IMG/VR virus record: IMGVR_UViG_3300032236_001304
Location: 24,443 to 88,442 of that record
Length of the DNA: 64,000 bases
Source: a virus
Strand: one strand, 5' to 3'
Numbering within the stretch: the first letter of the stretch is position 1; every line of letters starts with the position of its first letter. Both the position numbers and the translations under genes were made by a program. The notes under the pieces are model-generated. The model did not search any database, had not been told where the DNA came from, and was given only the letters and a program-made list of their open reading frames with translations. Below, piece after piece: positions 1-64,000 of this stretch.

Positions 1-1
1 A

Positions 2-481
2 AATCAAATTGGATTAAATAAAAGAATTTGTGTAGTTAATGTAAGAGAAACTCCATTGGTATTAGTTAATCCAGAAATTGTTGAAGAAGGACAAGATAAG
101 TTAATTTATTTTGAAGGTTGTTTATCTTTACCTAAAACTATGAAAAAACCTATTAAGACAGTTCGTTCTTATAGTGTTAAAGTAAAAGCAGATAATTTTC
201 CTGAAGTATTAGAATTTAAAACAGAAACTAGAAATCATAAAGATATTAATGAATTATTTAGTGATGTTGATTTATTAGAATCGGTTTGTGTTCAACATGA
301 AATTGACCATTTAAACGGAATTACAATTAGAGATAGACAATATACTGAAACTGTCCGTTTAACTTCATTTGCTAAATTGGGTAGAAATGAAAAACTTTTA
401 TTAAAGAAGGGCGAAGAAACACTTTCAGTTAAGAAAAAGAATTTATCAACTTACTTAGAACAAGGATGGGAGGTAGCATAA
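2..481 (+). CDS. def: Peptide deformylase, 5' end cut by window edge
   Basis: This enzyme removes the formyl group from the N-terminal methionine of nascent proteins. Reading in frame from base 2, the protein begins NQIGLNKR, the end of the family's first motif (GLAANQIG), so the true start lies before the window. Motif 2 is EGCLSLP (about nt 113-133) and motif 3 is QHEIDHLNG (about nt 293-319); together they supply the Cys and two His metal ligands and the catalytic Glu. The metal Cys and first metal His are 59 residues apart, about 17 more than in the E. coli enzyme, because of an acidic insert (ETRNHKDINELFSDVD). A lysine-rich tail of about 50 residues follows motif 3. An internal TTG at 56 is not the start. 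Deformylases are common phage auxiliary genes; the family call is firm. Confidence 0.93.
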   Translation, partial: NQIGLNKRICVVNVRETPLVLVNPEIVEEGQDKLIYFEGCLSLPKTMKKPIKTVRSYSVKVKADNFPEVLEFKTETRNHKDINELFSDVDLLESVCVQHEIDHLNGITIRDRQYTETVRLTSFAKLGRNEKLLLKKGEETLSVKKKNLSTYLEQGWEVA

Positions 482-482
482 T

Positions 483-755
483 ATGATAATAACAATATTA
501 ATATTACTTACACTTACATTGACCTACATCATTTGGAATCTTCTAAAGAAATTAGAAAAATTAGAAGAATTAGTAGAAGCACAGGATGTAAAATTACAAT
601 ATAATGTAGATAAACTTATTGCTATGTATATGGCAATGAAAGAGATTGATACCAATGGTGCATTTGAAAGTGATGATGAAGTTGGAACTATATTCAACGA
701 TTTAAAAGAAACTATTGAAAAAAACTTAAAAGAAATAGAAGAAACTAATGGGTAG
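483..755 (+). CDS. Small membrane-anchored coiled-coil protein, unknown function
   Basis: A 90-residue protein I do not recognise. Residues 1-19 form a strongly hydrophobic segment (ITILILLTLTLTYIIWNLL) that should act as a membrane anchor or uncleaved signal. The rest is charged and predicted helical (KKLEKLEELVEAQDVKL and a Glu/Lys-rich end), suggesting a short cytoplasmic coiled coil. It starts 1 nt after the deformylase stop and overlaps the sigma factor gene by 8 nt, so it is probably co-translated with both. Possible roles include a lysis accessory or membrane-associated regulator, but nothing in the sequence decides this. Confidence 0.7.
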   Translation: MIITILILLTLTLTYIIWNLLKKLEKLEELVEAQDVKLQYNVDKLIAMYMAMKEIDTNGAFESDDEVGTIFNDLKETIEKNLKEIEETNG

Positions 756-1476
756 AAAGAAAAAAGACACCCGTTATTTTACGGAGCAAACAGAAGCAGC
801 TATTATCGCATATAATAAATCCGATAATCAATTAGAAAGAAATAAATTATACGCTGAACATATTCATTATTCATTTTATAAGTTAGCGGAGAACGTATTA
901 AATACTTGGGGATTTACATACTTTGATGATGATAAAGAGGATATTAAACATGAAGTAATATCATTCCTATTAGAAAAAATACATAAGTTTGAAGAGGGTA
1001 AGGGTAAAGCATTTAGTTATTTTACTATTGCAGCTCGTAACTATCTTATATTAAATAATAATGCAAATTATAAAAGATTTAAAGCAACATCACAATTAAG
1101 TGTAATGCCAGATAGTTGGGATTTAGAAAATGATTTTAAACAAACGGCACACAATGAAGAATTTAAAACATTTAATGAACGAATGTTACAATATTGGGAT
1201 TTAAATCTTAATAGAGAATTTACAAAGAAAAGAGATATTCAAATTGCAGATGCTGTTTTAGAATTATTTAGAAGAGCAGAGTATATTGAGTCATTTAATA
1301 AAAAATCGTTATACTTATTGGTGAGAGAAATGACAGGTTATAAAACACACTATATAACTAAAGTTGTTTCTAAAATGAAAGAAACTCAAATGAAATTGTA
1401 TTATCAATTTTTAGATGAGGGGGATATTACACAAGAATCTAAAGATCCATTTTGGAAAAGAGTAATTGTTAAATGA
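748..1476 (+). CDS. gp55: Late-transcription RNA polymerase sigma factor, T4 gp55-like
   Basis: Probably the phage sigma factor that directs host RNA polymerase to late promoters. The 242-residue protein has a basic N-terminus and then a region-2-like core: an acidic helix with DDDKEDIKHEVISFLLEKIH, followed by KGKAFSYFTIAARNYLI (about residues 88-104). This 'AFSYFT.AARNYL' signature is typical of gp55-type factors. The C-terminal half is helical and less conserved. It overlaps the carbamoyltransferase start by 4 nt (ATGA). The structural genes downstream share an ATATTTATA motif that could be its target. A generic sigma-70-family factor is the alternative; the phage context favours gp55. Confidence 0.8.
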   Translation: MGRKKKDTRYFTEQTEAAIIAYNKSDNQLERNKLYAEHIHYSFYKLAENVLNTWGFTYFDDDKEDIKHEVISFLLEKIHKFEEGKGKAFSYFTIAARNYLILNNNANYKRFKATSQLSVMPDSWDLENDFKQTAHNEEFKTFNERMLQYWDLNLNREFTKKRDIQIADAVLELFRRAEYIESFNKKSLYLLVREMTGYKTHYITKVVSKMKETQMKLYYQFLDEGDITQESKDPFWKRVIVK

Positions 1477-3167
1477 GAATATTAGGAATATCAGCTTTTT
1501 ATCACGATTCAGCTGCAGCACTTATTGTTGATGGTAAAGTATTTTCAGCACAAGAAGAAGAAAGATTTACAGGTATAAAACACGACCAAAGATTTCCCAT
1601 TAATTCTATTAAGTGGATTTTAAAACAAAATAAACTTAAGATTAATCAAATAGATAAGATTGTTTGGTACGAAGATCCTAAAAAGAAATATGAAAGATTT
1701 AAGGAACAATACCATAAATATTTTCCTAAAACTTGGAGATTAACTAAAAAATTATTAACTTGGAAATCTAATAATGATATTGATTCTATTATTAGAAATA
1801 CTTTAGGTTATAAAGGTAATATAGAATATGTAGAACATCATCTTTCTCATTTAGCATATTCATTTTATACATCACCATTTACCGATGCACATTTATTTTC
1901 CGTTGATGGAGTTGGTGAAAACGAAACAGCAGTATTAGGTTTAGGTTTAAAAGGTAAATACATCCAACAATTAGAAAGAAACTTTTTCCCACATTCATTG
2001 GGTTTATTATACGCATCAGTTACGGCATTTTTAGGATTCAAACCTAATAGTGGTGAATACAAAGTAATGGGATTGGCAGCATGGGGAAATGATAAAGATG
2101 TTTATAGAGAACAATTTGAAAAGCTAGCAAAACTAAACGGAAACACATTAGAATTGGATATGAAATATTTTTCATTCCATTATTCAGAAAGAGGTATGTT
2201 TACTTCTAAAATGGCTGAGTTATTTAATATTGCACCTAGAACACCCGAAAGTGAGATAGAGCCACAATATATGGACATTGCATTTTCCTTACAAGCGCAT
2301 TACGAAAGATTATTCTTTGCAATGTTAAATAAATTTCATTCACACTACCCAATGGATAATTTATGTTTAAGTGGTGGTTGTGCATATAATGGTTTAGCAA
2401 ATGGTAAGATAACACTAAATACTCCTTATAAGAATGTTTATGTACCACCTGCTCCTTCTGATGCAGGTAGTGCTATTGGTTGTGCATTGTATGTTTGGAA
2501 TAAAGATGTTACTAAAATCAATATGACAAACACAACACCCTATTTAGGACCACATTATACTCACGCTGATTATAGAAATGCAATTGAACAATTGGTCCCA
2601 AAGGATAAATGGGAAAACACTACTAATCCAATAACACTTACTAAAAAAGTTGCTAAATTAATTAATGATGGTGCAATTATAGGTTGGTTCAAAGGTAATA
2701 GTGAATTTGGACAAAGAGCATTAGGACATCGTTCTATTTTAGCTAACCCAACTATTCCAGATATTAAACCTAAAGTAAATAGAGTTATCAAAAAAAGAGA
2801 AGGTTTCCGACCATTTGCACCTATGGTAATTGCAGATGAAGCTAATAACTACTTTGAAATGTTAGGACAAGAAGTTCCTTATATGAATCAGGTATTTAAA
2901 GTTAAGGATGATTTTATTGCAGGTTTACCATCAATTACTCACGCCGATGGAACAGCAAGAGTTCAGACAGTAAAAAGAGAATTTAACACAGACATATATT
3001 TCTTACTTAAAGAATTTAAAAAATTAAGTGGATATCCTATTCTACTTAACACCTCATTTAATTTAAGAGGTCAAACAATGGTATTAGACCCTGTAACAGC
3101 TATTAAAACATTTTACGATTGTGAAATGGATTATTTGGTGTTGGGTAGTTATATCATTAGTAAGTAA
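1473..3167 (+). CDS. Carbamoyltransferase, NodU/CmcH family
   Basis: A 564-residue, full-length member of the NodU/CmcH/TobZ O-carbamoyltransferases, which use carbamoyl phosphate and ATP to carbamoylate sugar or antibiotic hydroxyls. The N-terminus ILGISAFYHDSAAALIVDG and the EEERFTGIKHD segment are family signatures. EHHLSHLAYSFYTSPF (about residues 117-132) carries the metal-binding histidines, LSGGCAYNG lies near residue 300, and FGQRALGHRSILANP with EGFRPFAPMV marks the C-terminal YrdC-like domain. It overlaps the sigma gene by 4 nt. Homologs occur in T4-like marine phages, where the acceptor is mostly unknown. Given the glycan genes elsewhere in this window, a sugar or a modified nucleoside is plausible; no substrate can be read from the sequence. 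Confidence 0.9.
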   Translation: MRILGISAFYHDSAAALIVDGKVFSAQEEERFTGIKHDQRFPINSIKWILKQNKLKINQIDKIVWYEDPKKKYERFKEQYHKYFPKTWRLTKKLLTWKSNNDIDSIIRNTLGYKGNIEYVEHHLSHLAYSFYTSPFTDAHLFSVDGVGENETAVLGLGLKGKYIQQLERNFFPHSLGLLYASVTAFLGFKPNSGEYKVMGLAAWGNDKDVYREQFEKLAKLNGNTLELDMKYFSFHYSERGMFTSKMAELFNIAPRTPESEIEPQYMDIAFSLQAHYERLFFAMLNKFHSHYPMDNLCLSGGCAYNGLANGKITLNTPYKNVYVPPAPSDAGSAIGCALYVWNKDVTKINMTNTTPYLGPHYTHADYRNAIEQLVPKDKWENTTNPITLTKKVAKLINDGAIIGWFKGNSEFGQRALGHRSILANPTIPDIKPKVNRVIKKREGFRPFAPMVIADEANNYFEMLGQEVPYMNQVFKVKDDFIAGLPSITHADGTARVQTVKREFNTDIYFLLKEFKKLSGYPILLNTSFNLRGQTMVLDPVTAIKTFYDCEMDYLVLGSYIISK

Positions 3168-3182
3168 GTTTTTAATTACACA

Positions 3183-3191
3183 ATATTTATA
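3183..3191 (+). promoter_or_regulatory. Candidate late promoter motif ATATTTATA
   Basis: ATATTTATA ends 10 nt before the ATG at 3202, in the short gap before the tail module. It is one of nine identical copies placed just upstream of genes. It is the reverse complement of the T4 late consensus TATAAATA plus one base, so polarity is unproven. Confidence 0.45.
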
Positions 3192-3201
3192 AAAAAGATT
3201 T

Positions 3202-3624
3202 ATGGCAAATGTAGACATGAATTTTCCTTTATTTAAGGGAAAAACATTTAGTGATTTGTTGGGAGATATTTATGAGAACCAACAAAGTAAAAAGAAAAAC
3301 ATTTCAGGTCTTATCGAAGAAATGAGAAAGTTGGTAACTAAACCATCCGATGTAATTACTATTGGTCCTATTATTACTCAATTGATAGAAGCTAGTATTA
3401 GTAATGATGACCACCTTATTAAAATTGCAAACATAGCACAAAAATTGGTATTAGCAAACACTAAGAAGGCAGGTGATGAAGGGTGGTTAAGTGAAGATGA
3501 TAAAAAAGCATTGTTAGAAGAAATGGACACGGTTGCAAAAGAAATCACACAAAATACCGAAGATAAGATTGAAGATTTAGAATTTGAGATTGAAAACTTA
3601 AAAGAAACATTAGGAAATAAATAA
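3202..3624 (+). CDS. Helical protein at head of baseplate operon, unknown function
   Basis: A 140-residue acidic protein without a recognised domain. It starts MANVDMNFPLFKGKTF and is helical throughout, with a C-terminal Glu-rich heptad-like stretch (NTEDKIEDLEFEIENLKETL, about residues 117-136) that should form a coiled coil. It lies 34 nt after the carbamoyltransferase, behind an ATATTTATA motif, and its stop overlaps the next start by one base (TAATG). The position directly before the hub-like gene suggests a small baseplate or assembly component. This is an inference from location only. Confidence 0.7.
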   Translation: MANVDMNFPLFKGKTFSDLLGDIYENQQSKKKNISGLIEEMRKLVTKPSDVITIGPIITQLIEASISNDDHLIKIANIAQKLVLANTKKAGDEGWLSEDDKKALLEEMDTVAKEITQNTEDKIEDLEFEIENLKETLGNK

Positions 3625-4931
3625 TGGCAACTAGTAATTTTTTATCATCACAGATTATAAAAGGAGTAGGTGCAGCAAACACACCATTTGAGCAATTTGA
3701 TATTGGTGTAGTTCATACCGTTATATTAAAAGTTGATGATATTAAAAAAGATATATCCGATAATGATATAAATTATAAAGGATATTCTATTAGTGATTTT
3801 ATTACCAAAGATGGTTTATATTATGGTGCAATTTATTATAGATTAATTGGTGGTGGAGGAACGGAAGTTAATGAAAGTGATTTACCCCATGCTTTTCCAC
3901 TTAAAAGAGAATTTTTAGCATTACCCGTTAAGGATGAATTGGTAAAAATATATAAATCGGGAGGTAAAGATTATTATGAAAAAATTACACCCGAAAATTC
4001 ACCAAATTTTAATACGGCACCTGATTTGGTTATTTCAACTACAAAATTGACAAAAGAAGGCAGTGGTTCGGATAATACTTCAAAGGCAGATACATATGCG
4101 GAATCAAATGCTACAAATATACCAAATTCCGCAGCAAAGGGTGAAACAGAAACTATAAGAGCAGGTTTTAGTGGTAAGTACTTTAAAAAAAATATGAATA
4201 TTCACCAATTAGCAATGAATGAGGGTGATACCTTATTGCAGGGTAGATTTGGTAATAGTATTCGTTTTAGTGGTTATATACATGATGATAAAGATAATGG
4301 AACACAATATCCAGCTATATTAATTCGTAATGGTGAAAATTCGGATAATCAACAGAAAAAAATATATGATGTAGTAACCGAAGATATTAACAAAGATGGT
4401 ACATCAATTCAAATAACATCTGGAAAATATAAAACATTATTATCACCAACAGTTAAAGTTGCAAAACAAGCAAATGATCAATATCCATCATCGGACCAAT
4501 TAATAGGTGACCAATTAGTAGTTAATAGTGGTAGAGTAATTGTTTCATCAAAAACAGCTGAGACTTTTTTGTTCAGTAAGAAAAAATTTAGTATCTTTAC
4601 GGATGATGTTGTTACCATAGATACAGAAAAAGGTTATAAACTAATTTCTCAAAATGGAAATATTGAAATAAGTGCAAGACACAATAAAAATATTATATTT
4701 GGTGTTGCAACTGGTGGTAAGATTTTTCACGGTAGAGATGGTGCAGACCAACAAGCTATCTTAGGTAACAAATTGGTAGATTTATTAGGACAATTAATTG
4801 ATGCTATAAACGTAATGCAATTTCAAACTTTCTTTGGACCAACTTTTCCAGGACCTATGGATAAAGCAACTTTAAATACAATAAAAGCTCAATTAAAAAC
4901 TACATTATCTAAAAATAATTATTTGATATAA
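3624..4931 (+). CDS. Baseplate hub/spike-like structural protein (gp5-like OB domain)
   Basis: A 435-residue virion protein likely to sit at the central hub or spike of the tail. The N-terminal third contains an OB-fold-like region (AFPLKREFLALPVKDELVKIY, about residues 88-108) as in T4 gp5-type proteins. A second beta-rich region contains RFGNSIRFSGYIHDD and QYPAILIRNG (about residues 208-240). The C-terminal third is rich in short beta repeats such as GYKLISQNGNIEISA, consistent with a spike-like fold. No lysozyme domain is visible, so any 'tail lysozyme' label would be unsupported. TAATG overlaps join it to both neighbours. Confidence is high for virion structure and moderate for the hub assignment. 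Confidence 0.65.
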   Translation: MATSNFLSSQIIKGVGAANTPFEQFDIGVVHTVILKVDDIKKDISDNDINYKGYSISDFITKDGLYYGAIYYRLIGGGGTEVNESDLPHAFPLKREFLALPVKDELVKIYKSGGKDYYEKITPENSPNFNTAPDLVISTTKLTKEGSGSDNTSKADTYAESNATNIPNSAAKGETETIRAGFSGKYFKKNMNIHQLAMNEGDTLLQGRFGNSIRFSGYIHDDKDNGTQYPAILIRNGENSDNQQKKIYDVVTEDINKDGTSIQITSGKYKTLLSPTVKVAKQANDQYPSSDQLIGDQLVVNSGRVIVSSKTAETFLFSKKKFSIFTDDVVTIDTEKGYKLISQNGNIEISARHNKNIIFGVATGGKIFHGRDGADQQAILGNKLVDLLGQLIDAINVMQFQTFFGPTFPGPMDKATLNTIKAQLKTTLSKNNYLI

Positions 4932-6046
4932 TGAGTTGGAGCCAGTTTAAAAAAGAAGTTGGAACAAAAATGAATTCGTATACATTTAAAGATGCTACGG
5001 AATTTGCGAAATACTTTACAAAAAAATATGATGAGGCGGTAAAACGAGGAACGGATAATATAACAAAAAATCCGGTTAAGAAAGGTAATATAGAAATGAT
5101 GGAAGCATCTATCATAAGTGGGATGTTACAAGGAATTGCAAGTACTAATCCGGCTATTTCAAAACAATCATATACTACGTTAGGTAATGGAGTTAAAGCA
5201 TATTGGACAGGTGCAGAATTACAAATTATTGCAACACCATTAATACCTGCACCAGGAACTATTGCAAATATAAAAACAACTAAGAATATTGTAACAAATC
5301 CAGGTAAGTTTTCAAAAGATGATATGGGGCCTGCAAAAAATACCGAAGTTTTTTTAAATACTTTTATTTCTTTGGCAGATGCACATTTAGCTACAATAAG
5401 TGGTATGGCAGAAACGATTTCACAATACCCACCACCTGCACCGCCAGGAAAAGGAATTGTAATGTGGGCAGGTTACAAAGTTCCAAAAGGTAATAGTGAT
5501 GAGGTAGAATTACCTTGGGATAGAATATTTAACGCAGGAAAAAATGCTCTTATTGCATATTTAAAAAAACAAAATGTTTCCGATGATGTTATTAAACAAG
5601 GATTTGGTGCGGGTTCAGGACTAATTAATGTAATTTACAATTTAAAAGATTATGTACACAATGATGTGGTAAATAGAGAAAATATTAATTATTTTGTAAG
5701 TAGAGAAACAAAACTATATTTTGATGGAATACTTATCAACACGTTTTTATCGGTAATAGATACGGGATTCAAAACATTATCGTTTAAAGATAGAATATTA
5801 TTCAAAGCAGGTAGAAACATACCATCAGTTAAAGTAAGAATTAAGTCCGCCGTTGGGTTTGCATTAGAAAATGTTTTTGATGGTATGTATGAGGAAGTTA
5901 TTATCATTCGTAAGGAAACTAATATAAAATATCCACCAGGGTATATAGCTGATTATCTTGATGCTTTAACTGGAATGAGTAATTATATAACATCACAAGA
6001 AACTCCATTACGTGAAGCAATATTTAATAAAATTATGTCGTTATAA
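4931..6046 (+). CDS. Tail/baseplate structural protein, unknown
   Basis: A 371-residue protein of no recognised family. The N-terminal 60 residues are helical (FAKYFTKKYDEAVKRG), a pattern common to small phage morphogenesis proteins. A middle segment is Pro/Ala-rich (QYPPPAPPGKG, about residue 165), and the remainder is mixed. It starts inside the stop codon of the hub-like gene (TAATG) and is followed by a 45 nt gap that contains a variant ATACTTATA motif. Its position between the hub-like and gp25-like genes indicates a baseplate or tail-tube-associated role; the exact T4 counterpart cannot be read. Confidence 0.65.
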   Translation: MSWSQFKKEVGTKMNSYTFKDATEFAKYFTKKYDEAVKRGTDNITKNPVKKGNIEMMEASIISGMLQGIASTNPAISKQSYTTLGNGVKAYWTGAELQIIATPLIPAPGTIANIKTTKNIVTNPGKFSKDDMGPAKNTEVFLNTFISLADAHLATISGMAETISQYPPPAPPGKGIVMWAGYKVPKGNSDEVELPWDRIFNAGKNALIAYLKKQNVSDDVIKQGFGAGSGLINVIYNLKDYVHNDVVNRENINYFVSRETKLYFDGILINTFLSVIDTGFKTLSFKDRILFKAGRNIPSVKVRIKSAVGFALENVFDGMYEEVIIIRKETNIKYPPGYIADYLDALTGMSNYITSQETPLREAIFNKIMSL

Positions 6047-6064
6047 TAAAATTATTTAAAACAA

Positions 6065-6073
6065 ATACTTATA
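6065..6073 (+). promoter_or_regulatory. Variant late-promoter-like motif ATACTTATA
   Basis: ATACTTATA differs by one base from the repeated ATATTTATA motif. It lies in the 45 nt gap after the 371-residue gene, ending 18 nt before the ATG at 6092, and so could start the gp25/gp6 transcript. Confidence 0.3.
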
Positions 6074-6091
6074 TAAAGAAAACAAACAATT

Positions 6092-6568
6092 ATGGATCAA
6101 AAAGACTTAATTAAGGCATTAGTGAAAGTATTAAGAGAAGATATCAAAAAAACTCTTAAAGAAGAAATTCGTAAAGCCGTACATGAAGTGTTAAACGAAC
6201 AAGTTGAAACACCAAAACAAAAGGTGAATGAAGGTTACCAAATGAAATCAAAAGATGATGGTAGTTGGGGTACAATAGATTATTCACAAAGAGCAGCAGC
6301 TCCGGTTAGACCTATGATATCTCCAGCGGATTTAGGATATGGTGATGGGTTTGATAATTATATGCAGCCAGAAGTAACACCAGCTAGTAGTTGGGGTGGA
6401 AACGAAGAATATGGTTCATATATGCAAGGTCAACAAGAAGAACAAGGTATTCCGTTGCATGTTAAAGCACAAATGGCAGCACAAAGAAATCCACAGGCAG
6501 CAGCACCTGTGTTAAAAGCATTAAATAGAGATTATTCGGCATTAGTAAAAAAATTCAATAAGGGGTAA
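6092..6568 (+). CDS. Gln/Ala-rich protein with amphipathic N-terminus, unknown function
   Basis: A 158-residue protein of unknown function. The first 37 residues form a strongly amphipathic, highly charged helix (LIKALVKVLREDIKKTLKEE) that probably oligomerises. The middle is low in order and rich in Gly, Tyr, Met, Pro and Gln (YMQPEVTPASSWGG, YGSYMQGQQEEQG). The C-terminus is Ala/Gln-rich and helical. It precedes the gp25 gene by 5 nt. Small proteins of this composition are often scaffolding-type or linker components; here that is only a guess from composition and position. Confidence 0.65.
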   Translation: MDQKDLIKALVKVLREDIKKTLKEEIRKAVHEVLNEQVETPKQKVNEGYQMKSKDDGSWGTIDYSQRAAAPVRPMISPADLGYGDGFDNYMQPEVTPASSWGGNEEYGSYMQGQQEEQGIPLHVKAQMAAQRNPQAAAPVLKALNRDYSALVKKFNKG

Positions 6569-6573
6569 TGTAA

Positions 6574-6999
6574 GTGGCAATTCAATTAGAAAAAAAATTT
6601 GTAATTGATACACAAGATAAAAGTGTAGGATTAGCATTACCATTACGTGGAGCTGATACTGGGTATTTTGCTGTAAACTATACTACAAAAGACCAAGTTA
6701 AAACTAATATTAAAAATCTTATATTAACTGAACCTGGTGAAAGATTGGGTAATCCTAACTTTGGAACACCATTGAGAAAATATATTTTTGAACCTTATAT
6801 GGAGGGTGAATTTGAAATGCATATAGAAGATGCAATTACAACTGCAATTTCTACTTATATGCCATACGTTAATATTCAATCCATCATATTTGATAATAAT
6901 ACAACAAACAAAGATAAACATTTGGTTAATTTAGAATTAAAATATTCAATAAATTTTTCAGCAGTTCCGACTGTTGATACATTAACGGTAACACTATAA
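6574..6999 (+). CDS. gp25: Baseplate wedge protein gp25 (lysozyme-like fold family)
   Basis: This is the T4 gp25 / P2 gpW family wedge subunit, part of the sheath-initiating conserved core of contractile tails. The 141-residue protein contains the expected order: KNLILTEPGERLGNPNFGTPL (about residues 47-67), where EPGERxxxPxFG is the family signature, then LRKYIFEP and a C-terminal strand region with INFSAV. The start is GTG at 6574, preceded by AGGGG; the ATG formed at 6568 is followed at once by a stop. It sits directly before gp6, as in other myoviruses with a compact wedge operon. The assignment is firm. Confidence 0.93.
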   Translation: MAIQLEKKFVIDTQDKSVGLALPLRGADTGYFAVNYTTKDQVKTNIKNLILTEPGERLGNPNFGTPLRKYIFEPYMEGEFEMHIEDAITTAISTYMPYVNIQSIIFDNNTTNKDKHLVNLELKYSINFSAVPTVDTLTVTL

Positions 7000-7000
7000 T

Positions 7001-9031
7001 ATGGCACTACAACCGATAGATAAAAGTTGGTCTTCAAATAAAAAAGACATTAAATATGTAAACAGAGATTTTGCATCTTTAAAGCAAGCATTAGTTGAAT
7101 TTACTAAAACATATTTCGCTAATACAAATAGTGATTTTACAGATGCATCTCCTGGTATGATGTTTATAGAGCAAGCTGCGTATGTAGGTGATGTTTTATC
7201 ATATTATACCGATGCTCAATTAAAAGAATCATTTATTAATGCAGCATCTAACTATAAAAACATTTTAAGCCACGCACAAAATTTTGGATATGTTCCTAAG
7301 ATTAGTAGACCGGCAACAACTACATTAACGGTGTATCAACAAGTTCCATCTATAAATGTAGCGGGTAATTATGAACCGGATTTTACATATTGTGTTAAGA
7401 TTAAAGAGGGAATGCAAGTTAAATCAAAATCAAATAACAATATTACATTTACAACAACAGATGTAGTAGATTTTGGAAATTCAATAAATAGAACAGTATC
7501 GGTACTTTCATTTGACCAATCTAATAATCCTAATTTTTATTTATTAACAAAGACTGTTCCAGCTATTAGTGCAACACTTGTAACTGAAACATTCCCATTA
7601 GGTTCATTTACACCAAACCCTACTTTTAATATTGTAGATTCAAACTTTATAAAAGTAGTTTCAATTTCAGATAATTCAAACAATTATTATGAAGTTCCAT
7701 ATTTGGCACAAGAAATGGTGTATATTAAAGAACCAAATGCGGCATTATACGATAGTACTTTAGTATCAGATTCGGATGTTACTCCTTACAATTTAAAGTT
7801 AATTAAAACTAATAGAAGATTTACTACAAGAGTAACCGATGTTGATACGATTCAATTAAGATTTGGAGCAGCAAGTGAAACTACGGCAGATGAAATGATT
7901 ATACCTAATACTAAAAATGTAGGATTAGGATTAAACAATTCAATTAGTAGATTAGAACAATCATTTGACCCTTCTAACTTTTTAAAGACATCCACATATG
8001 GTATTGCACCGTCTGGAACTAATAATCAATTGACGGTAAAATATTATAGTGGTGGTGGTATATCATCTAACGTAGCATCAAATGAATTACGAACAATATC
8101 TTTATTAGAATTTGATGAAGATTTATTAGCATTTAATACAATTACATCACCAACATATCAAACAGCAAAAGCATCAATAGCAGTGGATAATTTAGTTCCT
8201 GCAACTGGTGGTAGAGGTATTGAAACATTGGATGAAATTAGAGAAAATGCAATTGCAAATTTTGCATCACAAAATAGAGCAGTAACTAAACAAGATTACG
8301 AAGTTAGAGCATTATCGATGGATGCTGCCTTTGGTAGTATCGCTAAAGTATATGTAGAACAAGATTCTGCGGCAGATATCAATCCAACACAAAATGTATT
8401 GAGAGATCCACAAAGTAGATCTGAGTTTCTTAATATGACAAAATCTTTGGTAGGAAAGAGTGATACTGAAATACAAACTGCAATAGATTCTTTCTTAAAA
8501 TCCAAACATACTTTTAATGCAGATAATAACCCATTTGCAATCAATATGTACACATTGGGGTATAATTCTAACGGAAACCTTACAACGTTGAATAGCGCAA
8601 CTAAAAACAACCTTAAAACGTATTTAAACGATTATAGATTGATTACGGATGCTGTTAATATATTAGATGGATTTATTATTAATATAGGAGTAGAATTTGA
8701 AATAACAGTTTATTCTAATTATAATAAAAGAGAAGTAGTATTAAGTTGTTTACAATCGGTAACAAATTATTTTAATATTAATAATAGAAAAATAAATCAA
8801 CCTATAAACATTAGTGAATTAGAATTAGAAATTGCTAATGTAGATGGTGTAGCATCCGTACCTAAAGTAAATATTACAAATATATGTGGGGATGGAACGG
8901 ATAGTAGTTATTCTAAATATGTTTATGATATTACAGCAGCAACTAAGAATAAAATTGTATATCCTTCATTAGACCCTTCTATTTTTGAATTGAAGTTTCC
9001 ATCAACGGATATTAAAGGGAGAGCATTATAA
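7001..9031 (+). CDS. gp6: Baseplate wedge protein gp6 / baseplate J-like
   Basis: A 676-residue wedge subunit that forms the inner iris of the baseplate. The N-terminus KYVNRDFASLKQALVEF, then DASPGMMFIEQAAYVGDVLSYYTD (read as two adjoining pieces, about residues 46-70), matches the 'W/F-D.sPg..~ie..a.~~d.l.yy~d' entry to gp6/J proteins. The J-type core GGRGIETLDEIRENA and RAVTKQDYEVRAL lies at about residues 401-440. The C-terminal part carries the beta-rich segments typical of the family. It starts 1 nt after gp25 and overlaps the next gene by one base. Length is close to T4 gp6 (660). Confidence 0.93.
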   Translation: MALQPIDKSWSSNKKDIKYVNRDFASLKQALVEFTKTYFANTNSDFTDASPGMMFIEQAAYVGDVLSYYTDAQLKESFINAASNYKNILSHAQNFGYVPKISRPATTTLTVYQQVPSINVAGNYEPDFTYCVKIKEGMQVKSKSNNNITFTTTDVVDFGNSINRTVSVLSFDQSNNPNFYLLTKTVPAISATLVTETFPLGSFTPNPTFNIVDSNFIKVVSISDNSNNYYEVPYLAQEMVYIKEPNAALYDSTLVSDSDVTPYNLKLIKTNRRFTTRVTDVDTIQLRFGAASETTADEMIIPNTKNVGLGLNNSISRLEQSFDPSNFLKTSTYGIAPSGTNNQLTVKYYSGGGISSNVASNELRTISLLEFDEDLLAFNTITSPTYQTAKASIAVDNLVPATGGRGIETLDEIRENAIANFASQNRAVTKQDYEVRALSMDAAFGSIAKVYVEQDSAADINPTQNVLRDPQSRSEFLNMTKSLVGKSDTEIQTAIDSFLKSKHTFNADNNPFAINMYTLGYNSNGNLTTLNSATKNNLKTYLNDYRLITDAVNILDGFIINIGVEFEITVYSNYNKREVVLSCLQSVTNYFNINNRKINQPINISELELEIANVDGVASVPKVNITNICGDGTDSSYSKYVYDITAATKNKIVYPSLDPSIFELKFPSTDIKGRAL

Positions 9032-10116
9032 TGGTATTATTTTATACAGCATCACAAGATGCAACTATATATTTACAACAACCTTATCAAAACACTGGTA
9101 TTGATGAAATGTTGGAAATATCTAAACAATATTACGGTGATACATCTGATATGAGTAGAGTATTAATTCAATTTGATAATATTGAATTACCAAATGTTCC
9201 ATTTAGTGCATCATTACAATTAAAGATAACAAAGGCAGATGAAATTCCTGCTAGATTTAGTATTGAAGCATATCCAATTAGTGGTAGTTGGGAAATGGGT
9301 ACTGGTACTCGTTTTGATAATTTAACTACTAATGGTGCAACTTGGATGTATAGAAATGGAGATGATACAAATTCTAATTGGTATACACATATGGATGGTA
9401 TTACGGCATCATATGATCTGTATGTAGATGGTGATGCAAGTGGATGGGGTGGTAGTTGGTATACATCATCAGTAGTATCTCAATCTTTTAATTATAGATT
9501 AGATGATATTAATTTAGATGTTACTCAATTCTTTGAAAGATGGGCAGATAATGAATTAATTAATAATGGTATTATACTTAAATTTCCAAAAAGTGCAGAA
9601 ACTGATAATGTTGATTATGGTAGTATTAAAATATTCTCAAAAGAAACTAATACAATATATCAACCTAAATTAGTTATTACTTATTTAGAAGATGATGTGG
9701 TTAGTGGAAGTTTAACTACAATTACAGATTATGTAAATGCTAGTCAATATGATGTTCAATATAGAGTGTATTCTCCTAATTTAAAAACAACATATCACAA
9801 AGGACAAAAGATAACAATAAAAATAGATGCAAGAGAATTATATCCAATCAAACAATTTAATTCTACATTTGCATACCAAGTTAAATATTACTTACCATCA
9901 ACCGCATATTATAGTGTGATTGACACGGTAACAAAAGAAACCCTAATACCATACTCCGATGCAAGTAGAGTGGTACAAGGTGAATATAACAACTTAATTA
10001 AATTAAACTTTAGTAACTGGCCTATTGGTAGAAATTATACATTATTAATCAAATCAATCGATAGTGATGATAATGAACAAATTTTTGAAGTAGGTTCATT
10101 TGACATATACGAATAA
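9031..10116 (+). CDS. DNRLRE-like beta-sandwich virion protein
   Basis: A 361-residue tail-associated protein. The first 215 residues resemble the DNRLRE / disaggregatase-type beta-sandwich: ASQDATIYLQQP at the start, then SRVLIQFDNIELP and ASLQLKITKA, a WYTHMDG segment and a late LDVTQFFERWADNEL followed by NGIILKF. Such domains bind carbohydrate or act as structural jelly rolls. The C-terminal 140 residues are Ig-like (TYHKGQKITIKIDARELYP). It overlaps gp6 by one base and the next gene by one base, placing it in the baseplate/wedge operon. In T4-like genomes this slot is filled by divergent wedge or short-fiber proteins. Confidence 0.65.
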   Translation: MVLFYTASQDATIYLQQPYQNTGIDEMLEISKQYYGDTSDMSRVLIQFDNIELPNVPFSASLQLKITKADEIPARFSIEAYPISGSWEMGTGTRFDNLTTNGATWMYRNGDDTNSNWYTHMDGITASYDLYVDGDASGWGGSWYTSSVVSQSFNYRLDDINLDVTQFFERWADNELINNGIILKFPKSAETDNVDYGSIKIFSKETNTIYQPKLVITYLEDDVVSGSLTTITDYVNASQYDVQYRVYSPNLKTTYHKGQKITIKIDARELYPIKQFNSTFAYQVKYYLPSTAYYSVIDTVTKETLIPYSDASRVVQGEYNNLIKLNFSNWPIGRNYTLLIKSIDSDDNEQIFEVGSFDIYE

Positions 10117-11180
10117 TGGCAATAGAAAAAAAATATATCAATCTTTCGGATACATCTAATGAAACTAATGTCGTTACTAAATTATATGTTGACCAATACA
10201 ATACATCTGAATTAATTAAATCGGTAGATACGAAAGTTACGGAATTAATTCAACCATTACCAAACGCAAATTTAGATTTAGTACCAAAGCCGGTTTATGA
10301 TGCAGAATTATCGCATAGTGCAGATTTACAAAAACAAGTTAATAATTTACAAAATGAAGTAACTGATTTAACTACACAGGTTCAATCATTAACAGCCGAT
10401 AGTAGTTCATTATATACATCAAATGATAATTTTAGGCTTATAAATGCAAAGTTAGAAAATTCCGTAGCATCAATTCAACAAACGGTATTAGAATTAAGAA
10501 CTAACTTAACTACATCATTAACTAAAGCGATTAATGAAGCAACAGAAAGAACTGCATTAGAAGCTGAAAATAATGGTTTGACTGCTCAAAAGAATGCATT
10601 AATTAAACAAATCGATACTTTAAATAATTTATTAGCACAAGCAAACGCAACAATACAAGTAGCACAACAACAATTAAGTGCAAAACAGCAAGCAATTGCG
10701 GCTGGTGGTGTTTCTACCGGTGAATTAGCTACTATTATATTTGATGCGGGTGATATTACTAAATCTAAATTAACCGCAATGATAAACCAAGATTATAATG
10801 GTGGACCTAACGGTGTTCAAAATAAGTTTACTAAACCTGGTGATAATAATGGAGAAGGGTATGTTACTTATTTTGATGTAGTTGCAGGACCTAAAGATAT
10901 TATAGTTGATACAAATGCAACGGGTGGATATACTATTGTTCCATGGAATTTTGGTGTTTCTTTACCGGTTACATTAAAAGCAAATGAAACAAAAAGATTT
11001 AATATGGTAGACCCTAACCAACAATGGTTAAATACATATCCTGGTAATGATGGTGGAAGTTTTTGGAAAGCATCTAAACCAACAGTATCTATGTTTACAT
11101 TTTCAGTTGTAGTTAAAGATATAGACCCTAATGGAAAAACCGAAAATAAAAACTTTACTGGTAAAATTTGGAAACACTAA
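10116..11180 (+). CDS. Coiled-coil fiber-like virion protein
   Basis: A 354-residue protein with three parts. The N-terminal 60 residues include TKLYVDQYNT, typical of fiber attachment ends. Residues of about 65-195 are a long heptad-rich coiled coil (QKQVNNLQNEVTDLTTQVQ and TAQKNALIKQIDTLNNLLAQ). The C-terminal 150 residues are a globular beta-type domain rich in Gly, Asn and Trp (VAGPKDIIVDTNATGGY, NPNQQWLNTYPGNDGG-like segments). This trimeric-fiber layout suggests a short tail fiber or baseplate appendage. It is joined to its upstream neighbour by TAATG, and the next gene starts 3 nt downstream. Confidence 0.6.
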   Translation: MAIEKKYINLSDTSNETNVVTKLYVDQYNTSELIKSVDTKVTELIQPLPNANLDLVPKPVYDAELSHSADLQKQVNNLQNEVTDLTTQVQSLTADSSSLYTSNDNFRLINAKLENSVASIQQTVLELRTNLTTSLTKAINEATERTALEAENNGLTAQKNALIKQIDTLNNLLAQANATIQVAQQQLSAKQQAIAAGGVSTGELATIIFDAGDITKSKLTAMINQDYNGGPNGVQNKFTKPGDNNGEGYVTYFDVVAGPKDIIVDTNATGGYTIVPWNFGVSLPVTLKANETKRFNMVDPNQQWLNTYPGNDGGSFWKASKPTVSMFTFSVVVKDIDPNGKTENKNFTGKIWKH

Positions 11181-11183
11181 TAT

Positions 11184-12446
11184 ATGGCAATAAACGATTT
11201 TAAAAATATTGAAAACATTAATCTTAATTTAGATTCAACTGCTCAGTTAATCAATTCTAAAGATTTAAAGATATTCAAAACAAGTGCTAAAAACATTACT
11301 GATTTTGGAATGTCAAAGAATGATGTTATTGAGTTTAGAGTATATGATATTTCAAATAATTTATTAGAACAAACCGGTGGAATAAAAGTAAGATATATCC
11401 ATAAAAATGATTTATCAAAATATCTTAAAAGTGATGTTGATTCAAAAACACAAGAATTAATTTATGATATTGATGTTGAAAAATTAATTAGAGAAGCTGG
11501 ATATGGTAATGGTGAATTTAAAGTATCTTTTAATTTTTTAAAGAACTATGTAGGAAATGAGGATAAAAAACAAAGAGTTTGGATACATGAAGTTTCACCA
11601 AGTAGAACTGAAATAAGAATAATGCCTTTATTGAGCACAGATGATAGTTTAAATTCAAAAGTTATTCATAGATACAATTCTTTATTAGAAAAGGGAAATG
11701 AATTAAGAGAAAATATTTCTATTATAAAGAATGCAATAGATTCAATTCAAAATCAAATAAGTGATTTAATAGATAACTATTTTGTATCAAAACATGGTAA
11801 AGTTTGGTTAGATGTTGTATTAAGAGATTATAAATTTAATGATTTAAATTATACGGCATTTAAAGAAAAGATTTTTAATGATTTTAAAAATTCTGTGTAT
11901 TATCAATTAGATGGAAAAGAATATAATATTAATTCTGCAAATTATGGTAAAAACTCAATTAACCCATTTGATATAGATGAATTTTTATCTACATCAGATG
12001 TATTAGTATTATTACAAAATAGATTATTTGAATCAATTGAATATAGTGCATCTAAAATTGCACAATACGATATTCCACAAATAATAAAAGATTATACACA
12101 AACTAAAGTAGATTCACAATTGTTACAATCATTGTTAGATACAAATTACACAACTAAAAGTAATTTAACACAAAACAATAAATTAGGAACAATTAAACAA
12201 TCAACAGTTACTATTGATACTACACCTCCTGTTGAAAAGAAAAAAGAAGATGTGATTATACCAACACCACCAGCAGAACCTCCAACACCACCGCCACCTA
12301 CAAAGGGTGGAGTAAGTAGTGGAGCAGGTGCAGCTGGTAGTGGTAATGCTAGATATATACAAGATTACACAGCTGCCGATATTCATCAATTAGGTAGTAC
12401 TGGAGAAAGAGTTAATAAAGCTTTAGTACAAGATGTATATCAATAA
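11184..12446 (+). CDS. Tail/baseplate structural protein with Pro-rich C-terminus
   Basis: A 420-residue structural protein. The N-terminal 150 residues are beta-rich and include IEFRVYDISNNLLEQ-like strands, FKVSFNFLKNYVG and RVWIHEVSPSRTEIRIMPL (about residues 131-150), a combination I associate with large baseplate/fiber-connector proteins. Residues of about 150-340 are helical. A Pro-rich hinge (PTPPAEPPTPPPPTKGG, about residues 355-375) leads to a Gly/Ala-rich end. It starts 3 nt after the coiled-coil fiber gene and closes the transcription unit; the next gene has its own ATATTTATA motif. No T4 equivalent can be assigned. Confidence 0.6.
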   Translation: MAINDFKNIENINLNLDSTAQLINSKDLKIFKTSAKNITDFGMSKNDVIEFRVYDISNNLLEQTGGIKVRYIHKNDLSKYLKSDVDSKTQELIYDIDVEKLIREAGYGNGEFKVSFNFLKNYVGNEDKKQRVWIHEVSPSRTEIRIMPLLSTDDSLNSKVIHRYNSLLEKGNELRENISIIKNAIDSIQNQISDLIDNYFVSKHGKVWLDVVLRDYKFNDLNYTAFKEKIFNDFKNSVYYQLDGKEYNINSANYGKNSINPFDIDEFLSTSDVLVLLQNRLFESIEYSASKIAQYDIPQIIKDYTQTKVDSQLLQSLLDTNYTTKSNLTQNNKLGTIKQSTVTIDTTPPVEKKKEDVIIPTPPAEPPTPPPPTKGGVSSGAGAAGSGNARYIQDYTAADIHQLGSTGERVNKALVQDVYQ

Positions 12447-12459
12447 AAATTAAATAAAA

Positions 12460-12468
12460 ATATTTATA
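12460..12468 (+). promoter_or_regulatory. Candidate late promoter motif ATATTTATA
   Basis: ATATTTATA ends 4 nt before the ATG at 12473, in the 26 nt gap before the 1594-residue protein. If it acts as a -10-type element the transcript would be nearly leaderless. Confidence 0.45.
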
Positions 12469-12472
12469 CTCA

Positions 12473-15400
12473 ATGGGATATTTAGAAAATTTGTATTCAA
12501 AAAATATGACGGGTGGTAACTACATTCCGTTTAATTCATTAGATATTTTTAATGAAACTATTAGTAGTGGAACTAGTGGTAATAGTGGTGGATATACACC
12601 TGCAGTCAAATCACCCGGAAACGATTTAAAAATATTTCTTACAAATACAAGTCAGTATAAAGGACAAATGACCTTTAATGTTCAAAATCAGAACTATAAT
12701 GAAGGTACATCGATTGCAATTGATTCAAACACAATTAATGATAGTTTATTAATTAAACCAATTGTAAATGATGGATATACATTAAAAAATTATTTTCAAT
12801 TTGTAAAAGGTTCTAATGGTAAGATTCTGTTTAATACTTACAATGGTAGAAATGAATTACAAGGAACTAAGCAATTAGAGTTACCCGATACACTTGATTT
12901 GGGATTTGATTTGGATGTAACACCTAAAATAGTTACAAAAACAACAGCTACTAAAATACAATCTGTTTTTTTAACTACTAATTATAATAATTCTACATTA
13001 AATAATGAATTAGAAGTAACTATTGGTTCAAATGATTTATCATCACCAAAAAAATTAAAAATAGGTGATTCGGTAGATATTTCAAATATTAACAATACAT
13101 CATCCGATTTAAATATTTCGGTTAGTGGATTATCATCGTTTAATTTAAAAAATATTAGATGGCAATATGCTAATAAATTTAGTAGTAATAGTGTATTTGA
13201 TATAAATGATTTTAATATATTAACAGGTGATACAACCGCGGTAATAAAAAATACAATATTCAATTCTAATATTGTATTATTAATAGAAGTAGTTCCTAAT
13301 ACTGCAAATTATCCTACACTAACATTAGATAAAAATACAATAACTACTAATATTGCGGAAAGTGTTTTTGCTAATAAGAGTGATTATTCAATTAATGTTG
13401 ATTGTAAAATAACAAAAGCTGATTCGGTAAAAATTAAAACGCCATATAGAGAATTTACACAAACTGTAAGTAATGGTATTTTTTTAGATTTACAAAATGA
13501 CTTTAAAAATAATGAAGGACAGTTTAAAGTATTATTGACACCATATTCAAATTTATATGGTGATGGAATTACACAATCAATATTAATAACAATTGGTAAA
13601 GTATTTGATACTCCAATTATAGATAAAATAGATTATCCAACAAATGTAACAATACCTGTTTATAGTTTTGGTGATACTAATTTTACAATACTTTTTGAAA
13701 GTACGTTAGCTAATAAAGTATTAATATATCATACAAAAGAAGATGATGTAAATTTATTTGGCAAATTTAACGCAAATGATAAAATAATATTAAACTATAA
13801 TTCTATTAAAGCATTTAATACAAATGCAACCTTAGATTTATTAATAGTTCCATATAATGGAAACATTAAAGGTGAAATAGAAAGAATTAGTATTTCATTT
13901 GATGATCCTGGATTTTATGTTTCTACACAAAATTTAAAAGATGAATTATTTAATGCAATTGCATCACAATTAAAACTTAATTTAAATAAATCAAGTTATT
14001 TAAATCATTTAACATCATTTGATGTAGATGATAAGCAAATTATTATTTCAAATTGGGATACTGATACTAATACCTTTACTAAATTTAAAACCGATGAATT
14101 AGGTAATCAAATTCCCGATGGTCAAATAAGTAAAACTATTGTATTAAAATTATATGAACCATTACCAACGAATATTAATAAAAATGATACTCTTTGGATT
14201 TCTGAATTAATGGCATTACCAATATTACAATCGGTTGTAATTAGTGGTAATAATGAAGATAATTGTATTCCATTAAGAGCTGCTAATTTTAATATTGAAG
14301 TTGATTTTGTTAAAGGACAATCTACCGGATTTGAGTCATATGATAGTTTAATATTAAGTGGTTCTACTACATCTCAACAATTAATAGACAAATATTTAAC
14401 TGAAAATTTTATTGATGTTAAAGGTATTAATATTAAGTATGCAAGTGGTTCTACTCCTACATTTGAAAATTTTGTAAAGTATAGTAGTGCAGTTGAAAGA
14501 TTAGCAAACTTTAGATATAAAAAAGAATTGGCTGAATGGTATGATGATAAAATCAATACATTATCAGATGTAGCTACATCAACTACTACTGCATTAAATT
14601 TAGATATTCAAAATTATATTACTAAAAAAACAAATTTAGTAACTGGATTTGATGGTTGGGAAACATATCTAACACAAAGTGTATTTACGGGTTCTTTTAA
14701 TAATAATATAGATGTATATAATAATTACTATACATTGGCAAGTGAATATGATAGAACTAACAATAATGCTTTAAAAAACAATTTACCATTACATATTATT
14801 GATGATAATAATAATTTAGATTATGTATTATTCTTAGATATGGTTGGTAATTATTTTGATATCTTGTGGGCATATATTAAAGGTATAAGTGACCAACGTA
14901 AAATATCAGAACAAAAGAGTGATGGTATAAGTGATGATTTGTTATATCAATATTTAAAATCATTTGGATGGGATGCTAAAAATTTAAATTCTAATAAACA
15001 ACTTTGGGATTATACATTTGGTTATAATAATGAAGGTGTTACTGGTTCATTTACATCTGATGTTCATTTGGGTGAAAATAATACATTAATTACACCTGAA
15101 GCAGCTAATTCACAAATTTGGAGAAGAATTGCAAATAACTTACCTTATTTATTAAAACATAAAGGTAGTATTAGAGGTATTAATGCATTACTTACTTGTT
15201 ATGGTATACCGGCATCTAATATTTCTATTATGGAGTTCGGTGGCCCTAATATACAAACCGTAGAAGATTCACCTAAATTTATATACGATAGTTTAACACA
15301 TAATTTAGTATTTGATAATGTAAGTGCTAGTTTAAATATTCCATTCAACGGAACACCTAAACCACAATCAATTGAGTTTAAATTTAAACCAAATGATTTT

Positions 15401-17257
15401 GAATCATATACATTTATAACAGGTAGTAATTTTAAAATAGGAATTGTAGCGAATAATTCAGGCGATGTAATTGGTAAAAAATATGGTTATTTAAAAATAA
15501 ACAATCAATTATTTGATAATATATCATATCCGTTTTACGATGGTAATTATCATAGTATATTAATTAACAAAAGTGGTAGTTCAATTACTACATATGTTAA
15601 AACAAATGATAAAGACAGAATTATACATAGTGCTGAGTGGAATGCTACTATTGTAGAAAGTGATTACGAAAATACAACTACATTATCATTCACAGGATTT
15701 AAAGGTCATTTAGAAGAGTTTAGATTATGGAATACTAACTTAAGTGAGAGTGTATTTGATAATCACGTAATAATGCCTGAGGCGATAAATGGTAATGATA
15801 TTTATGGTTCTACAAATGATTTATTATTAAGATTAGATTTTGAAAGACCACAGAGTTTATTTACTACTAGTTCAATTAATAATGTAGCACCTAATTTAAA
15901 CTATATAGATTCAGTAGAAACTATTGGTTTTGCAAGTGCATCTAATTATCCATGGAATTATGAAGTATTAGAAAGACAAGTATCTTTAACAATTCCTAAT
16001 AGTGGAGCAAGTAGATATTACACTAATAAAGTAAGATTAGAATCACAACAATTAGTAGGTAATTTATCTCCAACAAAAAGAGCAACTAAAAAAGCATTTG
16101 AAACATCTACAAAAGATTCTAATAGAGTAGGTTTATTTTTCTCACCTAATAAAGATTTGGATTTAGATATTGCAAAATCATTGGGTGGTGAATCATTTGA
16201 TGATTTTATCGGTGACCCTCAATATGAATATGGATATACAACTTATCCTGAATTAGATACTATACGAAACTATTATTTTGAAAGAGTAGGTGAACGAAAC
16301 TTATATGAGTTTATTCGTTTAATTAAATTCTATGATAAATCATTATTTGTTAATTTAAAAGAAATGTTGCCAGTTAGAGCAAATGCTACAACAGGTCTTT
16401 TAATAGCACCACATTTATTAGAAAGAAATAAAGTTAAAATAAATAGACCCAAAGTTGAAGCAGAGAGTTTAGAGGGTATTGTAAAAGAAACTCAAATTAC
16501 AGATTTAGTTGGTAATTATAATGTATTAGATAGTGAATTAGATTTAAGAGATACATTAAATAATATAAGTGCAATTAATGAAGATTTAGATGCGGAAATA
16601 AATGCAACTGATACCTACAATTTTGCTGCAGAAGATTTAACATATGAAGTTACAATTGATAATGATTTGGGAAATGTAGCTAGTGCAGAATGGGAAACGT
16701 ATGATGGAACAATTGATTATAATAGATATGCTGGAACGTTAACAACTGAATTTGAATTACTTGGTTCTGGGCAAGTTGTTGGTATGGGATTATATGATGA
16801 TTATGGATTTAATACTTATTTTACAAACGGATATGGAAAATATCATTATGAAGAAAATGGTTCATTTAAATCTAAAGGTGTAAGAGGATTTTTAGTAACT
16901 AGAAAACATACTTATTTATATCCAAGTGCAAGTATTAATGGTATTGTATCTACGGTGGCGACTTCATCTTTTTCACAAGATTTAATTATACAAGATTTTA
17001 GTTCTAGTTTAGGATTACAAGGAGATCCTAATATAATTAGTATCGTTACAGCAAGTGGATATTTACCATCTCATCATATTTATAAAGGTGAAAAACACAC
17101 TGGTATGCAGAATTTGTTTTACAATGGTTCTAAACAAACAAAATATACTACAATAGACGGTAAAGATGCAGTTGAAACATTTGTAACTAATCCAACTACA
17201 TTACGAGTTACTAAACAAGGTAGAAGTAATAACGAACCAATCTTAGAAGTTGATTAA
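12473..17257 (+). CDS. Giant baseplate/tail protein with tail-protein-I-like segment and LamG-like domain
   Basis: A 1594-residue virion protein and the largest in the window. The N-terminal ~500 residues are repeated beta-sandwich-like units (Ser/Asn/Thr-rich). A central helical region has YLKSFGWDAKNLNSNKQLW and then IWRRIANNLPYLLKHKGS with GINALLTCYGIP (about residues 882-925), which resembles phage tail protein I and the related segment of T4 gp7. A concanavalin/LamG-like domain follows (about residues 963-1125: QSIEFKFKP, GHLEEFRLWN). The C-terminal region includes YYFERVGERNLYEFIRLIKFYDKS. Its place after gp6 and its size suggest the gp7 wedge role, with added sugar-binding potential. 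The gp7 assignment is inference. Confidence 0.65.
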   Translation: MGYLENLYSKNMTGGNYIPFNSLDIFNETISSGTSGNSGGYTPAVKSPGNDLKIFLTNTSQYKGQMTFNVQNQNYNEGTSIAIDSNTINDSLLIKPIVNDGYTLKNYFQFVKGSNGKILFNTYNGRNELQGTKQLELPDTLDLGFDLDVTPKIVTKTTATKIQSVFLTTNYNNSTLNNELEVTIGSNDLSSPKKLKIGDSVDISNINNTSSDLNISVSGLSSFNLKNIRWQYANKFSSNSVFDINDFNILTGDTTAVIKNTIFNSNIVLLIEVVPNTANYPTLTLDKNTITTNIAESVFANKSDYSINVDCKITKADSVKIKTPYREFTQTVSNGIFLDLQNDFKNNEGQFKVLLTPYSNLYGDGITQSILITIGKVFDTPIIDKIDYPTNVTIPVYSFGDTNFTILFESTLANKVLIYHTKEDDVNLFGKFNANDKIILNYNSIKAFNTNATLDLLIVPYNGNIKGEIERISISFDDPGFYVSTQNLKDELFNAIASQLKLNLNKSSYLNHLTSFDVDDKQIIISNWDTDTNTFTKFKTDELGNQIPDGQISKTIVLKLYEPLPTNINKNDTLWISELMALPILQSVVISGNNEDNCIPLRAANFNIEVDFVKGQSTGFESYDSLILSGSTTSQQLIDKYLTENFIDVKGINIKYASGSTPTFENFVKYSSAVERLANFRYKKELAEWYDDKINTLSDVATSTTTALNLDIQNYITKKTNLVTGFDGWETYLTQSVFTGSFNNNIDVYNNYYTLASEYDRTNNNALKNNLPLHIIDDNNNLDYVLFLDMVGNYFDILWAYIKGISDQRKISEQKSDGISDDLLYQYLKSFGWDAKNLNSNKQLWDYTFGYNNEGVTGSFTSDVHLGENNTLITPEAANSQIWRRIANNLPYLLKHKGSIRGINALLTCYGIPASNISIMEFGGPNIQTVEDSPKFIYDSLTHNLVFDNVSASLNIPFNGTPKPQSIEFKFKPNDFESYTFITGSNFKIGIVANNSGDVIGKKYGYLKINNQLFDNISYPFYDGNYHSILINKSGSSITTYVKTNDKDRIIHSAEWNATIVESDYENTTTLSFTGFKGHLEEFRLWNTNLSESVFDNHVIMPEAINGNDIYGSTNDLLLRLDFERPQSLFTTSSINNVAPNLNYIDSVETIGFASASNYPWNYEVLERQVSLTIPNSGASRYYTNKVRLESQQLVGNLSPTKRATKKAFETSTKDSNRVGLFFSPNKDLDLDIAKSLGGESFDDFIGDPQYEYGYTTYPELDTIRNYYFERVGERNLYEFIRLIKFYDKSLFVNLKEMLPVRANATTGLLIAPHLLERNKVKINRPKVEAESLEGIVKETQITDLVGNYNVLDSELDLRDTLNNISAINEDLDAEINATDTYNFAAEDLTYEVTIDNDLGNVASAEWETYDGTIDYNRYAGTLTTEFELLGSGQVVGMGLYDDYGFNTYFTNGYGKYHYEENGSFKSKGVRGFLVTRKHTYLYPSASINGIVSTVATSSFSQDLIIQDFSSSLGLQGDPNIISIVTASGYLPSHHIYKGEKHTGMQNLFYNGSKQTKYTTIDGKDAVETFVTNPTTLRVTKQGRSNNEPILEVD

Positions 17258-17284
17258 AAATAATGTAAAGAAAAAATATTTTAT

Positions 17285-17293
17285 ATATTTATA
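17285..17293 (+). promoter_or_regulatory. Candidate late promoter motif ATATTTATA
   Basis: ATATTTATA ends 20 nt before the ATG at 17314, in the 56 nt gap after the 1594-residue gene. The following leader is A-rich with no clear Shine-Dalgarno. Confidence 0.45.
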
Positions 17294-17313
17294 AAAAGAA
17301 ATAACAAACTATT

Positions 17314-17937
17314 ATGGCATATTTAGATAACACAACGATTACAGTAGATGCTATCCTTACAAAAAAAGGAAGAGAAAAATTAGCAGCTGGTCAACCTTTA
17401 AACATTACACAATTTGCATTAGGTGATGATGAAATTGATTATAATTTATATGATGCAGCACATCCAAAAGGAAGTGCTTTTTATGATTATGCAATTTTAA
17501 AAACACCAATTTTAGAAGCATCTCCGGATGAAACACAAGCATTAAAATACAAATTAGTAACTTTACCAAAAGGTACAGTAAAAATACCTGTGGTTTCAAT
17601 TAATGTTGCATCTATTGCAGCAAAAACTACCGGTGGTAAATTCCCTATCACTCCTTCAACTTCACCAGCGGGTAATTTGAATGGTGGTTATACAGCAGTA
17701 TTAGGAAATAAAAATGCTGGTACTATTGTTGGTGAAGGTTTAGCAAATGTAACAACAACTTCAACTACATTTACAAATAGTGTAACTGCAACTGCTGAAG
17801 TAGTTAAAGGTATGACATTTACTTTCATTCCTAATAGTTCATTAACTTCTACATTAACAACAACATTAACTATATTTGGTAACGAAACTGGTGGTAGTAT
17901 TACTATTCCTGTAACCGTTACTTATGTAGCTGCATAA
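17314..17937 (+). CDS. Tail fiber/collar-type structural protein
   Basis: A 207-residue structural protein. The N-terminal 90 residues (VDAILTKKGREKLAAGQPL, then ITQFALGDDEIDYNLYD) match the 'T.kG...la.g..l.~t~~alGD' entry module of phage tail-collar and fiber proteins. The C-terminal half is Thr/Ser-rich and beta-stranded (TTTSTTFTNSVTATAEVVKG), resembling an Ig-like or bacterial-surface-adhesion-type domain. It has its own candidate promoter motif and is followed after 17 nt by the 410-residue tail protein. It probably lies at the distal tail, but the exact position is not readable. Confidence 0.65.
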   Translation: MAYLDNTTITVDAILTKKGREKLAAGQPLNITQFALGDDEIDYNLYDAAHPKGSAFYDYAILKTPILEASPDETQALKYKLVTLPKGTVKIPVVSINVASIAAKTTGGKFPITPSTSPAGNLNGGYTAVLGNKNAGTIVGEGLANVTTTSTTFTNSVTATAEVVKGMTFTFIPNSSLTSTLTTTLTIFGNETGGSITIPVTVTYVAA

Positions 17938-17954
17938 AATAATAAAAAACGAAT

Positions 17955-19187
17955 ATGGCAACTTTAGGTACAAATACCGGAACACAATTAACCAATGATT
18001 TAGCAACGTATCTTAACCAACAGAAACAAAATGCTAATGGTACATTAGATACAACTCAATTGGCGGCAATCATTAACAACTATCTTACAACAGGTGAGAA
18101 GTTAGTAATGGAAACAGGTACAACTACAAATTCAGTATATAAAGCATTTAACACAACTGATGTAGTACCTGCTAAAAATGAAATCGTAACAACTGGTATA
18201 TTTAGTAATGGTAGTGGTAGCTTAAGCCAATTTTTTACAAGTTCTACATCAAATGTAGCTGGTAATGGTTTAAAATTTTATTCTGGTTCAGTTACTTCAC
18301 CTTATTATTATAATGTATATGCATCATCTGCATCTACTGCTCCAGTTGAATTTTCAGTAGGATATGGTCATATTAGTGGTGCAGGTGTGCCAAATACAGC
18401 AGCAGATCCTAATTCAACTTTAGCTACTAAAGCTACTTATTTTCAATATAGAGCGTTATTAACTGATACTGGTGAAAATTATTTTACATTTTATTCTGGT
18501 AGTACATTAGATGGATATTCATCAAACGATATTTATTTTATTAATTTAAGTAGAGCAAATTACAGAGAAAGAATGGATGCAGGTAACTGGGAAATTCATT
18601 TGAGTGGCTCTAAAGGTATTTATACATTCATAGACAATAGTGGTGAAAAATTCAACACAGTAAATAGTGGTACAAACGAATTTAATATCGTAAGTGGTAC
18701 ATTGAATTTAGGAACTACAAATCCAGCAACAATTGCTTCAGTTACAGCATCTAATGGACAAGGATTTGGTAAATTCTATCCTGATTATGGTATTTTAGTA
18801 TTCAACCCAACTGCATTAAGTGCTAGTGTTGGTGGTGAATTAGGTGGTTCTACTCAATCTTCTTCATATGATTATTCACAAAACGATTTCTTAAATGCAA
18901 TTAGTGGTGGTGCATATTTTGAAGCAAGAAGAATTGAAAACGTATCAACTGCACACTATTTTGTAAGAGTTAATAACAGAGAATTCAATTTTTCAAATAA
19001 CCCTACTTATACTGATGCTACTGGTTCATTTATTGAGCCTACTTTTACAACAGATCCTTTAACTTATATTACAACCGTTGGATTGTTTAACGATGCAAAC
19101 GAAATGATTGCAGTTGCTAAAACATCTCAACCAATAGCTAAATCTTTCAGTAAAGAATTATTATTGAAAGTTAAATTAGATTTCTAA
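17955..19187 (+). CDS. Tail structural protein sharing a C-terminal domain with the next gene
   Basis: A 410-residue Ser/Thr/Gly-rich virion protein, probably fiber- or sheath-associated. The N-terminus is helical (TQLTNDLATYLNQQKQNANG); the bulk is beta-rich. The C-terminal 42 residues, including YITTVGLFNDANEMIAVAK and ending LLLKVKLDF, form a short module repeated at the end of the next protein (YITTIGLYDENMDMVAIAK, ending FLVRFDT). That shared end suggests a common docking site or a duplication. It is followed by a clear intrinsic terminator, so it ends a transcription unit. Confidence 0.65.
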   Translation: MATLGTNTGTQLTNDLATYLNQQKQNANGTLDTTQLAAIINNYLTTGEKLVMETGTTTNSVYKAFNTTDVVPAKNEIVTTGIFSNGSGSLSQFFTSSTSNVAGNGLKFYSGSVTSPYYYNVYASSASTAPVEFSVGYGHISGAGVPNTAADPNSTLATKATYFQYRALLTDTGENYFTFYSGSTLDGYSSNDIYFINLSRANYRERMDAGNWEIHLSGSKGIYTFIDNSGEKFNTVNSGTNEFNIVSGTLNLGTTNPATIASVTASNGQGFGKFYPDYGILVFNPTALSASVGGELGGSTQSSSYDYSQNDFLNAISGGAYFEARRIENVSTAHYFVRVNNREFNFSNNPTYTDATGSFIEPTFTTDPLTYITTVGLFNDANEMIAVAKTSQPIAKSFSKELLLKVKLDF

Positions 19188-19234
19188 AATATTGTTTGAA
19201 AGTATCGTAGAACAAAAATCAAACAACATAAACT

Positions 19235-19266
19235 AACCCAACCTTAAAAAAGTTGGGTTTTTGTTT
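19235..19266 (+). terminator. Intrinsic (rho-independent) terminator
   Basis: An 8 bp stem, AACCCAAC at 19235-19242 pairing with GTTGGGTT at 19252-19259, with a 9 nt loop and a T-rich tail (TTTGTTT). It lies 47 nt after the 410-residue tail gene and just before an ATATTTATA motif, so it separates two transcription units. Confidence 0.8.
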
Positions 19267-19272
19267 AATAAG

Positions 19273-19281
19273 ATATTTATA
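19273..19281 (+). promoter_or_regulatory. Candidate late promoter motif ATATTTATA
   Basis: ATATTTATA ends 7 nt before the ATG at 19289 and lies directly behind the terminator at 19235-19266. The terminator-then-motif order supports a promoter role. Confidence 0.5.
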
Positions 19282-19288
19282 ATAGATT

Positions 19289-20341
19289 ATGTTAAAACAC
19301 ATTCAAAAATCCGATATTAATTTACGACCATTTAAGGTTTATAAATCGTTTGGTGCAAATGAAACGGATTATCCAGTAGCAATTGCAGAAGAATCTAGTG
19401 ATTTAGGATATACTGATGATACTATTTTAGAAAGAAAGACATTATATCATAGAATAAAAACTATGTATTATAATGGTGATAATGCATTAAATCCATTTTT
19501 ATCATACGGAACATTTAAACCAACTTATAGTAATTTAGAATCTGCAAAACAACGTTCTTTAAAAGATAGAGCATTGGTTTTAAAAATTCCACAAATTAAA
19601 TTTGGTGAAGAAATAAAACCAGGTTCGATTAATTTATTAAATAATGATTTAAATGAAATAATATATGATGATTCATATGGTAATTTAAGTTCAAATTATA
19701 ATTCATATGAATTATTAAAGTTTGATATAGAAAATGCAGATTTTTGGTTTTACGATGCTGATTCACAGATTGTTAAAACTAAAATAATATATTGTGATGT
19801 TGAAGTGGGAGAATTATTAATAGCAACTTTAAATTCTATACAAGAAACTGTTTTTATATTATTAAGAGTAGATGTAGAACTTGCAAAAATTTCATTTTTA
19901 GGAACATTTAAACATACTGATTTAAATTTATCTATTATTGGAAATGTTATTTATTCACATGGTGTTATTATATTAACAAGAGACACCGGTATAAATGAAG
20001 CAAGAGAAAATTCATTACAACAATATACGTTAGAATATAAATCTACGAATACTATTTATGAAAATGAAATATTATTAGTAGTAGGTGAGGATGAATTTAA
20101 TGTATCTACAAATAAAAGTTCACAAATAGAAATAGATGGTTCAATGTTCCAATCTCCATTATTTGCAGAATATGAGTATAGTTCATCCGTAGATCCAATT
20201 GGTTCTTATTTAGCACCTTATATAACCACCATTGGTTTATATGATGAGAATATGGATATGGTAGCAATTGCTAAGTTGGCAACACCTGTAAAATCGACAC
20301 CAGACCTACCTGTAAATTTCTTAGTAAGATTTGATACTTAA
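19289..20341 (+). CDS. Tail structural protein, paralog end-module of upstream gene
   Basis: A 350-residue protein whose last ~40 residues repeat the end module of the preceding gene (YITTIGLYDENMDMVAIAK then PVNFLVRFDT). The N-terminal part has IHKSDINLRPFKVYKSF-type sequence, and an internal DRALVLKIPQIKFGEEIKPGS (about residues 92-112, two adjoining pieces) fits a beta-rich virion protein. The body is otherwise unrelated in length and composition to the upstream paralog. It opens a new transcription unit, being preceded by a terminator and an ATATTTATA motif, and is followed after 3 nt by a glycosyltransferase-like gene. Confidence 0.6.
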   Translation: MLKHIQKSDINLRPFKVYKSFGANETDYPVAIAEESSDLGYTDDTILERKTLYHRIKTMYYNGDNALNPFLSYGTFKPTYSNLESAKQRSLKDRALVLKIPQIKFGEEIKPGSINLLNNDLNEIIYDDSYGNLSSNYNSYELLKFDIENADFWFYDADSQIVKTKIIYCDVEVGELLIATLNSIQETVFILLRVDVELAKISFLGTFKHTDLNLSIIGNVIYSHGVIILTRDTGINEARENSLQQYTLEYKSTNTIYENEILLVVGEDEFNVSTNKSSQIEIDGSMFQSPLFAEYEYSSSVDPIGSYLAPYITTIGLYDENMDMVAIAKLATPVKSTPDLPVNFLVRFDT

Positions 20342-20344
20342 TAT

Positions 20345-21046
20345 ATGATTAAAATTTATTATCATGTTTTTGCAAAAAATGGTGTTATTGATATTTTAAA
20401 TGAACACTTTGAATTAATTGAAAAATATTTTAATTTTGAATACGAATTAAACATTGGAATTTGTTACGATACTGAAAATAATTTACCAGAAGTTACTGAG
20501 TATTTAAATAATAAAAAATGTATAATAAGAAATACAGCGTCTGCAAAGGATTTGACTTCTGAATGGGTTACTTTAAATTTAATAGAGGGTGATAAACCTA
20601 CATTTGCAGATGATGATATTATTTTATATTTACATACAAAAGGAATTACAAGAATTAATGATGACTTGTATGATAATGTTTGTTCTTGGAGACAAATGTT
20701 AAATTATTTTTTATTAGAAAGGATTAATGATATATTAGTAATTTTTAATAATACAGATTATAATATGTATTGTATTAGTAAACATAGTTATAATTCCGAA
20801 TTAGAACCTGAACATTTTCATATGAATGGTAATTTTTGTGCATTAAAAGGTAAATATGTTAAAACCATAGATACCACATTAGGTAACAGATCTGCAAAAA
20901 ATGATGTTGAAAATAGATTTTGGCAAATGGGGTTGGATAGAAATCTATATGAAGCATATCCATTAAGAGGTAATATTGATTTTTATCATAGTTACTTTAA
21001 AAGAAAAGATTATGAAATAAAAGGAAAAACTATTATATTTATATAA
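20345..21046 (+). CDS. Glycosyltransferase-like protein (YLHTKG type)
   Basis: A 233-residue protein resembling small capsule/rhamnan-type glycosyltransferases. The key stretch is DDDIILYLHTKGITR (about residues 92-106), followed by SWRQMLNYFLLERIN and a later HMNGNFCALKGKYVK (about residues 159-173). The order 'LHTKG - WR.ml.yfl.e - GNF' is the one I associate with this family. It is encoded 3 nt downstream of a tail protein, not in the large sugar cluster, which suggests it may act on a virion component. The donor and acceptor cannot be read. Confidence 0.6.
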   Translation: MIKIYYHVFAKNGVIDILNEHFELIEKYFNFEYELNIGICYDTENNLPEVTEYLNNKKCIIRNTASAKDLTSEWVTLNLIEGDKPTFADDDIILYLHTKGITRINDDLYDNVCSWRQMLNYFLLERINDILVIFNNTDYNMYCISKHSYNSELEPEHFHMNGNFCALKGKYVKTIDTTLGNRSAKNDVENRFWQMGLDRNLYEAYPLRGNIDFYHSYFKRKDYEIKGKTIIFI

Positions 21047-21057
21047 AACAAAACACA

Positions 21058-21270
21058 ATGGCAATTATAGACACATACAATAAAAGTGGAATAGCAGCAA
21101 AAATTGATAATAATGCTAAAACAGCAGGATTTAAGGCTAACGAACAACAAGGTGATCCTTCACAATTTGATTTAAGTGCAACTACTTTAGATAAAAAAGA
21201 TTTAAACGGAAATGCAACCGCTCCTTATACTCCTAAGAAGACGTATGAAGATGTTACTCCTAGAAAATAA
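21058..21270 (+). CDS. Small hypothetical protein
   Basis: A 70-residue hydrophilic protein with no recognised domain: helical N-terminus (IIDTYNKSGIAAKIDNNAK) and a polar, Pro/Thr-rich end (TAPYTPKKTYEDVTPRK). It is preceded by an A-rich leader (AAAACAAAACACA) and separated from endonuclease I by 2 nt, which suggests co-expression with it. No function is proposed. Confidence 0.6.
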   Translation: MAIIDTYNKSGIAAKIDNNAKTAGFKANEQQGDPSQFDLSATTLDKKDLNGNATAPYTPKKTYEDVTPRK

Positions 21271-21272
21271 TA

Positions 21273-21677
21273 ATGGCAAAAAAAGTTACAAAAAAAGGTT
21301 GGGTAGCAAAAAAGAATGGTTTTAAAAGTGGTTTAGAAGATACCGTTTCCCAACAAATAGAAAGTAAAGGAATTAAAGTAGAATATGAAACAGAGGAAGT
21401 TAAATATATCATCCCTGCTTCACCTCACACTTATCATCCTGATTTTAAGTTACCTAATGGTATCAGGGTAGAAACGAAAGGTAGATTTGTATTAGCTGAT
21501 AGAAAGAAACATATATTAGTTAAAGAACAAAATCCTCAATTAGATATTCGTTTCGTATTTACCAATTCAAAGAACAAAATCAACAAAAAATCCAAAACTA
21601 CCTATGCAGATTGGTGTGAAAAGAATGGATTTAAGTATGCCGATAAGGTAATACCAGACGAATGGTTTACCGAATAA
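21273..21677 (+). CDS. T7-type endonuclease I (Holliday junction resolvase)
   Basis: A 134-residue junction-resolving nuclease of the phage T7 gene 3 family, which cuts branched DNA before packaging. The catalytic core is visible: SGLEDTVSQQIESKGI with the active-site Glu (about residue 22), then YHPDFKLPNGIRVETKGRF (about residues 54-72) supplying the Asp and the E-x-K pair, then DRKKHILVKEQNPQLDIRFVF. The end YADWCEKNGFKYADKVIP also matches the T7 protein. Length is near the T7 enzyme (149). T4 itself uses the unrelated gp49, so this is a functional replacement. The call is firm. Confidence 0.92.
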   Translation: MAKKVTKKGWVAKKNGFKSGLEDTVSQQIESKGIKVEYETEEVKYIIPASPHTYHPDFKLPNGIRVETKGRFVLADRKKHILVKEQNPQLDIRFVFTNSKNKINKKSKTTYADWCEKNGFKYADKVIPDEWFTE

Positions 21678-21709
21678 TTTGGTAAATTCAACTATTTTCC
21701 GTATATTTG
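21678..21709 (+). promoter_or_regulatory. Bacteroidetes-type promoter (TTTG-N20-TATATTTG)
   Basis: TTTG at 21678-21681 and TATATTTG at 21702-21709, separated by 20 nt, match the Bacteroidetes -33/-7 consensus TTTG / TAnnTTTG. The ATG of the primase gene is only 4 nt after the -7 element, so the transcript would be leaderless or nearly so. Confidence 0.55.
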
Positions 21710-21713
21710 ATAT

Positions 21714-22715
21714 ATGGAGATAATACAACTATTTGATAAATACATTGGACCAAGCAAAGCTCTTAAGAAAAATGAGCATGCATATCATTGTCCTTTCTGT
21801 CATCATCACAAACCAAAACTACAAATAAACGATAAAACCCATAAGTTCCATTGTTGGACTTGTAATGCGGGTGGTAATCTTATGTATTTGGGTAAAAAAA
21901 TTGGAATGGGTGAATTAGACCTAACTGATTTATATGCTAGATGTGGAATGAGTGAAGAGGTTAGACAGAAATTAAAAGAAGATTGGGGTGGTTCTATTAA
22001 AGAATTATTAGATAAAATTACAGCAGAACAAGAAGAAGAACAAGCTGAAAACACATCACAATTATTTTTACCACCTGAATTTAAATCAGCATTAGAACTA
22101 AAAATAGATAAGAAAAATCCAATTGAAGGACATGCAATAAAATATCTTAAAGAAAGAGGTATAACTAAAAAACATATCATTAGATATAACATTGGATTTT
22201 GTCAAAAAGGATTATATGCAGGTAGAGTTATTATTCCATCATATGATAGTAGAAATCAATTAAATTATTTTATAGCAAGAAGTATATTTCCTGATGAGAA
22301 ACAAAAATACAAAAATCCTCCTGTTTCTAAAGATGTTATAGTATTTTCTAATCAAATTGACTGGAAACAACCTATCACTTTATGTGAGGGAGTATTTGAT
22401 GCAATTGCTTTGAAAAGAAATGCTATTCCATTATTAGGTAAATTTGTTCAAAAAACCTTAATGGGTGCTATTAAAAATACTAACCCAGATGTGTATATTT
22501 GTTTAGATTCGGATGCACAAGAAGATGCAATGGTATTATATAACAAAATAAAACCATATGTAAAGTCGGTGAAAAACATTAAGTTAGATGGTAAGGATGC
22601 GGGTGAAAATAGTTTCCAAAATATTTTGAAATATCAGAAAAATTCCGTAACTTTAAGTTGGGAAAGCGTATTAAGAGAAAAACTATATAATATAAGTTCT
22701 TCTATATTAAAATAA
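21714..22715 (+). CDS. DNA primase (CHC2 zinc finger + Toprim)
   Basis: A 333-residue primase that lays RNA primers for lagging-strand synthesis. The zinc ribbon is CPFCHHHKP...FHCWTCNAGG, with Cys at about 26, 29, 47 and 50. The Toprim domain has ITLCEGVFDAIAL (about residues 221-233, catalytic Glu) and VYICLDSDAQEDA (about 258-270, the D-x-D). There is no helicase domain, so a separate helicase would be needed, as with T4 gp61/gp41. Start ATG 21714 is favoured because the next in-frame Met falls after the zinc ribbon. The next gene is the Mre11-Rad50 fusion, 7 nt downstream. Confidence 0.9.
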   Translation: MEIIQLFDKYIGPSKALKKNEHAYHCPFCHHHKPKLQINDKTHKFHCWTCNAGGNLMYLGKKIGMGELDLTDLYARCGMSEEVRQKLKEDWGGSIKELLDKITAEQEEEQAENTSQLFLPPEFKSALELKIDKKNPIEGHAIKYLKERGITKKHIIRYNIGFCQKGLYAGRVIIPSYDSRNQLNYFIARSIFPDEKQKYKNPPVSKDVIVFSNQIDWKQPITLCEGVFDAIALKRNAIPLLGKFVQKTLMGAIKNTNPDVYICLDSDAQEDAMVLYNKIKPYVKSVKNIKLDGKDAGENSFQNILKYQKNSVTLSWESVLREKLYNISSSILK

Positions 22716-22722
22716 ACAATAA

Positions 22723-25700
22723 ATGAATAAATTAAAAAGAATTTATCACATTGCAGACATTCACATTAGAAATCTAAAAAGACACCAGGAATATAGAGAG
22801 GTATTTGATAGATTATTTAATGACATAAAAAACAGGGGAACTGAAGATTCCCTTATTTATTTAGCGGGGGATTTGGCTCACGCAAAATTAGAAATGTCAC
22901 CGGAGCTTCTTAACGAAATAAATTATTTTCTTAAGAAATGTTGTGAATTATGTCCTACCATATTAATCGCTGGTAATCATGATTGTAATTTGAATAATGC
23001 TGGTAGATTAGATGTATTGAGTCCAATTGTAGAAGCATTAGATTTACCTAATTTAACTTATTTAAGAAATACTCAAAGTTATACCTATGGGGGTGTAAGA
23101 TTTGATACTTTCTCTATTTTTGATGAGAAAGAAAATTGGGTATTTGAACCATTAACATCTGATACTAAAAATATTGCATTGTTTCATGGACCTGTATTAG
23201 ATGCAACTACTGATGTTGGTTATACAATTTCATCTCGTCATTTTACATCAGAAATGTTTGATGGATATGATTTAGCCCTATTAGGTGATATCCATAAAAG
23301 ACAAACTATGATTTCACCTAAAGGTTGTAAAGTAGTTTATCCAGGTTCTTTGATTCAACAAAATCATGGTGAAGCATTAGATAAACATGGTTATGCTATT
23401 TGGAATATGGATGATTTATCAGTTGAATATGTAGATGTTCAAAATGATTATGGTTATTATACTTTACATGTTGAGAATGGTATAGTACCTGATGTAACTG
23501 ATATGCCTCAGAAACCTCGTCTTAGAGTGTTTGTATCTAAAACCGATGCAGCAGATATTAAGAGAGTTACTACTGAAATTAAAAAGAAATATAAAGTAGA
23601 TGAGTTTACTATTACTCGTACCGACACTTTAGCTCGTTTAAGGACGGGTAATAAGGATGGTAAGTTGAATGTAGGTAATGTGAACGATCCTCAATACCAA
23701 GCTGGTCTTATTAAAGATTACTTAGGTAGAAACTATATGTTGGATGATGAAACATTGGGTAAGATTGAGGACTTGAACAATAAACTAAACAAAAGATTAA
23801 ATGATGATGATTTAGTTAAGAACATAGCTTGGAAACCAATTCGTTTTGAGTTTGATAATATGTTCAGTTATGGAGAAGATAATATCGTTAACTTTGAAAA
23901 TATGAAAGGGTTAATGGGTGTGTTCGCTCCAAACGCAAGTGGTAAATCTTCTTTGTTTGATGCATTATCATTTTGTATATTTGATAAGAGTAGTAGAGCT
24001 TTCAAAGCAGCTAACATTCTAAACAATCGTAAAACATCATTTAATTGTAAGTTAGAGTTCGATATCAATGATGAAAGATTTTTTATTGAAAGAACCGCTA
24101 AAACAAGTAAGAAAGGTGATTCAGTTAAATGTGATGTAAACTTTTGGAAAATAGAAGGTGATGAAATTGTAAACCTAAATGGTGATGAACGTAGAGGAAC
24201 TGATAAAGTAATTGAATCTTATTTAGGTAAATATGAAGATTTTGTTTTAACTGCATTATCTTTACAAGGAAACAATTCTCTATTCATTGATAAATCTCAA
24301 TCAGAAAGAAAGGATTTATTAGCTCAATTTATGGGTATTAATGTCTTTGATAAGTTATATGACTTAGCAAGTGAAGATATTAAAGAAGTTCAGGTTTTAT
24401 TAAGAAATTTTAAGAGAACAGATTTTACATCAGAGTTGGCAACAGCAGAAAGTAAATTAGAATTATTAAAAGATGATTACGAAGAATTTGAAATTGAGAA
24501 AGAACGTTATGAAGATAGACAAGATGAATTAAATGAACAAATAACTAATTTATCAGCTCAATTAGTTCCTATGGATGGTAATTTAGATATTAATGATTTG
24601 AATACCAAAAAACAACAATTACAAAATAGTTTAGAGGAATTAAAAGAATTAAGTATTACCAAAGCTACAACTCTTAGTGATATTGTTGCTAAGGTAGTAG
24701 AACTAAAAAAATTATTAGCTGAAAAAGAAAATCCTAATGGTGTTAATATAGAAGTTGTATATTCTAATTATCAAAAAGAACAAAAAGCATTAGTTGAAGC
24801 AACTAAAGTATATGATAATGCAAAATTACATTTAAGTTTAGCAAAAGAAAAGATTAAACATTTGGATAATCATGAATATGACCCTAATTGTAAATTTTGT
24901 TGTGATAATACTTTTGTAAAAGATGCAATGAATGCAAAAAACACATTACCTCAAATACAAGAGATAGTAAATCAAGCTATAATAGATTGTACTGGTATTC
25001 AACAAACATTGGATACTATGGAAGGTATAGAGGAACAATACAAAGAAGTAACGGAATTAAAAGCTAAAATACACAAAGGAGTACAAGCACATACAAATAA
25101 AACTTTAGAATTTAGTGGTATGGTTACTCAAAAAGAGTTATACGAAGCACAATTAACAGCAGTTGATTTAGATATTGAAAGATACTATGCCAACGAAGCA
25201 AACATTCAAAACAATGATTCTTTAGAGGAACAAATTGATATTAAGAAACAAGAATTAGCTGGAGTTAGTAAAGACCTAAGAGAGATAGCAACTAGATTAT
25301 TAGAGTTAAATGGGCAGATAGTTCAAACACAATCTTACATTACATCAGTTACCGATAAGATGGCTGAAGCAAAAGATTTAGAAGAAAAGTTCCAAATCTA
25401 CGAATACTATTTAGATGCAGTTAAAAGAGATGGTGTTTCATATGAATTGATTGCAAAGGCTCTACCAGTGATAGAAGGTGAGGTAAATAACATCTTACAA
25501 CAAATTGTAGAGTTCGGTATCGTTTTTGATATGAGTGGTAAGAATGTGAACGCTAGGATTGTTTATGAGGATCAGCATTGGCCATTAGAAATGTGTAGTG
25601 GTATGGAAAAGTTCGTTAGTGGATTGGCAATTAGAGTTGCACTTATTAATGTATGTAACTTACCTCGTCCAAACTTTTTAGTAATTGATGAAGGATTTGG

Positions 25701-25869
25701 AACATTAGATAGTGATAACTTACAATCTATCTTTATGATGTTTGATTATCTTAAAACACAATTTGATTTCATTAATATCATTTCTCACTTGGATGCAATG
25801 CGAGATGTAGTAGATACATTAGTTGAAATTAAAAAAATAGATGGGTTCTCACAAATACAATATAAATAA
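22723..25869 (+). CDS. gp47-gp46: Fused Mre11-Rad50 type recombination nuclease (T4 gp47 + gp46)
   Basis: One 1048-residue chain joins the two subunits that T4 makes as gp47 (nuclease) and gp46 (SMC ATPase), which process DNA ends for recombination-dependent replication. The N-terminal 350 residues are a calcineurin-type nuclease: HIADIHIRN (D12, H14), LAGDLAH (D50) and IAGNHDC (N85-H86). The Rad50 half starts near residue 370: Walker A APNASGKSS at about 402-410, a coiled coil, a zinc hook NCKFC at about 721-725, a returning coiled coil, and Walker B LVIDEGFGTLDSDN near 986. All motifs are intact and no frameshift is seen. It follows the primase by 7 nt. Confidence 0.93.
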   Translation: MNKLKRIYHIADIHIRNLKRHQEYREVFDRLFNDIKNRGTEDSLIYLAGDLAHAKLEMSPELLNEINYFLKKCCELCPTILIAGNHDCNLNNAGRLDVLSPIVEALDLPNLTYLRNTQSYTYGGVRFDTFSIFDEKENWVFEPLTSDTKNIALFHGPVLDATTDVGYTISSRHFTSEMFDGYDLALLGDIHKRQTMISPKGCKVVYPGSLIQQNHGEALDKHGYAIWNMDDLSVEYVDVQNDYGYYTLHVENGIVPDVTDMPQKPRLRVFVSKTDAADIKRVTTEIKKKYKVDEFTITRTDTLARLRTGNKDGKLNVGNVNDPQYQAGLIKDYLGRNYMLDDETLGKIEDLNNKLNKRLNDDDLVKNIAWKPIRFEFDNMFSYGEDNIVNFENMKGLMGVFAPNASGKSSLFDALSFCIFDKSSRAFKAANILNNRKTSFNCKLEFDINDERFFIERTAKTSKKGDSVKCDVNFWKIEGDEIVNLNGDERRGTDKVIESYLGKYEDFVLTALSLQGNNSLFIDKSQSERKDLLAQFMGINVFDKLYDLASEDIKEVQVLLRNFKRTDFTSELATAESKLELLKDDYEEFEIEKERYEDRQDELNEQITNLSAQLVPMDGNLDINDLNTKKQQLQNSLEELKELSITKATTLSDIVAKVVELKKLLAEKENPNGVNIEVVYSNYQKEQKALVEATKVYDNAKLHLSLAKEKIKHLDNHEYDPNCKFCCDNTFVKDAMNAKNTLPQIQEIVNQAIIDCTGIQQTLDTMEGIEEQYKEVTELKAKIHKGVQAHTNKTLEFSGMVTQKELYEAQLTAVDLDIERYYANEANIQNNDSLEEQIDIKKQELAGVSKDLREIATRLLELNGQIVQTQSYITSVTDKMAEAKDLEEKFQIYEYYLDAVKRDGVSYELIAKALPVIEGEVNNILQQIVEFGIVFDMSGKNVNARIVYEDQHWPLEMCSGMEKFVSGLAIRVALINVCNLPRPNFLVIDEGFGTLDSDNLQSIFMMFDYLKTQFDFINIISHLDAMRDVVDTLVEIKKIDGFSQIQYK

Positions 25870-25877
25870 TATTTATA
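25869..25877 (+). promoter_or_regulatory. Candidate late promoter motif ATATTTATA
   Basis: ATATTTATA overlaps the last base of the Mre11-Rad50 stop codon and ends 12 nt before the ATG at 25890. It would start transcription of the oxygenase gene independently of the replication genes. Confidence 0.45.
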
Positions 25878-25889
25878 TTAAATACTACT

Positions 25890-26549
25890 ATGTTTAATCA
25901 AAACTTATTTGATGAATTAAAAACCAAAGGGTTTTTAGAACTTAAATTAGAAAATTTATTTCCAGATAGATTTGCAAAATTTGTAGAAATTTCTACAAAA
26001 TTAAAAAAAACAAATTTTATTAATGCATGTCATACTGGGATAGATAATAATTGGTCACATAATGTACCATTTAATGAATTAGAAAAAATTAAAGAAAGAG
26101 GATTGAATAGTAATTCAATTTGGCAATTTTGGTTTTTTGATGGAAATTTAAATTTATACATTTCACATGAAGATATTATATTTTTAAAAAAATTAATTAC
26201 TGATATTCGTGATATTATTTATCCATTAGATGTTTTAAACGCCGATGGTAGAAACGATGGTAATATAGAATTAACACTATATAATAAAGGTTGTTTTGTA
26301 GGTCCACATGAGGATGGTAATGGTGGAGATAAATTATGTAATCTTTTAATTTATTTAAATGAAGATTATGAAGAAGGATTTGGTGGAGAAATTGTAATAA
26401 ATGATAATATAATAAAACCATTATTAGGAAATATAGTAGTATTAGATTTCTTATATGTAAATCCAACACATTCTGTTAACACAATAGTAAAAGATGGGTT
26501 TAATAGATTTGCATTAATCACACCATTCTTTAAAAATGAATATTTATAA
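25890..26549 (+). CDS. 2OG-Fe(II) dioxygenase
   Basis: A 219-residue 2-oxoglutarate/iron(II)-dependent oxygenase, a family that hydroxylates or otherwise oxidises protein side chains, nucleotides or small molecules. The iron triad is visible as VGPHEDG (H140, D142) and NPTHSVN (H194), and the 2OG-binding Arg as FNRFALI (R206). Length is typical for the prolyl-hydroxylase-like superfamily. It has its own ATATTTATA motif and directly precedes the 1329-residue tail fiber (18 nt gap), so modification of the fiber is an attractive but untested idea. Confidence 0.85.
   Translation: MFNQNLFDELKTKGFLELKLENLFPDRFAKFVEISTKLKKTNFINACHTGIDNNWSHNVPFNELEKIKERGLNSNSIWQFWFFDGNLNLYISHEDIIFLKKLITDIRDIIYPLDVLNADGRNDGNIELTLYNKGCFVGPHEDGNGGDKLCNLLIYLNEDYEEGFGGEIVINDNIIKPLLGNIVVLDFLYVNPTHSVNTIVKDGFNRFALITPFFKNEYL
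26540..26548 (+). promoter_or_regulatory. Candidate late promoter motif ATATTTATA
   Basis: ATATTTATA lies in the last codons of the oxygenase gene and ends 19 nt before the ATG of the tail fiber gene at 26568. Confidence 0.45.
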
Positions 26550-26567
26550 AAAAGAATATTCAATAAA

Positions 26568-29500
26568 ATGGCCGTTGATATAAAAGTTGCTCCGGATGAG
26601 AAATTAGAATTAGTACAAACATACGTTACAGATACTAATCCAAATTCAGATTACTTTGTTATAAGTGAACTACCTGATACATTTTCAGGTGGTAAAAATG
26701 CATTCTTAATAGCAGGTTCAGATAAATTATTAAGCAACACAGAAATAAAAATTCAAGTTAGAGATGCAGCAGGTAACGTTTGTTATATAGAGTTTTCAAA
26801 TGGTTTACCAACTGAGTATTATGAAGGAAATTCTAAAGTAGTAGCAGTATATGTATACCCTACTTTAACTGCATTTGGTCCAGCAACAATTACAATATTA
26901 GGTCAATTAAAAGATACGCCTCCTGAATGGAATGGGTTATATAGTGTAAAATGGCAAAGACAGGTTAATATAAATCCTGCATTAGCTAACACAACAAGAG
27001 TAAGATTATACAAAAGACCTGCGGTTTCAATTAAAGAATTATTACAACCACTTTATTCAATTGTAAGTGGAAGTAAAGTAGCATCATTAGTTACTCAATC
27101 ATTTGCATCAATTACGGTAAATCAATTAGAAACATTTGCTGGTGATGTAAAAAGAGTAAAGGTATATAGAACATCGGCGGGTGATATATCTGATTATGAA
27201 TTAATACAAGATATTTCAATAGAAGCTAAAAATCTTTTAACTACATATGCGTTGAGTGGTAGTGTAGTAGGAAATGCGGGTTTATTTGGTCCTGATAGTT
27301 TAAGTAAAGTTTGGAATACCGGTTCTTTATATGCAACATTAAATTCGACATATGTAACAGATGGGTTAGAATTAACAGGTAGTGGATATTTTAAATATAC
27401 ATCATCATTAAATTTATTAAGTTCAAATACATATGAATTAGAATTAGATACATTTTATACAGGTTCAACTGCTACAAATTTAGTAGCATATATTAGTGGT
27501 ACTCAAAATGGAGTAATTCCAATTACTACATTTAGTGGTTCAACTCCAACTAAAAACTTTGGAACAACTACAATACCATTTACAATTCCAAATGATGAAC
27601 CAACGGCAAGTTTATATCTTTCACAATCAAGTGGAATTAACCAATGGCATGTTGGAAACATATCATTAAACCTTTCACAAGATACAGCATTTTCACCAAA
27701 CGAAGTTAGTTTTATTACATCAATGCCGACAGTATTGGGTAACGAAACATTTAATTTTAAATTTGAATTATATGATGTAAACAATAATTATGTACCAGTT
27801 GCAGTGACAGCAAGTGCATTATTTAACGGTGGTAATAACAATATTGGTGGAACATTATTAATAGTTAGTTCATCAACATCAGCATCAAATGCATATACAT
27901 CAGCATCTATATTAGCATTATCACAATCGGTAAGTGGAACAATTGGTATAGTAACTGGTAGTGTATCATTTGTAAGTACATCGGTTTCATCATCATTATC
28001 ACAATCGTTTGGTGCAACTGCAGCAGCTAGTGCAAGTTTACAAAGTTCATCTTTATATATTAGTGCATCGGTTAGCGGCACTATTTCAAATGTTTCTCAA
28101 AGTGCAAGTTCATCATTATCATTAGTTTCTCAAAGTGTTAGTAAAAGTATTGCATCTATAAGTGCATCGGCTGCAAGTGCATCTAATTTTAACTATGCAT
28201 ATACAACGTATTTAGATGGAAATATTTTTACAGATTCAACCGGTAAATTAATTAAAACGCCGGCGACATCATCTACTCAAAATGGATTATATACAGGACA
28301 ACAATACTTAGGATTTTATAGTGGAAGTAGTTGGAAAACCTATATGGCTAACAATGGTAATTTCTATTTAACATCATCGGTAGCAGGTGGTGGTTTTATG
28401 GCATGGAATGCAGCTGCAGCAAATTTGGCAATAGCAGGAAATATAACAATATTAGGTGGAGATGCAGCAACAACTGCATCAGTAACTACTGCTGTAAATA
28501 ATGGTACTGCCTCATTAAGTCAATCATTAGCACCAAATATATTTACAGATTCAAATGGTAAAATTGTAAGACCTCCAACAAATCCTGCTTCAAATTATGG
28601 TTTATTTTTAGCGAGTGATCATTTAGGATTTTATAGTGCAAGTGCAACCGATGGTGGGACTTGGAAAACTTATATGGATAATAGCGGAAAATTTTATTTG
28701 ACAGGTTCTGCTTCAAACTATCTTAAATGGGATGGCAGTGTATTAACAATAGCTGGTGCAATTAATATTGTTGGTGGACAAGCAGCAACTGATATTGCAA
28801 ACGCAGCATCATCTGGTTCAAATGCATTATCATATGCAGTTGCAAATAATGCAACTGCATCTGCAGCAGCCGCATCACAAGCAGCAACTGCAGCATCAAC
28901 GGCAGCAAACTACGCACTTATAAATGCAAATACATCATCGATATCTGCAGCAGCTACAGCAGCTGGTTTTGCACTTATAAATGCAAATACTGCATCTATA
29001 TTTACAGACTCAACCGGAAAAATAAATAAAACACCTGCAACCGGTTCACAAACTGGATTATTTTTAGGTGATTCATATTTGGGTTATTACAATGGTAGTA
29101 ATTGGAAAACCTATATGCAAAATAATGGTAATTTTTATTTAAGTGGAACAAATGGATATTTAAGTTGGAATGCAGGAGCAGATACATTAGGAATTAAAGG
29201 TGATATTATTGCAACAAATATTACCGCAACAACAACGGGAAATATAGCGGGTTGGAATATAGATGGTAGTAGATTTTACAAATCAGTAACTAACGTTGGA
29301 TTACTTGAAATTAAATCTTCTGATAATACAATTTCAATGTATGATACTGCTAATAATTTAAAATTACAAATAAATCCGACTAATACTCAACCTACTATAA
29401 CAATACCAAGTAATACAACAACAATTGGTGCAGTTCAAGGAACATTCAAAATTCCACCTGGCGTATATACAAATAGTCAATATTATTCTGAAACAGTTGC

Positions 29501-30557
29501 ATCATTTACATTAACGGGTGCATTAAATGAAGTATTCGTAGATGATATAGGTCCTAAATTTTATGATAGTGCACTTAGTGCAGCAGATAATGCAATGAAT
29601 TACTTTGGTAACTATTGGAGATACTTAAAAGTACAAGGTGTTAAATATTATTTGTATTTACAATTAATAAATCAATCAACAGGACAAGCAAGACAATATA
29701 CTATTGCATATATTCAATGTGATTTACCATATAATCCAGCAGATGGTGCATCAAATTATAAAAATGGTTCTTTAACTACATCACCTGCACTATTTTCAAA
29801 TTTAGCAGCTGGAAATTATACATTAGGATTAATACATTATGCGGAAGCTACTCAAATAGCTAATCCATATGTACCATCTTCTCCAGGTGATGGTATAACA
29901 GTTTATCCATGGACATCTACTCAAAATGGTGTTCTTAATGTAACGTATGGTTCATCAAACGCATATTCTGTATTAAACGCGGGTGGATTATCTTTGTATC
30001 AAGGTTCTCAGAATTATGTAAAAGCAGTTTCACCGGGAAGTGGTACGGATGCATATTTTACAGTTAAAGGAAGAACTAGTTTTATAAATTCAGTAACCAT
30101 CGGTGGTACATTGAATGCAAACTTTAAACAATTCCAAATTACACATCCATTAGATAAAAATAAATGGTTATTTCACTCAGCAATAGAAGCACCAAGAGCG
30201 GATTTGATTTATAGAGGAACAATTGAATTATTAAATGGAAGTGGTAGTGTTAATATAGATAGTCAATCTAAAATGATGGATGGTACTTTTGTTGCATTAA
30301 CAAAAAATAGACAATTATTTTTACAAAACAATGTTAGTTTTGATAAAGTAATTGGAACAATAGATGGTGCAATTGTAAATGTAATTTGTGAAAATAAAAA
30401 TTCAAATGATAAAATTGGTTGGATGGTAGTAGCAGAAAGAAATGATACTGAAATTTTAGCATCTAAATTATATAATACAAGTGGTAGCTATATACCAGAA
30501 CGATATAAAGATTCTGTTTTTACAGAAAATTATACAATTGATAGTGGTTCAATTTAA
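26568..30557 (+). CDS. Large tail fiber / receptor-binding protein with three internal repeats
   Basis: A 1329-residue fiber candidate. The N-terminal ~150 residues form an attachment-type beta domain (ELVQTYVTDTNPNSDYFVI, VSIKELLQPLYSI). A Ser/Ala/Val-rich low-complexity shaft follows (about residues 430-545; VSQSASSSLSLVSQSVSKS). Then come three copies of a repeat unit beginning IFTDS(T/N)GK and containing (S/T)WKTYM and G(N/K)FYL, encoded near 28220-28460, 28535-28790 and 28995-29230, separated by Ala-rich linkers. A C-terminal globular region includes WRYLKVQGVKYYLYL. This layout is typical of trimeric distal fibers that bind the host receptor. It is flanked by an oxygenase and by sugar-transfer genes. 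Confidence 0.75.
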   Translation: MAVDIKVAPDEKLELVQTYVTDTNPNSDYFVISELPDTFSGGKNAFLIAGSDKLLSNTEIKIQVRDAAGNVCYIEFSNGLPTEYYEGNSKVVAVYVYPTLTAFGPATITILGQLKDTPPEWNGLYSVKWQRQVNINPALANTTRVRLYKRPAVSIKELLQPLYSIVSGSKVASLVTQSFASITVNQLETFAGDVKRVKVYRTSAGDISDYELIQDISIEAKNLLTTYALSGSVVGNAGLFGPDSLSKVWNTGSLYATLNSTYVTDGLELTGSGYFKYTSSLNLLSSNTYELELDTFYTGSTATNLVAYISGTQNGVIPITTFSGSTPTKNFGTTTIPFTIPNDEPTASLYLSQSSGINQWHVGNISLNLSQDTAFSPNEVSFITSMPTVLGNETFNFKFELYDVNNNYVPVAVTASALFNGGNNNIGGTLLIVSSSTSASNAYTSASILALSQSVSGTIGIVTGSVSFVSTSVSSSLSQSFGATAAASASLQSSSLYISASVSGTISNVSQSASSSLSLVSQSVSKSIASISASAASASNFNYAYTTYLDGNIFTDSTGKLIKTPATSSTQNGLYTGQQYLGFYSGSSWKTYMANNGNFYLTSSVAGGGFMAWNAAAANLAIAGNITILGGDAATTASVTTAVNNGTASLSQSLAPNIFTDSNGKIVRPPTNPASNYGLFLASDHLGFYSASATDGGTWKTYMDNSGKFYLTGSASNYLKWDGSVLTIAGAINIVGGQAATDIANAASSGSNALSYAVANNATASAAAASQAATAASTAANYALINANTSSISAAATAAGFALINANTASIFTDSTGKINKTPATGSQTGLFLGDSYLGYYNGSNWKTYMQNNGNFYLSGTNGYLSWNAGADTLGIKGDIIATNITATTTGNIAGWNIDGSRFYKSVTNVGLLEIKSSDNTISMYDTANNLKLQINPTNTQPTITIPSNTTTIGAVQGTFKIPPGVYTNSQYYSETVASFTLTGALNEVFVDDIGPKFYDSALSAADNAMNYFGNYWRYLKVQGVKYYLYLQLINQSTGQARQYTIAYIQCDLPYNPADGASNYKNGSLTTSPALFSNLAAGNYTLGLIHYAEATQIANPYVPSSPGDGITVYPWTSTQNGVLNVTYGSSNAYSVLNAGGLSLYQGSQNYVKAVSPGSGTDAYFTVKGRTSFINSVTIGGTLNANFKQFQITHPLDKNKWLFHSAIEAPRADLIYRGTIELLNGSGSVNIDSQSKMMDGTFVALTKNRQLFLQNNVSFDKVIGTIDGAIVNVICENKNSNDKIGWMVVAERNDTEILASKLYNTSGSYIPERYKDSVFTENYTIDSGSI
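28220..29230 (+). repeat. Three in-frame fiber repeats (IFTDS-GK ... WKTYM ... FYL)
   Basis: Within the tail fiber gene three units start near 28220, 28535 and 28995. Each encodes IFTDSxGK, then a G(L/Y)xxGxxxLG(F/Y)Y segment, (S/T/N)WKTYM, xxNG/SGxFYL and a final W-containing strand leading to I/G-x-I. Spacing is about 315 and 460 nt, the second enlarged by an Ala-rich linker. The copies diverge at nucleotide level, so they are old duplications. Confidence 0.75.
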
Positions 30558-30567
30558 AATAAAATAA

Positions 30568-31581
30568 ATGTTTGATTTATTAGTTACAACCGGAGCAGGT
30601 AATGTTCCGATGGGTGGAAGTGATATATGGGTAAATAATTTTTTAGAAAATGTAGTACCATTTTTAAATTACGATACTGTATTATTAATTGATGGTAGAA
30701 TGCCTAATGGATTTGATCCTGATTCTATTCCGTGTCAATTTTGTTTTTCAAAAGAACAACCTCTATTAGTAGAACCGCTTTTAAGAAATTGTAGAAGAAT
30801 ACATTTTTTACATAACAATTATTATCGTAGAGATGAATTATGGGAATATAAACATAAATTTCATACAATATTTTGTCACGCTTACATCAAAGAAATTATA
30901 AACACTAATGTAGATTTAGGATTAGATAGAGTATACTTACCTACTACAATGGATTTACAATGGGAACAGGATGTAATGAATCAATGTAAACAAATTGTTT
31001 GGATTGGGTGTAATGATGGTTTGGTACAAAAAGATTTTAAAAATAAAACAATACAAATACCAAATTATTATGAGTTTCAAATCCGTAATGAATATAATTG
31101 GAATACAGATAAAATAGGATATGCAGCACGTAGTGAGACAAGAAAGTGTTTTCATTTTTTAGATAAACATAAAGGATACGTTTGTACAGACTGGATGGGA
31201 TATGAAAATTTAAAAGAAGGATTAAATTTAGATTTGAAAAAGGTAAGATTTTATCCATATAATTTGGATAATCACAAAAATTTCTTTAACTTAGACTTTA
31301 CGATATTTCACGGTTGTTATGTAAACGAACCTTTTGGTTATTCTATATTTAACGCAGTAGATTATGGTAAGCTTCCAATACTAAACAAATATTGGATGCC
31401 AAGAATACCATACAAATATAGAGCATCAACAAAAGAAGAATTTAATAAAATGTATGAAATAATGTGTAATGATTTTGAAGTTGAAAGACAATATCAATTC
31501 AAACTATTAAAAGAAGCATTATCTATATATGATAATAAAAATGAATGGATAATGAAAATAGTTAATCTGTTAAATAAATGA
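30568..31581 (+). CDS. GT-B-type glycosyltransferase-like protein
   Basis: A 337-residue protein resembling GT-B glycosyltransferases. The N-terminus VTTGAGNVPMGGSDIWVNNF (read with GGS as a donor-side Gly loop) is followed by IHFLHNNYY. The C-terminal half has FHGCYVNEPFGYSIFNAVDYGKLPI (about residues 248-272, two adjoining pieces), in which E-PFG(Y)S..NA..YG matches the 'E.fg....Ea.a.G.PvI' nucleotide-sugar loop. It follows the tail fiber by 10 nt and overlaps the next gene by 4 nt. The donor sugar and acceptor are unknown; fiber glycosylation is one possibility. Confidence 0.6.
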   Translation: MFDLLVTTGAGNVPMGGSDIWVNNFLENVVPFLNYDTVLLIDGRMPNGFDPDSIPCQFCFSKEQPLLVEPLLRNCRRIHFLHNNYYRRDELWEYKHKFHTIFCHAYIKEIINTNVDLGLDRVYLPTTMDLQWEQDVMNQCKQIVWIGCNDGLVQKDFKNKTIQIPNYYEFQIRNEYNWNTDKIGYAARSETRKCFHFLDKHKGYVCTDWMGYENLKEGLNLDLKKVRFYPYNLDNHKNFFNLDFTIFHGCYVNEPFGYSIFNAVDYGKLPILNKYWMPRIPYKYRASTKEEFNKMYEIMCNDFEVERQYQFKLLKEALSIYDNKNEWIMKIVNLLNK

Positions 31582-32315
31582 AAAAAAAATTATTAGTTGT
31601 AGGATGTTCATATTCCGCAAAAGCAAAACATAATGAATATATTGTATGGTCGGATTTTTTAGAACAGGATTTAGATATAGAAATAGATAATTTTGCAGAA
31701 CATGGAGCTAGTAATATTTTAATACGAAGAATATTACAAACAAAATTAGCAGAAAAAAAATATGATTATGTAATTGTTCAATGGAGTACAATTGATAGAT
31801 GGGATTATCCTAAAACAACATATCCAACGTACCACCCATTTGGTTCAGATACATCGGCATCAGGATATAAAGATGCTTTTTATATGCACTATTATAATAG
31901 TTATGGAGCAATTATGGATACATTAGATAATATTATTTTAGCACAATATATGTTAGAAAAATACAATACACCATATACAATGATTTCAATGGGTAATTTA
32001 TTTGAAATGGAAGCTTCAATAGAAGCAATTAAAATATTATTAACCAATAAAGGAGATTATACTACAATTAAAACTAATAATATTTTAAATAATACACCCA
32101 ATAATTCAGATTATGATAATATTAGTTCAGTATTAAAACTTATAGATTTTTCTAAATTTAATTTTACAACAATTCCAAATAATTATTTTGGTGGAGGAAT
32201 GATTGAATTTTTATTAGAAAAAGGAGATGCACCACAATTTAAATTTCATTATAATACTGAACAACATAAAATTTTTTCGGATGAATTTATAAAACCAATT
32301 TTACAAAAAATATAA
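31578..32315 (+). CDS. SGNH-like protein (GCSYS), catalytic Asp not evident
   Basis: A 245-residue protein with an SGNH/GDSL-type N-terminus: VVGCSYSAK places the nucleophile Ser at residue 11, and NFAEHGASN (about residue 43) provides the G-x-x-N block. YVIVQWSTIDRW is the usual strand after it. The expected C-terminal Asp-x-(x)-His is unclear: the end reads FKFHYNTEQHK, with no Asp before the His. It may therefore be an altered or non-hydrolytic member. It is the first of six SGNH-like genes in the window and overlaps the upstream glycosyltransferase by 4 nt. Confidence 0.65.
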   Translation: MKKKLLVVGCSYSAKAKHNEYIVWSDFLEQDLDIEIDNFAEHGASNILIRRILQTKLAEKKYDYVIVQWSTIDRWDYPKTTYPTYHPFGSDTSASGYKDAFYMHYYNSYGAIMDTLDNIILAQYMLEKYNTPYTMISMGNLFEMEASIEAIKILLTNKGDYTTIKTNNILNNTPNNSDYDNISSVLKLIDFSKFNFTTIPNNYFGGGMIEFLLEKGDAPQFKFHYNTEQHKIFSDEFIKPILQKI

Positions 32316-32322
32316 TATAAAA

Positions 32323-33159
32323 ATGGAAGAAAATAAATTATATATAATAACCGGTGGGGATTCGTTTAGTACGAATACACAAAATATGGATAATATGCAT
32401 TCATTGAGAGCATTATTAACATCAACAAATATAAACTATTTTAATCATTTAGAATATGATTATAGATCAAATGGAATTAATGCAGAATTTTTTAATTTAG
32501 GTTACCCATCGGCAGGAAATCATTATATTTTAGATACCGTAAAAGATAAAGTTAATGAATTATTATCAAATGGAATTGAAGCAAAGAATATTATAGTTTT
32601 TACTCAATTTACATATTTTATGAGAAATTTAGAATCATTAGATACTGAAAAAATTATAAAAAAAGAACATATTGCAGATTATTATCAATTACACCAAATA
32701 AATTATTCAAAAGATGAAATATATAATATTGTATATAAACATTTAACTGATATACTTGATTTTGGTAAATGGTTAGATGAGAAAAAAGATATTAAATTCA
32801 AATTCTTTTTTCCACATGATGTATTTAATGTTAAAAATAATATATTACAATTATTATTAAATAGAAATGAAAAAATAAAACAAAAAATATTAGAATTAAA
32901 ACCATATTTTTTGTATAATGATCCAAATACATTAGCGGGAATATACGAAAATTATATCAAAAGTAATCATGATAATATATGGTCAGCATATGTATCTAAT
33001 ACCGATTTACATTATAATTCAATTGTATATTATTATTGGTATATAGAAAAAATAAAACCATTTATATTTCCACAAGAAAATGTTAAACATATAATAGAAG
33101 AAGAAGAATTAGAACAACAAAAAGAAGAACTTAAAAGAATTTTTTTAAAAAAATTATAA
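32323..33159 (+). CDS. SGNH/GDSL hydrolase-like protein
   Basis: A 278-residue SGNH-type protein, a fold used by esterases and O-acetyl/acyl transferases. Block I is TGGDSFSTN (Ser at about 14), block III is NLGYPSAGNHYIL (about residue 60, G-x-x-N) and the C-terminal block is SNTDLHYNS (Asp-Leu-His). The FTQFTYFMRN segment takes the place of the usual W-S/T strand. The gene is extremely AT-rich. It begins 7 nt after the previous SGNH-like gene and is directly followed by a methyltransferase. Substrate unknown. Confidence 0.7.
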   Translation: MEENKLYIITGGDSFSTNTQNMDNMHSLRALLTSTNINYFNHLEYDYRSNGINAEFFNLGYPSAGNHYILDTVKDKVNELLSNGIEAKNIIVFTQFTYFMRNLESLDTEKIIKKEHIADYYQLHQINYSKDEIYNIVYKHLTDILDFGKWLDEKKDIKFKFFFPHDVFNVKNNILQLLLNRNEKIKQKILELKPYFLYNDPNTLAGIYENYIKSNHDNIWSAYVSNTDLHYNSIVYYYWYIEKIKPFIFPQENVKHIIEEEELEQQKEELKRIFLKKL

Positions 33160-33915
33160 ATGATAACAAATAAAGATTACATTAAAGAATTTATTTCTAA
33201 TAATCAAGAAATAGATGATTACGGAGACCAGGTTTTATTAAGTGTTCCATATCGATGGTCACACGGTGCTACAGATGACCATTTAGGTGACGGTTTAATT
33301 ATATATTCACTTATTCAATATATGAGAGCAAAGGTATGTGTTTGTTTAGGAAGTGGTGGCGGATTTATACCAAGAATTATGACACAGGCTAGATATGATT
33401 TATGGAATCAAAATATATTTGAAGGTAATGGTGATTTTAATCATGGTGATATTGGATGTACTTATATTGTAGATGCTGCAAATGGAATCGGTGGTAATGT
33501 AAATTGGTTAAAAGAAGAATCATTCTTTAGAAGAACATTTTGGCCTAGAATTATAAACGATACAACCGCAAATGCATTTCATAATTACTTTGTATTGAAT
33601 GATATTAAGATAGATTATTTACATATTGATGCAGGGCATAGTTATGAAAATGTAAAAGAAGATTTTGATTTATACTCTCAATTGATGAGTGAAAATGGAA
33701 TCATTTCTATACATGATACTGACCCTAATTATGCAGATAAATACATAGTGACAAATGAAGTTAAAGATAGGGGTGATTTTGATGATTGGAATGGACCAAT
33801 TCAATTAGCAAAAGAAATAGATACTACAAAATGGGAGGTATTTAATTTATTTAATTTTGGTATATTAAAAAATAAACCAGCATCAACTGGATTAACATTG
33901 GTAAGAAAAAAATGA
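33160..33915 (+). CDS. Class I SAM-dependent methyltransferase
   Basis: A 251-residue methyltransferase of the Methyltransf_24 / cephalosporin-hydroxylase-like type that methylates small molecules or sugars. The SAM site is VCVCLGSGGGFIPRIM (about residues 58-73, motif I). The acidic and downstream motifs are IDYLHIDAGHSYENVKEDF (about residues 147-165), where 'iD~~HiDa.Hsye.v..D~' is the family signature, followed by GIISIHDTDP. It starts 0 nt after an SGNH-like gene and overlaps the next by 4 nt. Sugar O-methylation fits the surrounding glycan genes; this is inference. Confidence 0.8.
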   Translation: MITNKDYIKEFISNNQEIDDYGDQVLLSVPYRWSHGATDDHLGDGLIIYSLIQYMRAKVCVCLGSGGGFIPRIMTQARYDLWNQNIFEGNGDFNHGDIGCTYIVDAANGIGGNVNWLKEESFFRRTFWPRIINDTTANAFHNYFVLNDIKIDYLHIDAGHSYENVKEDFDLYSQLMSENGIISIHDTDPNYADKYIVTNEVKDRGDFDDWNGPIQLAKEIDTTKWEVFNLFNFGILKNKPASTGLTLVRKK

Positions 33916-34760
33916 TAAGATTAGTTACAGTAACAGGTAGTAGAACAAACACATTAAAACATATGTTAAATCACTATAAAAATATGGTGGATGAAATGTA
34001 TGTTGTTGTATATGAATGGGATGGATTTAGTACATATGATGAAGTAGAAAAAATTGTAAAAGAATTTCCAACTGCACAAATTATAAAAAGAACAACTAAA
34101 GAAAAGTTTAATTGGGAATATGTAACTTACTTATATAATCAAACTAAAATGTTATTTCCTAACGATTGGTGGATTATTTCGGATGATGATGAATTTCAAG
34201 TGTATTCAAAAGTAATTTCAGATATTATAAAAATATGTGATGAAAGTGGATATGAATTTGTAACCGGCGGATTTGTAGATAGAATAGGTAAGAACGGTAC
34301 ATTTGCTGAAATAAAAGAAGATTCTAATCTATGGGAGTTATTTCCAATGGTGGGATTTTTTAGATATCCTTTAAGTGGAGCATGTCCTAATAAAGTAACG
34401 ATGTGTAAAGGATATATAGAACTTACTCCTGGTCAACATTATGCAAAAATAGATGGACAAACCACTTGGAAATGGCAAGGATGGAATCATCCACTAAGAT
34501 TTCCAACAACTCAAAACTTTACACAAGTACATCATTTTAAATGGGATAGTACAGTCTTAGATAGATTACAGGATGTTGCAAATGTTGGGCAAGTATATTC
34601 TTACTCAAAAGAATATCAAGAAATGTACGATGCTATAAAACTAAATAATTTTAAAATTGATATTTATGATGAGAGATTTTTAATGGAAGAAGTTAAAACA
34701 CCAACATATTGGTCATACAAAAATTGGAACAAACTTTCTAAAATAATACTCTCCATTTAA
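33912..34760 (+). CDS. GT-A-type glycosyltransferase-like protein
   Basis: A 282-residue putative glycosyltransferase. The N-terminus RLVTVTGSRTNTLKHMLNHY resembles the start of GT2-like/DUF glycosyltransferases, and WWIISDDDEFQVY (about residues 85-97) provides a D-x-D type metal site. Later segments include GACPNKVTMCKGYIEL and QVHHFKWDSTVLDRL (about residue 200), in which a His in 'vHHfkW' is often a late metal ligand in such enzymes. It overlaps the methyltransferase by 4 nt. A 35 nt gap after it contains a Bacteroidetes-type promoter, so it ends the transcript started at the tail fiber. Confidence 0.65.
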   Translation: MIRLVTVTGSRTNTLKHMLNHYKNMVDEMYVVVYEWDGFSTYDEVEKIVKEFPTAQIIKRTTKEKFNWEYVTYLYNQTKMLFPNDWWIISDDDEFQVYSKVISDIIKICDESGYEFVTGGFVDRIGKNGTFAEIKEDSNLWELFPMVGFFRYPLSGACPNKVTMCKGYIELTPGQHYAKIDGQTTWKWQGWNHPLRFPTTQNFTQVHHFKWDSTVLDRLQDVANVGQVYSYSKEYQEMYDAIKLNNFKIDIYDERFLMEEVKTPTYWSYKNWNKLSKIILSI

Positions 34761-34792
34761 TTTGGTTTTTTAAATAAAATTTGTTACATTTA
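34761..34792 (+). promoter_or_regulatory. Bacteroidetes-type promoter (TTTG-N20-TACATTTA)
   Basis: TTTG at 34761-34764 and TACATTTA at 34785-34792, again 20 nt apart, match TTTG/TAnnTTTG with one mismatch in the -7 element. The chosen ATG at 34796 is 3 nt downstream. This is the only promoter I can support for the 24-gene run to 58925. Confidence 0.45.
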
Positions 34793-34795
34793 AGT

Positions 34796-36277
34796 ATGGT
34801 TAATCATAAATTAGCAATCATTGTACCATATAGAGATAGACGTGATCATTTAGATACGTTTATTCCACATATGAAGGAATTTCTTAAAGATAAAGGAATT
34901 GCTTACAAAATATTTGTCATTGAACAATCTGATGATAAACCTTTTAATTATGGAAAACTTTGTAATGCAGCATTTAGTTTAATAAAAGATGATTTTGATT
35001 ATTTTTGTTTTCATGATGTAGACCAATTACCAATTAATGATAGTTGTGATTATTCATATAAAGAATATCCAGTACATTTAGCAACTAGAGCTTCTGCACA
35101 TAATGATAGATTACCTTACTTACAATATTTTGGTGGTGCAGTTATTTTTACTAAAGAAGATTTTGAAAAAATTAATGGTTATTCAAATGAATACTATGGA
35201 TGGGGATATGGTGATATAGATTTAATATTTAGATGTTCTCAAAAAGAATTAGATGTAGATTATGTGTATGCATATCCAAAAGTAAATAGTGAATATGAAA
35301 TTGGTGAAATGGAAGAAACGGATTCATTAAAATCAGAAAAAATACATTCAATAAAATTTGATGGAGAAACATTTTTAGAAATTAAACCAAACAAATTTTT
35401 AAAAAGTTTAACATCAGATAGTTTTACCGTTTCAATGTGGATTAAACCAGAAGATAATTTATTGAAACAACAATACATTTTAAGTTGGCCGGGATTTAAT
35501 TCAGGTGTATCATTAAATTTAGATAATCAATTAATTTTCAATTTTTGGAACTCACAAAAAATTTATTATTACAATTATAAAAAAATTAAACCAAACGAAT
35601 GGAATCATTTAATTGTTAATGTAAACTTCGATGATAATAAATTAAAAATGTGGTTAAATGGAATTGAATTACAACCAAACAAAGATGCATCGGTTAATTT
35701 TAAAACACCATTATTTGATTATTCGGAATCAAACATTTATATAGGATGTGGTTCAATTAATAAAGAATTTTATACAGGTGAATTAAGTAATCTTTATATG
35801 TTTGATTATACTTTAACACCAGGTGAAATAGAAAAATTATATTTGAATGGATTATATTTAAACAAATTTTTACAAACAAAATTTGAACCTGTGGTAAGAT
35901 ATGAATTTGATAACTTTTATAAACAATATTTTATAGATAAAAGCAAAACCCATAATCACGCTAAAGTATTTGGAAAAGCAGGAACAGATTATTTAAAATT
36001 AGTATCAGAAGTAACAATAGAAAAAGTATCAGAAATTCCAATACCACATAGAGTAGCAGGTGAATATCAATCATTAGAGCACGATGGTGATTTAGATATC
36101 AAAGATAAGTTTAATGGATTTGATCCTGATACATTAGAAAATAAAAAGATTTTCTTTGATGATATATTTTCAAAAAGATTTTCTACGGATAAAATAGGAT
36201 TGAGTTCTCTTAAATTTAAATTAATTGAAAATGAAGAATTTGATAATAAAACAAATTGGATTAAAGTAATATTATAA
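34796..36277 (+). CDS. GT7 galactosyltransferase-like protein with inserted LamG-like domain, copy 1 (degenerate motif)
   Basis: A 493-residue protein related to animal-type beta-1,4-galactosyltransferases (GT7). Residues 5-15 read KLAIIVPYRDR, DVD at 74-76 is the metal motif, and QYFGGAVIFTKEDFEKINGYS leads to YYGWGYGDID near 134-141. Intact GT7 enzymes have WGWGxEDDD there; here Glu and the middle Asp are lost (GDID), so catalysis may be altered. A LamG/concanavalin-like domain (about 184-385: SIKFDGETFLEIKP, FTVSMWIKP, LYMFDYTLTPGEIEKLYLNG) then interrupts the fold, and the GT7 C-terminal part resumes with QSLEH and GLSSLKFKL. ATG 34796 is chosen over TTG 34781 because it follows the promoter and opens the conserved domain. 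Confidence 0.8.
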   Translation: MVNHKLAIIVPYRDRRDHLDTFIPHMKEFLKDKGIAYKIFVIEQSDDKPFNYGKLCNAAFSLIKDDFDYFCFHDVDQLPINDSCDYSYKEYPVHLATRASAHNDRLPYLQYFGGAVIFTKEDFEKINGYSNEYYGWGYGDIDLIFRCSQKELDVDYVYAYPKVNSEYEIGEMEETDSLKSEKIHSIKFDGETFLEIKPNKFLKSLTSDSFTVSMWIKPEDNLLKQQYILSWPGFNSGVSLNLDNQLIFNFWNSQKIYYYNYKKIKPNEWNHLIVNVNFDDNKLKMWLNGIELQPNKDASVNFKTPLFDYSESNIYIGCGSINKEFYTGELSNLYMFDYTLTPGEIEKLYLNGLYLNKFLQTKFEPVVRYEFDNFYKQYFIDKSKTHNHAKVFGKAGTDYLKLVSEVTIEKVSEIPIPHRVAGEYQSLEHDGDLDIKDKFNGFDPDTLENKKIFFDDIFSKRFSTDKIGLSSLKFKLIENEEFDNKTNWIKVIL

Positions 36278-36287
36278 AATAAAGTAT

Positions 36288-36554
36288 ATGGCAAAAGAAG
36301 TAAAAACCGATAACTTAAGTATCGAAGAAAGAACAGTTTTGGCTTTAGAAAGACAAGCAAAAGCATATGAAAGAATGGCTGGTGCACAAGAAGACTTAGC
36401 TGATTGGTTTCATGGATTCGATAGAAAGACTTGGACTGAAAAGTTAGAGTGGTACTTACATGAGTTCTATCAAATTATGAAAACTAAGCAAGTAGGTGGT
36501 TCTATATCTAGACCTGATAGAGGTTATGAGAGAGAAGCAGATGAGCAAAAATAA
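36288..36554 (+). CDS. Small helical protein between GT7 copies, unknown function
   Basis: An 88-residue charged, helical protein: SIEERTVLALERQAKAYERM (about residues 11-30) then QEDLADWFHGFDRKTWTEKL. I recognise no family. It begins 10 nt after the first GT7 gene and overlaps the second by 14 nt. Its codon pattern looks less AT-extreme than that of the first GT7 gene. It could be an adaptor for the transferases; nothing in the sequence tests this. Confidence 0.65.
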   Translation: MAKEVKTDNLSIEERTVLALERQAKAYERMAGAQEDLADWFHGFDRKTWTEKLEWYLHEFYQIMKTKQVGGSISRPDRGYEREADEQK

Positions 36555-37962
36555 AAAACTAGCAGTTGTAGTTCCTTATAGAGATAGGAAATCACATTTA
36601 GATATTTTCATAGAATATATGGAAACCTATTTAAATGAATATGATTATTCTATTTACATCATCGAACAAAATGATGACAGACCTTTTAATAGAGGTAAAC
36701 TTCTTAACATTGGTGCAAAGGTAGCAATGAAAGAGGGATGTGATTATTTTGCGTTTCATGATGTTGATATGTTACCACAACCTGGTGTTGATTATTCCTT
36801 TGCAGATGTTCCTACACATTTATCTACCGAATTAGATGGTGATGTTCCATTTTTAGATTACTTTGGTGGAGTTACATTATTTAACGTACAGGATTTTAAA
36901 ATCATTAACGGATATTCAAATGAGTATTGGGGTTGGGGATTTGAAGATGATGACCTATTATATAGATGTATTGGTAAAGGATTATCATTAGAAACTAAAA
37001 AGATAGGATTACCAGAAAAAGAATTTTTAATTAACTATTTTAAATTTAATGGTTCATCATCTTACATTAGAATACCATACAAAAATATGAGTTCGGTATT
37101 TAGTGGTGATTTTACTATTTCAATGAAAATAAAACCGGAAGATTGTAAAATAAATCAAAACGTAGAGTTTGATGAATATTATGCAGTATCAATTCCAGGT
37201 AGAAATACAGGTATATCATACACATCATTTAAAAGATATAAATCAGAAATTTGGGATAAGGAAGGCAATTCAAACTCAATTCAATCAGATATATTAGGAG
37301 AAGTTTGGTCACATTTAGTTATGGTTAAAGTTGATGATAAATTATCATTTTACCTTAATGGTGAATTAATTGAAGAAAAGGAAATTGGATTGGAAATATT
37401 TAATTACACTACCGATTATTTTTATATTGGTGTAGGTAATCCAAATGAAGAAATAAATAAATTTTATTTTAAAGGATTAATTTCAGAATTTGCAGTTTGG
37501 AACATTGGATTAGATGATAACAATGTAAAGGAAATATATGAAAACTCGTATTATAAATCAATTCTAAATGATTATAGAAGATATAATAAATCTAAATATT
37601 TAAAATGTTATTATGATTTTAAAAACTTTAGAGATAATGTAATTCAGGATTTGAGTGGTAATAAAAATAATGGTTTTATTTATAACTGTGAAGATGGTTA
37701 TTTGATTAATAAATTTGAAACTGAAATTGTAGTTCCAACAAGAAGAGATGGAAAATTCAAAACACTTAAACATAAATCAAATTCAACAATTGGTAATAGT
37801 TGGGTTCATTATGAAACAAGAAAAAACCAAAAGAGATTTTATAATGAAATGAAAGGAAACATTGTAGATTTGAATATAGATGGGTTAAATAGTTGTAGAT
37901 ATAAATTAATAGATGAAGAACAACTTACTAACAAAACTAAATTAATTAAAGTAGAATTATAA
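36541..37962 (+). CDS. GT7 galactosyltransferase-like protein with inserted LamG-like domain, copy 2
   Basis: A 473-residue paralog of the previous transferase with all GT7 motifs intact: LAVVVPYRDRKSH at 7-19, FHDVDML with DVD at 74-76, DYFGGVTLFNVQDFKIINGYS, and YWGWGFEDDDLLYRC near 129-143. A LamG-like domain follows (about 168-350: FKFNGSSSYIRIP, FTISMKIKP, WSHLVMVKVDD). The GT7 C-terminus then resumes with RRDGKFKTLKH, whose His matches the metal His of animal enzymes, and DGLNSCRYKLID, equivalent to the DGLNSLxY end of B4GALT. ATG 36541 is chosen over upstream 36496 because it begins the conserved domain and fits the 14 nt overlap. Confidence 0.85.
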   Translation: MSKNKKLAVVVPYRDRKSHLDIFIEYMETYLNEYDYSIYIIEQNDDRPFNRGKLLNIGAKVAMKEGCDYFAFHDVDMLPQPGVDYSFADVPTHLSTELDGDVPFLDYFGGVTLFNVQDFKIINGYSNEYWGWGFEDDDLLYRCIGKGLSLETKKIGLPEKEFLINYFKFNGSSSYIRIPYKNMSSVFSGDFTISMKIKPEDCKINQNVEFDEYYAVSIPGRNTGISYTSFKRYKSEIWDKEGNSNSIQSDILGEVWSHLVMVKVDDKLSFYLNGELIEEKEIGLEIFNYTTDYFYIGVGNPNEEINKFYFKGLISEFAVWNIGLDDNNVKEIYENSYYKSILNDYRRYNKSKYLKCYYDFKNFRDNVIQDLSGNKNNGFIYNCEDGYLINKFETEIVVPTRRDGKFKTLKHKSNSTIGNSWVHYETRKNQKRFYNEMKGNIVDLNIDGLNSCRYKLIDEEQLTNKTKLIKVEL

Positions 37963-39410
37963 TGCACAAATTAGGAGTATGTGTACCATATAGAAATAGA
38001 GAAGCTCATTTAAAAGAGTTTTCACCAAGAGTTCATAAATTCTTAAAGGAGCAAGGTATTGAACATAAAATTTATTTTGCACATCAATGTGATGATAAAT
38101 TGTTCAATAGAGGTAAAATGAAAAACATTGCAGCAAAACACGCATTTGATGATGGGTGTGATTATATTGTATGGCACGATATAGATATGGTACCAGAAGA
38201 TGAGTCTTGTGATTATAGCTTCAATCCTGAGAACCCTAAACATTTAGCTGTAAGAATATCTCAAACAGATTATAACCTCAAATATGAGGAGTATTTTGGT
38301 GGTGCAGTACTATTCACAAAAGAACAAGTTGAAGCAACTAATGGTTATTCAAATGATTATTGGGATTGGGGTATGGAAGATGATGATTTATTTTGGAGAT
38401 GTGTATTGACAGGAAACGCAGAACAACATTATTTATCAGAACAATTTAAAAATCAAAAATATGGTTATTTCAATGGTAAAGATAGTTTTGTAAAAATTGA
38501 ACCTAGTAGGAGTATTAGAAATCTTTGTTCACGTTCTCATTCAGTTTCAATGTTAGTTAGAGCACATCAACAAGAAGAAAAAGTTCCTATTTATTTAATT
38601 GGTGATGAAGATAGAAGATTTTGTGAATATCCAATACTTCGTAGACCAGGACATGATTGGGGTATATCTTATAACAATAGTAGAGCATTTACTACAATGT
38701 TATGGAACAACGAAAGAAACTTTTTATACCTTTGGGCAAAAAGATACGAACAACAATGGACATGGGTTACATTGACGGTAGATGATGATAATAAAGAAAT
38801 TTCACTTTATATCAATGGAAAAAAGAGCGATGCCAGATTTGGTACAGGATTATCCTCTCCGTTGATTTACGAGGGGTTTTTAAAGAGGTATGGTACTGAA
38901 GCTTACTATTTAGGTACAACAACTTCGGTAGGTGAAAATGAGGTTAATAAGTGGTTTAAAGGTGATATTGCAAAAGTAATGATGTGGGATAGATGTTTAG
39001 ACGAAGATGAAATTTTGGATTTTCCTAACGATGCAGTATTAGAATATGATTTTGAAAACATAACGGATAATATTTTAGAAGATTTGAGTGGTAATGAAAA
39101 TAATGGTATAATTCATAATGTTGAAATTAAAGAAGAAGATATTTTGAAAGTTCACAATACTATCTTACCTTTCCGTAGAGATGGTAAGTTTGAATGTTTA
39201 CCACATCAAACGGAAGGATTGATTAGTGTAGGTGGTGTAGATAAATGGGCAAAGGGTGAAACAACTGCAAGAAATGAAAGAAGATATATTTTAGAAATGC
39301 AGCAGGGTAAGTATAATTGGAAAAATGATGGAATGAATAGTTTAGAATATGAACTAATATCAGTAGATGATATTGGTAACAATTCTGTAATAATAAATTG
39401 TAAAGCATAA
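37962..39410 (+). CDS. GT7 galactosyltransferase-like protein with inserted LamG-like domain, copy 3
   Basis: A 482-residue third paralog. GVCVPYRNREAH opens the fold, WHDIDMV supplies D-I-D at 73-75, EYFGGAVLFTKEQVEATNGYS is followed by DYWDWGMEDDDLFWRC near 132-147. The acidic EDDD is intact, but the second motif residue changes (WGWG to WDWG). The LamG-like insert spans about 166-365 (YFNGKDSFVKIEP, WTWVTLTVDDDNKEISLYING). The C-terminal GT7 portion has RRDGKFECLPH and DGMNSLEYELIS. It overlaps both neighbours by 1 nt. The divergence between copies suggests different donors or acceptors. Confidence 0.85.
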   Translation: MHKLGVCVPYRNREAHLKEFSPRVHKFLKEQGIEHKIYFAHQCDDKLFNRGKMKNIAAKHAFDDGCDYIVWHDIDMVPEDESCDYSFNPENPKHLAVRISQTDYNLKYEEYFGGAVLFTKEQVEATNGYSNDYWDWGMEDDDLFWRCVLTGNAEQHYLSEQFKNQKYGYFNGKDSFVKIEPSRSIRNLCSRSHSVSMLVRAHQQEEKVPIYLIGDEDRRFCEYPILRRPGHDWGISYNNSRAFTTMLWNNERNFLYLWAKRYEQQWTWVTLTVDDDNKEISLYINGKKSDARFGTGLSSPLIYEGFLKRYGTEAYYLGTTTSVGENEVNKWFKGDIAKVMMWDRCLDEDEILDFPNDAVLEYDFENITDNILEDLSGNENNGIIHNVEIKEEDILKVHNTILPFRRDGKFECLPHQTEGLISVGGVDKWAKGETTARNERRYILEMQQGKYNWKNDGMNSLEYELISVDDIGNNSVIINCKA

Positions 39411-40807
39411 TGGGACAGTACGAAAAATTTGAAAAGGTAAGAAGACAACTAAATGATGTAGGTGCAGGATTTTGTTTAGCAAAATGGATGCAGGTAACAT
39501 TACATTTACATATTGGACATAACCATAGTTGTCACCATCCACAAACACATAAAATATCAACTACGGAAATCGATAGAGATCCTTCGGCTCTACATAATAC
39601 TCGTTACAAAAAAGAACGTAGGAGAGAAATGCTAGAAGGAAAGAAACCAACTGAATGTGATTATTGTTGGGGTGTTGAGGATAATTCAAACCAATTTAGT
39701 GATAGACATTTTAAAAGTGCTGAACCATGGGCTTATCCACATTTAGATAAGATTAAAGATATGCATTGGAGAGATAATATCAATCCATCTTATGTAGAAG
39801 TTTCATTTAGTAATGCTTGTAATTTTAAATGTTCATATTGTGCACCACCATTTAGTTCAAAATGGATGGACGAAATAGAACAATATGGTGCATATCCAAC
39901 ATCTGATAAATTTAATGGATTAGACCATTTTAAACATAGTGGTAGGATACCGATTCCACAAAACGAACATAATCCATATGTAGAAGCATTTTGGGAATGG
40001 TGGCCGGAGTTATACCAAGATTTACATACATTTAGAATTACAGGTGGAGAACCTATGATGCATAAAGATACTATGAAAGTATTAGATTATATTATTGATT
40101 CACCAAATCCTAATAGAAATTTATGTTTAAGTATTAATTCTAATTTAGGAGTACCTGAAAGTTTATATCAAAAATTCAGAGAAAAATTTAAAATTATTTC
40201 TGAAAGAGAATTAGTTAAAGAATTAATTATTTTTACAAGTTGTGATGGCTATGGTGAGCAAGCTGAATATATTAGAAATGGAATGGTGTATAATCAATTG
40301 ATGGATAGAATAGATGATTTATTATTTTATATTCCAAGATTAACAATTGATATTATGAGTACCTATAATATCTTATCAGTACCTTCATACAAAAAATTAA
40401 TAAATGATGTGTATGATTTAAAAGCAAAACATACTAACGCAATTAGATATTACAAACAACCACTTTTATTAGATGCATCATATCTTCGTTTTCCAAATCA
40501 TCAATCTATTACATTATTAGACCAAAAAGAATGGGAAAGTGAGTTTTTTGAACAAGCACAACTTATGGATTTTTATGATTTAACTAGAACTGACCAAAAT
40601 ACATTTGGTTATAGTGATGTAGAAGTAGTTAAGATTAGAAGAATATATGATTATTTTATGGGTGATGTAGATGAATATGCAAGAGAACATCATAGAAAAG
40701 ATTTTTATAAATTCTTTAGTGAACATGATAAACGTAGAGGAACAGATTTTTGTAAAACATATCCTGAATTAGCAGATTTTTATCACAAATGTAAAGAAAT
40801 TAGATAA
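39410..40807 (+). CDS. Twitch-domain radical SAM protein, copy 1
   Basis: A 465-residue radical SAM enzyme with an N-terminal twitch-like Cys region. The [4Fe-4S]-SAM motif CNFKCSYC has Cys 137, 141 and 144 (CxxxCxxC). Upstream Cys 22 (GFCLAKW), 41 (SCHHPQTHK), 83 and 86 (CDYCW) would bind an auxiliary cluster. The SAM-binding GGE motif is FRITGGEPMM near residue 216. Such 'N_Twi' proteins occur in T4-like phages and capsule loci; their reactions are mostly unknown. It overlaps the third GT7 gene and the next gene by 1 nt each. Confidence 0.85.
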   Translation: MGQYEKFEKVRRQLNDVGAGFCLAKWMQVTLHLHIGHNHSCHHPQTHKISTTEIDRDPSALHNTRYKKERRREMLEGKKPTECDYCWGVEDNSNQFSDRHFKSAEPWAYPHLDKIKDMHWRDNINPSYVEVSFSNACNFKCSYCAPPFSSKWMDEIEQYGAYPTSDKFNGLDHFKHSGRIPIPQNEHNPYVEAFWEWWPELYQDLHTFRITGGEPMMHKDTMKVLDYIIDSPNPNRNLCLSINSNLGVPESLYQKFREKFKIISERELVKELIIFTSCDGYGEQAEYIRNGMVYNQLMDRIDDLLFYIPRLTIDIMSTYNILSVPSYKKLINDVYDLKAKHTNAIRYYKQPLLLDASYLRFPNHQSITLLDQKEWESEFFEQAQLMDFYDLTRTDQNTFGYSDVEVVKIRRIYDYFMGDVDEYAREHHRKDFYKFFSEHDKRRGTDFCKTYPELADFYHKCKEIR

Positions 40808-41610
40808 TGACAAACGAATTAATAGAATTTAAAGATAATTTTTTAGTAAACTTTTTTGAAGAAACAAGATATAATACATCCAAAAAACCAGGATTATTAA
40901 AGAATTTATTTCAAAATGATTTAACGGTATATGCTCGTTTTAAAATGAGTAATATGAAAAAAGAACGTACTGCAATTTTTGCTAAGCAAGGTTGTCATAG
41001 TGGTGCTTATTTTGAAAATCAAGATGGTAATATGAAATTTCGTTGTACAATTTTTACAGCGGAACCTGATAGTGGTAATTATTCTGACCATTTTCAAATG
41101 ATAGAATATTACCCAAAGGAAGAAGAATTATTTAATGAACACTATGTAATATATCAGTTAGACCATACAAATAAATTATTAAAAACTTGTTTTGATGGTG
41201 AATGGAAAGAAATGAAATGGGAAGGTGAAGTATGTGATTATACAAATGTTCCTTTTTGGGTAGGGGCAGGTGGTCCTTGGTATGATGACCCTTCATTTCA
41301 TTGGATGTTTGAAGGATACTTTTATGATTTTTCTATATTTAATAATGTACTTAGTGAAGATGATTGTAATTTAATTATTGATAATAAAGAAAATTATTTA
41401 GATAATATAGAATTAAAAGATAAATGTGTTACATCATTAGATTTTACAAAATGGAATCGTTTTAAAGTATGGGATAAAACAGGTAATGGTAATTTTGGTT
41501 TTATTGATGAATGGCATTTTATAAATGTACAAGAAAGATTAAATGAATTATTAGCTGGGAATAAATTAAAAAGTTCAACTATTGCAAATATTAAGCAAAC
41601 ATTGATTTAA
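40807..41610 (+). CDS. Stand-alone LamG/concanavalin-like protein
   Basis: A 267-residue protein that is essentially one LamG-like beta-sandwich: TVYARFKMSNMKKERTAIF, then YVIYQLDHTNKLLKTCFDG and MFEGYFYDFSIFNNVLSEDD (about residues 168-187). That last piece matches the 'f.G.i.d~~i~n~~Ls~~e' strand of LamG_3 domains. No catalytic domain is attached. It lies between a radical SAM and an SGNH-like gene with 1-6 nt spacing, and may be a sugar-binding partner for neighbouring enzymes. The same domain type is inserted in the three GT7 proteins. Confidence 0.7.
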   Translation: MTNELIEFKDNFLVNFFEETRYNTSKKPGLLKNLFQNDLTVYARFKMSNMKKERTAIFAKQGCHSGAYFENQDGNMKFRCTIFTAEPDSGNYSDHFQMIEYYPKEEELFNEHYVIYQLDHTNKLLKTCFDGEWKEMKWEGEVCDYTNVPFWVGAGGPWYDDPSFHWMFEGYFYDFSIFNNVLSEDDCNLIIDNKENYLDNIELKDKCVTSLDFTKWNRFKVWDKTGNGNFGFIDEWHFINVQERLNELLAGNKLKSSTIANIKQTLI

Positions 41611-41616
41611 ATTGTT

Positions 41617-42435
41617 ATGGAAAAAAGAATTGACATTTTTGGATGTTCATTTAGTTGTGACCCAATGGGAAATCCTTGGATTGGATGGCCCTATTATTTA
41701 AATGAATATGAACCTAACATTAAAAATTTTAATTGGGCAAAATCAGGAATTGGTAATACCGAATTAAAAGATAATATTATAACATATATTGAAGAAATGG
41801 AAGGACGTAACGGTAGTACTGATTTATTATTAATACAATGGTCAGCATTTAGTAGATGTTACGGAACATCATTTGATGAAGTAATAAAACATCATGGTAA
41901 ACAATTAGAAAAATATTATTTAAAAGATTGGGAACATAGTGATGGTAAACGTCCTGGTGAAATTCATTTAGATAATTTAAGTTACGAAATAACAAAAAAT
42001 AATTTAGAATCAATTTTAGAATTACAAACTTATTTACAAAATAAAAATATAGATTATAAAATGTGGTTTGGATGGCAGCAAGTTTATCCAGAACAAATTG
42101 AACAATTTGGACTAACAGAATTATTAAATAAAATAAAAGAAGATAAAAATTTAATTTTATTTAAACAAAATGAATGTTATGATTATGAATTAGAAGAATA
42201 TGGATTATTAAGTAAATCACATTATGCATTAACTCTTAAAAAATTATTCGGATTAGATAAAGGTAATTATTTTCATCCTGCAACTGAGTGGGGTGGAATG
42301 ACAGAATTTATAAGAATGGAATTAGAAGATGGAAAATATGTTTCAAAAAATGATATGCATCCATCTACAAAAGCACAAAAATATTTCTTCGAACAAATTA
42401 TTAAAAATATTATTAAAGAAAAATTCAATATATGA
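41617..42435 (+). CDS. SGNH-like hydrolase/acyltransferase-type protein
   Basis: A 272-residue SGNH-type protein. Block I is IFGCSFSCD (Ser at about 11), block III WAKSGIGNTELKD near residue 45 has the G-x-x-N-type site, and the strand LLLIQWSAFSR follows. The C-terminal catalytic block is SKNDMHPSTKAQ (Asp-Met-His). Family members hydrolyse or transfer acyl groups on sugars; substrate is unknown here. Its stop overlaps the next SDR gene by 4 nt (ATGA). Confidence 0.75.
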   Translation: MEKRIDIFGCSFSCDPMGNPWIGWPYYLNEYEPNIKNFNWAKSGIGNTELKDNIITYIEEMEGRNGSTDLLLIQWSAFSRCYGTSFDEVIKHHGKQLEKYYLKDWEHSDGKRPGEIHLDNLSYEITKNNLESILELQTYLQNKNIDYKMWFGWQQVYPEQIEQFGLTELLNKIKEDKNLILFKQNECYDYELEEYGLLSKSHYALTLKKLFGLDKGNYFHPATEWGGMTEFIRMELEDGKYVSKNDMHPSTKAQKYFFEQIIKNIIKEKFNI

Positions 42436-43400
42436 AAATTTTAATCACAGGTGGAGCAGGTTATTTAGGTTCAGTAATAACTAAAAAAATGTTAGATGCA
42501 GGACATGAAGTAACTGTATTAGATAATTTATCATTTAAACAATTATCACCATTACAATTTACATCAAATCCAAATTATAATTTTATTTATGGTGATGTTA
42601 GAAATGAAAGATTATTAGAACATTTGGTGGGTATAAATGATGTAATAATTCCATTGGCAGCAATTGTAGGATTTCCAGCGTGTAAAGCAGATCCTAAATT
42701 AGCATGGGAAGTAAATTTTAATCAAATAGAAACTATATTAAAATCAATTACTGATACTCATATGATTTTATATCCAAATACAAATAGTGGATATGGTATT
42801 GGTGAAGGACAAACGGAATGCAACGAAAGCTCTCCATTAAATCCAATTTCAGTTTATGGTGAAAGCAAATGTGCAGCTGAAAAATTGTTATTAGAAAGTA
42901 GTTCTGCTATTTGTTTCCGTTTAGCAACTGTGTTTGGAACCTCATCCAGAATGAGAACTGATTTATTAGTTAATGAGTTTGTTTATAAAGCAATGACAGA
43001 TAAATACATTACTGTATTTGAAAAGAATTTTAAAAGAAATTTTATCCATATTCAAGATGTAGCAAATGTATTTTTGTTTGCTATGGATAGATATGAAACT
43101 ATGAAACATCAAGTATATAATGTAGGATTAAGTAACGCTAATTTAAATAAACAAGAATTATTAGAAAAAATACAAGAATATATTCCTGATTTTGCAATTA
43201 GTTATTCTGATTTTTACGAAGACCCGGATAAAAGAGATTATATTGTTTCAAATTCAAAAATAGAAGGTATTGGTTGGAAACCGGAATATAGTTTAGATGA
43301 TGGTATTAAAGAATTGATGAAAACATATCAGGTCTTAATTCCAAAAATGACATCTGAATTTAGAAACGGATTTCCATTAGGTTACGCACAAACATTTTAA
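42432..43400 (+). CDS. NAD-dependent nucleotide-sugar epimerase/dehydratase (extended SDR)
   Basis: A 322-residue extended short-chain dehydrogenase/reductase that modifies nucleotide sugars. The dinucleotide-binding loop ITGGAGYLGS lies at residues 5-14 and VLDNLS ends the second strand with the NAD-selecting Asp. The catalytic pair is present in SVYGESKCAAE (Tyr-x-x-x-Lys, near 143-147), and FIHIQDVANVF is the usual C-terminal segment. It follows an SGNH-like gene and precedes a radical SAM gene by 1 nt. Product sugar not determinable. Confidence 0.85.
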   Translation: MKILITGGAGYLGSVITKKMLDAGHEVTVLDNLSFKQLSPLQFTSNPNYNFIYGDVRNERLLEHLVGINDVIIPLAAIVGFPACKADPKLAWEVNFNQIETILKSITDTHMILYPNTNSGYGIGEGQTECNESSPLNPISVYGESKCAAEKLLLESSSAICFRLATVFGTSSRMRTDLLVNEFVYKAMTDKYITVFEKNFKRNFIHIQDVANVFLFAMDRYETMKHQVYNVGLSNANLNKQELLEKIQEYIPDFAISYSDFYEDPDKRDYIVSNSKIEGIGWKPEYSLDDGIKELMKTYQVLIPKMTSEFRNGFPLGYAQTF

Positions 43401-43401
43401 C

Positions 43402-44958
43402 ATGGCAGGATTTGTATTTGCAAAAAAATGGGATGAAACATATCAAGAGTATAGAGATAGAGCAATAAATCCAATTTCTCCATCATTTTGTGGAGCTAAA
43501 TGGTATAATGCTACTATATGGTTAAATATGGGACAAACCACATCTTGTCATCATCCACAACCACATAAGATTCCACTAAGAGAATTAGAACGTTCACCTA
43601 AAGCATTGCATAATACTCAATATAAAAAATTGGTTAGAAAAGAAATGTTAGAAGGAGTTAGACCTAAAGAATGTGAGTATTGTTGGAAGATTGAAGATTT
43701 AGGACCTGATAAAGTAAGTGATAGAGTTTATAAATCAGTTATTTATTCAGATGAAGAATTGGTTAGTGCACAGAAAAATTATAGTTGGAATAAAGATGTT
43801 GACTTAAAAACATTAGAAATTAGTTTTGATGCTAATTGTAACTTTGCTTGCTCATATTGTAATTCATCATTCAGTACAACCTGGCAATCCGATATTAAAA
43901 CAAATGGTGCATACCAAAATTTAATTACTGATGGTGGTGGTGCATTTCAACACGCTGGAGATGATGCAATGATATATGGTAAAGACCAAATTGATAATCC
44001 ATATTTAGAAGCATTTTGGAAATGGTGGGAAGGTGATTTACAAACATCATTAAGAGAATTAAGAGTAACAGGTGGTGAACCTACTATGAGTAAAGGGTTT
44101 TGGAAGTTAATGGATTGGTGGACAAATAATAAACAATGTGATGTAAACTTCGCAGTTAATTCAAATTTAGGACAAAGTAAATTATTAGTAGATAGATTAA
44201 TTAATGCAACTCATAATTTTAAACATTTTTCATTATACACAAGTTGTGAATCAATTGGAGAGCACGCTGAATATATTAGAGATGGTTTAAAGTGGGAAGT
44301 ATGGAAAGAAAATGCAGAAAGAATGATTAGGGATGGTAATTTAAAAACATTTAATGTAATGATGACAATTAATGCATTATGTTTATTTAGTATTACTGAT
44401 TGTTTAGAATTTATACATGGATTAAGAAATAAATACAAAGATAAAACAGATGTATTAATTACTTTAAATATATTAAGATTTCCATCTTTTCAATCAGCAA
44501 CTACTTTACCTGAAAATATTAAATTAGAAAGAGCACAACATTTGCAAAATTGGGCAGAAAATTTAATTAAAGAAAATAAAGAAAATAATTTATATACCGA
44601 AGATGCATTGTGGGGATTAGTAAATCAAATTTATAGATTATGTGAATATCTTAGAGAAGTTACACAAGGACATAGATTTGCAAGTGATTTGGAAAGTAGA
44701 GAAAAGGATTTTAAATCATTCTATTCTCAATATGATATTCGTAGAAATAAAAACTTTGTAGAAACATTTCCTGAATTAACAGACTGGTATAATTCAATTG
44801 AAGCAACTAAATTAGAACAAGTAATTGAAATACAACAGGCGGCAGATAATGGTGTATATACAAAAGAATATATGGAAAAGGCATTAGAGGATAGTGTTGT
44901 AAATAATAAATTAGAAAACGAAATATTAGAATATTTAGAACCAAAAAAATTAATATAA
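43402..44958 (+). CDS. Twitch-domain radical SAM protein, copy 2
   Basis: A 518-residue paralog of the radical SAM protein at 39410. The cluster motif CNFACSYC has Cys 146, 150 and 153. The upstream twitch cysteines are C30 (SFCGAKW), C49 (SCHHPQPHK), C91 and C94 (CEYCW). The GGE-type motif is LRVTGGEPTMSKG. About 50 additional C-terminal residues (KLEQVIEIQQAADNGVY) are absent from copy 1. The two proteins share the CHHPQ-HK and LHNTxYKK blocks closely, so they arose by duplication. It overlaps the RmlC-like gene by 1 nt. Confidence 0.85.
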   Translation: MAGFVFAKKWDETYQEYRDRAINPISPSFCGAKWYNATIWLNMGQTTSCHHPQPHKIPLRELERSPKALHNTQYKKLVRKEMLEGVRPKECEYCWKIEDLGPDKVSDRVYKSVIYSDEELVSAQKNYSWNKDVDLKTLEISFDANCNFACSYCNSSFSTTWQSDIKTNGAYQNLITDGGGAFQHAGDDAMIYGKDQIDNPYLEAFWKWWEGDLQTSLRELRVTGGEPTMSKGFWKLMDWWTNNKQCDVNFAVNSNLGQSKLLVDRLINATHNFKHFSLYTSCESIGEHAEYIRDGLKWEVWKENAERMIRDGNLKTFNVMMTINALCLFSITDCLEFIHGLRNKYKDKTDVLITLNILRFPSFQSATTLPENIKLERAQHLQNWAENLIKENKENNLYTEDALWGLVNQIYRLCEYLREVTQGHRFASDLESREKDFKSFYSQYDIRRNKNFVETFPELTDWYNSIEATKLEQVIEIQQAADNGVYTKEYMEKALEDSVVNNKLENEILEYLEPKKLI

Positions 44959-45494
44959 TGAATAATAAATGGGATGCGTTCAAAGTAACTCCATCAAAAA
45001 AATTTGGAATGGAAGTTCCAATTTTTACACCTTCAATTTATAGAGAATATAGAGGTGAAATATTTACAACCTTTCATTCGGAAGAACATCCTGTAATGAT
45101 AAGAATAGGTGAAGGACACTCAATACATGGTAGATTCTCAAAATCATATAAAGGTGTATTACGAGGTTTACATTATGATAATAAGACTTGGAAATTAGTT
45201 CAAGCGGCAGTTGGAGATATTTACCTAATTGTTTTGGATATGCGAAAAGAAAGTCCCACATTTGGTGAATGGGAATCTTTTATGATAACCGAAAAAGATA
45301 GAAACCAGGTATTAGTTCCACCCGGTTTTGCAAATGGACACTATGCACTTACTGATTGTATGTTTCACTATAATTTATTTTACAAAGATGGTTATGTGGA
45401 TGCAGATGAGCAAGGTGTAGTTAAGTGGAATGACCCGGAATATCAAATGGAATGGCCAACAACAAATCCAATATTACAAAAAAGAGATAGATAA
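44958..45494 (+). CDS. rfbC: dTDP-4-dehydrorhamnose 3,5-epimerase-like (RmlC cupin)
   Basis: A 178-residue cupin of the RmlC family, which epimerises dTDP-4-keto-6-deoxyglucose toward rhamnose or related sugars. KGVLRGLHYDNKTWKLVQ (about 65-82) contains the expected catalytic His (H72), and GDIYLIVLDMRKESPTFGEW and VLVPPGFANGHYAL match the family core. In most RmlCs the last motif is GFAHGF; here the first His is Asn (ANGH), so substrate handling may differ. RmlA, RmlB and RmlD are not recognised in the window, so the enzyme must use a host or other phage product, or catalyse a related step. Confidence 0.88.
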   Translation: MNNKWDAFKVTPSKKFGMEVPIFTPSIYREYRGEIFTTFHSEEHPVMIRIGEGHSIHGRFSKSYKGVLRGLHYDNKTWKLVQAAVGDIYLIVLDMRKESPTFGEWESFMITEKDRNQVLVPPGFANGHYALTDCMFHYNLFYKDGYVDADEQGVVKWNDPEYQMEWPTTNPILQKRDR

Positions 45495-46639
45495 TGAATA
45501 TAGGTGCATTTTTTAGAGGAAATCCAATACCATTACAAAAAGTTTCCGACTTACTTTGGATGTTTAAAAATACAAAATACAGTGAATATTTTTATAATGA
45601 TTTTAATTGGCAAATCGCATTAGAAACATTAGCCAAAACACATAATATAAATCTATGGCCAGGTATTGTACATGATGTTAATTTTTTATGGGATTGTTCT
45701 AATGATAGTGAAGTTTTAAATTTAATTGAATTAAATCCAACTAAAAAATTTTATGAATTATCACCATTAAATTTAGATCATCATAATCCAAAGAAACCAA
45801 ATCATAAAAACTTACCAAATTTATTTTATTTAGTTTCAGAAATCACAGATGAAATGGATTGTATATTTGATTTATCATTATTATTAAATCGATATGTATA
45901 TCATCAAGATTGGAATTTTCATTACTATTTAAGAGAAACTTTTAATTTAATATCACAAAAAGATTATAGAATGGATTTCTCATTGTATTTACCATTCAAA
46001 CCAAATAGAATAAAATACTCAAGATATTTTTATAAAAAGTACGATAAATTATTTTATTCAATAAATAATTTCCATATTTTAAACATTAAAAATAAAAATA
46101 TTCATACAAATTATAATTCAGAACTAAGCCAACAATATAGAAGAATGGAAGAAGAATATGATGAAGATTTGGAATTTTTCTATAATTTAGAACCTGAATA
46201 TATAACAAATGATTTTTCGGATGGTAATGGGGGATTAGATTATAAAATTAATTTTAGAAAATTTACATCATCTACAATAAAAAGTGATATATCAATTTTA
46301 ATGGAAACATGGGATGGTCATAAAAATGATATGCAAAAAAACTTAGTAACTGAAAAAACATATGATATGTTAGCAATAGGTAAACCATTTATAGCTATGT
46401 GTCCAGTTACAGATGATTTTTTAAACAAATTTGGATTTATAAATTATAAAACATTAAGTATATTTTCAAATTATAATACTGAATTAGAAATAATAGATTA
46501 TATTTTAACAGCAGATGAAACTACCTACCAAATTATAAAAACAGAATTATATTTGGCAGCAAATGAAAATATGAAAATATTTGATACATATGTAAAGAAT
46601 AATACATTTATAGAAAATATAATAAATGAACATAAATAA
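45494..46639 (+). CDS. TEK/HPFI-family glycosyltransferase-like protein, copy 1 (divergent)
   Basis: A 381-residue protein distantly related to three others in this cluster. Its C-terminal segment KNLVTEKTYDMLAIGKPFIAMC (about residues 283-304, two pieces) fits the shared pattern (T/S)EK....L...(K/H)PFI..G, and FLNKFGFINYKTL corresponds to the L...GFKTF end. The TEK-PFI pattern resembles the donor-binding end of GT10-like (fucosyltransferase-type) GT-B enzymes; the link is by motif only. It overlaps its upstream neighbour by 1 nt and the oxygenase by 14 nt. Confidence 0.5.
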   Translation: MNIGAFFRGNPIPLQKVSDLLWMFKNTKYSEYFYNDFNWQIALETLAKTHNINLWPGIVHDVNFLWDCSNDSEVLNLIELNPTKKFYELSPLNLDHHNPKKPNHKNLPNLFYLVSEITDEMDCIFDLSLLLNRYVYHQDWNFHYYLRETFNLISQKDYRMDFSLYLPFKPNRIKYSRYFYKKYDKLFYSINNFHILNIKNKNIHTNYNSELSQQYRRMEEEYDEDLEFFYNLEPEYITNDFSDGNGGLDYKINFRKFTSSTIKSDISILMETWDGHKNDMQKNLVTEKTYDMLAIGKPFIAMCPVTDDFLNKFGFINYKTLSIFSNYNTELEIIDYILTADETTYQIIKTELYLAANENMKIFDTYVKNNTFIENIINEHK

Positions 46640-47321
46640 GTTATATACAAAACAAATAGAACCTATTAATCATTGGTCTTTTGATAAATTTATAGATTAC
46701 GAATTAACAACTAAATTAAAAGAAGAACTTACTACTTTATTTGATTTTCGTAAAAATGAATTTAAATTTTTTGATAGAAACGGTTCAGCTATGTATGAAT
46801 GGTGTAACTACAATCAAAAAGATACTCCAATTGCATATAACTTGATTTCATATTTACATTCAACAGAATTTGTAAGATGGTTAGAAGAAACAACAAATCT
46901 TAATGGATTAATACCTGATATTCATTTACATGGTGCAGGTTATATGAGATGTGGTGTTGGTGATAGTTTAAAAATACATACTGATTTTAATTGGAATGGT
47001 ACTATTAAATTAAACAGAGTTTTAACGTTGGTAATATACCTTAATAAAGGATGGCAAATTGAATGGAATGGTGATATACAATTTTGGGATAAACAAAATA
47101 AAGAATGTATTAAAAATTATTTTCCAAATTGGGGTAATGCGGTAATATGGGAATATGATGAATTAGGATTTCACGGACATCCTAATCCTTTAAATTGTCC
47201 AGAAGGTGAATATAGAGATGGATTTAGATTATTTTATTATACATCAAATTCTACAAATGAAAATCCACATAGAAGTTTGTATTGGTTTGATGGTGAAAAA
47301 GCAATAGATGAAATTAAATAA
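46626..47321 (+). CDS. 2OG-Fe(II) dioxygenase, second copy type
   Basis: A 231-residue prolyl-4-hydroxylase-like oxygenase. LKIHTDFNWNG supplies H118 and D120, GFHGHPNPL supplies the distal His (H183 or H185), and YRDGFRLFYY the 2OG-binding Arg (about R201). The core strands TLVIYLNKGWQIEWNGDIQFW fit 'l~~ilYLN.~W....gG.l.~~'. It shares only the fold with the oxygenase at 25890. It overlaps the preceding gene by 14 nt and the DegT-like gene by 14 nt. A sugar or protein substrate is possible. Confidence 0.85.
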   Translation: MNINKLYTKQIEPINHWSFDKFIDYELTTKLKEELTTLFDFRKNEFKFFDRNGSAMYEWCNYNQKDTPIAYNLISYLHSTEFVRWLEETTNLNGLIPDIHLHGAGYMRCGVGDSLKIHTDFNWNGTIKLNRVLTLVIYLNKGWQIEWNGDIQFWDKQNKECIKNYFPNWGNAVIWEYDELGFHGHPNPLNCPEGEYRDGFRLFYYTSNSTNENPHRSLYWFDGEKAIDEIK

Positions 47322-47937
47322 TGATTGGGATTATGTATTAGAGTTTGAACAACTTATTGCAAATTATTGTGGTTCAAAATATGCAGTAGCTTGTGATAGT
47401 AATTCAAATGCAATTAAATTGGTATTAGAATATCTTAATATAAAAGATACAAAAATTGAAATACCAAAAAATACTTACGCATCTGTTCCTATGCAAATTA
47501 TTCATAGTGGTAATATACCGGTATTCAAAGATTTACATTGGAGTGGAAAATATCAATTGGGATATACTGGAATATATGATGCCGCATGTGCTTTTTATAA
47601 AAATATGTATTACGATACTTTAGATGAATCATATATGATATTATCGTTTCATCATAGAAAGATACTTAATATAGGAAAAGGTGGAATTATTTTGACAAAT
47701 GATAAAAATTTCGTAAATTGGTGTAGACCTATGATATACGATGGAAGACACATTGATAAAATGTATAATGAAGATGAATTAGAATGTATAGGTTATCATA
47801 TGTATATGACACCAGAAGATGCCAAAATAGGAATTGATATTTTTAATAAAAAAATTAAAGACTTTAATGAAGATTGTGGCTCATACGAAACATATAATGA
47901 TTTAACAAACCAACCCGTATTTAAAAAATATTTATGA
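47308..47937 (+). CDS. Shortened DegT/DnrJ/EryC1-type PLP aminotransferase
   Basis: A 209-residue relative of sugar aminotransferases that install amino groups on nucleotide sugars. The start FEQLIANYCGSKYAVACDSNSNA, IPKNTYASVP, IYDAACAF (D91, the PLP-pyridine partner) and ILSFHHRKILNIGKGG with the Schiff-base Lys K118 are all present. The family is normally about 370 residues, so the whole C-terminal domain is missing. The reading frame ends cleanly and overlaps the next gene by 4 nt, so this looks like a fixed short form, not a recent frameshift. Activity is uncertain. Confidence 0.8.
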   Translation: MKLNNDWDYVLEFEQLIANYCGSKYAVACDSNSNAIKLVLEYLNIKDTKIEIPKNTYASVPMQIIHSGNIPVFKDLHWSGKYQLGYTGIYDAACAFYKNMYYDTLDESYMILSFHHRKILNIGKGGIILTNDKNFVNWCRPMIYDGRHIDKMYNEDELECIGYHMYMTPEDAKIGIDIFNKKIKDFNEDCGSYETYNDLTNQPVFKKYL

Positions 47938-48569
47938 TAAATTATTTACACCATTATCCAGTTGTAGCAGAAGCTCGTTACACAAAGGAAGACTTAATTA
48001 AGTACGAAAGAATGATTGCAGACCATTGGGAAGCAGGTAAGATTAAAGGACCTGTACATTTAAGTGGTGGCAATGAAGATGAATTAATTCAAATAGGTAA
48101 AAGAATTAAAGAAACAGATTGGGTATTCTCAACATGGCGTTCTCACTACCATGCACTAATCAAAGGTGTTGACCCAAAATGGTTAGAAGAAGAAATATTA
48201 GCAGGTAGAAGTATTACTATTATTAGTGAGGAACAAAGATTTTACGCAAGTGCAATTGTAGGAGCAATCATACCTATTGCAGTTGGGGTAGCAATGGCAA
48301 ATAAGAGGGATGGTAAAGATGATAAAGTATTTTGTTTCATAGGTGATATGGCATTTGAGACTGGTGGATTTTATGAAATGCACAAATATGCAGAACGATA
48401 CGATTTACCTATTGTATTTGTAGTAGAAGATAATGGTGTATCAACCAACACTCCAACTGAAGCAACTTGGAATGGTGAAAAAAGACATATACCATCAGAA
48501 AAAGTTATTTGGTATTCATATGAAAAACAATGGCCGCATTACGGAACAGGTAAATGGGTAATATTTTAG
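47934..48569 (+). CDS. TPP-dependent E1 alpha-like subunit (2-oxoacid dehydrogenase/transketolase type)
   Basis: A 211-residue thiamine-diphosphate-binding protein. FSTWRSHYHALIKGVD and AIVGAIIPIAVGVAMANK resemble the start of E1 alpha of pyruvate/acetoin dehydrogenases. The TPP/Mg motif is intact: GD at 137-138 (FIGDMAFETGGFYEMH) and DN at 166-167 (VVEDN), within the expected GD-x(25-30)-N range. It lacks about 100 residues relative to full E1 alpha. A matching E1 beta-like protein is encoded at 56126. Such small two-piece enzymes occur in sugar and natural-product pathways; the reaction is unknown. Confidence 0.82.
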   Translation: MINYLHHYPVVAEARYTKEDLIKYERMIADHWEAGKIKGPVHLSGGNEDELIQIGKRIKETDWVFSTWRSHYHALIKGVDPKWLEEEILAGRSITIISEEQRFYASAIVGAIIPIAVGVAMANKRDGKDDKVFCFIGDMAFETGGFYEMHKYAERYDLPIVFVVEDNGVSTNTPTEATWNGEKRHIPSEKVIWYSYEKQWPHYGTGKWVIF

Positions 48570-49804
48570 AAAACAATAAATCTTTTTGTTTAGCTCCTTG
48601 GATACATTCTTATATATCCCCACAAGGATTACGTCAGATATGTTGTGTAGCAGAACATAACTTTGGTAAAAATGTGCCATTAGAAGATATGTGGAATAGT
48701 GATGAAATGAAAAATATTCGTAAAAGAATGTTAGAGGGAGAAACATTATCCGAATGTAATAGATGCAATGATAGTTCAATTAATCCATATTCTTATAGAA
48801 AATATTTTAATACAGAATATATTACTAAAATAGATGAAGCTATATTAAATACTGATATAGACGGTAATTTTAATGGATTACCTAAAACATTTGATTATAG
48901 AACAAATGTATGTAATTTTAAATGTAAAATGTGTACTGAAGAATTTTCAACACAAATACAGGGTGAAAAAATAAATAATGGATTGAATTTACAATTCAAC
49001 ATTTTAAATACAGAAGAAAAAGAAAAAAGTTTAGAAATAATTAATAATGAATTTAGTAATGATGAAATTCTTAAAAATGTTTTAGAAATTTATTGGGCAG
49101 GTGGTGAACCTATGTATTGGAAAACACATTGGGAAACATTAGATAGATTAATTGAAAAAGGATATGCTAAAAATGTAACACTTAGATATCATAGTAATTT
49201 ATCTACAATAGAGTATAAGGAAAAATTATTAACAGATTATTTTGAACATTTTAAAGATATACAATTTTACAGTAGTTTAGATGGAACAGGTAATATTGGT
49301 GAATGGATTAGAAGTAATTTAAATTTTGAAAAATGGAAAATAAATTTTTCAAAATTAATTCAATATAGAAATACACATAGTAATATAAAAATTAAATTAT
49401 CAATTGCAGTTACAACTGCAACTTTATTTGATTTTGAAAATTTATATGAATTATGTAAAGAGTTTGATGTAGAACCTGATTTTCAAACATGTTATGCTAC
49501 AAATGCTACTAATTTATTATCACCAAAGTCATTTCCAAAAGAATATATTAAAAACATATGTTTTAAATTTTTAGATGTACATATAAATGATAATGATTAT
49601 ATTATTATTAAATTTAGAAATTATGTTGATTTTTTATTAAAAGAAACGTTTTTTGAAAAAGATTTTGATTATAAATCAAATATAAAATATGGATTGACTC
49701 AAATAAATTATTTAGAATTAAATAGACCACATTCAAATATAACATTTGAAGATATATTAAAATATGATAGTAAAATATATAATTTTTATAAAAACATAAA
49801 ATGA
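48554..49804 (+). CDS. Twitch-domain radical SAM protein, copy 3
   Basis: A 416-residue third radical SAM protein. SFCLAPWIHSYISPQG opens it, Cys 30/31 (QICCVAEH) and Cys 68 and 71 (CNRC) form the twitch-type set, and CNFKCKMC has Cys 120, 124 and 127. YWAGGEPMYWK is the GGE motif. It lacks the CHHPQ block shared by copies 1 and 2 and is closer to classic SPASM/twitch enzymes with FCxxPW. It overlaps the E1 alpha-like gene by 16 nt and the next by 4 nt. Confidence 0.82.
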   Translation: MGNILENNKSFCLAPWIHSYISPQGLRQICCVAEHNFGKNVPLEDMWNSDEMKNIRKRMLEGETLSECNRCNDSSINPYSYRKYFNTEYITKIDEAILNTDIDGNFNGLPKTFDYRTNVCNFKCKMCTEEFSTQIQGEKINNGLNLQFNILNTEEKEKSLEIINNEFSNDEILKNVLEIYWAGGEPMYWKTHWETLDRLIEKGYAKNVTLRYHSNLSTIEYKEKLLTDYFEHFKDIQFYSSLDGTGNIGEWIRSNLNFEKWKINFSKLIQYRNTHSNIKIKLSIAVTTATLFDFENLYELCKEFDVEPDFQTCYATNATNLLSPKSFPKEYIKNICFKFLDVHINDNDYIIIKFRNYVDFLLKETFFEKDFDYKSNIKYGLTQINYLELNRPHSNITFEDILKYDSKIYNFYKNIK

Positions 49805-51294
49805 AAAAAATAAATTTTATATATGAATACGAGCAAGATGGTGTTATATTTCCAAACGGATTAACTAAGGAAGCATATAATAGTACATTAGAACAAATAG
49901 AATTACATAATGTGTCTACCTATGATTTTTTTGTTACAAAGAAATTAACAGATCATCATAATGTTATAAATTTATCATCTAGATATCCAGATAAAACTTT
50001 TAATATTTTTTACACAAGAACAATTAATGAAAATATATTAGAAAACGTTACTAAAATTAATGATAAAAAATATTCATTTGAAAAAGATAATAATGAATAT
50101 GAAATAGAATTAGTACAATTTAATAATTTAAAAAAAGGTGAAAATAATTATTATATAATAAATTTGTTTGGAAATGAAAGTTTTTTATTTCAATATCCAT
50201 CTATAACGGTCACTAATTTAGAAGAAAAACAAACAAATAACAATAATATTTTTAATTTTAATCCGGCCATAATTGAACAAATTAAAAATAAAAATTTAAA
50301 ACTTATTATATGTACTTTTCATGAAGGTGGTGTTCATTATAATAGTTTTTTAGAAGCAATATATACATCATGTAAATTATTAGAATTAAATCCAAATGAT
50401 ATATCATATGTAAATGCAGATGCAAATATAAATTTACATCATACGGCTTATTGTGAAACACACAATATTAACAATAAAATAAACACATATTTTGTAGATT
50501 ATTTATTTAGTGATGCATGTAATCAATATTCAAATAATGATTATGATGTAGACGTATTAAATTATGAAGGTGAAAGAGAAAAGAATTTTTTAATATTTAA
50601 TCGTTCAGTATTTAAAGACCATAGATTTTGGTATTTATCTCAATTACAAAAAAATGGAATATTAGATAATTGTTTATTTTCTATGATATTTCCGTATGAT
50701 AGAGAAATTGAATATGGACAAGATACATATAGAGGATTTCCAACATTTGCAACCGAAGAAGAGTTTGAAGAAAATAAAAAATGGATGCAAGAAATTAAAA
50801 ATATGGGAGTTGTTAAAATAGATGATATAGATACGTTTGAAGATTCAACATATTATGCAAATGGAAAAAGAGTTCATTATGGGTGGATTGATTGGGTAAA
50901 ACCAACGTTTGATCCATCGTTTTTAAGAACGTATATGACATTACTTACAGAATCGGCATTTACAACATGCCAAGTGTCAGAAAAAGGAGTAAAAGCATTA
51001 CGTTATTATCATCCATTTATTGCAGTAGCCGGTCCATATTATTTACGAATGTTAAGAGAAAAAGGATTTAAAACATTTAGTAAATATTTTGATGAAAGTT
51101 ATGATGAAATTGAAGATCATGGTGAAAGAATGAAAGCGGTAATTAAACTTACAAATGAATTAAATGATTCAAAAAAATTACACAAAATATTTATGAATAG
51201 TAAAGAAGAAGTAATACATAATTCAATGTTATGTAGAAAGTTTTCATCACAAGATTCTATAAAAACACTTTTTAATAAAATATTTTCAATATAA
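49801..51294 (+). CDS. TEK/HPFI-family glycosyltransferase-like protein, copy 2
   Basis: A 497-residue protein of the same family as 51294 and 56664. The central NFLIFNRSVFKDHRFWYL (about residues 261-278) matches the shared 'NR....HR' motif, and CQVSEKGVKALRYYHPFIAVAG then LREKGFKTFSKYF (about 395-435) is the family end. The N-terminal 200 residues are divergent and extremely AT-rich. The GT-B-like fold is inferred from the donor-side-like end motif. It overlaps its neighbours by 4 nt and 1 nt. Confidence 0.55.
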   Translation: MKKINFIYEYEQDGVIFPNGLTKEAYNSTLEQIELHNVSTYDFFVTKKLTDHHNVINLSSRYPDKTFNIFYTRTINENILENVTKINDKKYSFEKDNNEYEIELVQFNNLKKGENNYYIINLFGNESFLFQYPSITVTNLEEKQTNNNNIFNFNPAIIEQIKNKNLKLIICTFHEGGVHYNSFLEAIYTSCKLLELNPNDISYVNADANINLHHTAYCETHNINNKINTYFVDYLFSDACNQYSNNDYDVDVLNYEGEREKNFLIFNRSVFKDHRFWYLSQLQKNGILDNCLFSMIFPYDREIEYGQDTYRGFPTFATEEEFEENKKWMQEIKNMGVVKIDDIDTFEDSTYYANGKRVHYGWIDWVKPTFDPSFLRTYMTLLTESAFTTCQVSEKGVKALRYYHPFIAVAGPYYLRMLREKGFKTFSKYFDESYDEIEDHGERMKAVIKLTNELNDSKKLHKIFMNSKEEVIHNSMLCRKFSSQDSIKTLFNKIFSI

Positions 51295-52553
51295 TGAAAC
51301 AAAAAATTAATTTTTATTTTGATGATTTTTTTGATGATTTTACACCTGTACCAAACGGTGAAACAAAAGATAGTAAATTATTTGATTTTAGTATACCAGA
51401 TTATCATCAAATGGTTAAATCATCAAACTCACAAACAAATTTTAATGAGTTTTTAAATAATAGATTTACTAAAGATGGTAAAAATTATATTTACTACGAT
51501 TCAAATTATGAAATTTCATATTCAAATGAATTAAAAGAAGATGCTAAAAATTTATATTTGATAATGCCTAAAATGCATTTTTATGGATTAGATTCATATT
51601 TAGATTTTTATCAAACAAAATTAGAACAAGGATTTTTATTATTATTTGCATCTTTTCATGAAATTGGTGATTATAATAATTTTTATAATTGGATAAATAA
51701 TAATCAATATAAAGATAATATTATAATAATATCAATAGCTAGTAATTTACAATCGGTTGTAAATTGTAGATGTATATTTTTTCCATTTTTATTATATGAT
51801 TTTGGTAATGATTTTACATTTAATGATACAGAAAATACAGTATGTATTGAAGATGATTATTTAAATACATCAAAAGAAAAATTATTTGTAAGTTGGAATA
51901 AAAATACAAGAAGATTTCATAGGTTAATTTTTTATGAATTTTTAAAGTTAAATAATTTATTAAATAATTACGTTTCATTTTTAGATTTTCCTGAAAAAGA
52001 ATTATATTTGCATTATTTAACAGATCCAAATTATAGTACAGTAAGTTCTTATTTAAAAGATTATATAGAAAATGGAGCAGATCGAATTGATTTAGATTTA
52101 CATGGTATACCTAATAGTGAAGTACAATCATATGTTACAAATAGAAATAATCGAAAAGAATTTTATGCAAAATCATATTTCACAATTGTTACAGAAACAA
52201 ATTTTTATGAAAAATTTAATGTACTTACTGAAAAAATATTAAGACCTTTAGCAAATTTTCATCCATTTATAATAATAGGACCAGTAGGTTCTTATCAAAT
52301 TTTAAAACAGGTTGGATTTAAAATTCCAAAAATAATAGATTATGAATTAATTGATGAAACACATAATCCAAATTTAAGATTAATTAGAATATTCAAAGAA
52401 ATAAAAAAACTAATATCTTATTTGGAAACAAACGGAAAATTACCTAACTTTGATATAGAAGACTTATATCATAACCAAAATTTATTATTAAATACAAATA
52501 AAATAAATGGTTGGACAACTTTATATAGTCGAATATATAATATAATTAATTAA
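51294..52553 (+). CDS. TEK/HPFI-family glycosyltransferase-like protein, copy 3
   Basis: A 419-residue paralog adjacent to copy 2. The family motifs are LFVSWNKNTRRFHRLIF (NR....HR variant NTRRFHR, about residues 198-214), FTIVTETNFY, VLTEKILRPLANFHPFIIIG (about 312-331) and LKQVGFKIPK. The N-terminus KINFYFDDFFDDF resembles that of copy 2 (KKINFIYEYEQDG), so the pair probably arose by tandem duplication. Base composition is among the most AT-rich in the window. A GT-B-type role is an inference. Confidence 0.55.
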   Translation: MKQKINFYFDDFFDDFTPVPNGETKDSKLFDFSIPDYHQMVKSSNSQTNFNEFLNNRFTKDGKNYIYYDSNYEISYSNELKEDAKNLYLIMPKMHFYGLDSYLDFYQTKLEQGFLLLFASFHEIGDYNNFYNWINNNQYKDNIIIISIASNLQSVVNCRCIFFPFLLYDFGNDFTFNDTENTVCIEDDYLNTSKEKLFVSWNKNTRRFHRLIFYEFLKLNNLLNNYVSFLDFPEKELYLHYLTDPNYSTVSSYLKDYIENGADRIDLDLHGIPNSEVQSYVTNRNNRKEFYAKSYFTIVTETNFYEKFNVLTEKILRPLANFHPFIIIGPVGSYQILKQVGFKIPKIIDYELIDETHNPNLRLIRIFKEIKKLISYLETNGKLPNFDIEDLYHNQNLLLNTNKINGWTTLYSRIYNIIN

Positions 52554-52561
52554 TAAAAATA

Positions 52562-53506
52562 ATGAATAAAACAGTTTTAATAACAGGATGCAGTGGGTTA
52601 GTAGGAACTCATTTAACAAATATTTGTATATCTCGTGGATATAAAGTAATAGGAACGGATATTAAAAAATCTACAAATATAATAGAAGCTAAAAATTTTG
52701 TATTTGCATTTAGAGATTTAACCAAAGATGGTGAAATAGAAAAATTATTAGAGCAATATCAACCAGATGCAGTATTTAATTGTTTTGGTATTAAAGGTTC
52801 ACCTTTAAAAGCAAAAAATGAACCTGTTGATTTTCTATATCCATCATTTAAAATAAATACAGAACTTATTAATCAATGTTCAAAACGAGATATTTGGTTA
52901 GTATTTGTTAGTTCAGTTGGAGTATACGCTCCTGCAGAAAAATTTGTAGAAGATAGTGTATGGAAAACCCTCCCATCAGAAGCAGACTGGTTTCCTAGTT
53001 GGAGTAAGAGAATGGGTGAAATTTTATTAGAAGCATATAAGATTCAATACGGATATAAAAAATGGACAATCATAAGACCAGCAAACATATTTGGTGAATA
53101 TGATGACTTTAGTGGTAATGGTACAGTTATAGGAACTATGTGCAAAAAAGTATATGAAGCTACCGATTATTTAGATGTGTGGGGTGATGGAACACCAACT
53201 AGAGATTTTGTTTATGCAGCAGATGTTGCTGAGGCATTATTAAAAGCATGGGAAGATAAAATACATGATGTTGTAAATTTTGGTTCTGGTGAAACAATTA
53301 CTATTGAATCTATGATTAGAGCTTTATTAAAAATAGCACAAAAAGAAAATATTGATTTAGTATTTGATAATACAAAACCAAATGGTGATATGTGTAGACA
53401 AATGGATATTACAAAACAAAAAAAATATGATTTATTACCAATTCGTTCATTTGAATGTGGATTAGGAACAACATATGATTATTACATAAAAACATTAAAA
53501 AAATAA
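52562..53506 (+). CDS. NAD-dependent epimerase/dehydratase-like SDR, catalytic Tyr not in place
   Basis: A 314-residue extended SDR of the GDP-fucose-synthase/epimerase type. The dinucleotide loop is LITGCSGLVGTH at the N-terminus and RDFVYAADVAEALL is the usual C-terminal segment. At the active site the family has Tyr-x-x-x-Lys; here the Lys sits in FPSWSKRMGE and position -4 is Pro, so no Tyr is seen. The next gene shows the same loss. It may be a non-canonical or inactive form, or the Tyr may come from elsewhere. It is followed 1 nt later by its paralog. Confidence 0.8.
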   Translation: MNKTVLITGCSGLVGTHLTNICISRGYKVIGTDIKKSTNIIEAKNFVFAFRDLTKDGEIEKLLEQYQPDAVFNCFGIKGSPLKAKNEPVDFLYPSFKINTELINQCSKRDIWLVFVSSVGVYAPAEKFVEDSVWKTLPSEADWFPSWSKRMGEILLEAYKIQYGYKKWTIIRPANIFGEYDDFSGNGTVIGTMCKKVYEATDYLDVWGDGTPTRDFVYAADVAEALLKAWEDKIHDVVNFGSGETITIESMIRALLKIAQKENIDLVFDNTKPNGDMCRQMDITKQKKYDLLPIRSFECGLGTTYDYYIKTLKK

Positions 53507-53507
53507 T

Positions 53508-54485
53508 ATGATAAATAAAGATGCAAAAATACTAATAACGGGTGGTTCTGGATTAGTAGGTCAAAACTTAACAAACCGATTACACAAGGAGGGTTACATA
53601 AACATTAGAGTTAATTTACACAAAAGAGGTGTAAGAAATCCAATTGAAGGAGTGGAGTATGTTCACTTTGATTTGAAAACATACGAAGGTTGTTTAGATG
53701 CAACTAAAGGAGTAGATGTAGTTTACCATTGTGCAGCAAGTACATCAAACGCAGTAGACACAGTAGTTGACCCTTTAGCACATGTTACACCAAACGTAGC
53801 AATGAACAATTTTTTAATTGATGCCAGTTGGAGAAATAAGGTTCAACATTACATCTTTTTATCATCTAATACAGTCTATCCACCAAAAGGAGATAAGCCA
53901 GTAGTGGAGACCGATTTCCTATTTGATGAACCATATCCTGTTTATTTCCCTGTGGGTTGGATGAAAAGATACGCAGAAGTTCAATGTGAGTTATATGCAA
54001 AGTATTTACCCGTTAAAATGAAATGCACGGTGATTAGACCTGCAAACTTATTTGGACCACATGATAAATATGATTTCAATAAGTGTCATGTGACTCCTGC
54101 AACAATTAGAAAAGTAGCAGATAAGATGGATCCAATTCCAGTGTGGGGTGATGGTAGTGAGTTGAGAGATTTATTATACATTGAAGATTTTGTGCAAGCA
54201 TTACAAATTGTAATGGAAAAAGAAAAAGAAGATTACCAAGTTTATAATATTGGTTCTAACAGAGTGTATTCAGTATTGGAAGTATTAGAAGCAATGAAAA
54301 GAATTGCAAACTTTGATGCACCAACTGAATTTATTAAGGGTAAACCTTCAATGATTCCGACTCGTAAAATTGATTCATTTAAGATTTATGATAACTTAGG
54401 ATGGCAAGCAACTACATCATTAGAAGATGGTTTAGCAAATGCATATGAATGGTATTTAGAACATAAAGATGAGTTTAATAATTAA
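53508..54485 (+). CDS. NAD-dependent epimerase/dehydratase-like SDR, second paralog
   Basis: A 325-residue SDR: ILITGGSGLVGQNLTNRL provides the nucleotide loop, IRPANLFGPHDKYD and LRDLLYIEDFVQAL the substrate-side segments. The active-site Lys is in VGWMKRYAE, but position -4 is Val, not Tyr, as in its neighbour. The gene is visibly less AT-extreme than 49801-52553, which may mean a different origin. It overlaps an SGNH-like gene by 1 nt. A nucleotide-sugar substrate is likely. Confidence 0.8.
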   Translation: MINKDAKILITGGSGLVGQNLTNRLHKEGYINIRVNLHKRGVRNPIEGVEYVHFDLKTYEGCLDATKGVDVVYHCAASTSNAVDTVVDPLAHVTPNVAMNNFLIDASWRNKVQHYIFLSSNTVYPPKGDKPVVETDFLFDEPYPVYFPVGWMKRYAEVQCELYAKYLPVKMKCTVIRPANLFGPHDKYDFNKCHVTPATIRKVADKMDPIPVWGDGSELRDLLYIEDFVQALQIVMEKEKEDYQVYNIGSNRVYSVLEVLEAMKRIANFDAPTEFIKGKPSMIPTRKIDSFKIYDNLGWQATTSLEDGLANAYEWYLEHKDEFNN

Positions 54486-55309
54486 TGAAAGGTATTTTAT
54501 TCATAGGTGATAGTTTTACTTGGGGACAAGGATTACATTATTATTCCGAATTAAATAATGTAGAATACATAACCCAAGAAATGCCAACATTTAGTATAGA
54601 ACACTTAACTAAAGCACATATTGATTTTAAAAATACATTAAGATTTCCAAGATTAGTAGCAAATCATTTTAATACATTTGAAATAACACGTGACGGAAAT
54701 GGTGGAGATGAAGATATATTAATTGAATATGGTAATTGGATTTTAAGTGAAGAATGTATTAATGGTAATCAAAGAATATTTAAAGATGATATATCATATC
54801 TTATATATCAAACAACCAGTCCATTTAGAAATGAATACTCTTTTGTATTAAACGGTGAGACGATAAAAATATCAAAACAAACAATAGATGAATATTTTAC
54901 AGGAATGATGGATAAACAACATTTAGTTGAAAAAATATTAAAACATATTTCTATTGAGTATAATAATGATATTGATGCATTTTTTGATAATCATATAAGA
55001 TTAAATTTAATTAGAATAAAAGAATTATTATTAAAATTTGAAAATGTTGGTATAAAAACTTACATATTAAATTGGTTACATTATTATGATAAATTTATTA
55101 AAGATGATAATTGGTTATTAGAAAAAACAATTAATATAGAATATAACAACGAAACTTTTTCTTGTTTTCAAGACGCTATTAACAAATATAGGGAATTAGG
55201 ATTATCAGGTGATACATCACTACCACCAAATCAAGATGGGCATCTTAGTAAACTTGGAAATAGATTAATTGCAGATTCAATTATTAAAAAAATACAAAAT
55301 AATATATGA
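54485..55309 (+). CDS. SGNH/GDSL hydrolase-like protein (GDSFTWGQG)
   Basis: A 274-residue SGNH protein. Block I IGDSFTWGQGLHYYSE places the Ser at residue 10, DGNGGDED provides a G-rich block III, and the C-terminal block is NQDGHLSKLGNRLIADSI (Asp-Gly-His). It is very similar at its N-terminus to the next gene and to 58017 (GDSFTWGQGLHYYSE / GCSFTWGEGLHYYSD), so three members are close paralogs. It overlaps the next gene by 4 nt. Confidence 0.8.
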   Translation: MKGILFIGDSFTWGQGLHYYSELNNVEYITQEMPTFSIEHLTKAHIDFKNTLRFPRLVANHFNTFEITRDGNGGDEDILIEYGNWILSEECINGNQRIFKDDISYLIYQTTSPFRNEYSFVLNGETIKISKQTIDEYFTGMMDKQHLVEKILKHISIEYNNDIDAFFDNHIRLNLIRIKELLLKFENVGIKTYILNWLHYYDKFIKDDNWLLEKTINIEYNNETFSCFQDAINKYRELGLSGDTSLPPNQDGHLSKLGNRLIADSIIKKIQNNI

Positions 55310-56169
55310 AAGGAATTATATTTGCAGGAGATAGTTTTACTTGGGGACAAGGATTACATTATTATTCAGAATTACCAAACATAAATTCTGAAAATTTTCA
55401 ATTTGATATTAATTTATTAACTGAAGCACATTTACAATATATTAAACGAAATAGATTTCCAAGATTAGTGGCAGACCAATTTGATACATTTGAAGTAGTT
55501 AGAAAATTAAATGGTGGTGGAAGTTACGATATTATTGAATTTTTAGAAAATTTTGAAACATATAGAGATAGTGATAATTTAAATACCAAATCTTTTTCAT
55601 ATAGCGATATAGATTATGTTGTATTTCAATTTACCGAAACATATAGAGGACAATTATGTTTTTTAGATGATGAGGGAAAATATGGATGGATTAGTGCAGA
55701 TCAAAATGGCAATGGAGTGCATCCACCCCATTTTTTAAATTATTTAGAAAAATATTATAATTCTAATCCAAAATTATTTTTAGAAGATTATCCAAATATT
55801 TTATGTAAAAAAGTTGAAACCTTATTAAAAAATATTGAAGAAAAAGGTATAAAAACAATGGTAATTTCTTGGAGAAAAGATATAAAAGAAGCATTGTATA
55901 ATAATCCATTTTTAAAAGAAAGATTATTAAGTTTTAAACTTCATAATACAGAAGTTGATACTTTAGAAGATTTTGAACATGTTAGAGATGATAATTCATC
56001 AGGATATACAATACATACTGATTTATCATTAATAAATAAATTTGGCAAAATGATAGGAGATGGTCATGTTTCAAAAAGAGGAATTAAAATAATAGCAGAT
56101 TCAGTAATTAAAAAAATAGAAGAATATGAGCAGCCCACAATACACCCCATACAAAGACGCATTATCTAA
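55306..56169 (+). CDS. SGNH/GDSL hydrolase-like protein (GDSFTWGQG), paralog
   Basis: A 287-residue paralog of the preceding protein: IIFAGDSFTWGQGLHYYSE with Ser 10, KLNGGGSYD as block III and GDGHVSKRGIKIIADSVIKK as the Asp-x-His end. The two share the KKI(Q/E) helix at the end. Its last 44 nt overlap the start of the E1 beta-like gene, an unusually long overlap for this window. Acyl/acetyl transfer or removal on sugars is the family's usual role. Confidence 0.8.
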   Translation: MKGIIFAGDSFTWGQGLHYYSELPNINSENFQFDINLLTEAHLQYIKRNRFPRLVADQFDTFEVVRKLNGGGSYDIIEFLENFETYRDSDNLNTKSFSYSDIDYVVFQFTETYRGQLCFLDDEGKYGWISADQNGNGVHPPHFLNYLEKYYNSNPKLFLEDYPNILCKKVETLLKNIEEKGIKTMVISWRKDIKEALYNNPFLKERLLSFKLHNTEVDTLEDFEHVRDDNSSGYTIHTDLSLINKFGKMIGDGHVSKRGIKIIADSVIKKIEEYEQPTIHPIQRRII

Positions 56170-56671
56170 TGCAATGACTAATTTAGCAGAATTAGAAGAT
56201 TCTGTTTTTATTGGACAGCAAATTGTTTATCAAGGTAATCCTATGAGTACAACATTAGGTGGTGTACCAAAAGATAAAATGATTGAAGTTCCAGTAATGG
56301 AAGAATCTCAAATGGGAATGAGTTTAGGAATGGCAATGGCAGGTAAAAGAGTTGTTACATTTTATCCTCGTTGGGATTTCATTATATGTGCTACAAACCA
56401 ATTAGTAAATCACGTTGATAAGATTGGATTAATGAGTGATGGTAAATGGAAACCAAACTTAATTATCAGATTGGGTAAAGGAAGTGATAAACCATTAGAT
56501 CCAGGTCATCAACACAGAGGTAACTATTTTGAAGAATTTAAATCAATGTGTAAAAATATTGAATTTCATGATTTAAAAACACCTACTGATATTGAATTAG
56601 CTTACAAATATGCAACAAAAGAAGGTGGAATTCATGTATTAGTAGAATATCCAGAATTATATTATGCTTAA
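56126..56671 (+). CDS. TPP-dependent E1 beta-like subunit (transketolase pyrimidine domain only)
   Basis: A 181-residue protein equal to the pyrimidine-binding domain of E1 beta/transketolase. YTPYKDALSNAM opens the domain, VPVMEESQMGMSLGMAMAGKRVV (about 55-77, two pieces) contains the catalytic Glu (59/60), and FYPRWDFIICATNQLVNH and HQHRGNYFEEF complete it. The usual C-terminal domain is absent. Its partner is very likely the E1 alpha-like protein at 47934; separately each would lack half of the active site. It begins within the last 44 nt of the SGNH gene and overlaps the next gene by 8 nt. Confidence 0.82.
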   Translation: MSSPQYTPYKDALSNAMTNLAELEDSVFIGQQIVYQGNPMSTTLGGVPKDKMIEVPVMEESQMGMSLGMAMAGKRVVTFYPRWDFIICATNQLVNHVDKIGLMSDGKWKPNLIIRLGKGSDKPLDPGHQHRGNYFEEFKSMCKNIEFHDLKTPTDIELAYKYATKEGGIHVLVEYPELYYA

Positions 56672-58016
56672 TTTATTGTATGATAAATGGGTATTAACTG
56701 TAAATTTTCCAAATTGCATATCTAAAGAAGTTTCAAATTATATAGAATTTGAATATCTTAAAGATCATTTAGAAGATTATAATTATACAGATGCATCTTT
56801 TAGATTAGGAGATATATTTGCGCAAAAACATAATAGTTGGCAAAATAATTTAGGATTTAAAAGACATAGTCCAAATATAAATTATATTACTTATAATGAA
56901 TCTACACAACTAGAAAATTGGATATATCCAATAGAACCATGGGGACATATAATGTATTCATTGAATTTATATTCTGAAGTAGAATATGCTAATTTTTTTG
57001 AATTAATACCTAAAAAAATAATTAAAGATATAAATAATGATAAAGGATTAATTGTTATAAATTATGCACATGAAGGGTGGATTAGTGATTTTTCATTAAA
57101 AGGATTTTATATGGGTATTAAAAATACCGGTATAAAAATTGATAATGTTGTATTAATGTTAAACGATTATAATTTAATTGATAAAATTAAAAAATTTAAA
57201 GAAGATTATAATATTAATAGTTTTCCAAAAATAATTAATTATTGTTATTATTTAACTGCATCTTCAAAACATTTTTATGATAAATACAAAGATAGTAATT
57301 TAAAAGCAAAAAACTATTTAGTAGATAAACCATTTAAATTTTTATGTTTAAATAGAAGATTAGAAACACATCGAGTAAAAATATTAACAGAATTATATGA
57401 TGAACTTAAAGATAATAGTTTAATATCATTTGATAAAACACTTATTACAAATGATGTTATTAATATGTTTGATGAAAACGCAGAAATAAAATATAAATTT
57501 GATAAATTACCAGAAAAAAGTATAGCAGATACTATTGATATTGCAGGAGCAAATGGTTATGCACATGAAGATTATTTAATTTATGCAGATAGTAAAATAA
57601 GTATAGTTACCGAAACTTCTTTTTATGATACAAATTCTTTTATAAGTGAAAAAGTATGGAAACCATTATTTCAATTTCATCCATTTATAATTGTAGGAAA
57701 ACCACATTTATTAAAATATCTTAAAGAAATTGGATTTAAAACATTTGATTGGTTATTTAATGAAGAATATGATAATATTGAAGATGACAATAAAAGAATG
57801 GATTTTATAATAAATGAAATTAAAAAAGTAAATAACTTAAGTAATGATGAAATTAATAATATTATTTACAAAAATTTTGATATATTAGAACATAATCATA
57901 ATCTATTAATAGAATTGGGTAGTAAAAGAGATGATATTGAAAAATTTATTTCTGAAAAAATTATAAAAAATAATTATACTTACATAGACATTTATAAAGA
58001 ATTAAATAAAATTTAA
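56664..58016 (+). CDS. TEK/HPFI-family glycosyltransferase-like protein, copy 4
   Basis: A 450-residue family member. FKFLCLNRRLETHRVKIL (about residues 226-243) is the NR....HR motif in its clearest form, ISIVTETSFYD precedes SFISEKVWKPLFQFHPFIIVG (about 325-345) and LKEIGFKTFDWLF. It ends in an Asn/Lys-rich tail. Ordering of the motifs is the same as in copies 2 and 3. Donor and acceptor cannot be read. It is bounded by the E1 beta-like and an SGNH-like gene. Confidence 0.58.
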   Translation: MLNLLYDKWVLTVNFPNCISKEVSNYIEFEYLKDHLEDYNYTDASFRLGDIFAQKHNSWQNNLGFKRHSPNINYITYNESTQLENWIYPIEPWGHIMYSLNLYSEVEYANFFELIPKKIIKDINNDKGLIVINYAHEGWISDFSLKGFYMGIKNTGIKIDNVVLMLNDYNLIDKIKKFKEDYNINSFPKIINYCYYLTASSKHFYDKYKDSNLKAKNYLVDKPFKFLCLNRRLETHRVKILTELYDELKDNSLISFDKTLITNDVINMFDENAEIKYKFDKLPEKSIADTIDIAGANGYAHEDYLIYADSKISIVTETSFYDTNSFISEKVWKPLFQFHPFIIVGKPHLLKYLKEIGFKTFDWLFNEEYDNIEDDNKRMDFIINEIKKVNNLSNDEINNIIYKNFDILEHNHNLLIELGSKRDDIEKFISEKIIKNNYTYIDIYKELNKI

Positions 58017-58925
58017 ATGAAAGGAATTATATTTTCGGGTTGTTCATTCACATGGGGAGAAGGATTACATTATTATTCTGATACTAAAAATTTAATGTTT
58101 AGTAAAAATCAATTTTTTGATATAAGAGATTATTCTGATTCTCATATTAAATTTAAAGATGCTAATAGATTTGCAAGATTAGTTGCAAATAATTTTGATT
58201 CTTGGGAAGTTGTTAATGCATATAATGGTGGTGGTATTTCTACTAATATAGATTCGTTACAAAGAAAATTTGGAATTGAACCATACAATAATCTATATGA
58301 AATTAAATATAATATAAATGATATATCTGCTCTTATATTTCAAATAACAGACCCACTTAGAGGACCGTTTTATATAGAATCTAAAAAAATAAAAAATAAA
58401 ATATATTCATTTGACACAATAAATGTAACTGATATTGATTCTAATAATGATTTATTAGCAGTTTGTGAAGAATTTGGTGTGGAAAATTTTGAAGAAATAT
58501 TAATAGAACAACATTATGAAAAAATAAAAAAATTTTTATCTTATTTTGAAAGTAAAAATATTGTAACAAAAGTAATATGTTGGCAAAAAGAAGTAGCAGA
58601 AGAATTTTTAAAATATGATTTTTTAAAAGATAGATGGATAACAATTAATTATAAAAATGAAAATATGAATTCATTTGAAGAATTATATAATAGTAATGAG
58701 TTATTTAATAATCAAGGATATTTTTGGAAAAAATATAAAGTTCAATTTAATGATTTACATTTATCTACATTTGGACACCGAATAGTAGCAGAATCTATTA
58801 TTGATAATTTAGAAAATGATATTAATTTTATTAAATTACATTATAATATAACAAATAATAAATTTAATAAAGTACAAATATTTGAAGGAGCTCAATCTGG
58901 TGAAAAAAGAAACAAACTTATATAA
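58017..58925 (+). CDS. SGNH/GDSL hydrolase-like protein (GCSFTWGEG)
   Basis: A 302-residue SGNH-type protein, close paralog of 54485 and 55306: IIFSGCSFTWGEGLHYYSD with Ser 10 and AYNGGGIST as block III. The C-terminal block reads QFNDLHLSTFGHRIVAESI (Asp-Leu-His). It carries about 30 extra C-terminal residues ending GAQSGEKRNKLI. It is the last gene of the 24-gene run; a candidate promoter motif follows within 10 nt. Confidence 0.78.
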   Translation: MKGIIFSGCSFTWGEGLHYYSDTKNLMFSKNQFFDIRDYSDSHIKFKDANRFARLVANNFDSWEVVNAYNGGGISTNIDSLQRKFGIEPYNNLYEIKYNINDISALIFQITDPLRGPFYIESKKIKNKIYSFDTINVTDIDSNNDLLAVCEEFGVENFEEILIEQHYEKIKKFLSYFESKNIVTKVICWQKEVAEEFLKYDFLKDRWITINYKNENMNSFEELYNSNELFNNQGYFWKKYKVQFNDLHLSTFGHRIVAESIIDNLENDINFIKLHYNITNNKFNKVQIFEGAQSGEKRNKLI

Positions 58926-58932
58926 AAAGGTT

Positions 58933-58941
58933 ATATTTATA
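58933..58941 (+). promoter_or_regulatory. Candidate late promoter motif ATATTTATA
   Basis: ATATTTATA begins 7 nt after the stop of the last SGNH-like gene and ends 22 nt before the ATG of the 39-residue protein at 58964. Confidence 0.45.
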
Positions 58942-58963
58942 AATAATTAATAAAATACATATT

Positions 58964-59083
58964 ATGATACCGTTTTTTACAAAATTAAAAAAGTTATACA
59001 AAACTTGGAAATTAAAAAGAGAGTTCAAAAAGAAAATAAAAGAACTTAGAAAAAGAGATCCATTCATCTATAAGAATGTTTAA
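58964..59083 (+). CDS. 39-residue basic helical protein
   Basis: A very short gene: ATG 58964 to TAA 59083. The product has an aromatic N-terminus (MIPFFTKLKKLYKTWKLKR), a Lys/Arg-rich helix and an end reading RKRDPFIYKNV. Short proteins with a basic helix followed by (K/R)DPFIY occur in other T4-like phages as I recall, so the end looks like a conserved motif; I cannot verify this here. It has its own upstream ATATTTATA motif, and a second such motif separates it from the next gene. Possible DNA- or RNA-associated role, unproven. Confidence 0.65.
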   Translation: MIPFFTKLKKLYKTWKLKREFKKKIKELRKRDPFIYKNV

Positions 59084-59086
59084 TGT

Positions 59087-59095
59087 ATATTTATA
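59087..59095 (+). promoter_or_regulatory. Candidate late promoter motif ATATTTATA
   Basis: ATATTTATA ends only 3 nt before the ATG at 59099 and follows the stop of the 39-residue gene by 3 nt. Confidence 0.42.
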
Positions 59096-59098
59096 CTT

Positions 59099-62000
59099 AT
59101 GGAATTAGCTAATTTTATTGTAAATGAATTATTAAACGATACCAAATTTGATATTGTTGATAAATTATTGTCCGAAGAAGGACTAAATGGTATAAAGGAA
59201 GAAAATCCAGATTATAGACCTGATGCAATAGATTATGATAATATATTGAGTCATGAATTTTCTGACCCTTCTACTGGTAGAAAATTTACAATTAGACAAG
59301 GTTTACATTTAGACCCTACGGATTTTGCACACCAAGAAGCAAGAAGAATATTCAAAGTATTAGCAGCAAAGAATCATATACAAGCACCTGGTAACATTGG
59401 AACAGGACAACAATCACCAAAATCGGATAAAAAAAATCAACTTAATTTATCATTAGGTGTAGCATATGGTGAGGGTATAGATTTAGATGAAACTAGTGCA
59501 AGAGGTAGTGGGTACGATGAAAAAACGTTAGATAAATTAATTAAAAATCCGGATACCGGAGAAATGATTAAAGTTCGTTCAGCATTAAATTATCCAAAAG
59601 ATAACGGTGCATATAAAGCAGCAATGTCTTTAGTTAGGAAAGTAAATGCAAAATCTCCACATAAAAAGGCAGGTGGTCAAAAACATCCAGTTGATATAAA
59701 AAAAGATCCAGCATCAAGAGCACATACACAAGGTAATCCTCCACAAAAACAACAACCACCAAACGCAAGTGAACCAATTAGTATAGCAAAAAGATTTGGT
59801 GCTGCAACTCAAGATGGTTCAAATACACAAAACGGAACACATAGTACAAATAAAACACAAAAACCATTAGAAAAACCATTAAGTTCTCCTAATGATATTG
59901 ATAGACCGGTTGAACCAAAAGAACCAACTAAAGGAATCCAACCAACAAAAAGTACAACTGATGCAAATAATGATGGTAATGGTAAAGTTAATACAACTGC
60001 AAATCAAAATCCAAAAATAACAAGTAGAAACATTAAACATAATATAGGTAAATGGTCGCCGGCAGAACAAAGATTATTTAAAACAGGACAACATAGGGCA
60101 GATTCTCCATTAAGAACTCATATAGGACAAACTATTAATCAAACAATGGATAAAATCATTCCATCGGTAAAAGATGAAATGCAACATTTTGGACATACTT
60201 ATGAATTTGCAGGTGAAGGATTAGCATCTTTATTTGATGGAAAACCGGTTAATGAAAAACAAAAAGATTCAATTAAAAAATTAGCACAAATACTTTCAGT
60301 TAATGCAATTAAATCTATTGATAATAAAAATACAAATAGTAAAGCATTAATGCAACATCTTGGTAAACATTTAGCAGCCAATATGGCAGATGTAATGGTA
60401 ACCGATGGAATAGGAAAAGTAATACAAAATTCAGGAAATGAATTAGATGGTAATAATGATAAATTTATAGAATGGTTTGGATTGTTATTTGCACAACAAA
60501 TGAAAGATGGTAAAATACCATTAGATGTTTGGGATAGTGCAATACAAGATTATAATAGAGATAAAGAAGATGGTAAATTAGATGGTGATACAAACTCTGT
60601 TCAGAATGAAATCATAAGTGAATATAGTGATAGTAGTGATATAGGATTGGGTATGAGTTTTGGTGATTATGATGCTAATATGGGAAACTATGTTGGTGGA
60701 AATATGACAGTATCGGATATTTCAGCAAATGCAAATAGTGCGAATTCTACAACTGGAACAGAACATAACGGAACTTGGGATCAATTTGATAACCAAAATT
60801 ATTATACTGATAAATTACCAGGATGGCAAGTAATTGGACATTTAAGTAATACTTTACCTGATGAAGTTAAACAAAGAGTATTGCCTATATTCAATCACGG
60901 TGGTGAAGAAAACGGACCAGCTGCACACACAATACAAAAAATAGTTGCACCGAATTTAATTAAATATGAAAGTTTTGAAAGAACAGATAAAGATTTAATT
61001 ATGGAAGGTGGGGCAGCAGGGCATTTGGCACATCCATTTGAAGATGAAGATTTGACCTTTGGTGATATGAAAGAAATGATTAAACGAGGTCTTATTGGTG
61101 GATTAGATAAAGAAGCACCGGTTACTGAAAAATTAGATGGACAAAACATTGCATTTAGTGTTAGAGATGGTAAAGTAGTATTTGGTAGAAACAAAGGACA
61201 TGTTAGAGATAGTGGTAAGAACGCATTAGATACTAAAGGAATATATAATCAATTCAAAGGTAGGGGTGGTATTGAAAAAGCATTCGTAGGTGCATCGGAA
61301 GATTTACAAGCAGCAGTTAAAAAACTGTCACCAACACAAATTAAAAAAATGTTTGGTAATGGTTCTAAATTTATGAGTTTGGAAATTATACTTCCTGAAA
61401 CTCAAAATGTAATACCATATGGAAAAACTGTATTGGTAATGCATGGAACAATTGAATATAATAAAGAAGGTGAAGCAATTGGACGTTCTACTGAAGATGC
61501 CGATGAATTTGCAAGGGCAGTTCAAAAAGTAGGTGCAGATAGACAAAAAACATTTGGTATTGAAGGACCTAAAACAATTGCATTTAGTGATGATAATAAA
61601 AAATATGCAGATAAATTAAAACAATATAATTCGGAATTAGATAAAGCAGCAAAAGAATTTAAATTAAATGATAAATCTAAATTAGAAGATTATCGTAGAG
61701 CATGGTTTGCAAACGAATTAGATAATCAAGGTATTAAATTTACAGCAGCAGAAAAGAAAGGTTTAATAGATAGATTTGCCGACGGTAATAAATCATTTGG
61801 TAGTAAATCTTTTACAGATGATACAAAAAAAGAATGGTTCAAAAATTATGAATCTACTAAATTGGTTAAAGCACAAAAACAAATGATTAAACCAATTGAA
61901 AATGTGTTCTTAAATGCTGGGGCAGATTCATTAAAAAGAGTAACAAACTTTTTATCAGCAAACAGTCCAAGAGCAGCTAATGCACTTAGAAAAGAAACAT

Positions 62001-63061
62001 TAGATTCTATTAAGGGTATTAAAGATAGTAAAGATGTAGATAAAATTGCAAAATTACAAGTTGAATTAGAAAGATTACATAATATTGGAATGGATAAAGT
62101 AGTTCCATCGGAAGGTGTTGTGTTTCAATATAATGGTAAACCTTACAAATTTACAGGAGCATTTGCACCTATAAATCAAATCAACGGAACATTCAAATTT
62201 GATAAACCTAAAAAGGGTGATGTTAAAAAAGATGATAGTGTGGCAGAAATACCAAAGGTTAATAAGAAAGAAGTGGCAATCTTTACTGGTAGATTCCAAC
62301 CATTCCACGCCGGTCATTATAGTATTTATAAAGCATTGGTTGATAAGTTTGGTAAAGATAATGTTTATATAGCATCATCAAATACACAAGACCCGGTTAA
62401 ATCTCCATTTCCATTCAAAGATAAAAAAGAAATAATGCATACTATGTTTGATATACCTACTAATAAAATAGTTAAGGTAAAAAATCCATATGCACCAAAT
62501 GAAATATTAGAAAAATTACCAAAAGATACTCCATATGTAACTGCGGTATCACAAAAAGATGCAGAAAGATTAGAAGGAAGTGGTAAATATTTTAAAAACT
62601 ATGATAAAGTTGATGCTAATAAAAGAAAAGGATATGAGGATGAGGGGTATTATATTGTAGCACCTGAAATGCAATTAAAAGTAAATGGTAAAAATATTAG
62701 TGGAACTCAATTAAGAGCAACATTTGGTGACCCTAAACTTAGTTTAGCAGATAAGAAAAAAATATTTACACAAATTTACCCTAAGTTTGATAAAGATGTG
62801 TTTGCTAGAATTGTAGTAACAACTAAAAATGCAGAAAAAGCCAAAGGGGATAACACAAAATTAAAAACAACTGAACCACAAAAATCTAAAGTAAATACAG
62901 ATATTAAGAACAATAAAAAAGTTCAAAAAGTATTACAACAAAAAATTAAAAATCCAGAAACTGGTAGAATGATTTTAGTTAAAACTGCTTTAGGGTATGA
63001 AAAGGGTGTTAAAGTTAGAAGAAGTGCAATGCAGTTAGTAAAAAATGCAATGAGTAAATAA
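59099..63061 (+). CDS. 1320-residue KxDG nucleotidyltransferase (ligase-like) fused to NMNAT-like domain
   Basis: The N-terminal half (about 1-660) is low in recognised domains, with a Gln/Asn/Pro/Lys-rich linker (about 190-310). From about 677 a covalent nucleotidyltransferase core is readable: TEKLDGQN (Lys of motif I, about 678), MSLEIILPETQNVIPYG (about 760), PSEGVVFQYNG (motif IV, about 1003) and YKFTGAFAPIN (motif V Lys, about 1016), as in RNA/DNA ligases. A HxGH nucleotidylyltransferase follows: FTGRFQPFHAGH near 1060 and ISGTQLRATFG near 1200, typical of NMNAT. Three copies of an (N/D)P-TGR motif occur (about 57, 155 and 1283). This could join a NAD-making step to an adenylation step. 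It is a rare architecture in my knowledge; substrate unproven. Confidence 0.8.
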   Translation: MELANFIVNELLNDTKFDIVDKLLSEEGLNGIKEENPDYRPDAIDYDNILSHEFSDPSTGRKFTIRQGLHLDPTDFAHQEARRIFKVLAAKNHIQAPGNIGTGQQSPKSDKKNQLNLSLGVAYGEGIDLDETSARGSGYDEKTLDKLIKNPDTGEMIKVRSALNYPKDNGAYKAAMSLVRKVNAKSPHKKAGGQKHPVDIKKDPASRAHTQGNPPQKQQPPNASEPISIAKRFGAATQDGSNTQNGTHSTNKTQKPLEKPLSSPNDIDRPVEPKEPTKGIQPTKSTTDANNDGNGKVNTTANQNPKITSRNIKHNIGKWSPAEQRLFKTGQHRADSPLRTHIGQTINQTMDKIIPSVKDEMQHFGHTYEFAGEGLASLFDGKPVNEKQKDSIKKLAQILSVNAIKSIDNKNTNSKALMQHLGKHLAANMADVMVTDGIGKVIQNSGNELDGNNDKFIEWFGLLFAQQMKDGKIPLDVWDSAIQDYNRDKEDGKLDGDTNSVQNEIISEYSDSSDIGLGMSFGDYDANMGNYVGGNMTVSDISANANSANSTTGTEHNGTWDQFDNQNYYTDKLPGWQVIGHLSNTLPDEVKQRVLPIFNHGGEENGPAAHTIQKIVAPNLIKYESFERTDKDLIMEGGAAGHLAHPFEDEDLTFGDMKEMIKRGLIGGLDKEAPVTEKLDGQNIAFSVRDGKVVFGRNKGHVRDSGKNALDTKGIYNQFKGRGGIEKAFVGASEDLQAAVKKLSPTQIKKMFGNGSKFMSLEIILPETQNVIPYGKTVLVMHGTIEYNKEGEAIGRSTEDADEFARAVQKVGADRQKTFGIEGPKTIAFSDDNKKYADKLKQYNSELDKAAKEFKLNDKSKLEDYRRAWFANELDNQGIKFTAAEKKGLIDRFADGNKSFGSKSFTDDTKKEWFKNYESTKLVKAQKQMIKPIENVFLNAGADSLKRVTNFLSANSPRAANALRKETLDSIKGIKDSKDVDKIAKLQVELERLHNIGMDKVVPSEGVVFQYNGKPYKFTGAFAPINQINGTFKFDKPKKGDVKKDDSVAEIPKVNKKEVAIFTGRFQPFHAGHYSIYKALVDKFGKDNVYIASSNTQDPVKSPFPFKDKKEIMHTMFDIPTNKIVKVKNPYAPNEILEKLPKDTPYVTAVSQKDAERLEGSGKYFKNYDKVDANKRKGYEDEGYYIVAPEMQLKVNGKNISGTQLRATFGDPKLSLADKKKIFTQIYPKFDKDVFARIVVTTKNAEKAKGDNTKLKTTEPQKSKVNTDIKNNKKVQKVLQQKIKNPETGRMILVKTALGYEKGVKVRRSAMQLVKNAMSK

Positions 63062-63082
63062 TTCGTTAGGATAAAAAAATAT

Positions 63083-63091
63083 ATATTTATA
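63083..63091 (+). promoter_or_regulatory. Candidate late promoter motif ATATTTATA
   Basis: ATATTTATA ends 14 nt before the ATG at 63106, in the 44 nt gap after the ligase/NMNAT gene. The surrounding bases (ATATATATTTATATATA) are palindromic, which lowers specificity. Confidence 0.4.
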
Positions 63092-63105
63092 TATAAAGTT
63101 ACAAT

Positions 63106-63768
63106 ATGATTATAAAGAGTAAAGGTAATAAAGATAAGAAACCCTGGATACACCCAAGTCGTAAAAAGATATTAGATACTATGAAAGGTATTGATAGTGG
63201 AAACGCTACATTGGGTTGGGAAGCAAAAAAAGTTAAGAGAGAAGTTGGTGATAGATGGACAGATGCAGATGGTAAAGAATGGGAACAACATGATGGATTT
63301 GTAATGAGAGTTACCCAATATGATGAAGCTAGAGCTTATTTAGATAAACTTAATACTTGTAAATCAAAAGAGTGTAAAACATTTAAAATTACTCCGGCTC
63401 ACAAAAAAATAATAAAAAAGACTGGTTATTGTATAGACTGTTTAGTAGAAAGAGAAGCTAAAATGAGAGAAGCAGGTTTATATCAAAACTATGAATTTTG
63501 GAAATTAAACTCAAATACATTAGGTCAAATGCAAGAAGACTTAAAACAATTTGAACAGGCTAGAAAAGATGCAGATACCATTCCTTCATTTGTAAATGCA
63601 GATGGTAGTATTGAAAGATGGAGTTTTGATGGTGATATGGAAAAAGTAAAAAAAGATTTAGAATCAGATATAGAAGGTCTAAAAGAATTAATAATCAAAT
63701 TTCAAACCGCAGTAGATGAGGATTGGAATATAATAAAGGAGAAATATAATGAAATTTTCAACAATTAA
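63106..63768 (+). CDS. Zinc-ribbon-like hypothetical protein
   Basis: A 220-residue protein. The N-terminal part is basic (KSKGNKDKKPWIHPSRKKIL) and contains GDRWTDADGKEWEQHDGF. A possible zinc site is formed by two Cys pairs, CKSKEC and CIDC (Cys at about 85, 90, 109 and 112). The C-terminal half is helical and charged (FEQARKDADTIPSF, a Lys/Glu-rich end). No family recognised. It has its own promoter-like motif and overlaps the next gene by 20 nt. Confidence 0.7.
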   Translation: MIIKSKGNKDKKPWIHPSRKKILDTMKGIDSGNATLGWEAKKVKREVGDRWTDADGKEWEQHDGFVMRVTQYDEARAYLDKLNTCKSKECKTFKITPAHKKIIKKTGYCIDCLVEREAKMREAGLYQNYEFWKLNSNTLGQMQEDLKQFEQARKDADTIPSFVNADGSIERWSFDGDMEKVKKDLESDIEGLKELIIKFQTAVDEDWNIIKEKYNEIFNN

Positions 63769-64000
63769 GAACATAGTATTAGTAGCATTAATTGCATTAT
63801 TTTTATACCAATTAAAAGGTGGTAAGATTAATATTGGTAAAACAATTATGGTTGCAGGAAAACCATATGAAGTTATCAAAGAAATACATGATACAACGGA
63901 AGTAACAAAAACAAAAGTAGTTACAAAGAAAGGTGCAGATATTGTACATGAAACAATTAAAGAAGTACAAATTCCAGCAGTAGTAGATACGACAGCATTG
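63749..64000 (+). CDS. N-terminally membrane-anchored protein, cut by window end
   Basis: A partial gene of at least 84 residues with no stop before the window ends. The start ATG 63749 has a good Shine-Dalgarno (AAGGAG about 9 nt upstream), rare here. Residues 7-20 (KNIVLVALIALFLY) form a single membrane segment; the rest is charged and beta/coiled-type (EIHDTTEVTKTKVVTKKG). The layout of one N-terminal membrane helix plus periplasmic-type charged region resembles inner-membrane spanins or lysis accessory proteins, but that is only a possibility. Confidence 0.65.
   Translation, partial: MKFSTIKNIVLVALIALFLYQLKGGKINIGKTIMVAGKPYEVIKEIHDTTEVTKTKVVTKKGADIVHETIKEVQIPAVVDTTAL

Follow-up and report, generated by a model that had tools for sequence, protein, structure and literature searches.

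A candidate soluble tail-fibre glycosylation pathway encoded by an uncultured freshwater phage

The window analysed here, a 64,000-nucleotide stretch from an uncultured freshwater virus of bacteria, contains directly 3' of its tail-fibre gene a ~28-kb island of 29 genes (30568 to 58925), every one on the + strand and bounded by the tail fibre and CTP53 genes (Table 1). We consider it rather probable that this island encodes a soluble fibre-glycosylation pathway, presumably expressed late with the fibre. It is predicted to hold eight glycosyltransferases (one GT4-like, one GT2-like, three GT7 with an inserted LamG lectin domain and three GT-B proteins termed TEK), together with six SGNH proteins, three N_Twi radical-SAM enzymes and sugar-nucleotide enzymes.

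Table 1. Features of the island and its flanks, in window coordinates
Feature	Position	Strand	Basis or remark
w22, 2OG-Fe(II) oxygenase	25890..26549	+	directly 5' of fibre; in relatives, homologues also within island
TATTTATA motif, candidate late-promoter or start-site element	26541..26548	+	19 nt 5' of tail-fibre start
Tail fibre (FIB), 1329 aa	26568..30557	+	candidate glycan acceptor
GTB24, putative GT4-like glycosyltransferase	30568..31581	+	conserved motifs; no Pfam or PDB profile match
SGNH-fold esterase/acyltransferase	31578..32315	+	AlphaFold model, PDB fold matches
SGNH-like protein	32323..33159	+	hhalign vs 31578 family 98.9%
MT27, Methyltransf_24 methyltransferase, core	33160..33915	+	Pfam
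GT28, GT2-like (GT-A) glycosyltransferase, core	33912..34760	+	Pfam, below curated cut-off
GT7-LamG copy a, altered catalytic motif YGWGYGDID	34781..36277	+	Pfam
s30, small conserved protein, core	36288..36554	+	synteny
GT7-LamG copy b, B4GALT-like GT7, LamG ahead of last segment	36496..37962	+	Pfam
GT7-LamG copy c	37962..39410	+	Pfam
RSa, N_Twi radical-SAM protein, core	39410..40807	+	325 bits
Stand-alone LamG-like protein	40807..41610	+	below Pfam cut-off; synteny
SGNH-like protein	41617..42435	+	31578-family HMM match, E 5e-19
SDR, NDP-sugar epimerase/dehydratase type	42432..43400	+	Pfam/NCBIfam
RSb, N_Twi radical-SAM protein	43402..44958	+	above NF033640 curated cut-off
RmlC-like dTDP-sugar epimerase	44958..45494	+	Pfam/NCBIfam
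Possible fourth TEK protein, marginal	45494..46639	+	profile comparison
2OG-Fe(II) oxygenase	46626..47321	+	Pfam
Short DegT-type aminotransferase	47308..47937	+	Pfam/NCBIfam
TPP enzyme, first half	47934..48569	+	Pfam, phrog_34187
RSc, N_Twi radical-SAM protein	48554..49804	+	above NF033640 curated cut-off
TEK, predicted GT-B type glycosyltransferase	49801..51294	+	family with 51294 and 56664
TEK, predicted GT-B type glycosyltransferase	51294..52553	+	family with 49801 and 56664
SDR	52562..53506	+	Pfam/NCBIfam
SDR	53508..54485	+	Pfam/NCBIfam
SGNH-like protein (GDSFTWG ... NGG ... DxH)	54485..55309	+	conserved motifs, profile link
SGNH-like protein	55306..56169	+	conserved motifs, profile link
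TPP enzyme, second half	56126..56671	+	Pfam, phrog_34187
TEK, predicted GT-B type glycosyltransferase	56664..58016	+	AlphaFold model; best PDB matches mainly GT-B enzymes
SGNH-like protein, last island gene	58017..58925	+	conserved motifs, profile link
CTP53, conserved right flank, 1320 aa, nucleotidyltransferase domain	59099..63061	+	

Gene content and predicted folds

The first-pass annotation had described about 29 genes beside the tail fibre, with no gap above ~10 nt from 34796 to 58925, a layout that we recovered: the largest intergenic gap is 10 nt within 34781 to 58925 (36277 to 36288) and 20 nt over the whole island. Pfam and NCBIfam agree with its calls of a methyltransferase (Methyltransf_24), three SDRs, RmlC, DegT (a short form of 209 aa), a 2OG oxygenase and a split TPP enzyme, whose E1_dh and Transket_pyr parts are two halves of phrog_34187 lying 7.5 kb apart. 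GT-A, GT-B and GT7 transferases are predicted as well. GT7N and GT7C domains exceed Pfam cut-offs in 3/3 island GT7 copies, which are B4GALT-like (E 1.6e-33) and each carry LamG, while the GT2-like match of GT28 falls below the curated cut-off. The three twitch radical-SAM proteins score 325, 311 and 267 bits against a curated cut-off of 170 for N_Twi_rSAM (NF033640).

PDB profile searches with TEK, GTB24, SGNH 58017 and the GT8m family described below gave no convincing matches, and TEK and one SGNH family were settled by structure prediction. The TEK family, assembled from gene neighbourhoods, comprises 49801, 51294 and 56664; a pattern scan for TEK 56664 gave no match. At E<=0.001 the 56664 model (pLDDT 84.8) matches three PDB entries, of which two are glycosyltransferases; the next ones are mainly GT-B, the TM is only about 0.35, and the predicted fold is GT-B-like, with two Rossmann-like domains resembling solved GT-B enzymes. 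A fourth TEK/HPFI protein had been listed, 45494; at 53% probability over 54 columns, it was not accepted as a full member. For the SGNH-like proteins, the count of six stands: 47 PDB entries match the 31578 model (pLDDT 83.1) at E<=0.001, GDSL/SGNH esterases in nearly every case, 32323 and 41617 join its family by profile, and the 54485/55306/58017 family is linked more weakly (93%) with S, N-G and H motifs kept. The invariant G-x-S and C-terminal H occur in both families. Altogether, gene content and predicted folds support well the earlier view that the phage encodes enzymes for building and decorating a glycan.

Hydropathy made no transmembrane segment or signal peptide evident in island proteins, and Pfam annotations and hydropathy revealed no membrane protein, flippase, polymerase, lipid-carrier transferase or ligase. 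Pfam annotations of the island likewise include no exporter, carrier-protein or accessory Sec genes (SecA2/SecY2, Asp).

A conserved core linked to the tail fibre

Gene-neighbourhood comparison, which had been suggested as a way to define a conserved core, revealed one in >100 uncultured viral contigs (GTB24, MT27, GT28, s30, two to three GT7-LamG, RSa and LamG, in synteny), sitting 3' of fibre genes in at least two phage backbones; many of the compared loci are fragments of related phages. MT27 is followed by GT28 in 105/114 loci and GT7 by RSa in 115/124, s30 lies directly 5' of a GT7 in 63/63, and the LamG-like protein directly 3' of RSa in 38/38. GTB24 is directly 3' of the fibre in 23/36 loci. 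An independent search with the fibre alone placed cassette genes 3' of it in 47 of 50 informative loci, with GTB24 as the first cassette gene in most. In marine phages, the same core lies 3' of a different tail fibre and 5' of the tail sheath (25 loci with sheath, MT27 being visible in 19 of those). Gene content to the right of the core differs between phages.

Repeated families do exist, as the first-pass annotation had noted under the term "multiply duplicated"; the GT7-LamG copies, however, form three separate clades each tied to position, which rules out recent tandem duplication and marks them, on the tree, as ancient paralogues conserved by position. A cellular origin was also rejected: matches spanning most of GT7-LamG occur in only seven genome-bin contigs, four of which carry the same cassette and are possibly phage contigs, and most cellular matches cover the GT7 part alone. 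Among phage isolate records, GT7-LamG, RSb, TEK and GT28 proteins had no match, and RSa matched only remote Vibrio phage radical-SAM genes (21 to 24% identity).

Relatives lacking the island had been named as a finding adverse to the proposal, and some were found: the uncultured L169, L171 and L284, in which CTP53 lies directly 3' of the fibre and which show the empty site, and the isolates immuto and Mel-JY01 share the backbone without the island. Backbone similarity to immuto, a Flavobacterium phage, makes freshwater Bacteroidota the likely hosts of cassette-carrying phages. The island is accessory cargo, a status that does not contradict a glycan role.

Across relatives, TATTTATA lies <=60 nt 5' of 46/81 fibre ORFs and is absent from the other 35/81. 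It precedes 0/51 GTB24, 0/45 MT27, 0/39 GT28 and 0/71 GT7 ORFs, none of 247 when s30 and TEK are included, and 2/14 RSa ORFs; the packed cassette genes leave little space for it. This distribution is consistent with one transcription unit starting from the fibre, and co-transcription of the island with the fibre appears likely from these motif positions. The motif comes down to 3 nt from some start codons, a spacing too short for a promoter in those cases. The T4 late motif TATAAATA itself showed no enrichment (18 found vs 32 expected), its reverse complement at gene starts being the useful signal; scans for sigma-70 elements and terminators came out close to chance.

In the window fibre, Ser makes up 40% of a 100-aa stretch (near residues 434 to 534) that is not a bacterial-type repeat domain, and the fibre has no poly-Thr/(TP)n tract. 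L245 and L270, relatives without the cassette, have a Ser-rich shaft too; by itself, then, the shaft is no marker of the cassette, and a simple tie between the two is not supported. ORFs with poly-Thr/(TP)n tracts number 12 among 4950, and 12/12 lie directly 3' of a fibre. In 10 contigs, such a mucin-like protein has a GT-like or prolyl-hydroxylase-like gene of its own coming after it: the GT8m family, present in 7 contigs, is confined to positions directly 3' of mucin-like ORFs, and a prolyl-hydroxylase-like 2OG oxygenase lies directly 3' of the long (TP)n ORF in 2/2 contigs carrying one. GT8m, which has no Pfam or PDB match, is a putative glycosyltransferase by its conserved DxD.

Proposed pathway and alternative readings

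We propose a model in which SDRs, RmlC, DegT and the TPP enzyme would re-tailor host NDP-sugars. The island genes do not support a complete synthesis, as they include neither a sugar-1-phosphate nucleotidyltransferase nor a confirmed 4,6-dehydratase, and host NDP-sugars are therefore probably needed. The GT4-like, GT2-like, GT7-LamG and TEK transferases would then build up a glycan on Ser/Thr-rich fibre proteins in the cytoplasm, ahead of virion assembly; the growing chain may be gripped by the LamG inserts and by the free LamG protein. Sugars or fibre residues could subsequently be methylated by the methyltransferase, hydroxylated by 2OG oxygenases, redox-modified by N_Twi radical-SAM proteins and acylated by SGNH proteins, the benefit being fibre shielding or changed receptor binding. 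If so, uncultured aquatic phages in large number would sugar-coat their receptor-binding fibres through a phage-encoded pathway, adding to host range and immunity a chemical layer invisible in the fibre gene sequence alone, and several so far unassigned phage families (TEK, N_Twi radical-SAM, SGNH and GT7-LamG) would gain defined candidate functions. A broader and more tentative hypothesis, to which we give somewhat less than even weight, is that these phages make mucin-like or hydroxyproline-rich fibre glycoproteins, the virus hydroxylating and O-glycosylating Ser/Thr/Pro-rich fibre proteins through lectin-bearing GT7 before radical-SAM/SGNH sugar editing; this would be a widespread way of diversifying fibres, so far without an example among isolates.

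The target had been left open between fibres and host surface, and the evidence now leans to fibres. An alternative in which the enzymes alter the O-antigen or capsule of the infected host, keeping other phages out or sparing progeny adsorption to debris, is unlikely in our view. In its favour, the literature interprets in this way both the glycosyltransferases of pelagimyophage host recognition clusters (PMC7029224) and the cyanophage sugar clusters of jumbo phages (PMC7824862), deoxysugar-type NDP-sugar enzymes (RmlC, SDR, DegT) are typical of O-antigens, and the TPP enzyme is common to the window phage and cyanophages S-SM2 and P-TIM68. Fibres are favoured because the island encodes no membrane or export protein, because the start-site motif precedes the fibre and none of the core cassette families from GTB24 to GT7, arguing for shared transcription, and because mucin-like proteins with dedicated enzymes adjoin the fibre, which host-surface remodelling leaves unexplained. 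As a counterpoint to the fibre reading, enzymes that are soluble might also supply pathways for host surface glycans.

A passive cargo hot-spot 3' of the fibre with no single pathway would fit the variable genes right of the core and the relatives without the island, but >100 loci keep the core order and each of the three GT7 clades holds its position, making this quite improbable. We find it very improbable, too, that the island yields a small saccharide for secretion or a glycosylated metabolite: natural-product pathways also use carbamoyltransferase, radical-SAM, TPP and DegT enzymes and a kindred idea was raised for one cyanophage cluster (PMC7824862), yet an exporter or carrier protein is missing from the island and the fibre linkage is conserved. 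Hypermodification of phage DNA bases is hardly credible, given an island in the structural module beside the fibre in at least two backbones, with lectin inserts and many sugar-modifying families, even if DNA-acting phage glycosyltransferases are known as far as cited in PMC12619734.

Comparison with known systems

The syntenic GT7-LamG/N_Twi-rSAM/TEK/SGNH cassette seems undescribed in the literature, so that the earlier suggestion of an undescribed system would stand for this cassette and not for its general themes, fibre-linked glycosyltransferase clusters and virion glycosylation being known. Its GT7 proteins share GT7N/GT7C domains and the DxD motif with the beta-1,4-galactosyltransferases B4GALT1/7 (xEDDD in most phage copies) and differ in being soluble, with LamG inserted ahead of the last GT7 segment. 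Unlike gtrABC-type O-antigen conversion cassettes, the island has neither membrane flippase nor lipid-carrier transferase.

Mycobacteriophages reportedly encode the transferases for their virion glycosylation themselves. The acceptors there are capsid and tail-tube proteins (Freeman 2023, as cited in PMC12619734); here, glycosyltransferase genes are likewise linked to virion structural genes, whereas the candidate acceptor is the fibre and modifying enzymes are many more. Gram-positive serine-rich repeat glycoprotein loci (Fap1, GspB; PMC5207161, PMC5578698) resemble the island in clustered intracellular transferases acting on an adhesin and in O-acetylation, a Ser-rich candidate acceptor gene lying here beside soluble glycosyltransferases; the island differs by having no accessory Sec export, other transferase families and a viral fibre instead of a cell-wall adhesin. 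The sugar/LPS-type clusters of cyanophages S-SM2 and P-TIM68 (PMC7824862) share the phrog_34187 TPP enzyme, SDRs and glycosyltransferases, but have heptose-type genes, a one-piece TPP enzyme, no adjacent fibre in the stretches read and no GT7-LamG match.

In layout the island resembles the host recognition clusters described from pelagimyophages and cyanomyophages (Zaragoza-Solas 2020; PMC7029224), structural-region islands in which tail fibres are linked to glycosyltransferase and radical-SAM cassettes. Those clusters lie between VrlC and gp14, are hypervariable and non-syntenic, contain GT8 more than any other family and are read as modifying the host O-chain; here, the cassette lies between fibre and CTP53 (window type) or fibre and sheath (marine type), with other flanks, GT7-LamG in its core and a conserved core order in which only the right part varies.

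The island and its enzymes

The window is the final 64 kb of an 88,442-base IMG/VR virus record. Its baseplate protein at 7001 (38 to 42% identity) shows a resemblance of the backbone to those of Flavobacterium phage immuto, of Microcystis phage Mel-JY01 and of an uncultured phage of 484 kb. The island of about 29 genes placed beside the tail fibre by the first-pass annotation was confirmed with small corrections, as detailed in the table. Homologues of the carbamoyltransferase listed there lie within island-like regions of some relatives (e.g., L091).

Coordinates of the island, its neighbours and other window features
Feature	Position	Strand	Remark
Island	30568 to 58925	+	29 forward genes; intergenic gaps of at most 20 nt
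Tail fibre	26568-30557		left neighbour of island
CTP53	59099-63061		1320-aa protein, right neighbour of island
TATTTATA	upstream of 3202, 12473, 17314, 19289, 25890, 26568, 59099, 63106		window gene starts
SbcD-like + SbcC-like	22723-25869		domains fused in a single 1048-aa protein
Nol/NodU-type carbamoyltransferase	1473-3167		far upstream of island
DegT-type aminotransferase	47308-47937		about half normal length, kept in near relatives
TPP enzyme halves	47934-48569 and 56126-56671		separate genes 7.5 kb apart, separate in relatives too

Pfam and NCBIfam matches in the island comprise three GT7 glycosyltransferases with a LamG domain, three N_Twi_rSAM proteins, three SDRs, a Methyltransf_24, a GT2-like protein, an RmlC, a short DegT, a 2OG oxygenase and one TPP enzyme in two halves; the same TPP enzyme is one gene in cyanophages S-SM2 and P-TIM68. 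Eight glycosyltransferases are predicted, nine counting 45494; 30568 is called GT4-like from motifs read in its own alignment. The GT7 part matches beta-1,4-galactosyltransferase 1 (E 1.6e-33) with an alignment that stops just past the WGWGxEDDD motif, and a second piece, insignificant on its own, restarts beyond the LamG domain, thus suggesting that LamG is inserted within GT7. The model of 56664, of the TEK family (pLDDT 84.8, pTM 0.85), has mainly GT-B glycosyltransferases as best PDB matches at low TM-scores (about 0.35), supporting a GT-B fold class while saying nothing on substrate. That of the SGNH protein 31578 (pLDDT 83.1) matches TesA, EstA and Axe2-type esterases. Genes resembling IscU and IscA lie immediately to the left of the window (record 23501-24243; L175 8501-9243) and fit, by association only, what three radical-SAM enzymes would require; a peptide-deformylase-like ORF lies behind them in L175.

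An optional cassette at a fixed place

Gene order was drawn from 160 loci, the best 80 of 227 viral-contig stretches found with the third GT7-LamG copy and the best 80 of 118 found with the radical-SAM protein RSb. Cassette proteins served as queries and some contigs are related or repeated, so the counts characterise the cassette and not how frequent it is: GT7 precedes the radical-SAM gene RSa in 115/124, the methyltransferase MT27 precedes the GT2-like GT28 in 105/114, the small protein s30 precedes GT7 in 63/63, and RSa precedes LamG in 38/38. The GT7 tree resolves three clades (57, 75 and 24 sequences; support of at least 0.99) coinciding exactly with gene position: the triplication happened before these phages spread. 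On another backbone, in marine phages, the genes run in the order tail fibre (PHROG match), c8, c9, GT284, MT27, GT28, GT7, GT7 and RSa, with tail sheath and tail tube further on. In more distant phages (L139, L134, L142 and similar loci), the same radical-SAM genes lie behind fibre genes and GT8-like genes replace GT7-LamG. Short contigs assigned to bins of Flavobacteriales, Pelagibacterales and Gammaproteobacteria (L179-L182) have the cassette as well; these are possibly phage contigs within those bins.

A scan that used only the N-terminal part of the fibre found 170 relatives. The best 80 were kept, 50 of them with at least 2.5 kb of sequence behind the fibre. Two or more cassette genes followed the fibre in 44 of these 50, one in three, and none in three, namely L284, where CTP53 comes next, and L245 and L270, with other cargo. 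CTP53 also directly follows the fibre in L169 and L171. Because most fibres have cassette genes behind them and some have CTP53 directly, the island is an insertion that may be lacking but whose place is fixed.

TATTTATA, the reverse complement of the T4 late motif, stands 3 to 20 nt ahead of eight window genes having an intergenic gap, the fibre among them, and ahead of no island gene in the window. In the fibre-derived loci it precedes 46/81 fibre ORFs, 2/14 RSa and none of 51 GTB24 (the GT4-like gene), 45 MT27, 39 GT28, 71 GT7, 24 s30 and 17 TEK ORFs. The packed cassette has little intergenic space for it, and at some genes it lies too near the start codon for a promoter. In this group of phages it may be a promoter or a start-site element, and its position hints that fibre and cassette may form one transcription unit.

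Candidate acceptors and site of action

Of 4,950 ORFs, 12 (from 10 contigs) contain poly-Thr or (TP)n tracts, and all 12 lie directly behind a fibre. GT8m, a family of 307 to 338 aa with a D-x-D motif and no Pfam or PDB match, was found at nine loci (seven contigs), only directly behind a mucin-like ORF, the tract being of a looser T-x-T-P type in contig L065/L257. Where the (TP)n tracts are long, in two contigs, the ORF is followed at once by a gene for a prolyl-hydroxylase-type 2OG-FeII_Oxy_3 protein (Pfam E 2e-16 and 4e-18). The window fibre has no such tract; its shaft is 40% serine, and a 2OG oxygenase gene lies directly upstream. Elsewhere in the record (L174 10187-12600), 2OG-Fe(II) oxygenase-like genes stand in tandem, two Pfam-confirmed with one or two more. 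The cassette-less L245 and L270 have a Ser-rich shaft too and, at the same site, a mucin-like ORF, a radical-SAM gene and GT8m. It is thus the insertion site, rather than this one cassette, that is tied to the proposed fibre modification.

Hydropathy gave no convincing membrane segment or signal peptide in any island protein; two weak peaks, in one SDR and one TPP half, presumably reflect buried strands or helices. Flippase, polymerase and ligase are absent from the island annotations. What fits best is a pathway that acts on protein in the cytoplasm. The earlier reading, that the phage builds and decorates a complex glycan on its fibres or the host surface, is partly supported. We propose that the island would encode a soluble, fibre-linked glycosylation pathway, the best explanation and a reasonably probable one. 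Possibly, the island enzymes instead use host surface machinery. In pelagimyophages, host recognition clusters of fibres, glycosyltransferases and radical-SAM cassettes are interpreted as host O-chain modification (PMC7029224), and sugar clusters of jumbo phages as capsule modification (PMC7824862). A description of this cassette was not found in the open-licence papers searched. Four glycosyltransferases belong to the core genes of moraphages, which are large phages of freshwater Bacteroidota; their role was left open in a paper that also cites virion glycosylation in mycobacteriophages (PMC12619734).
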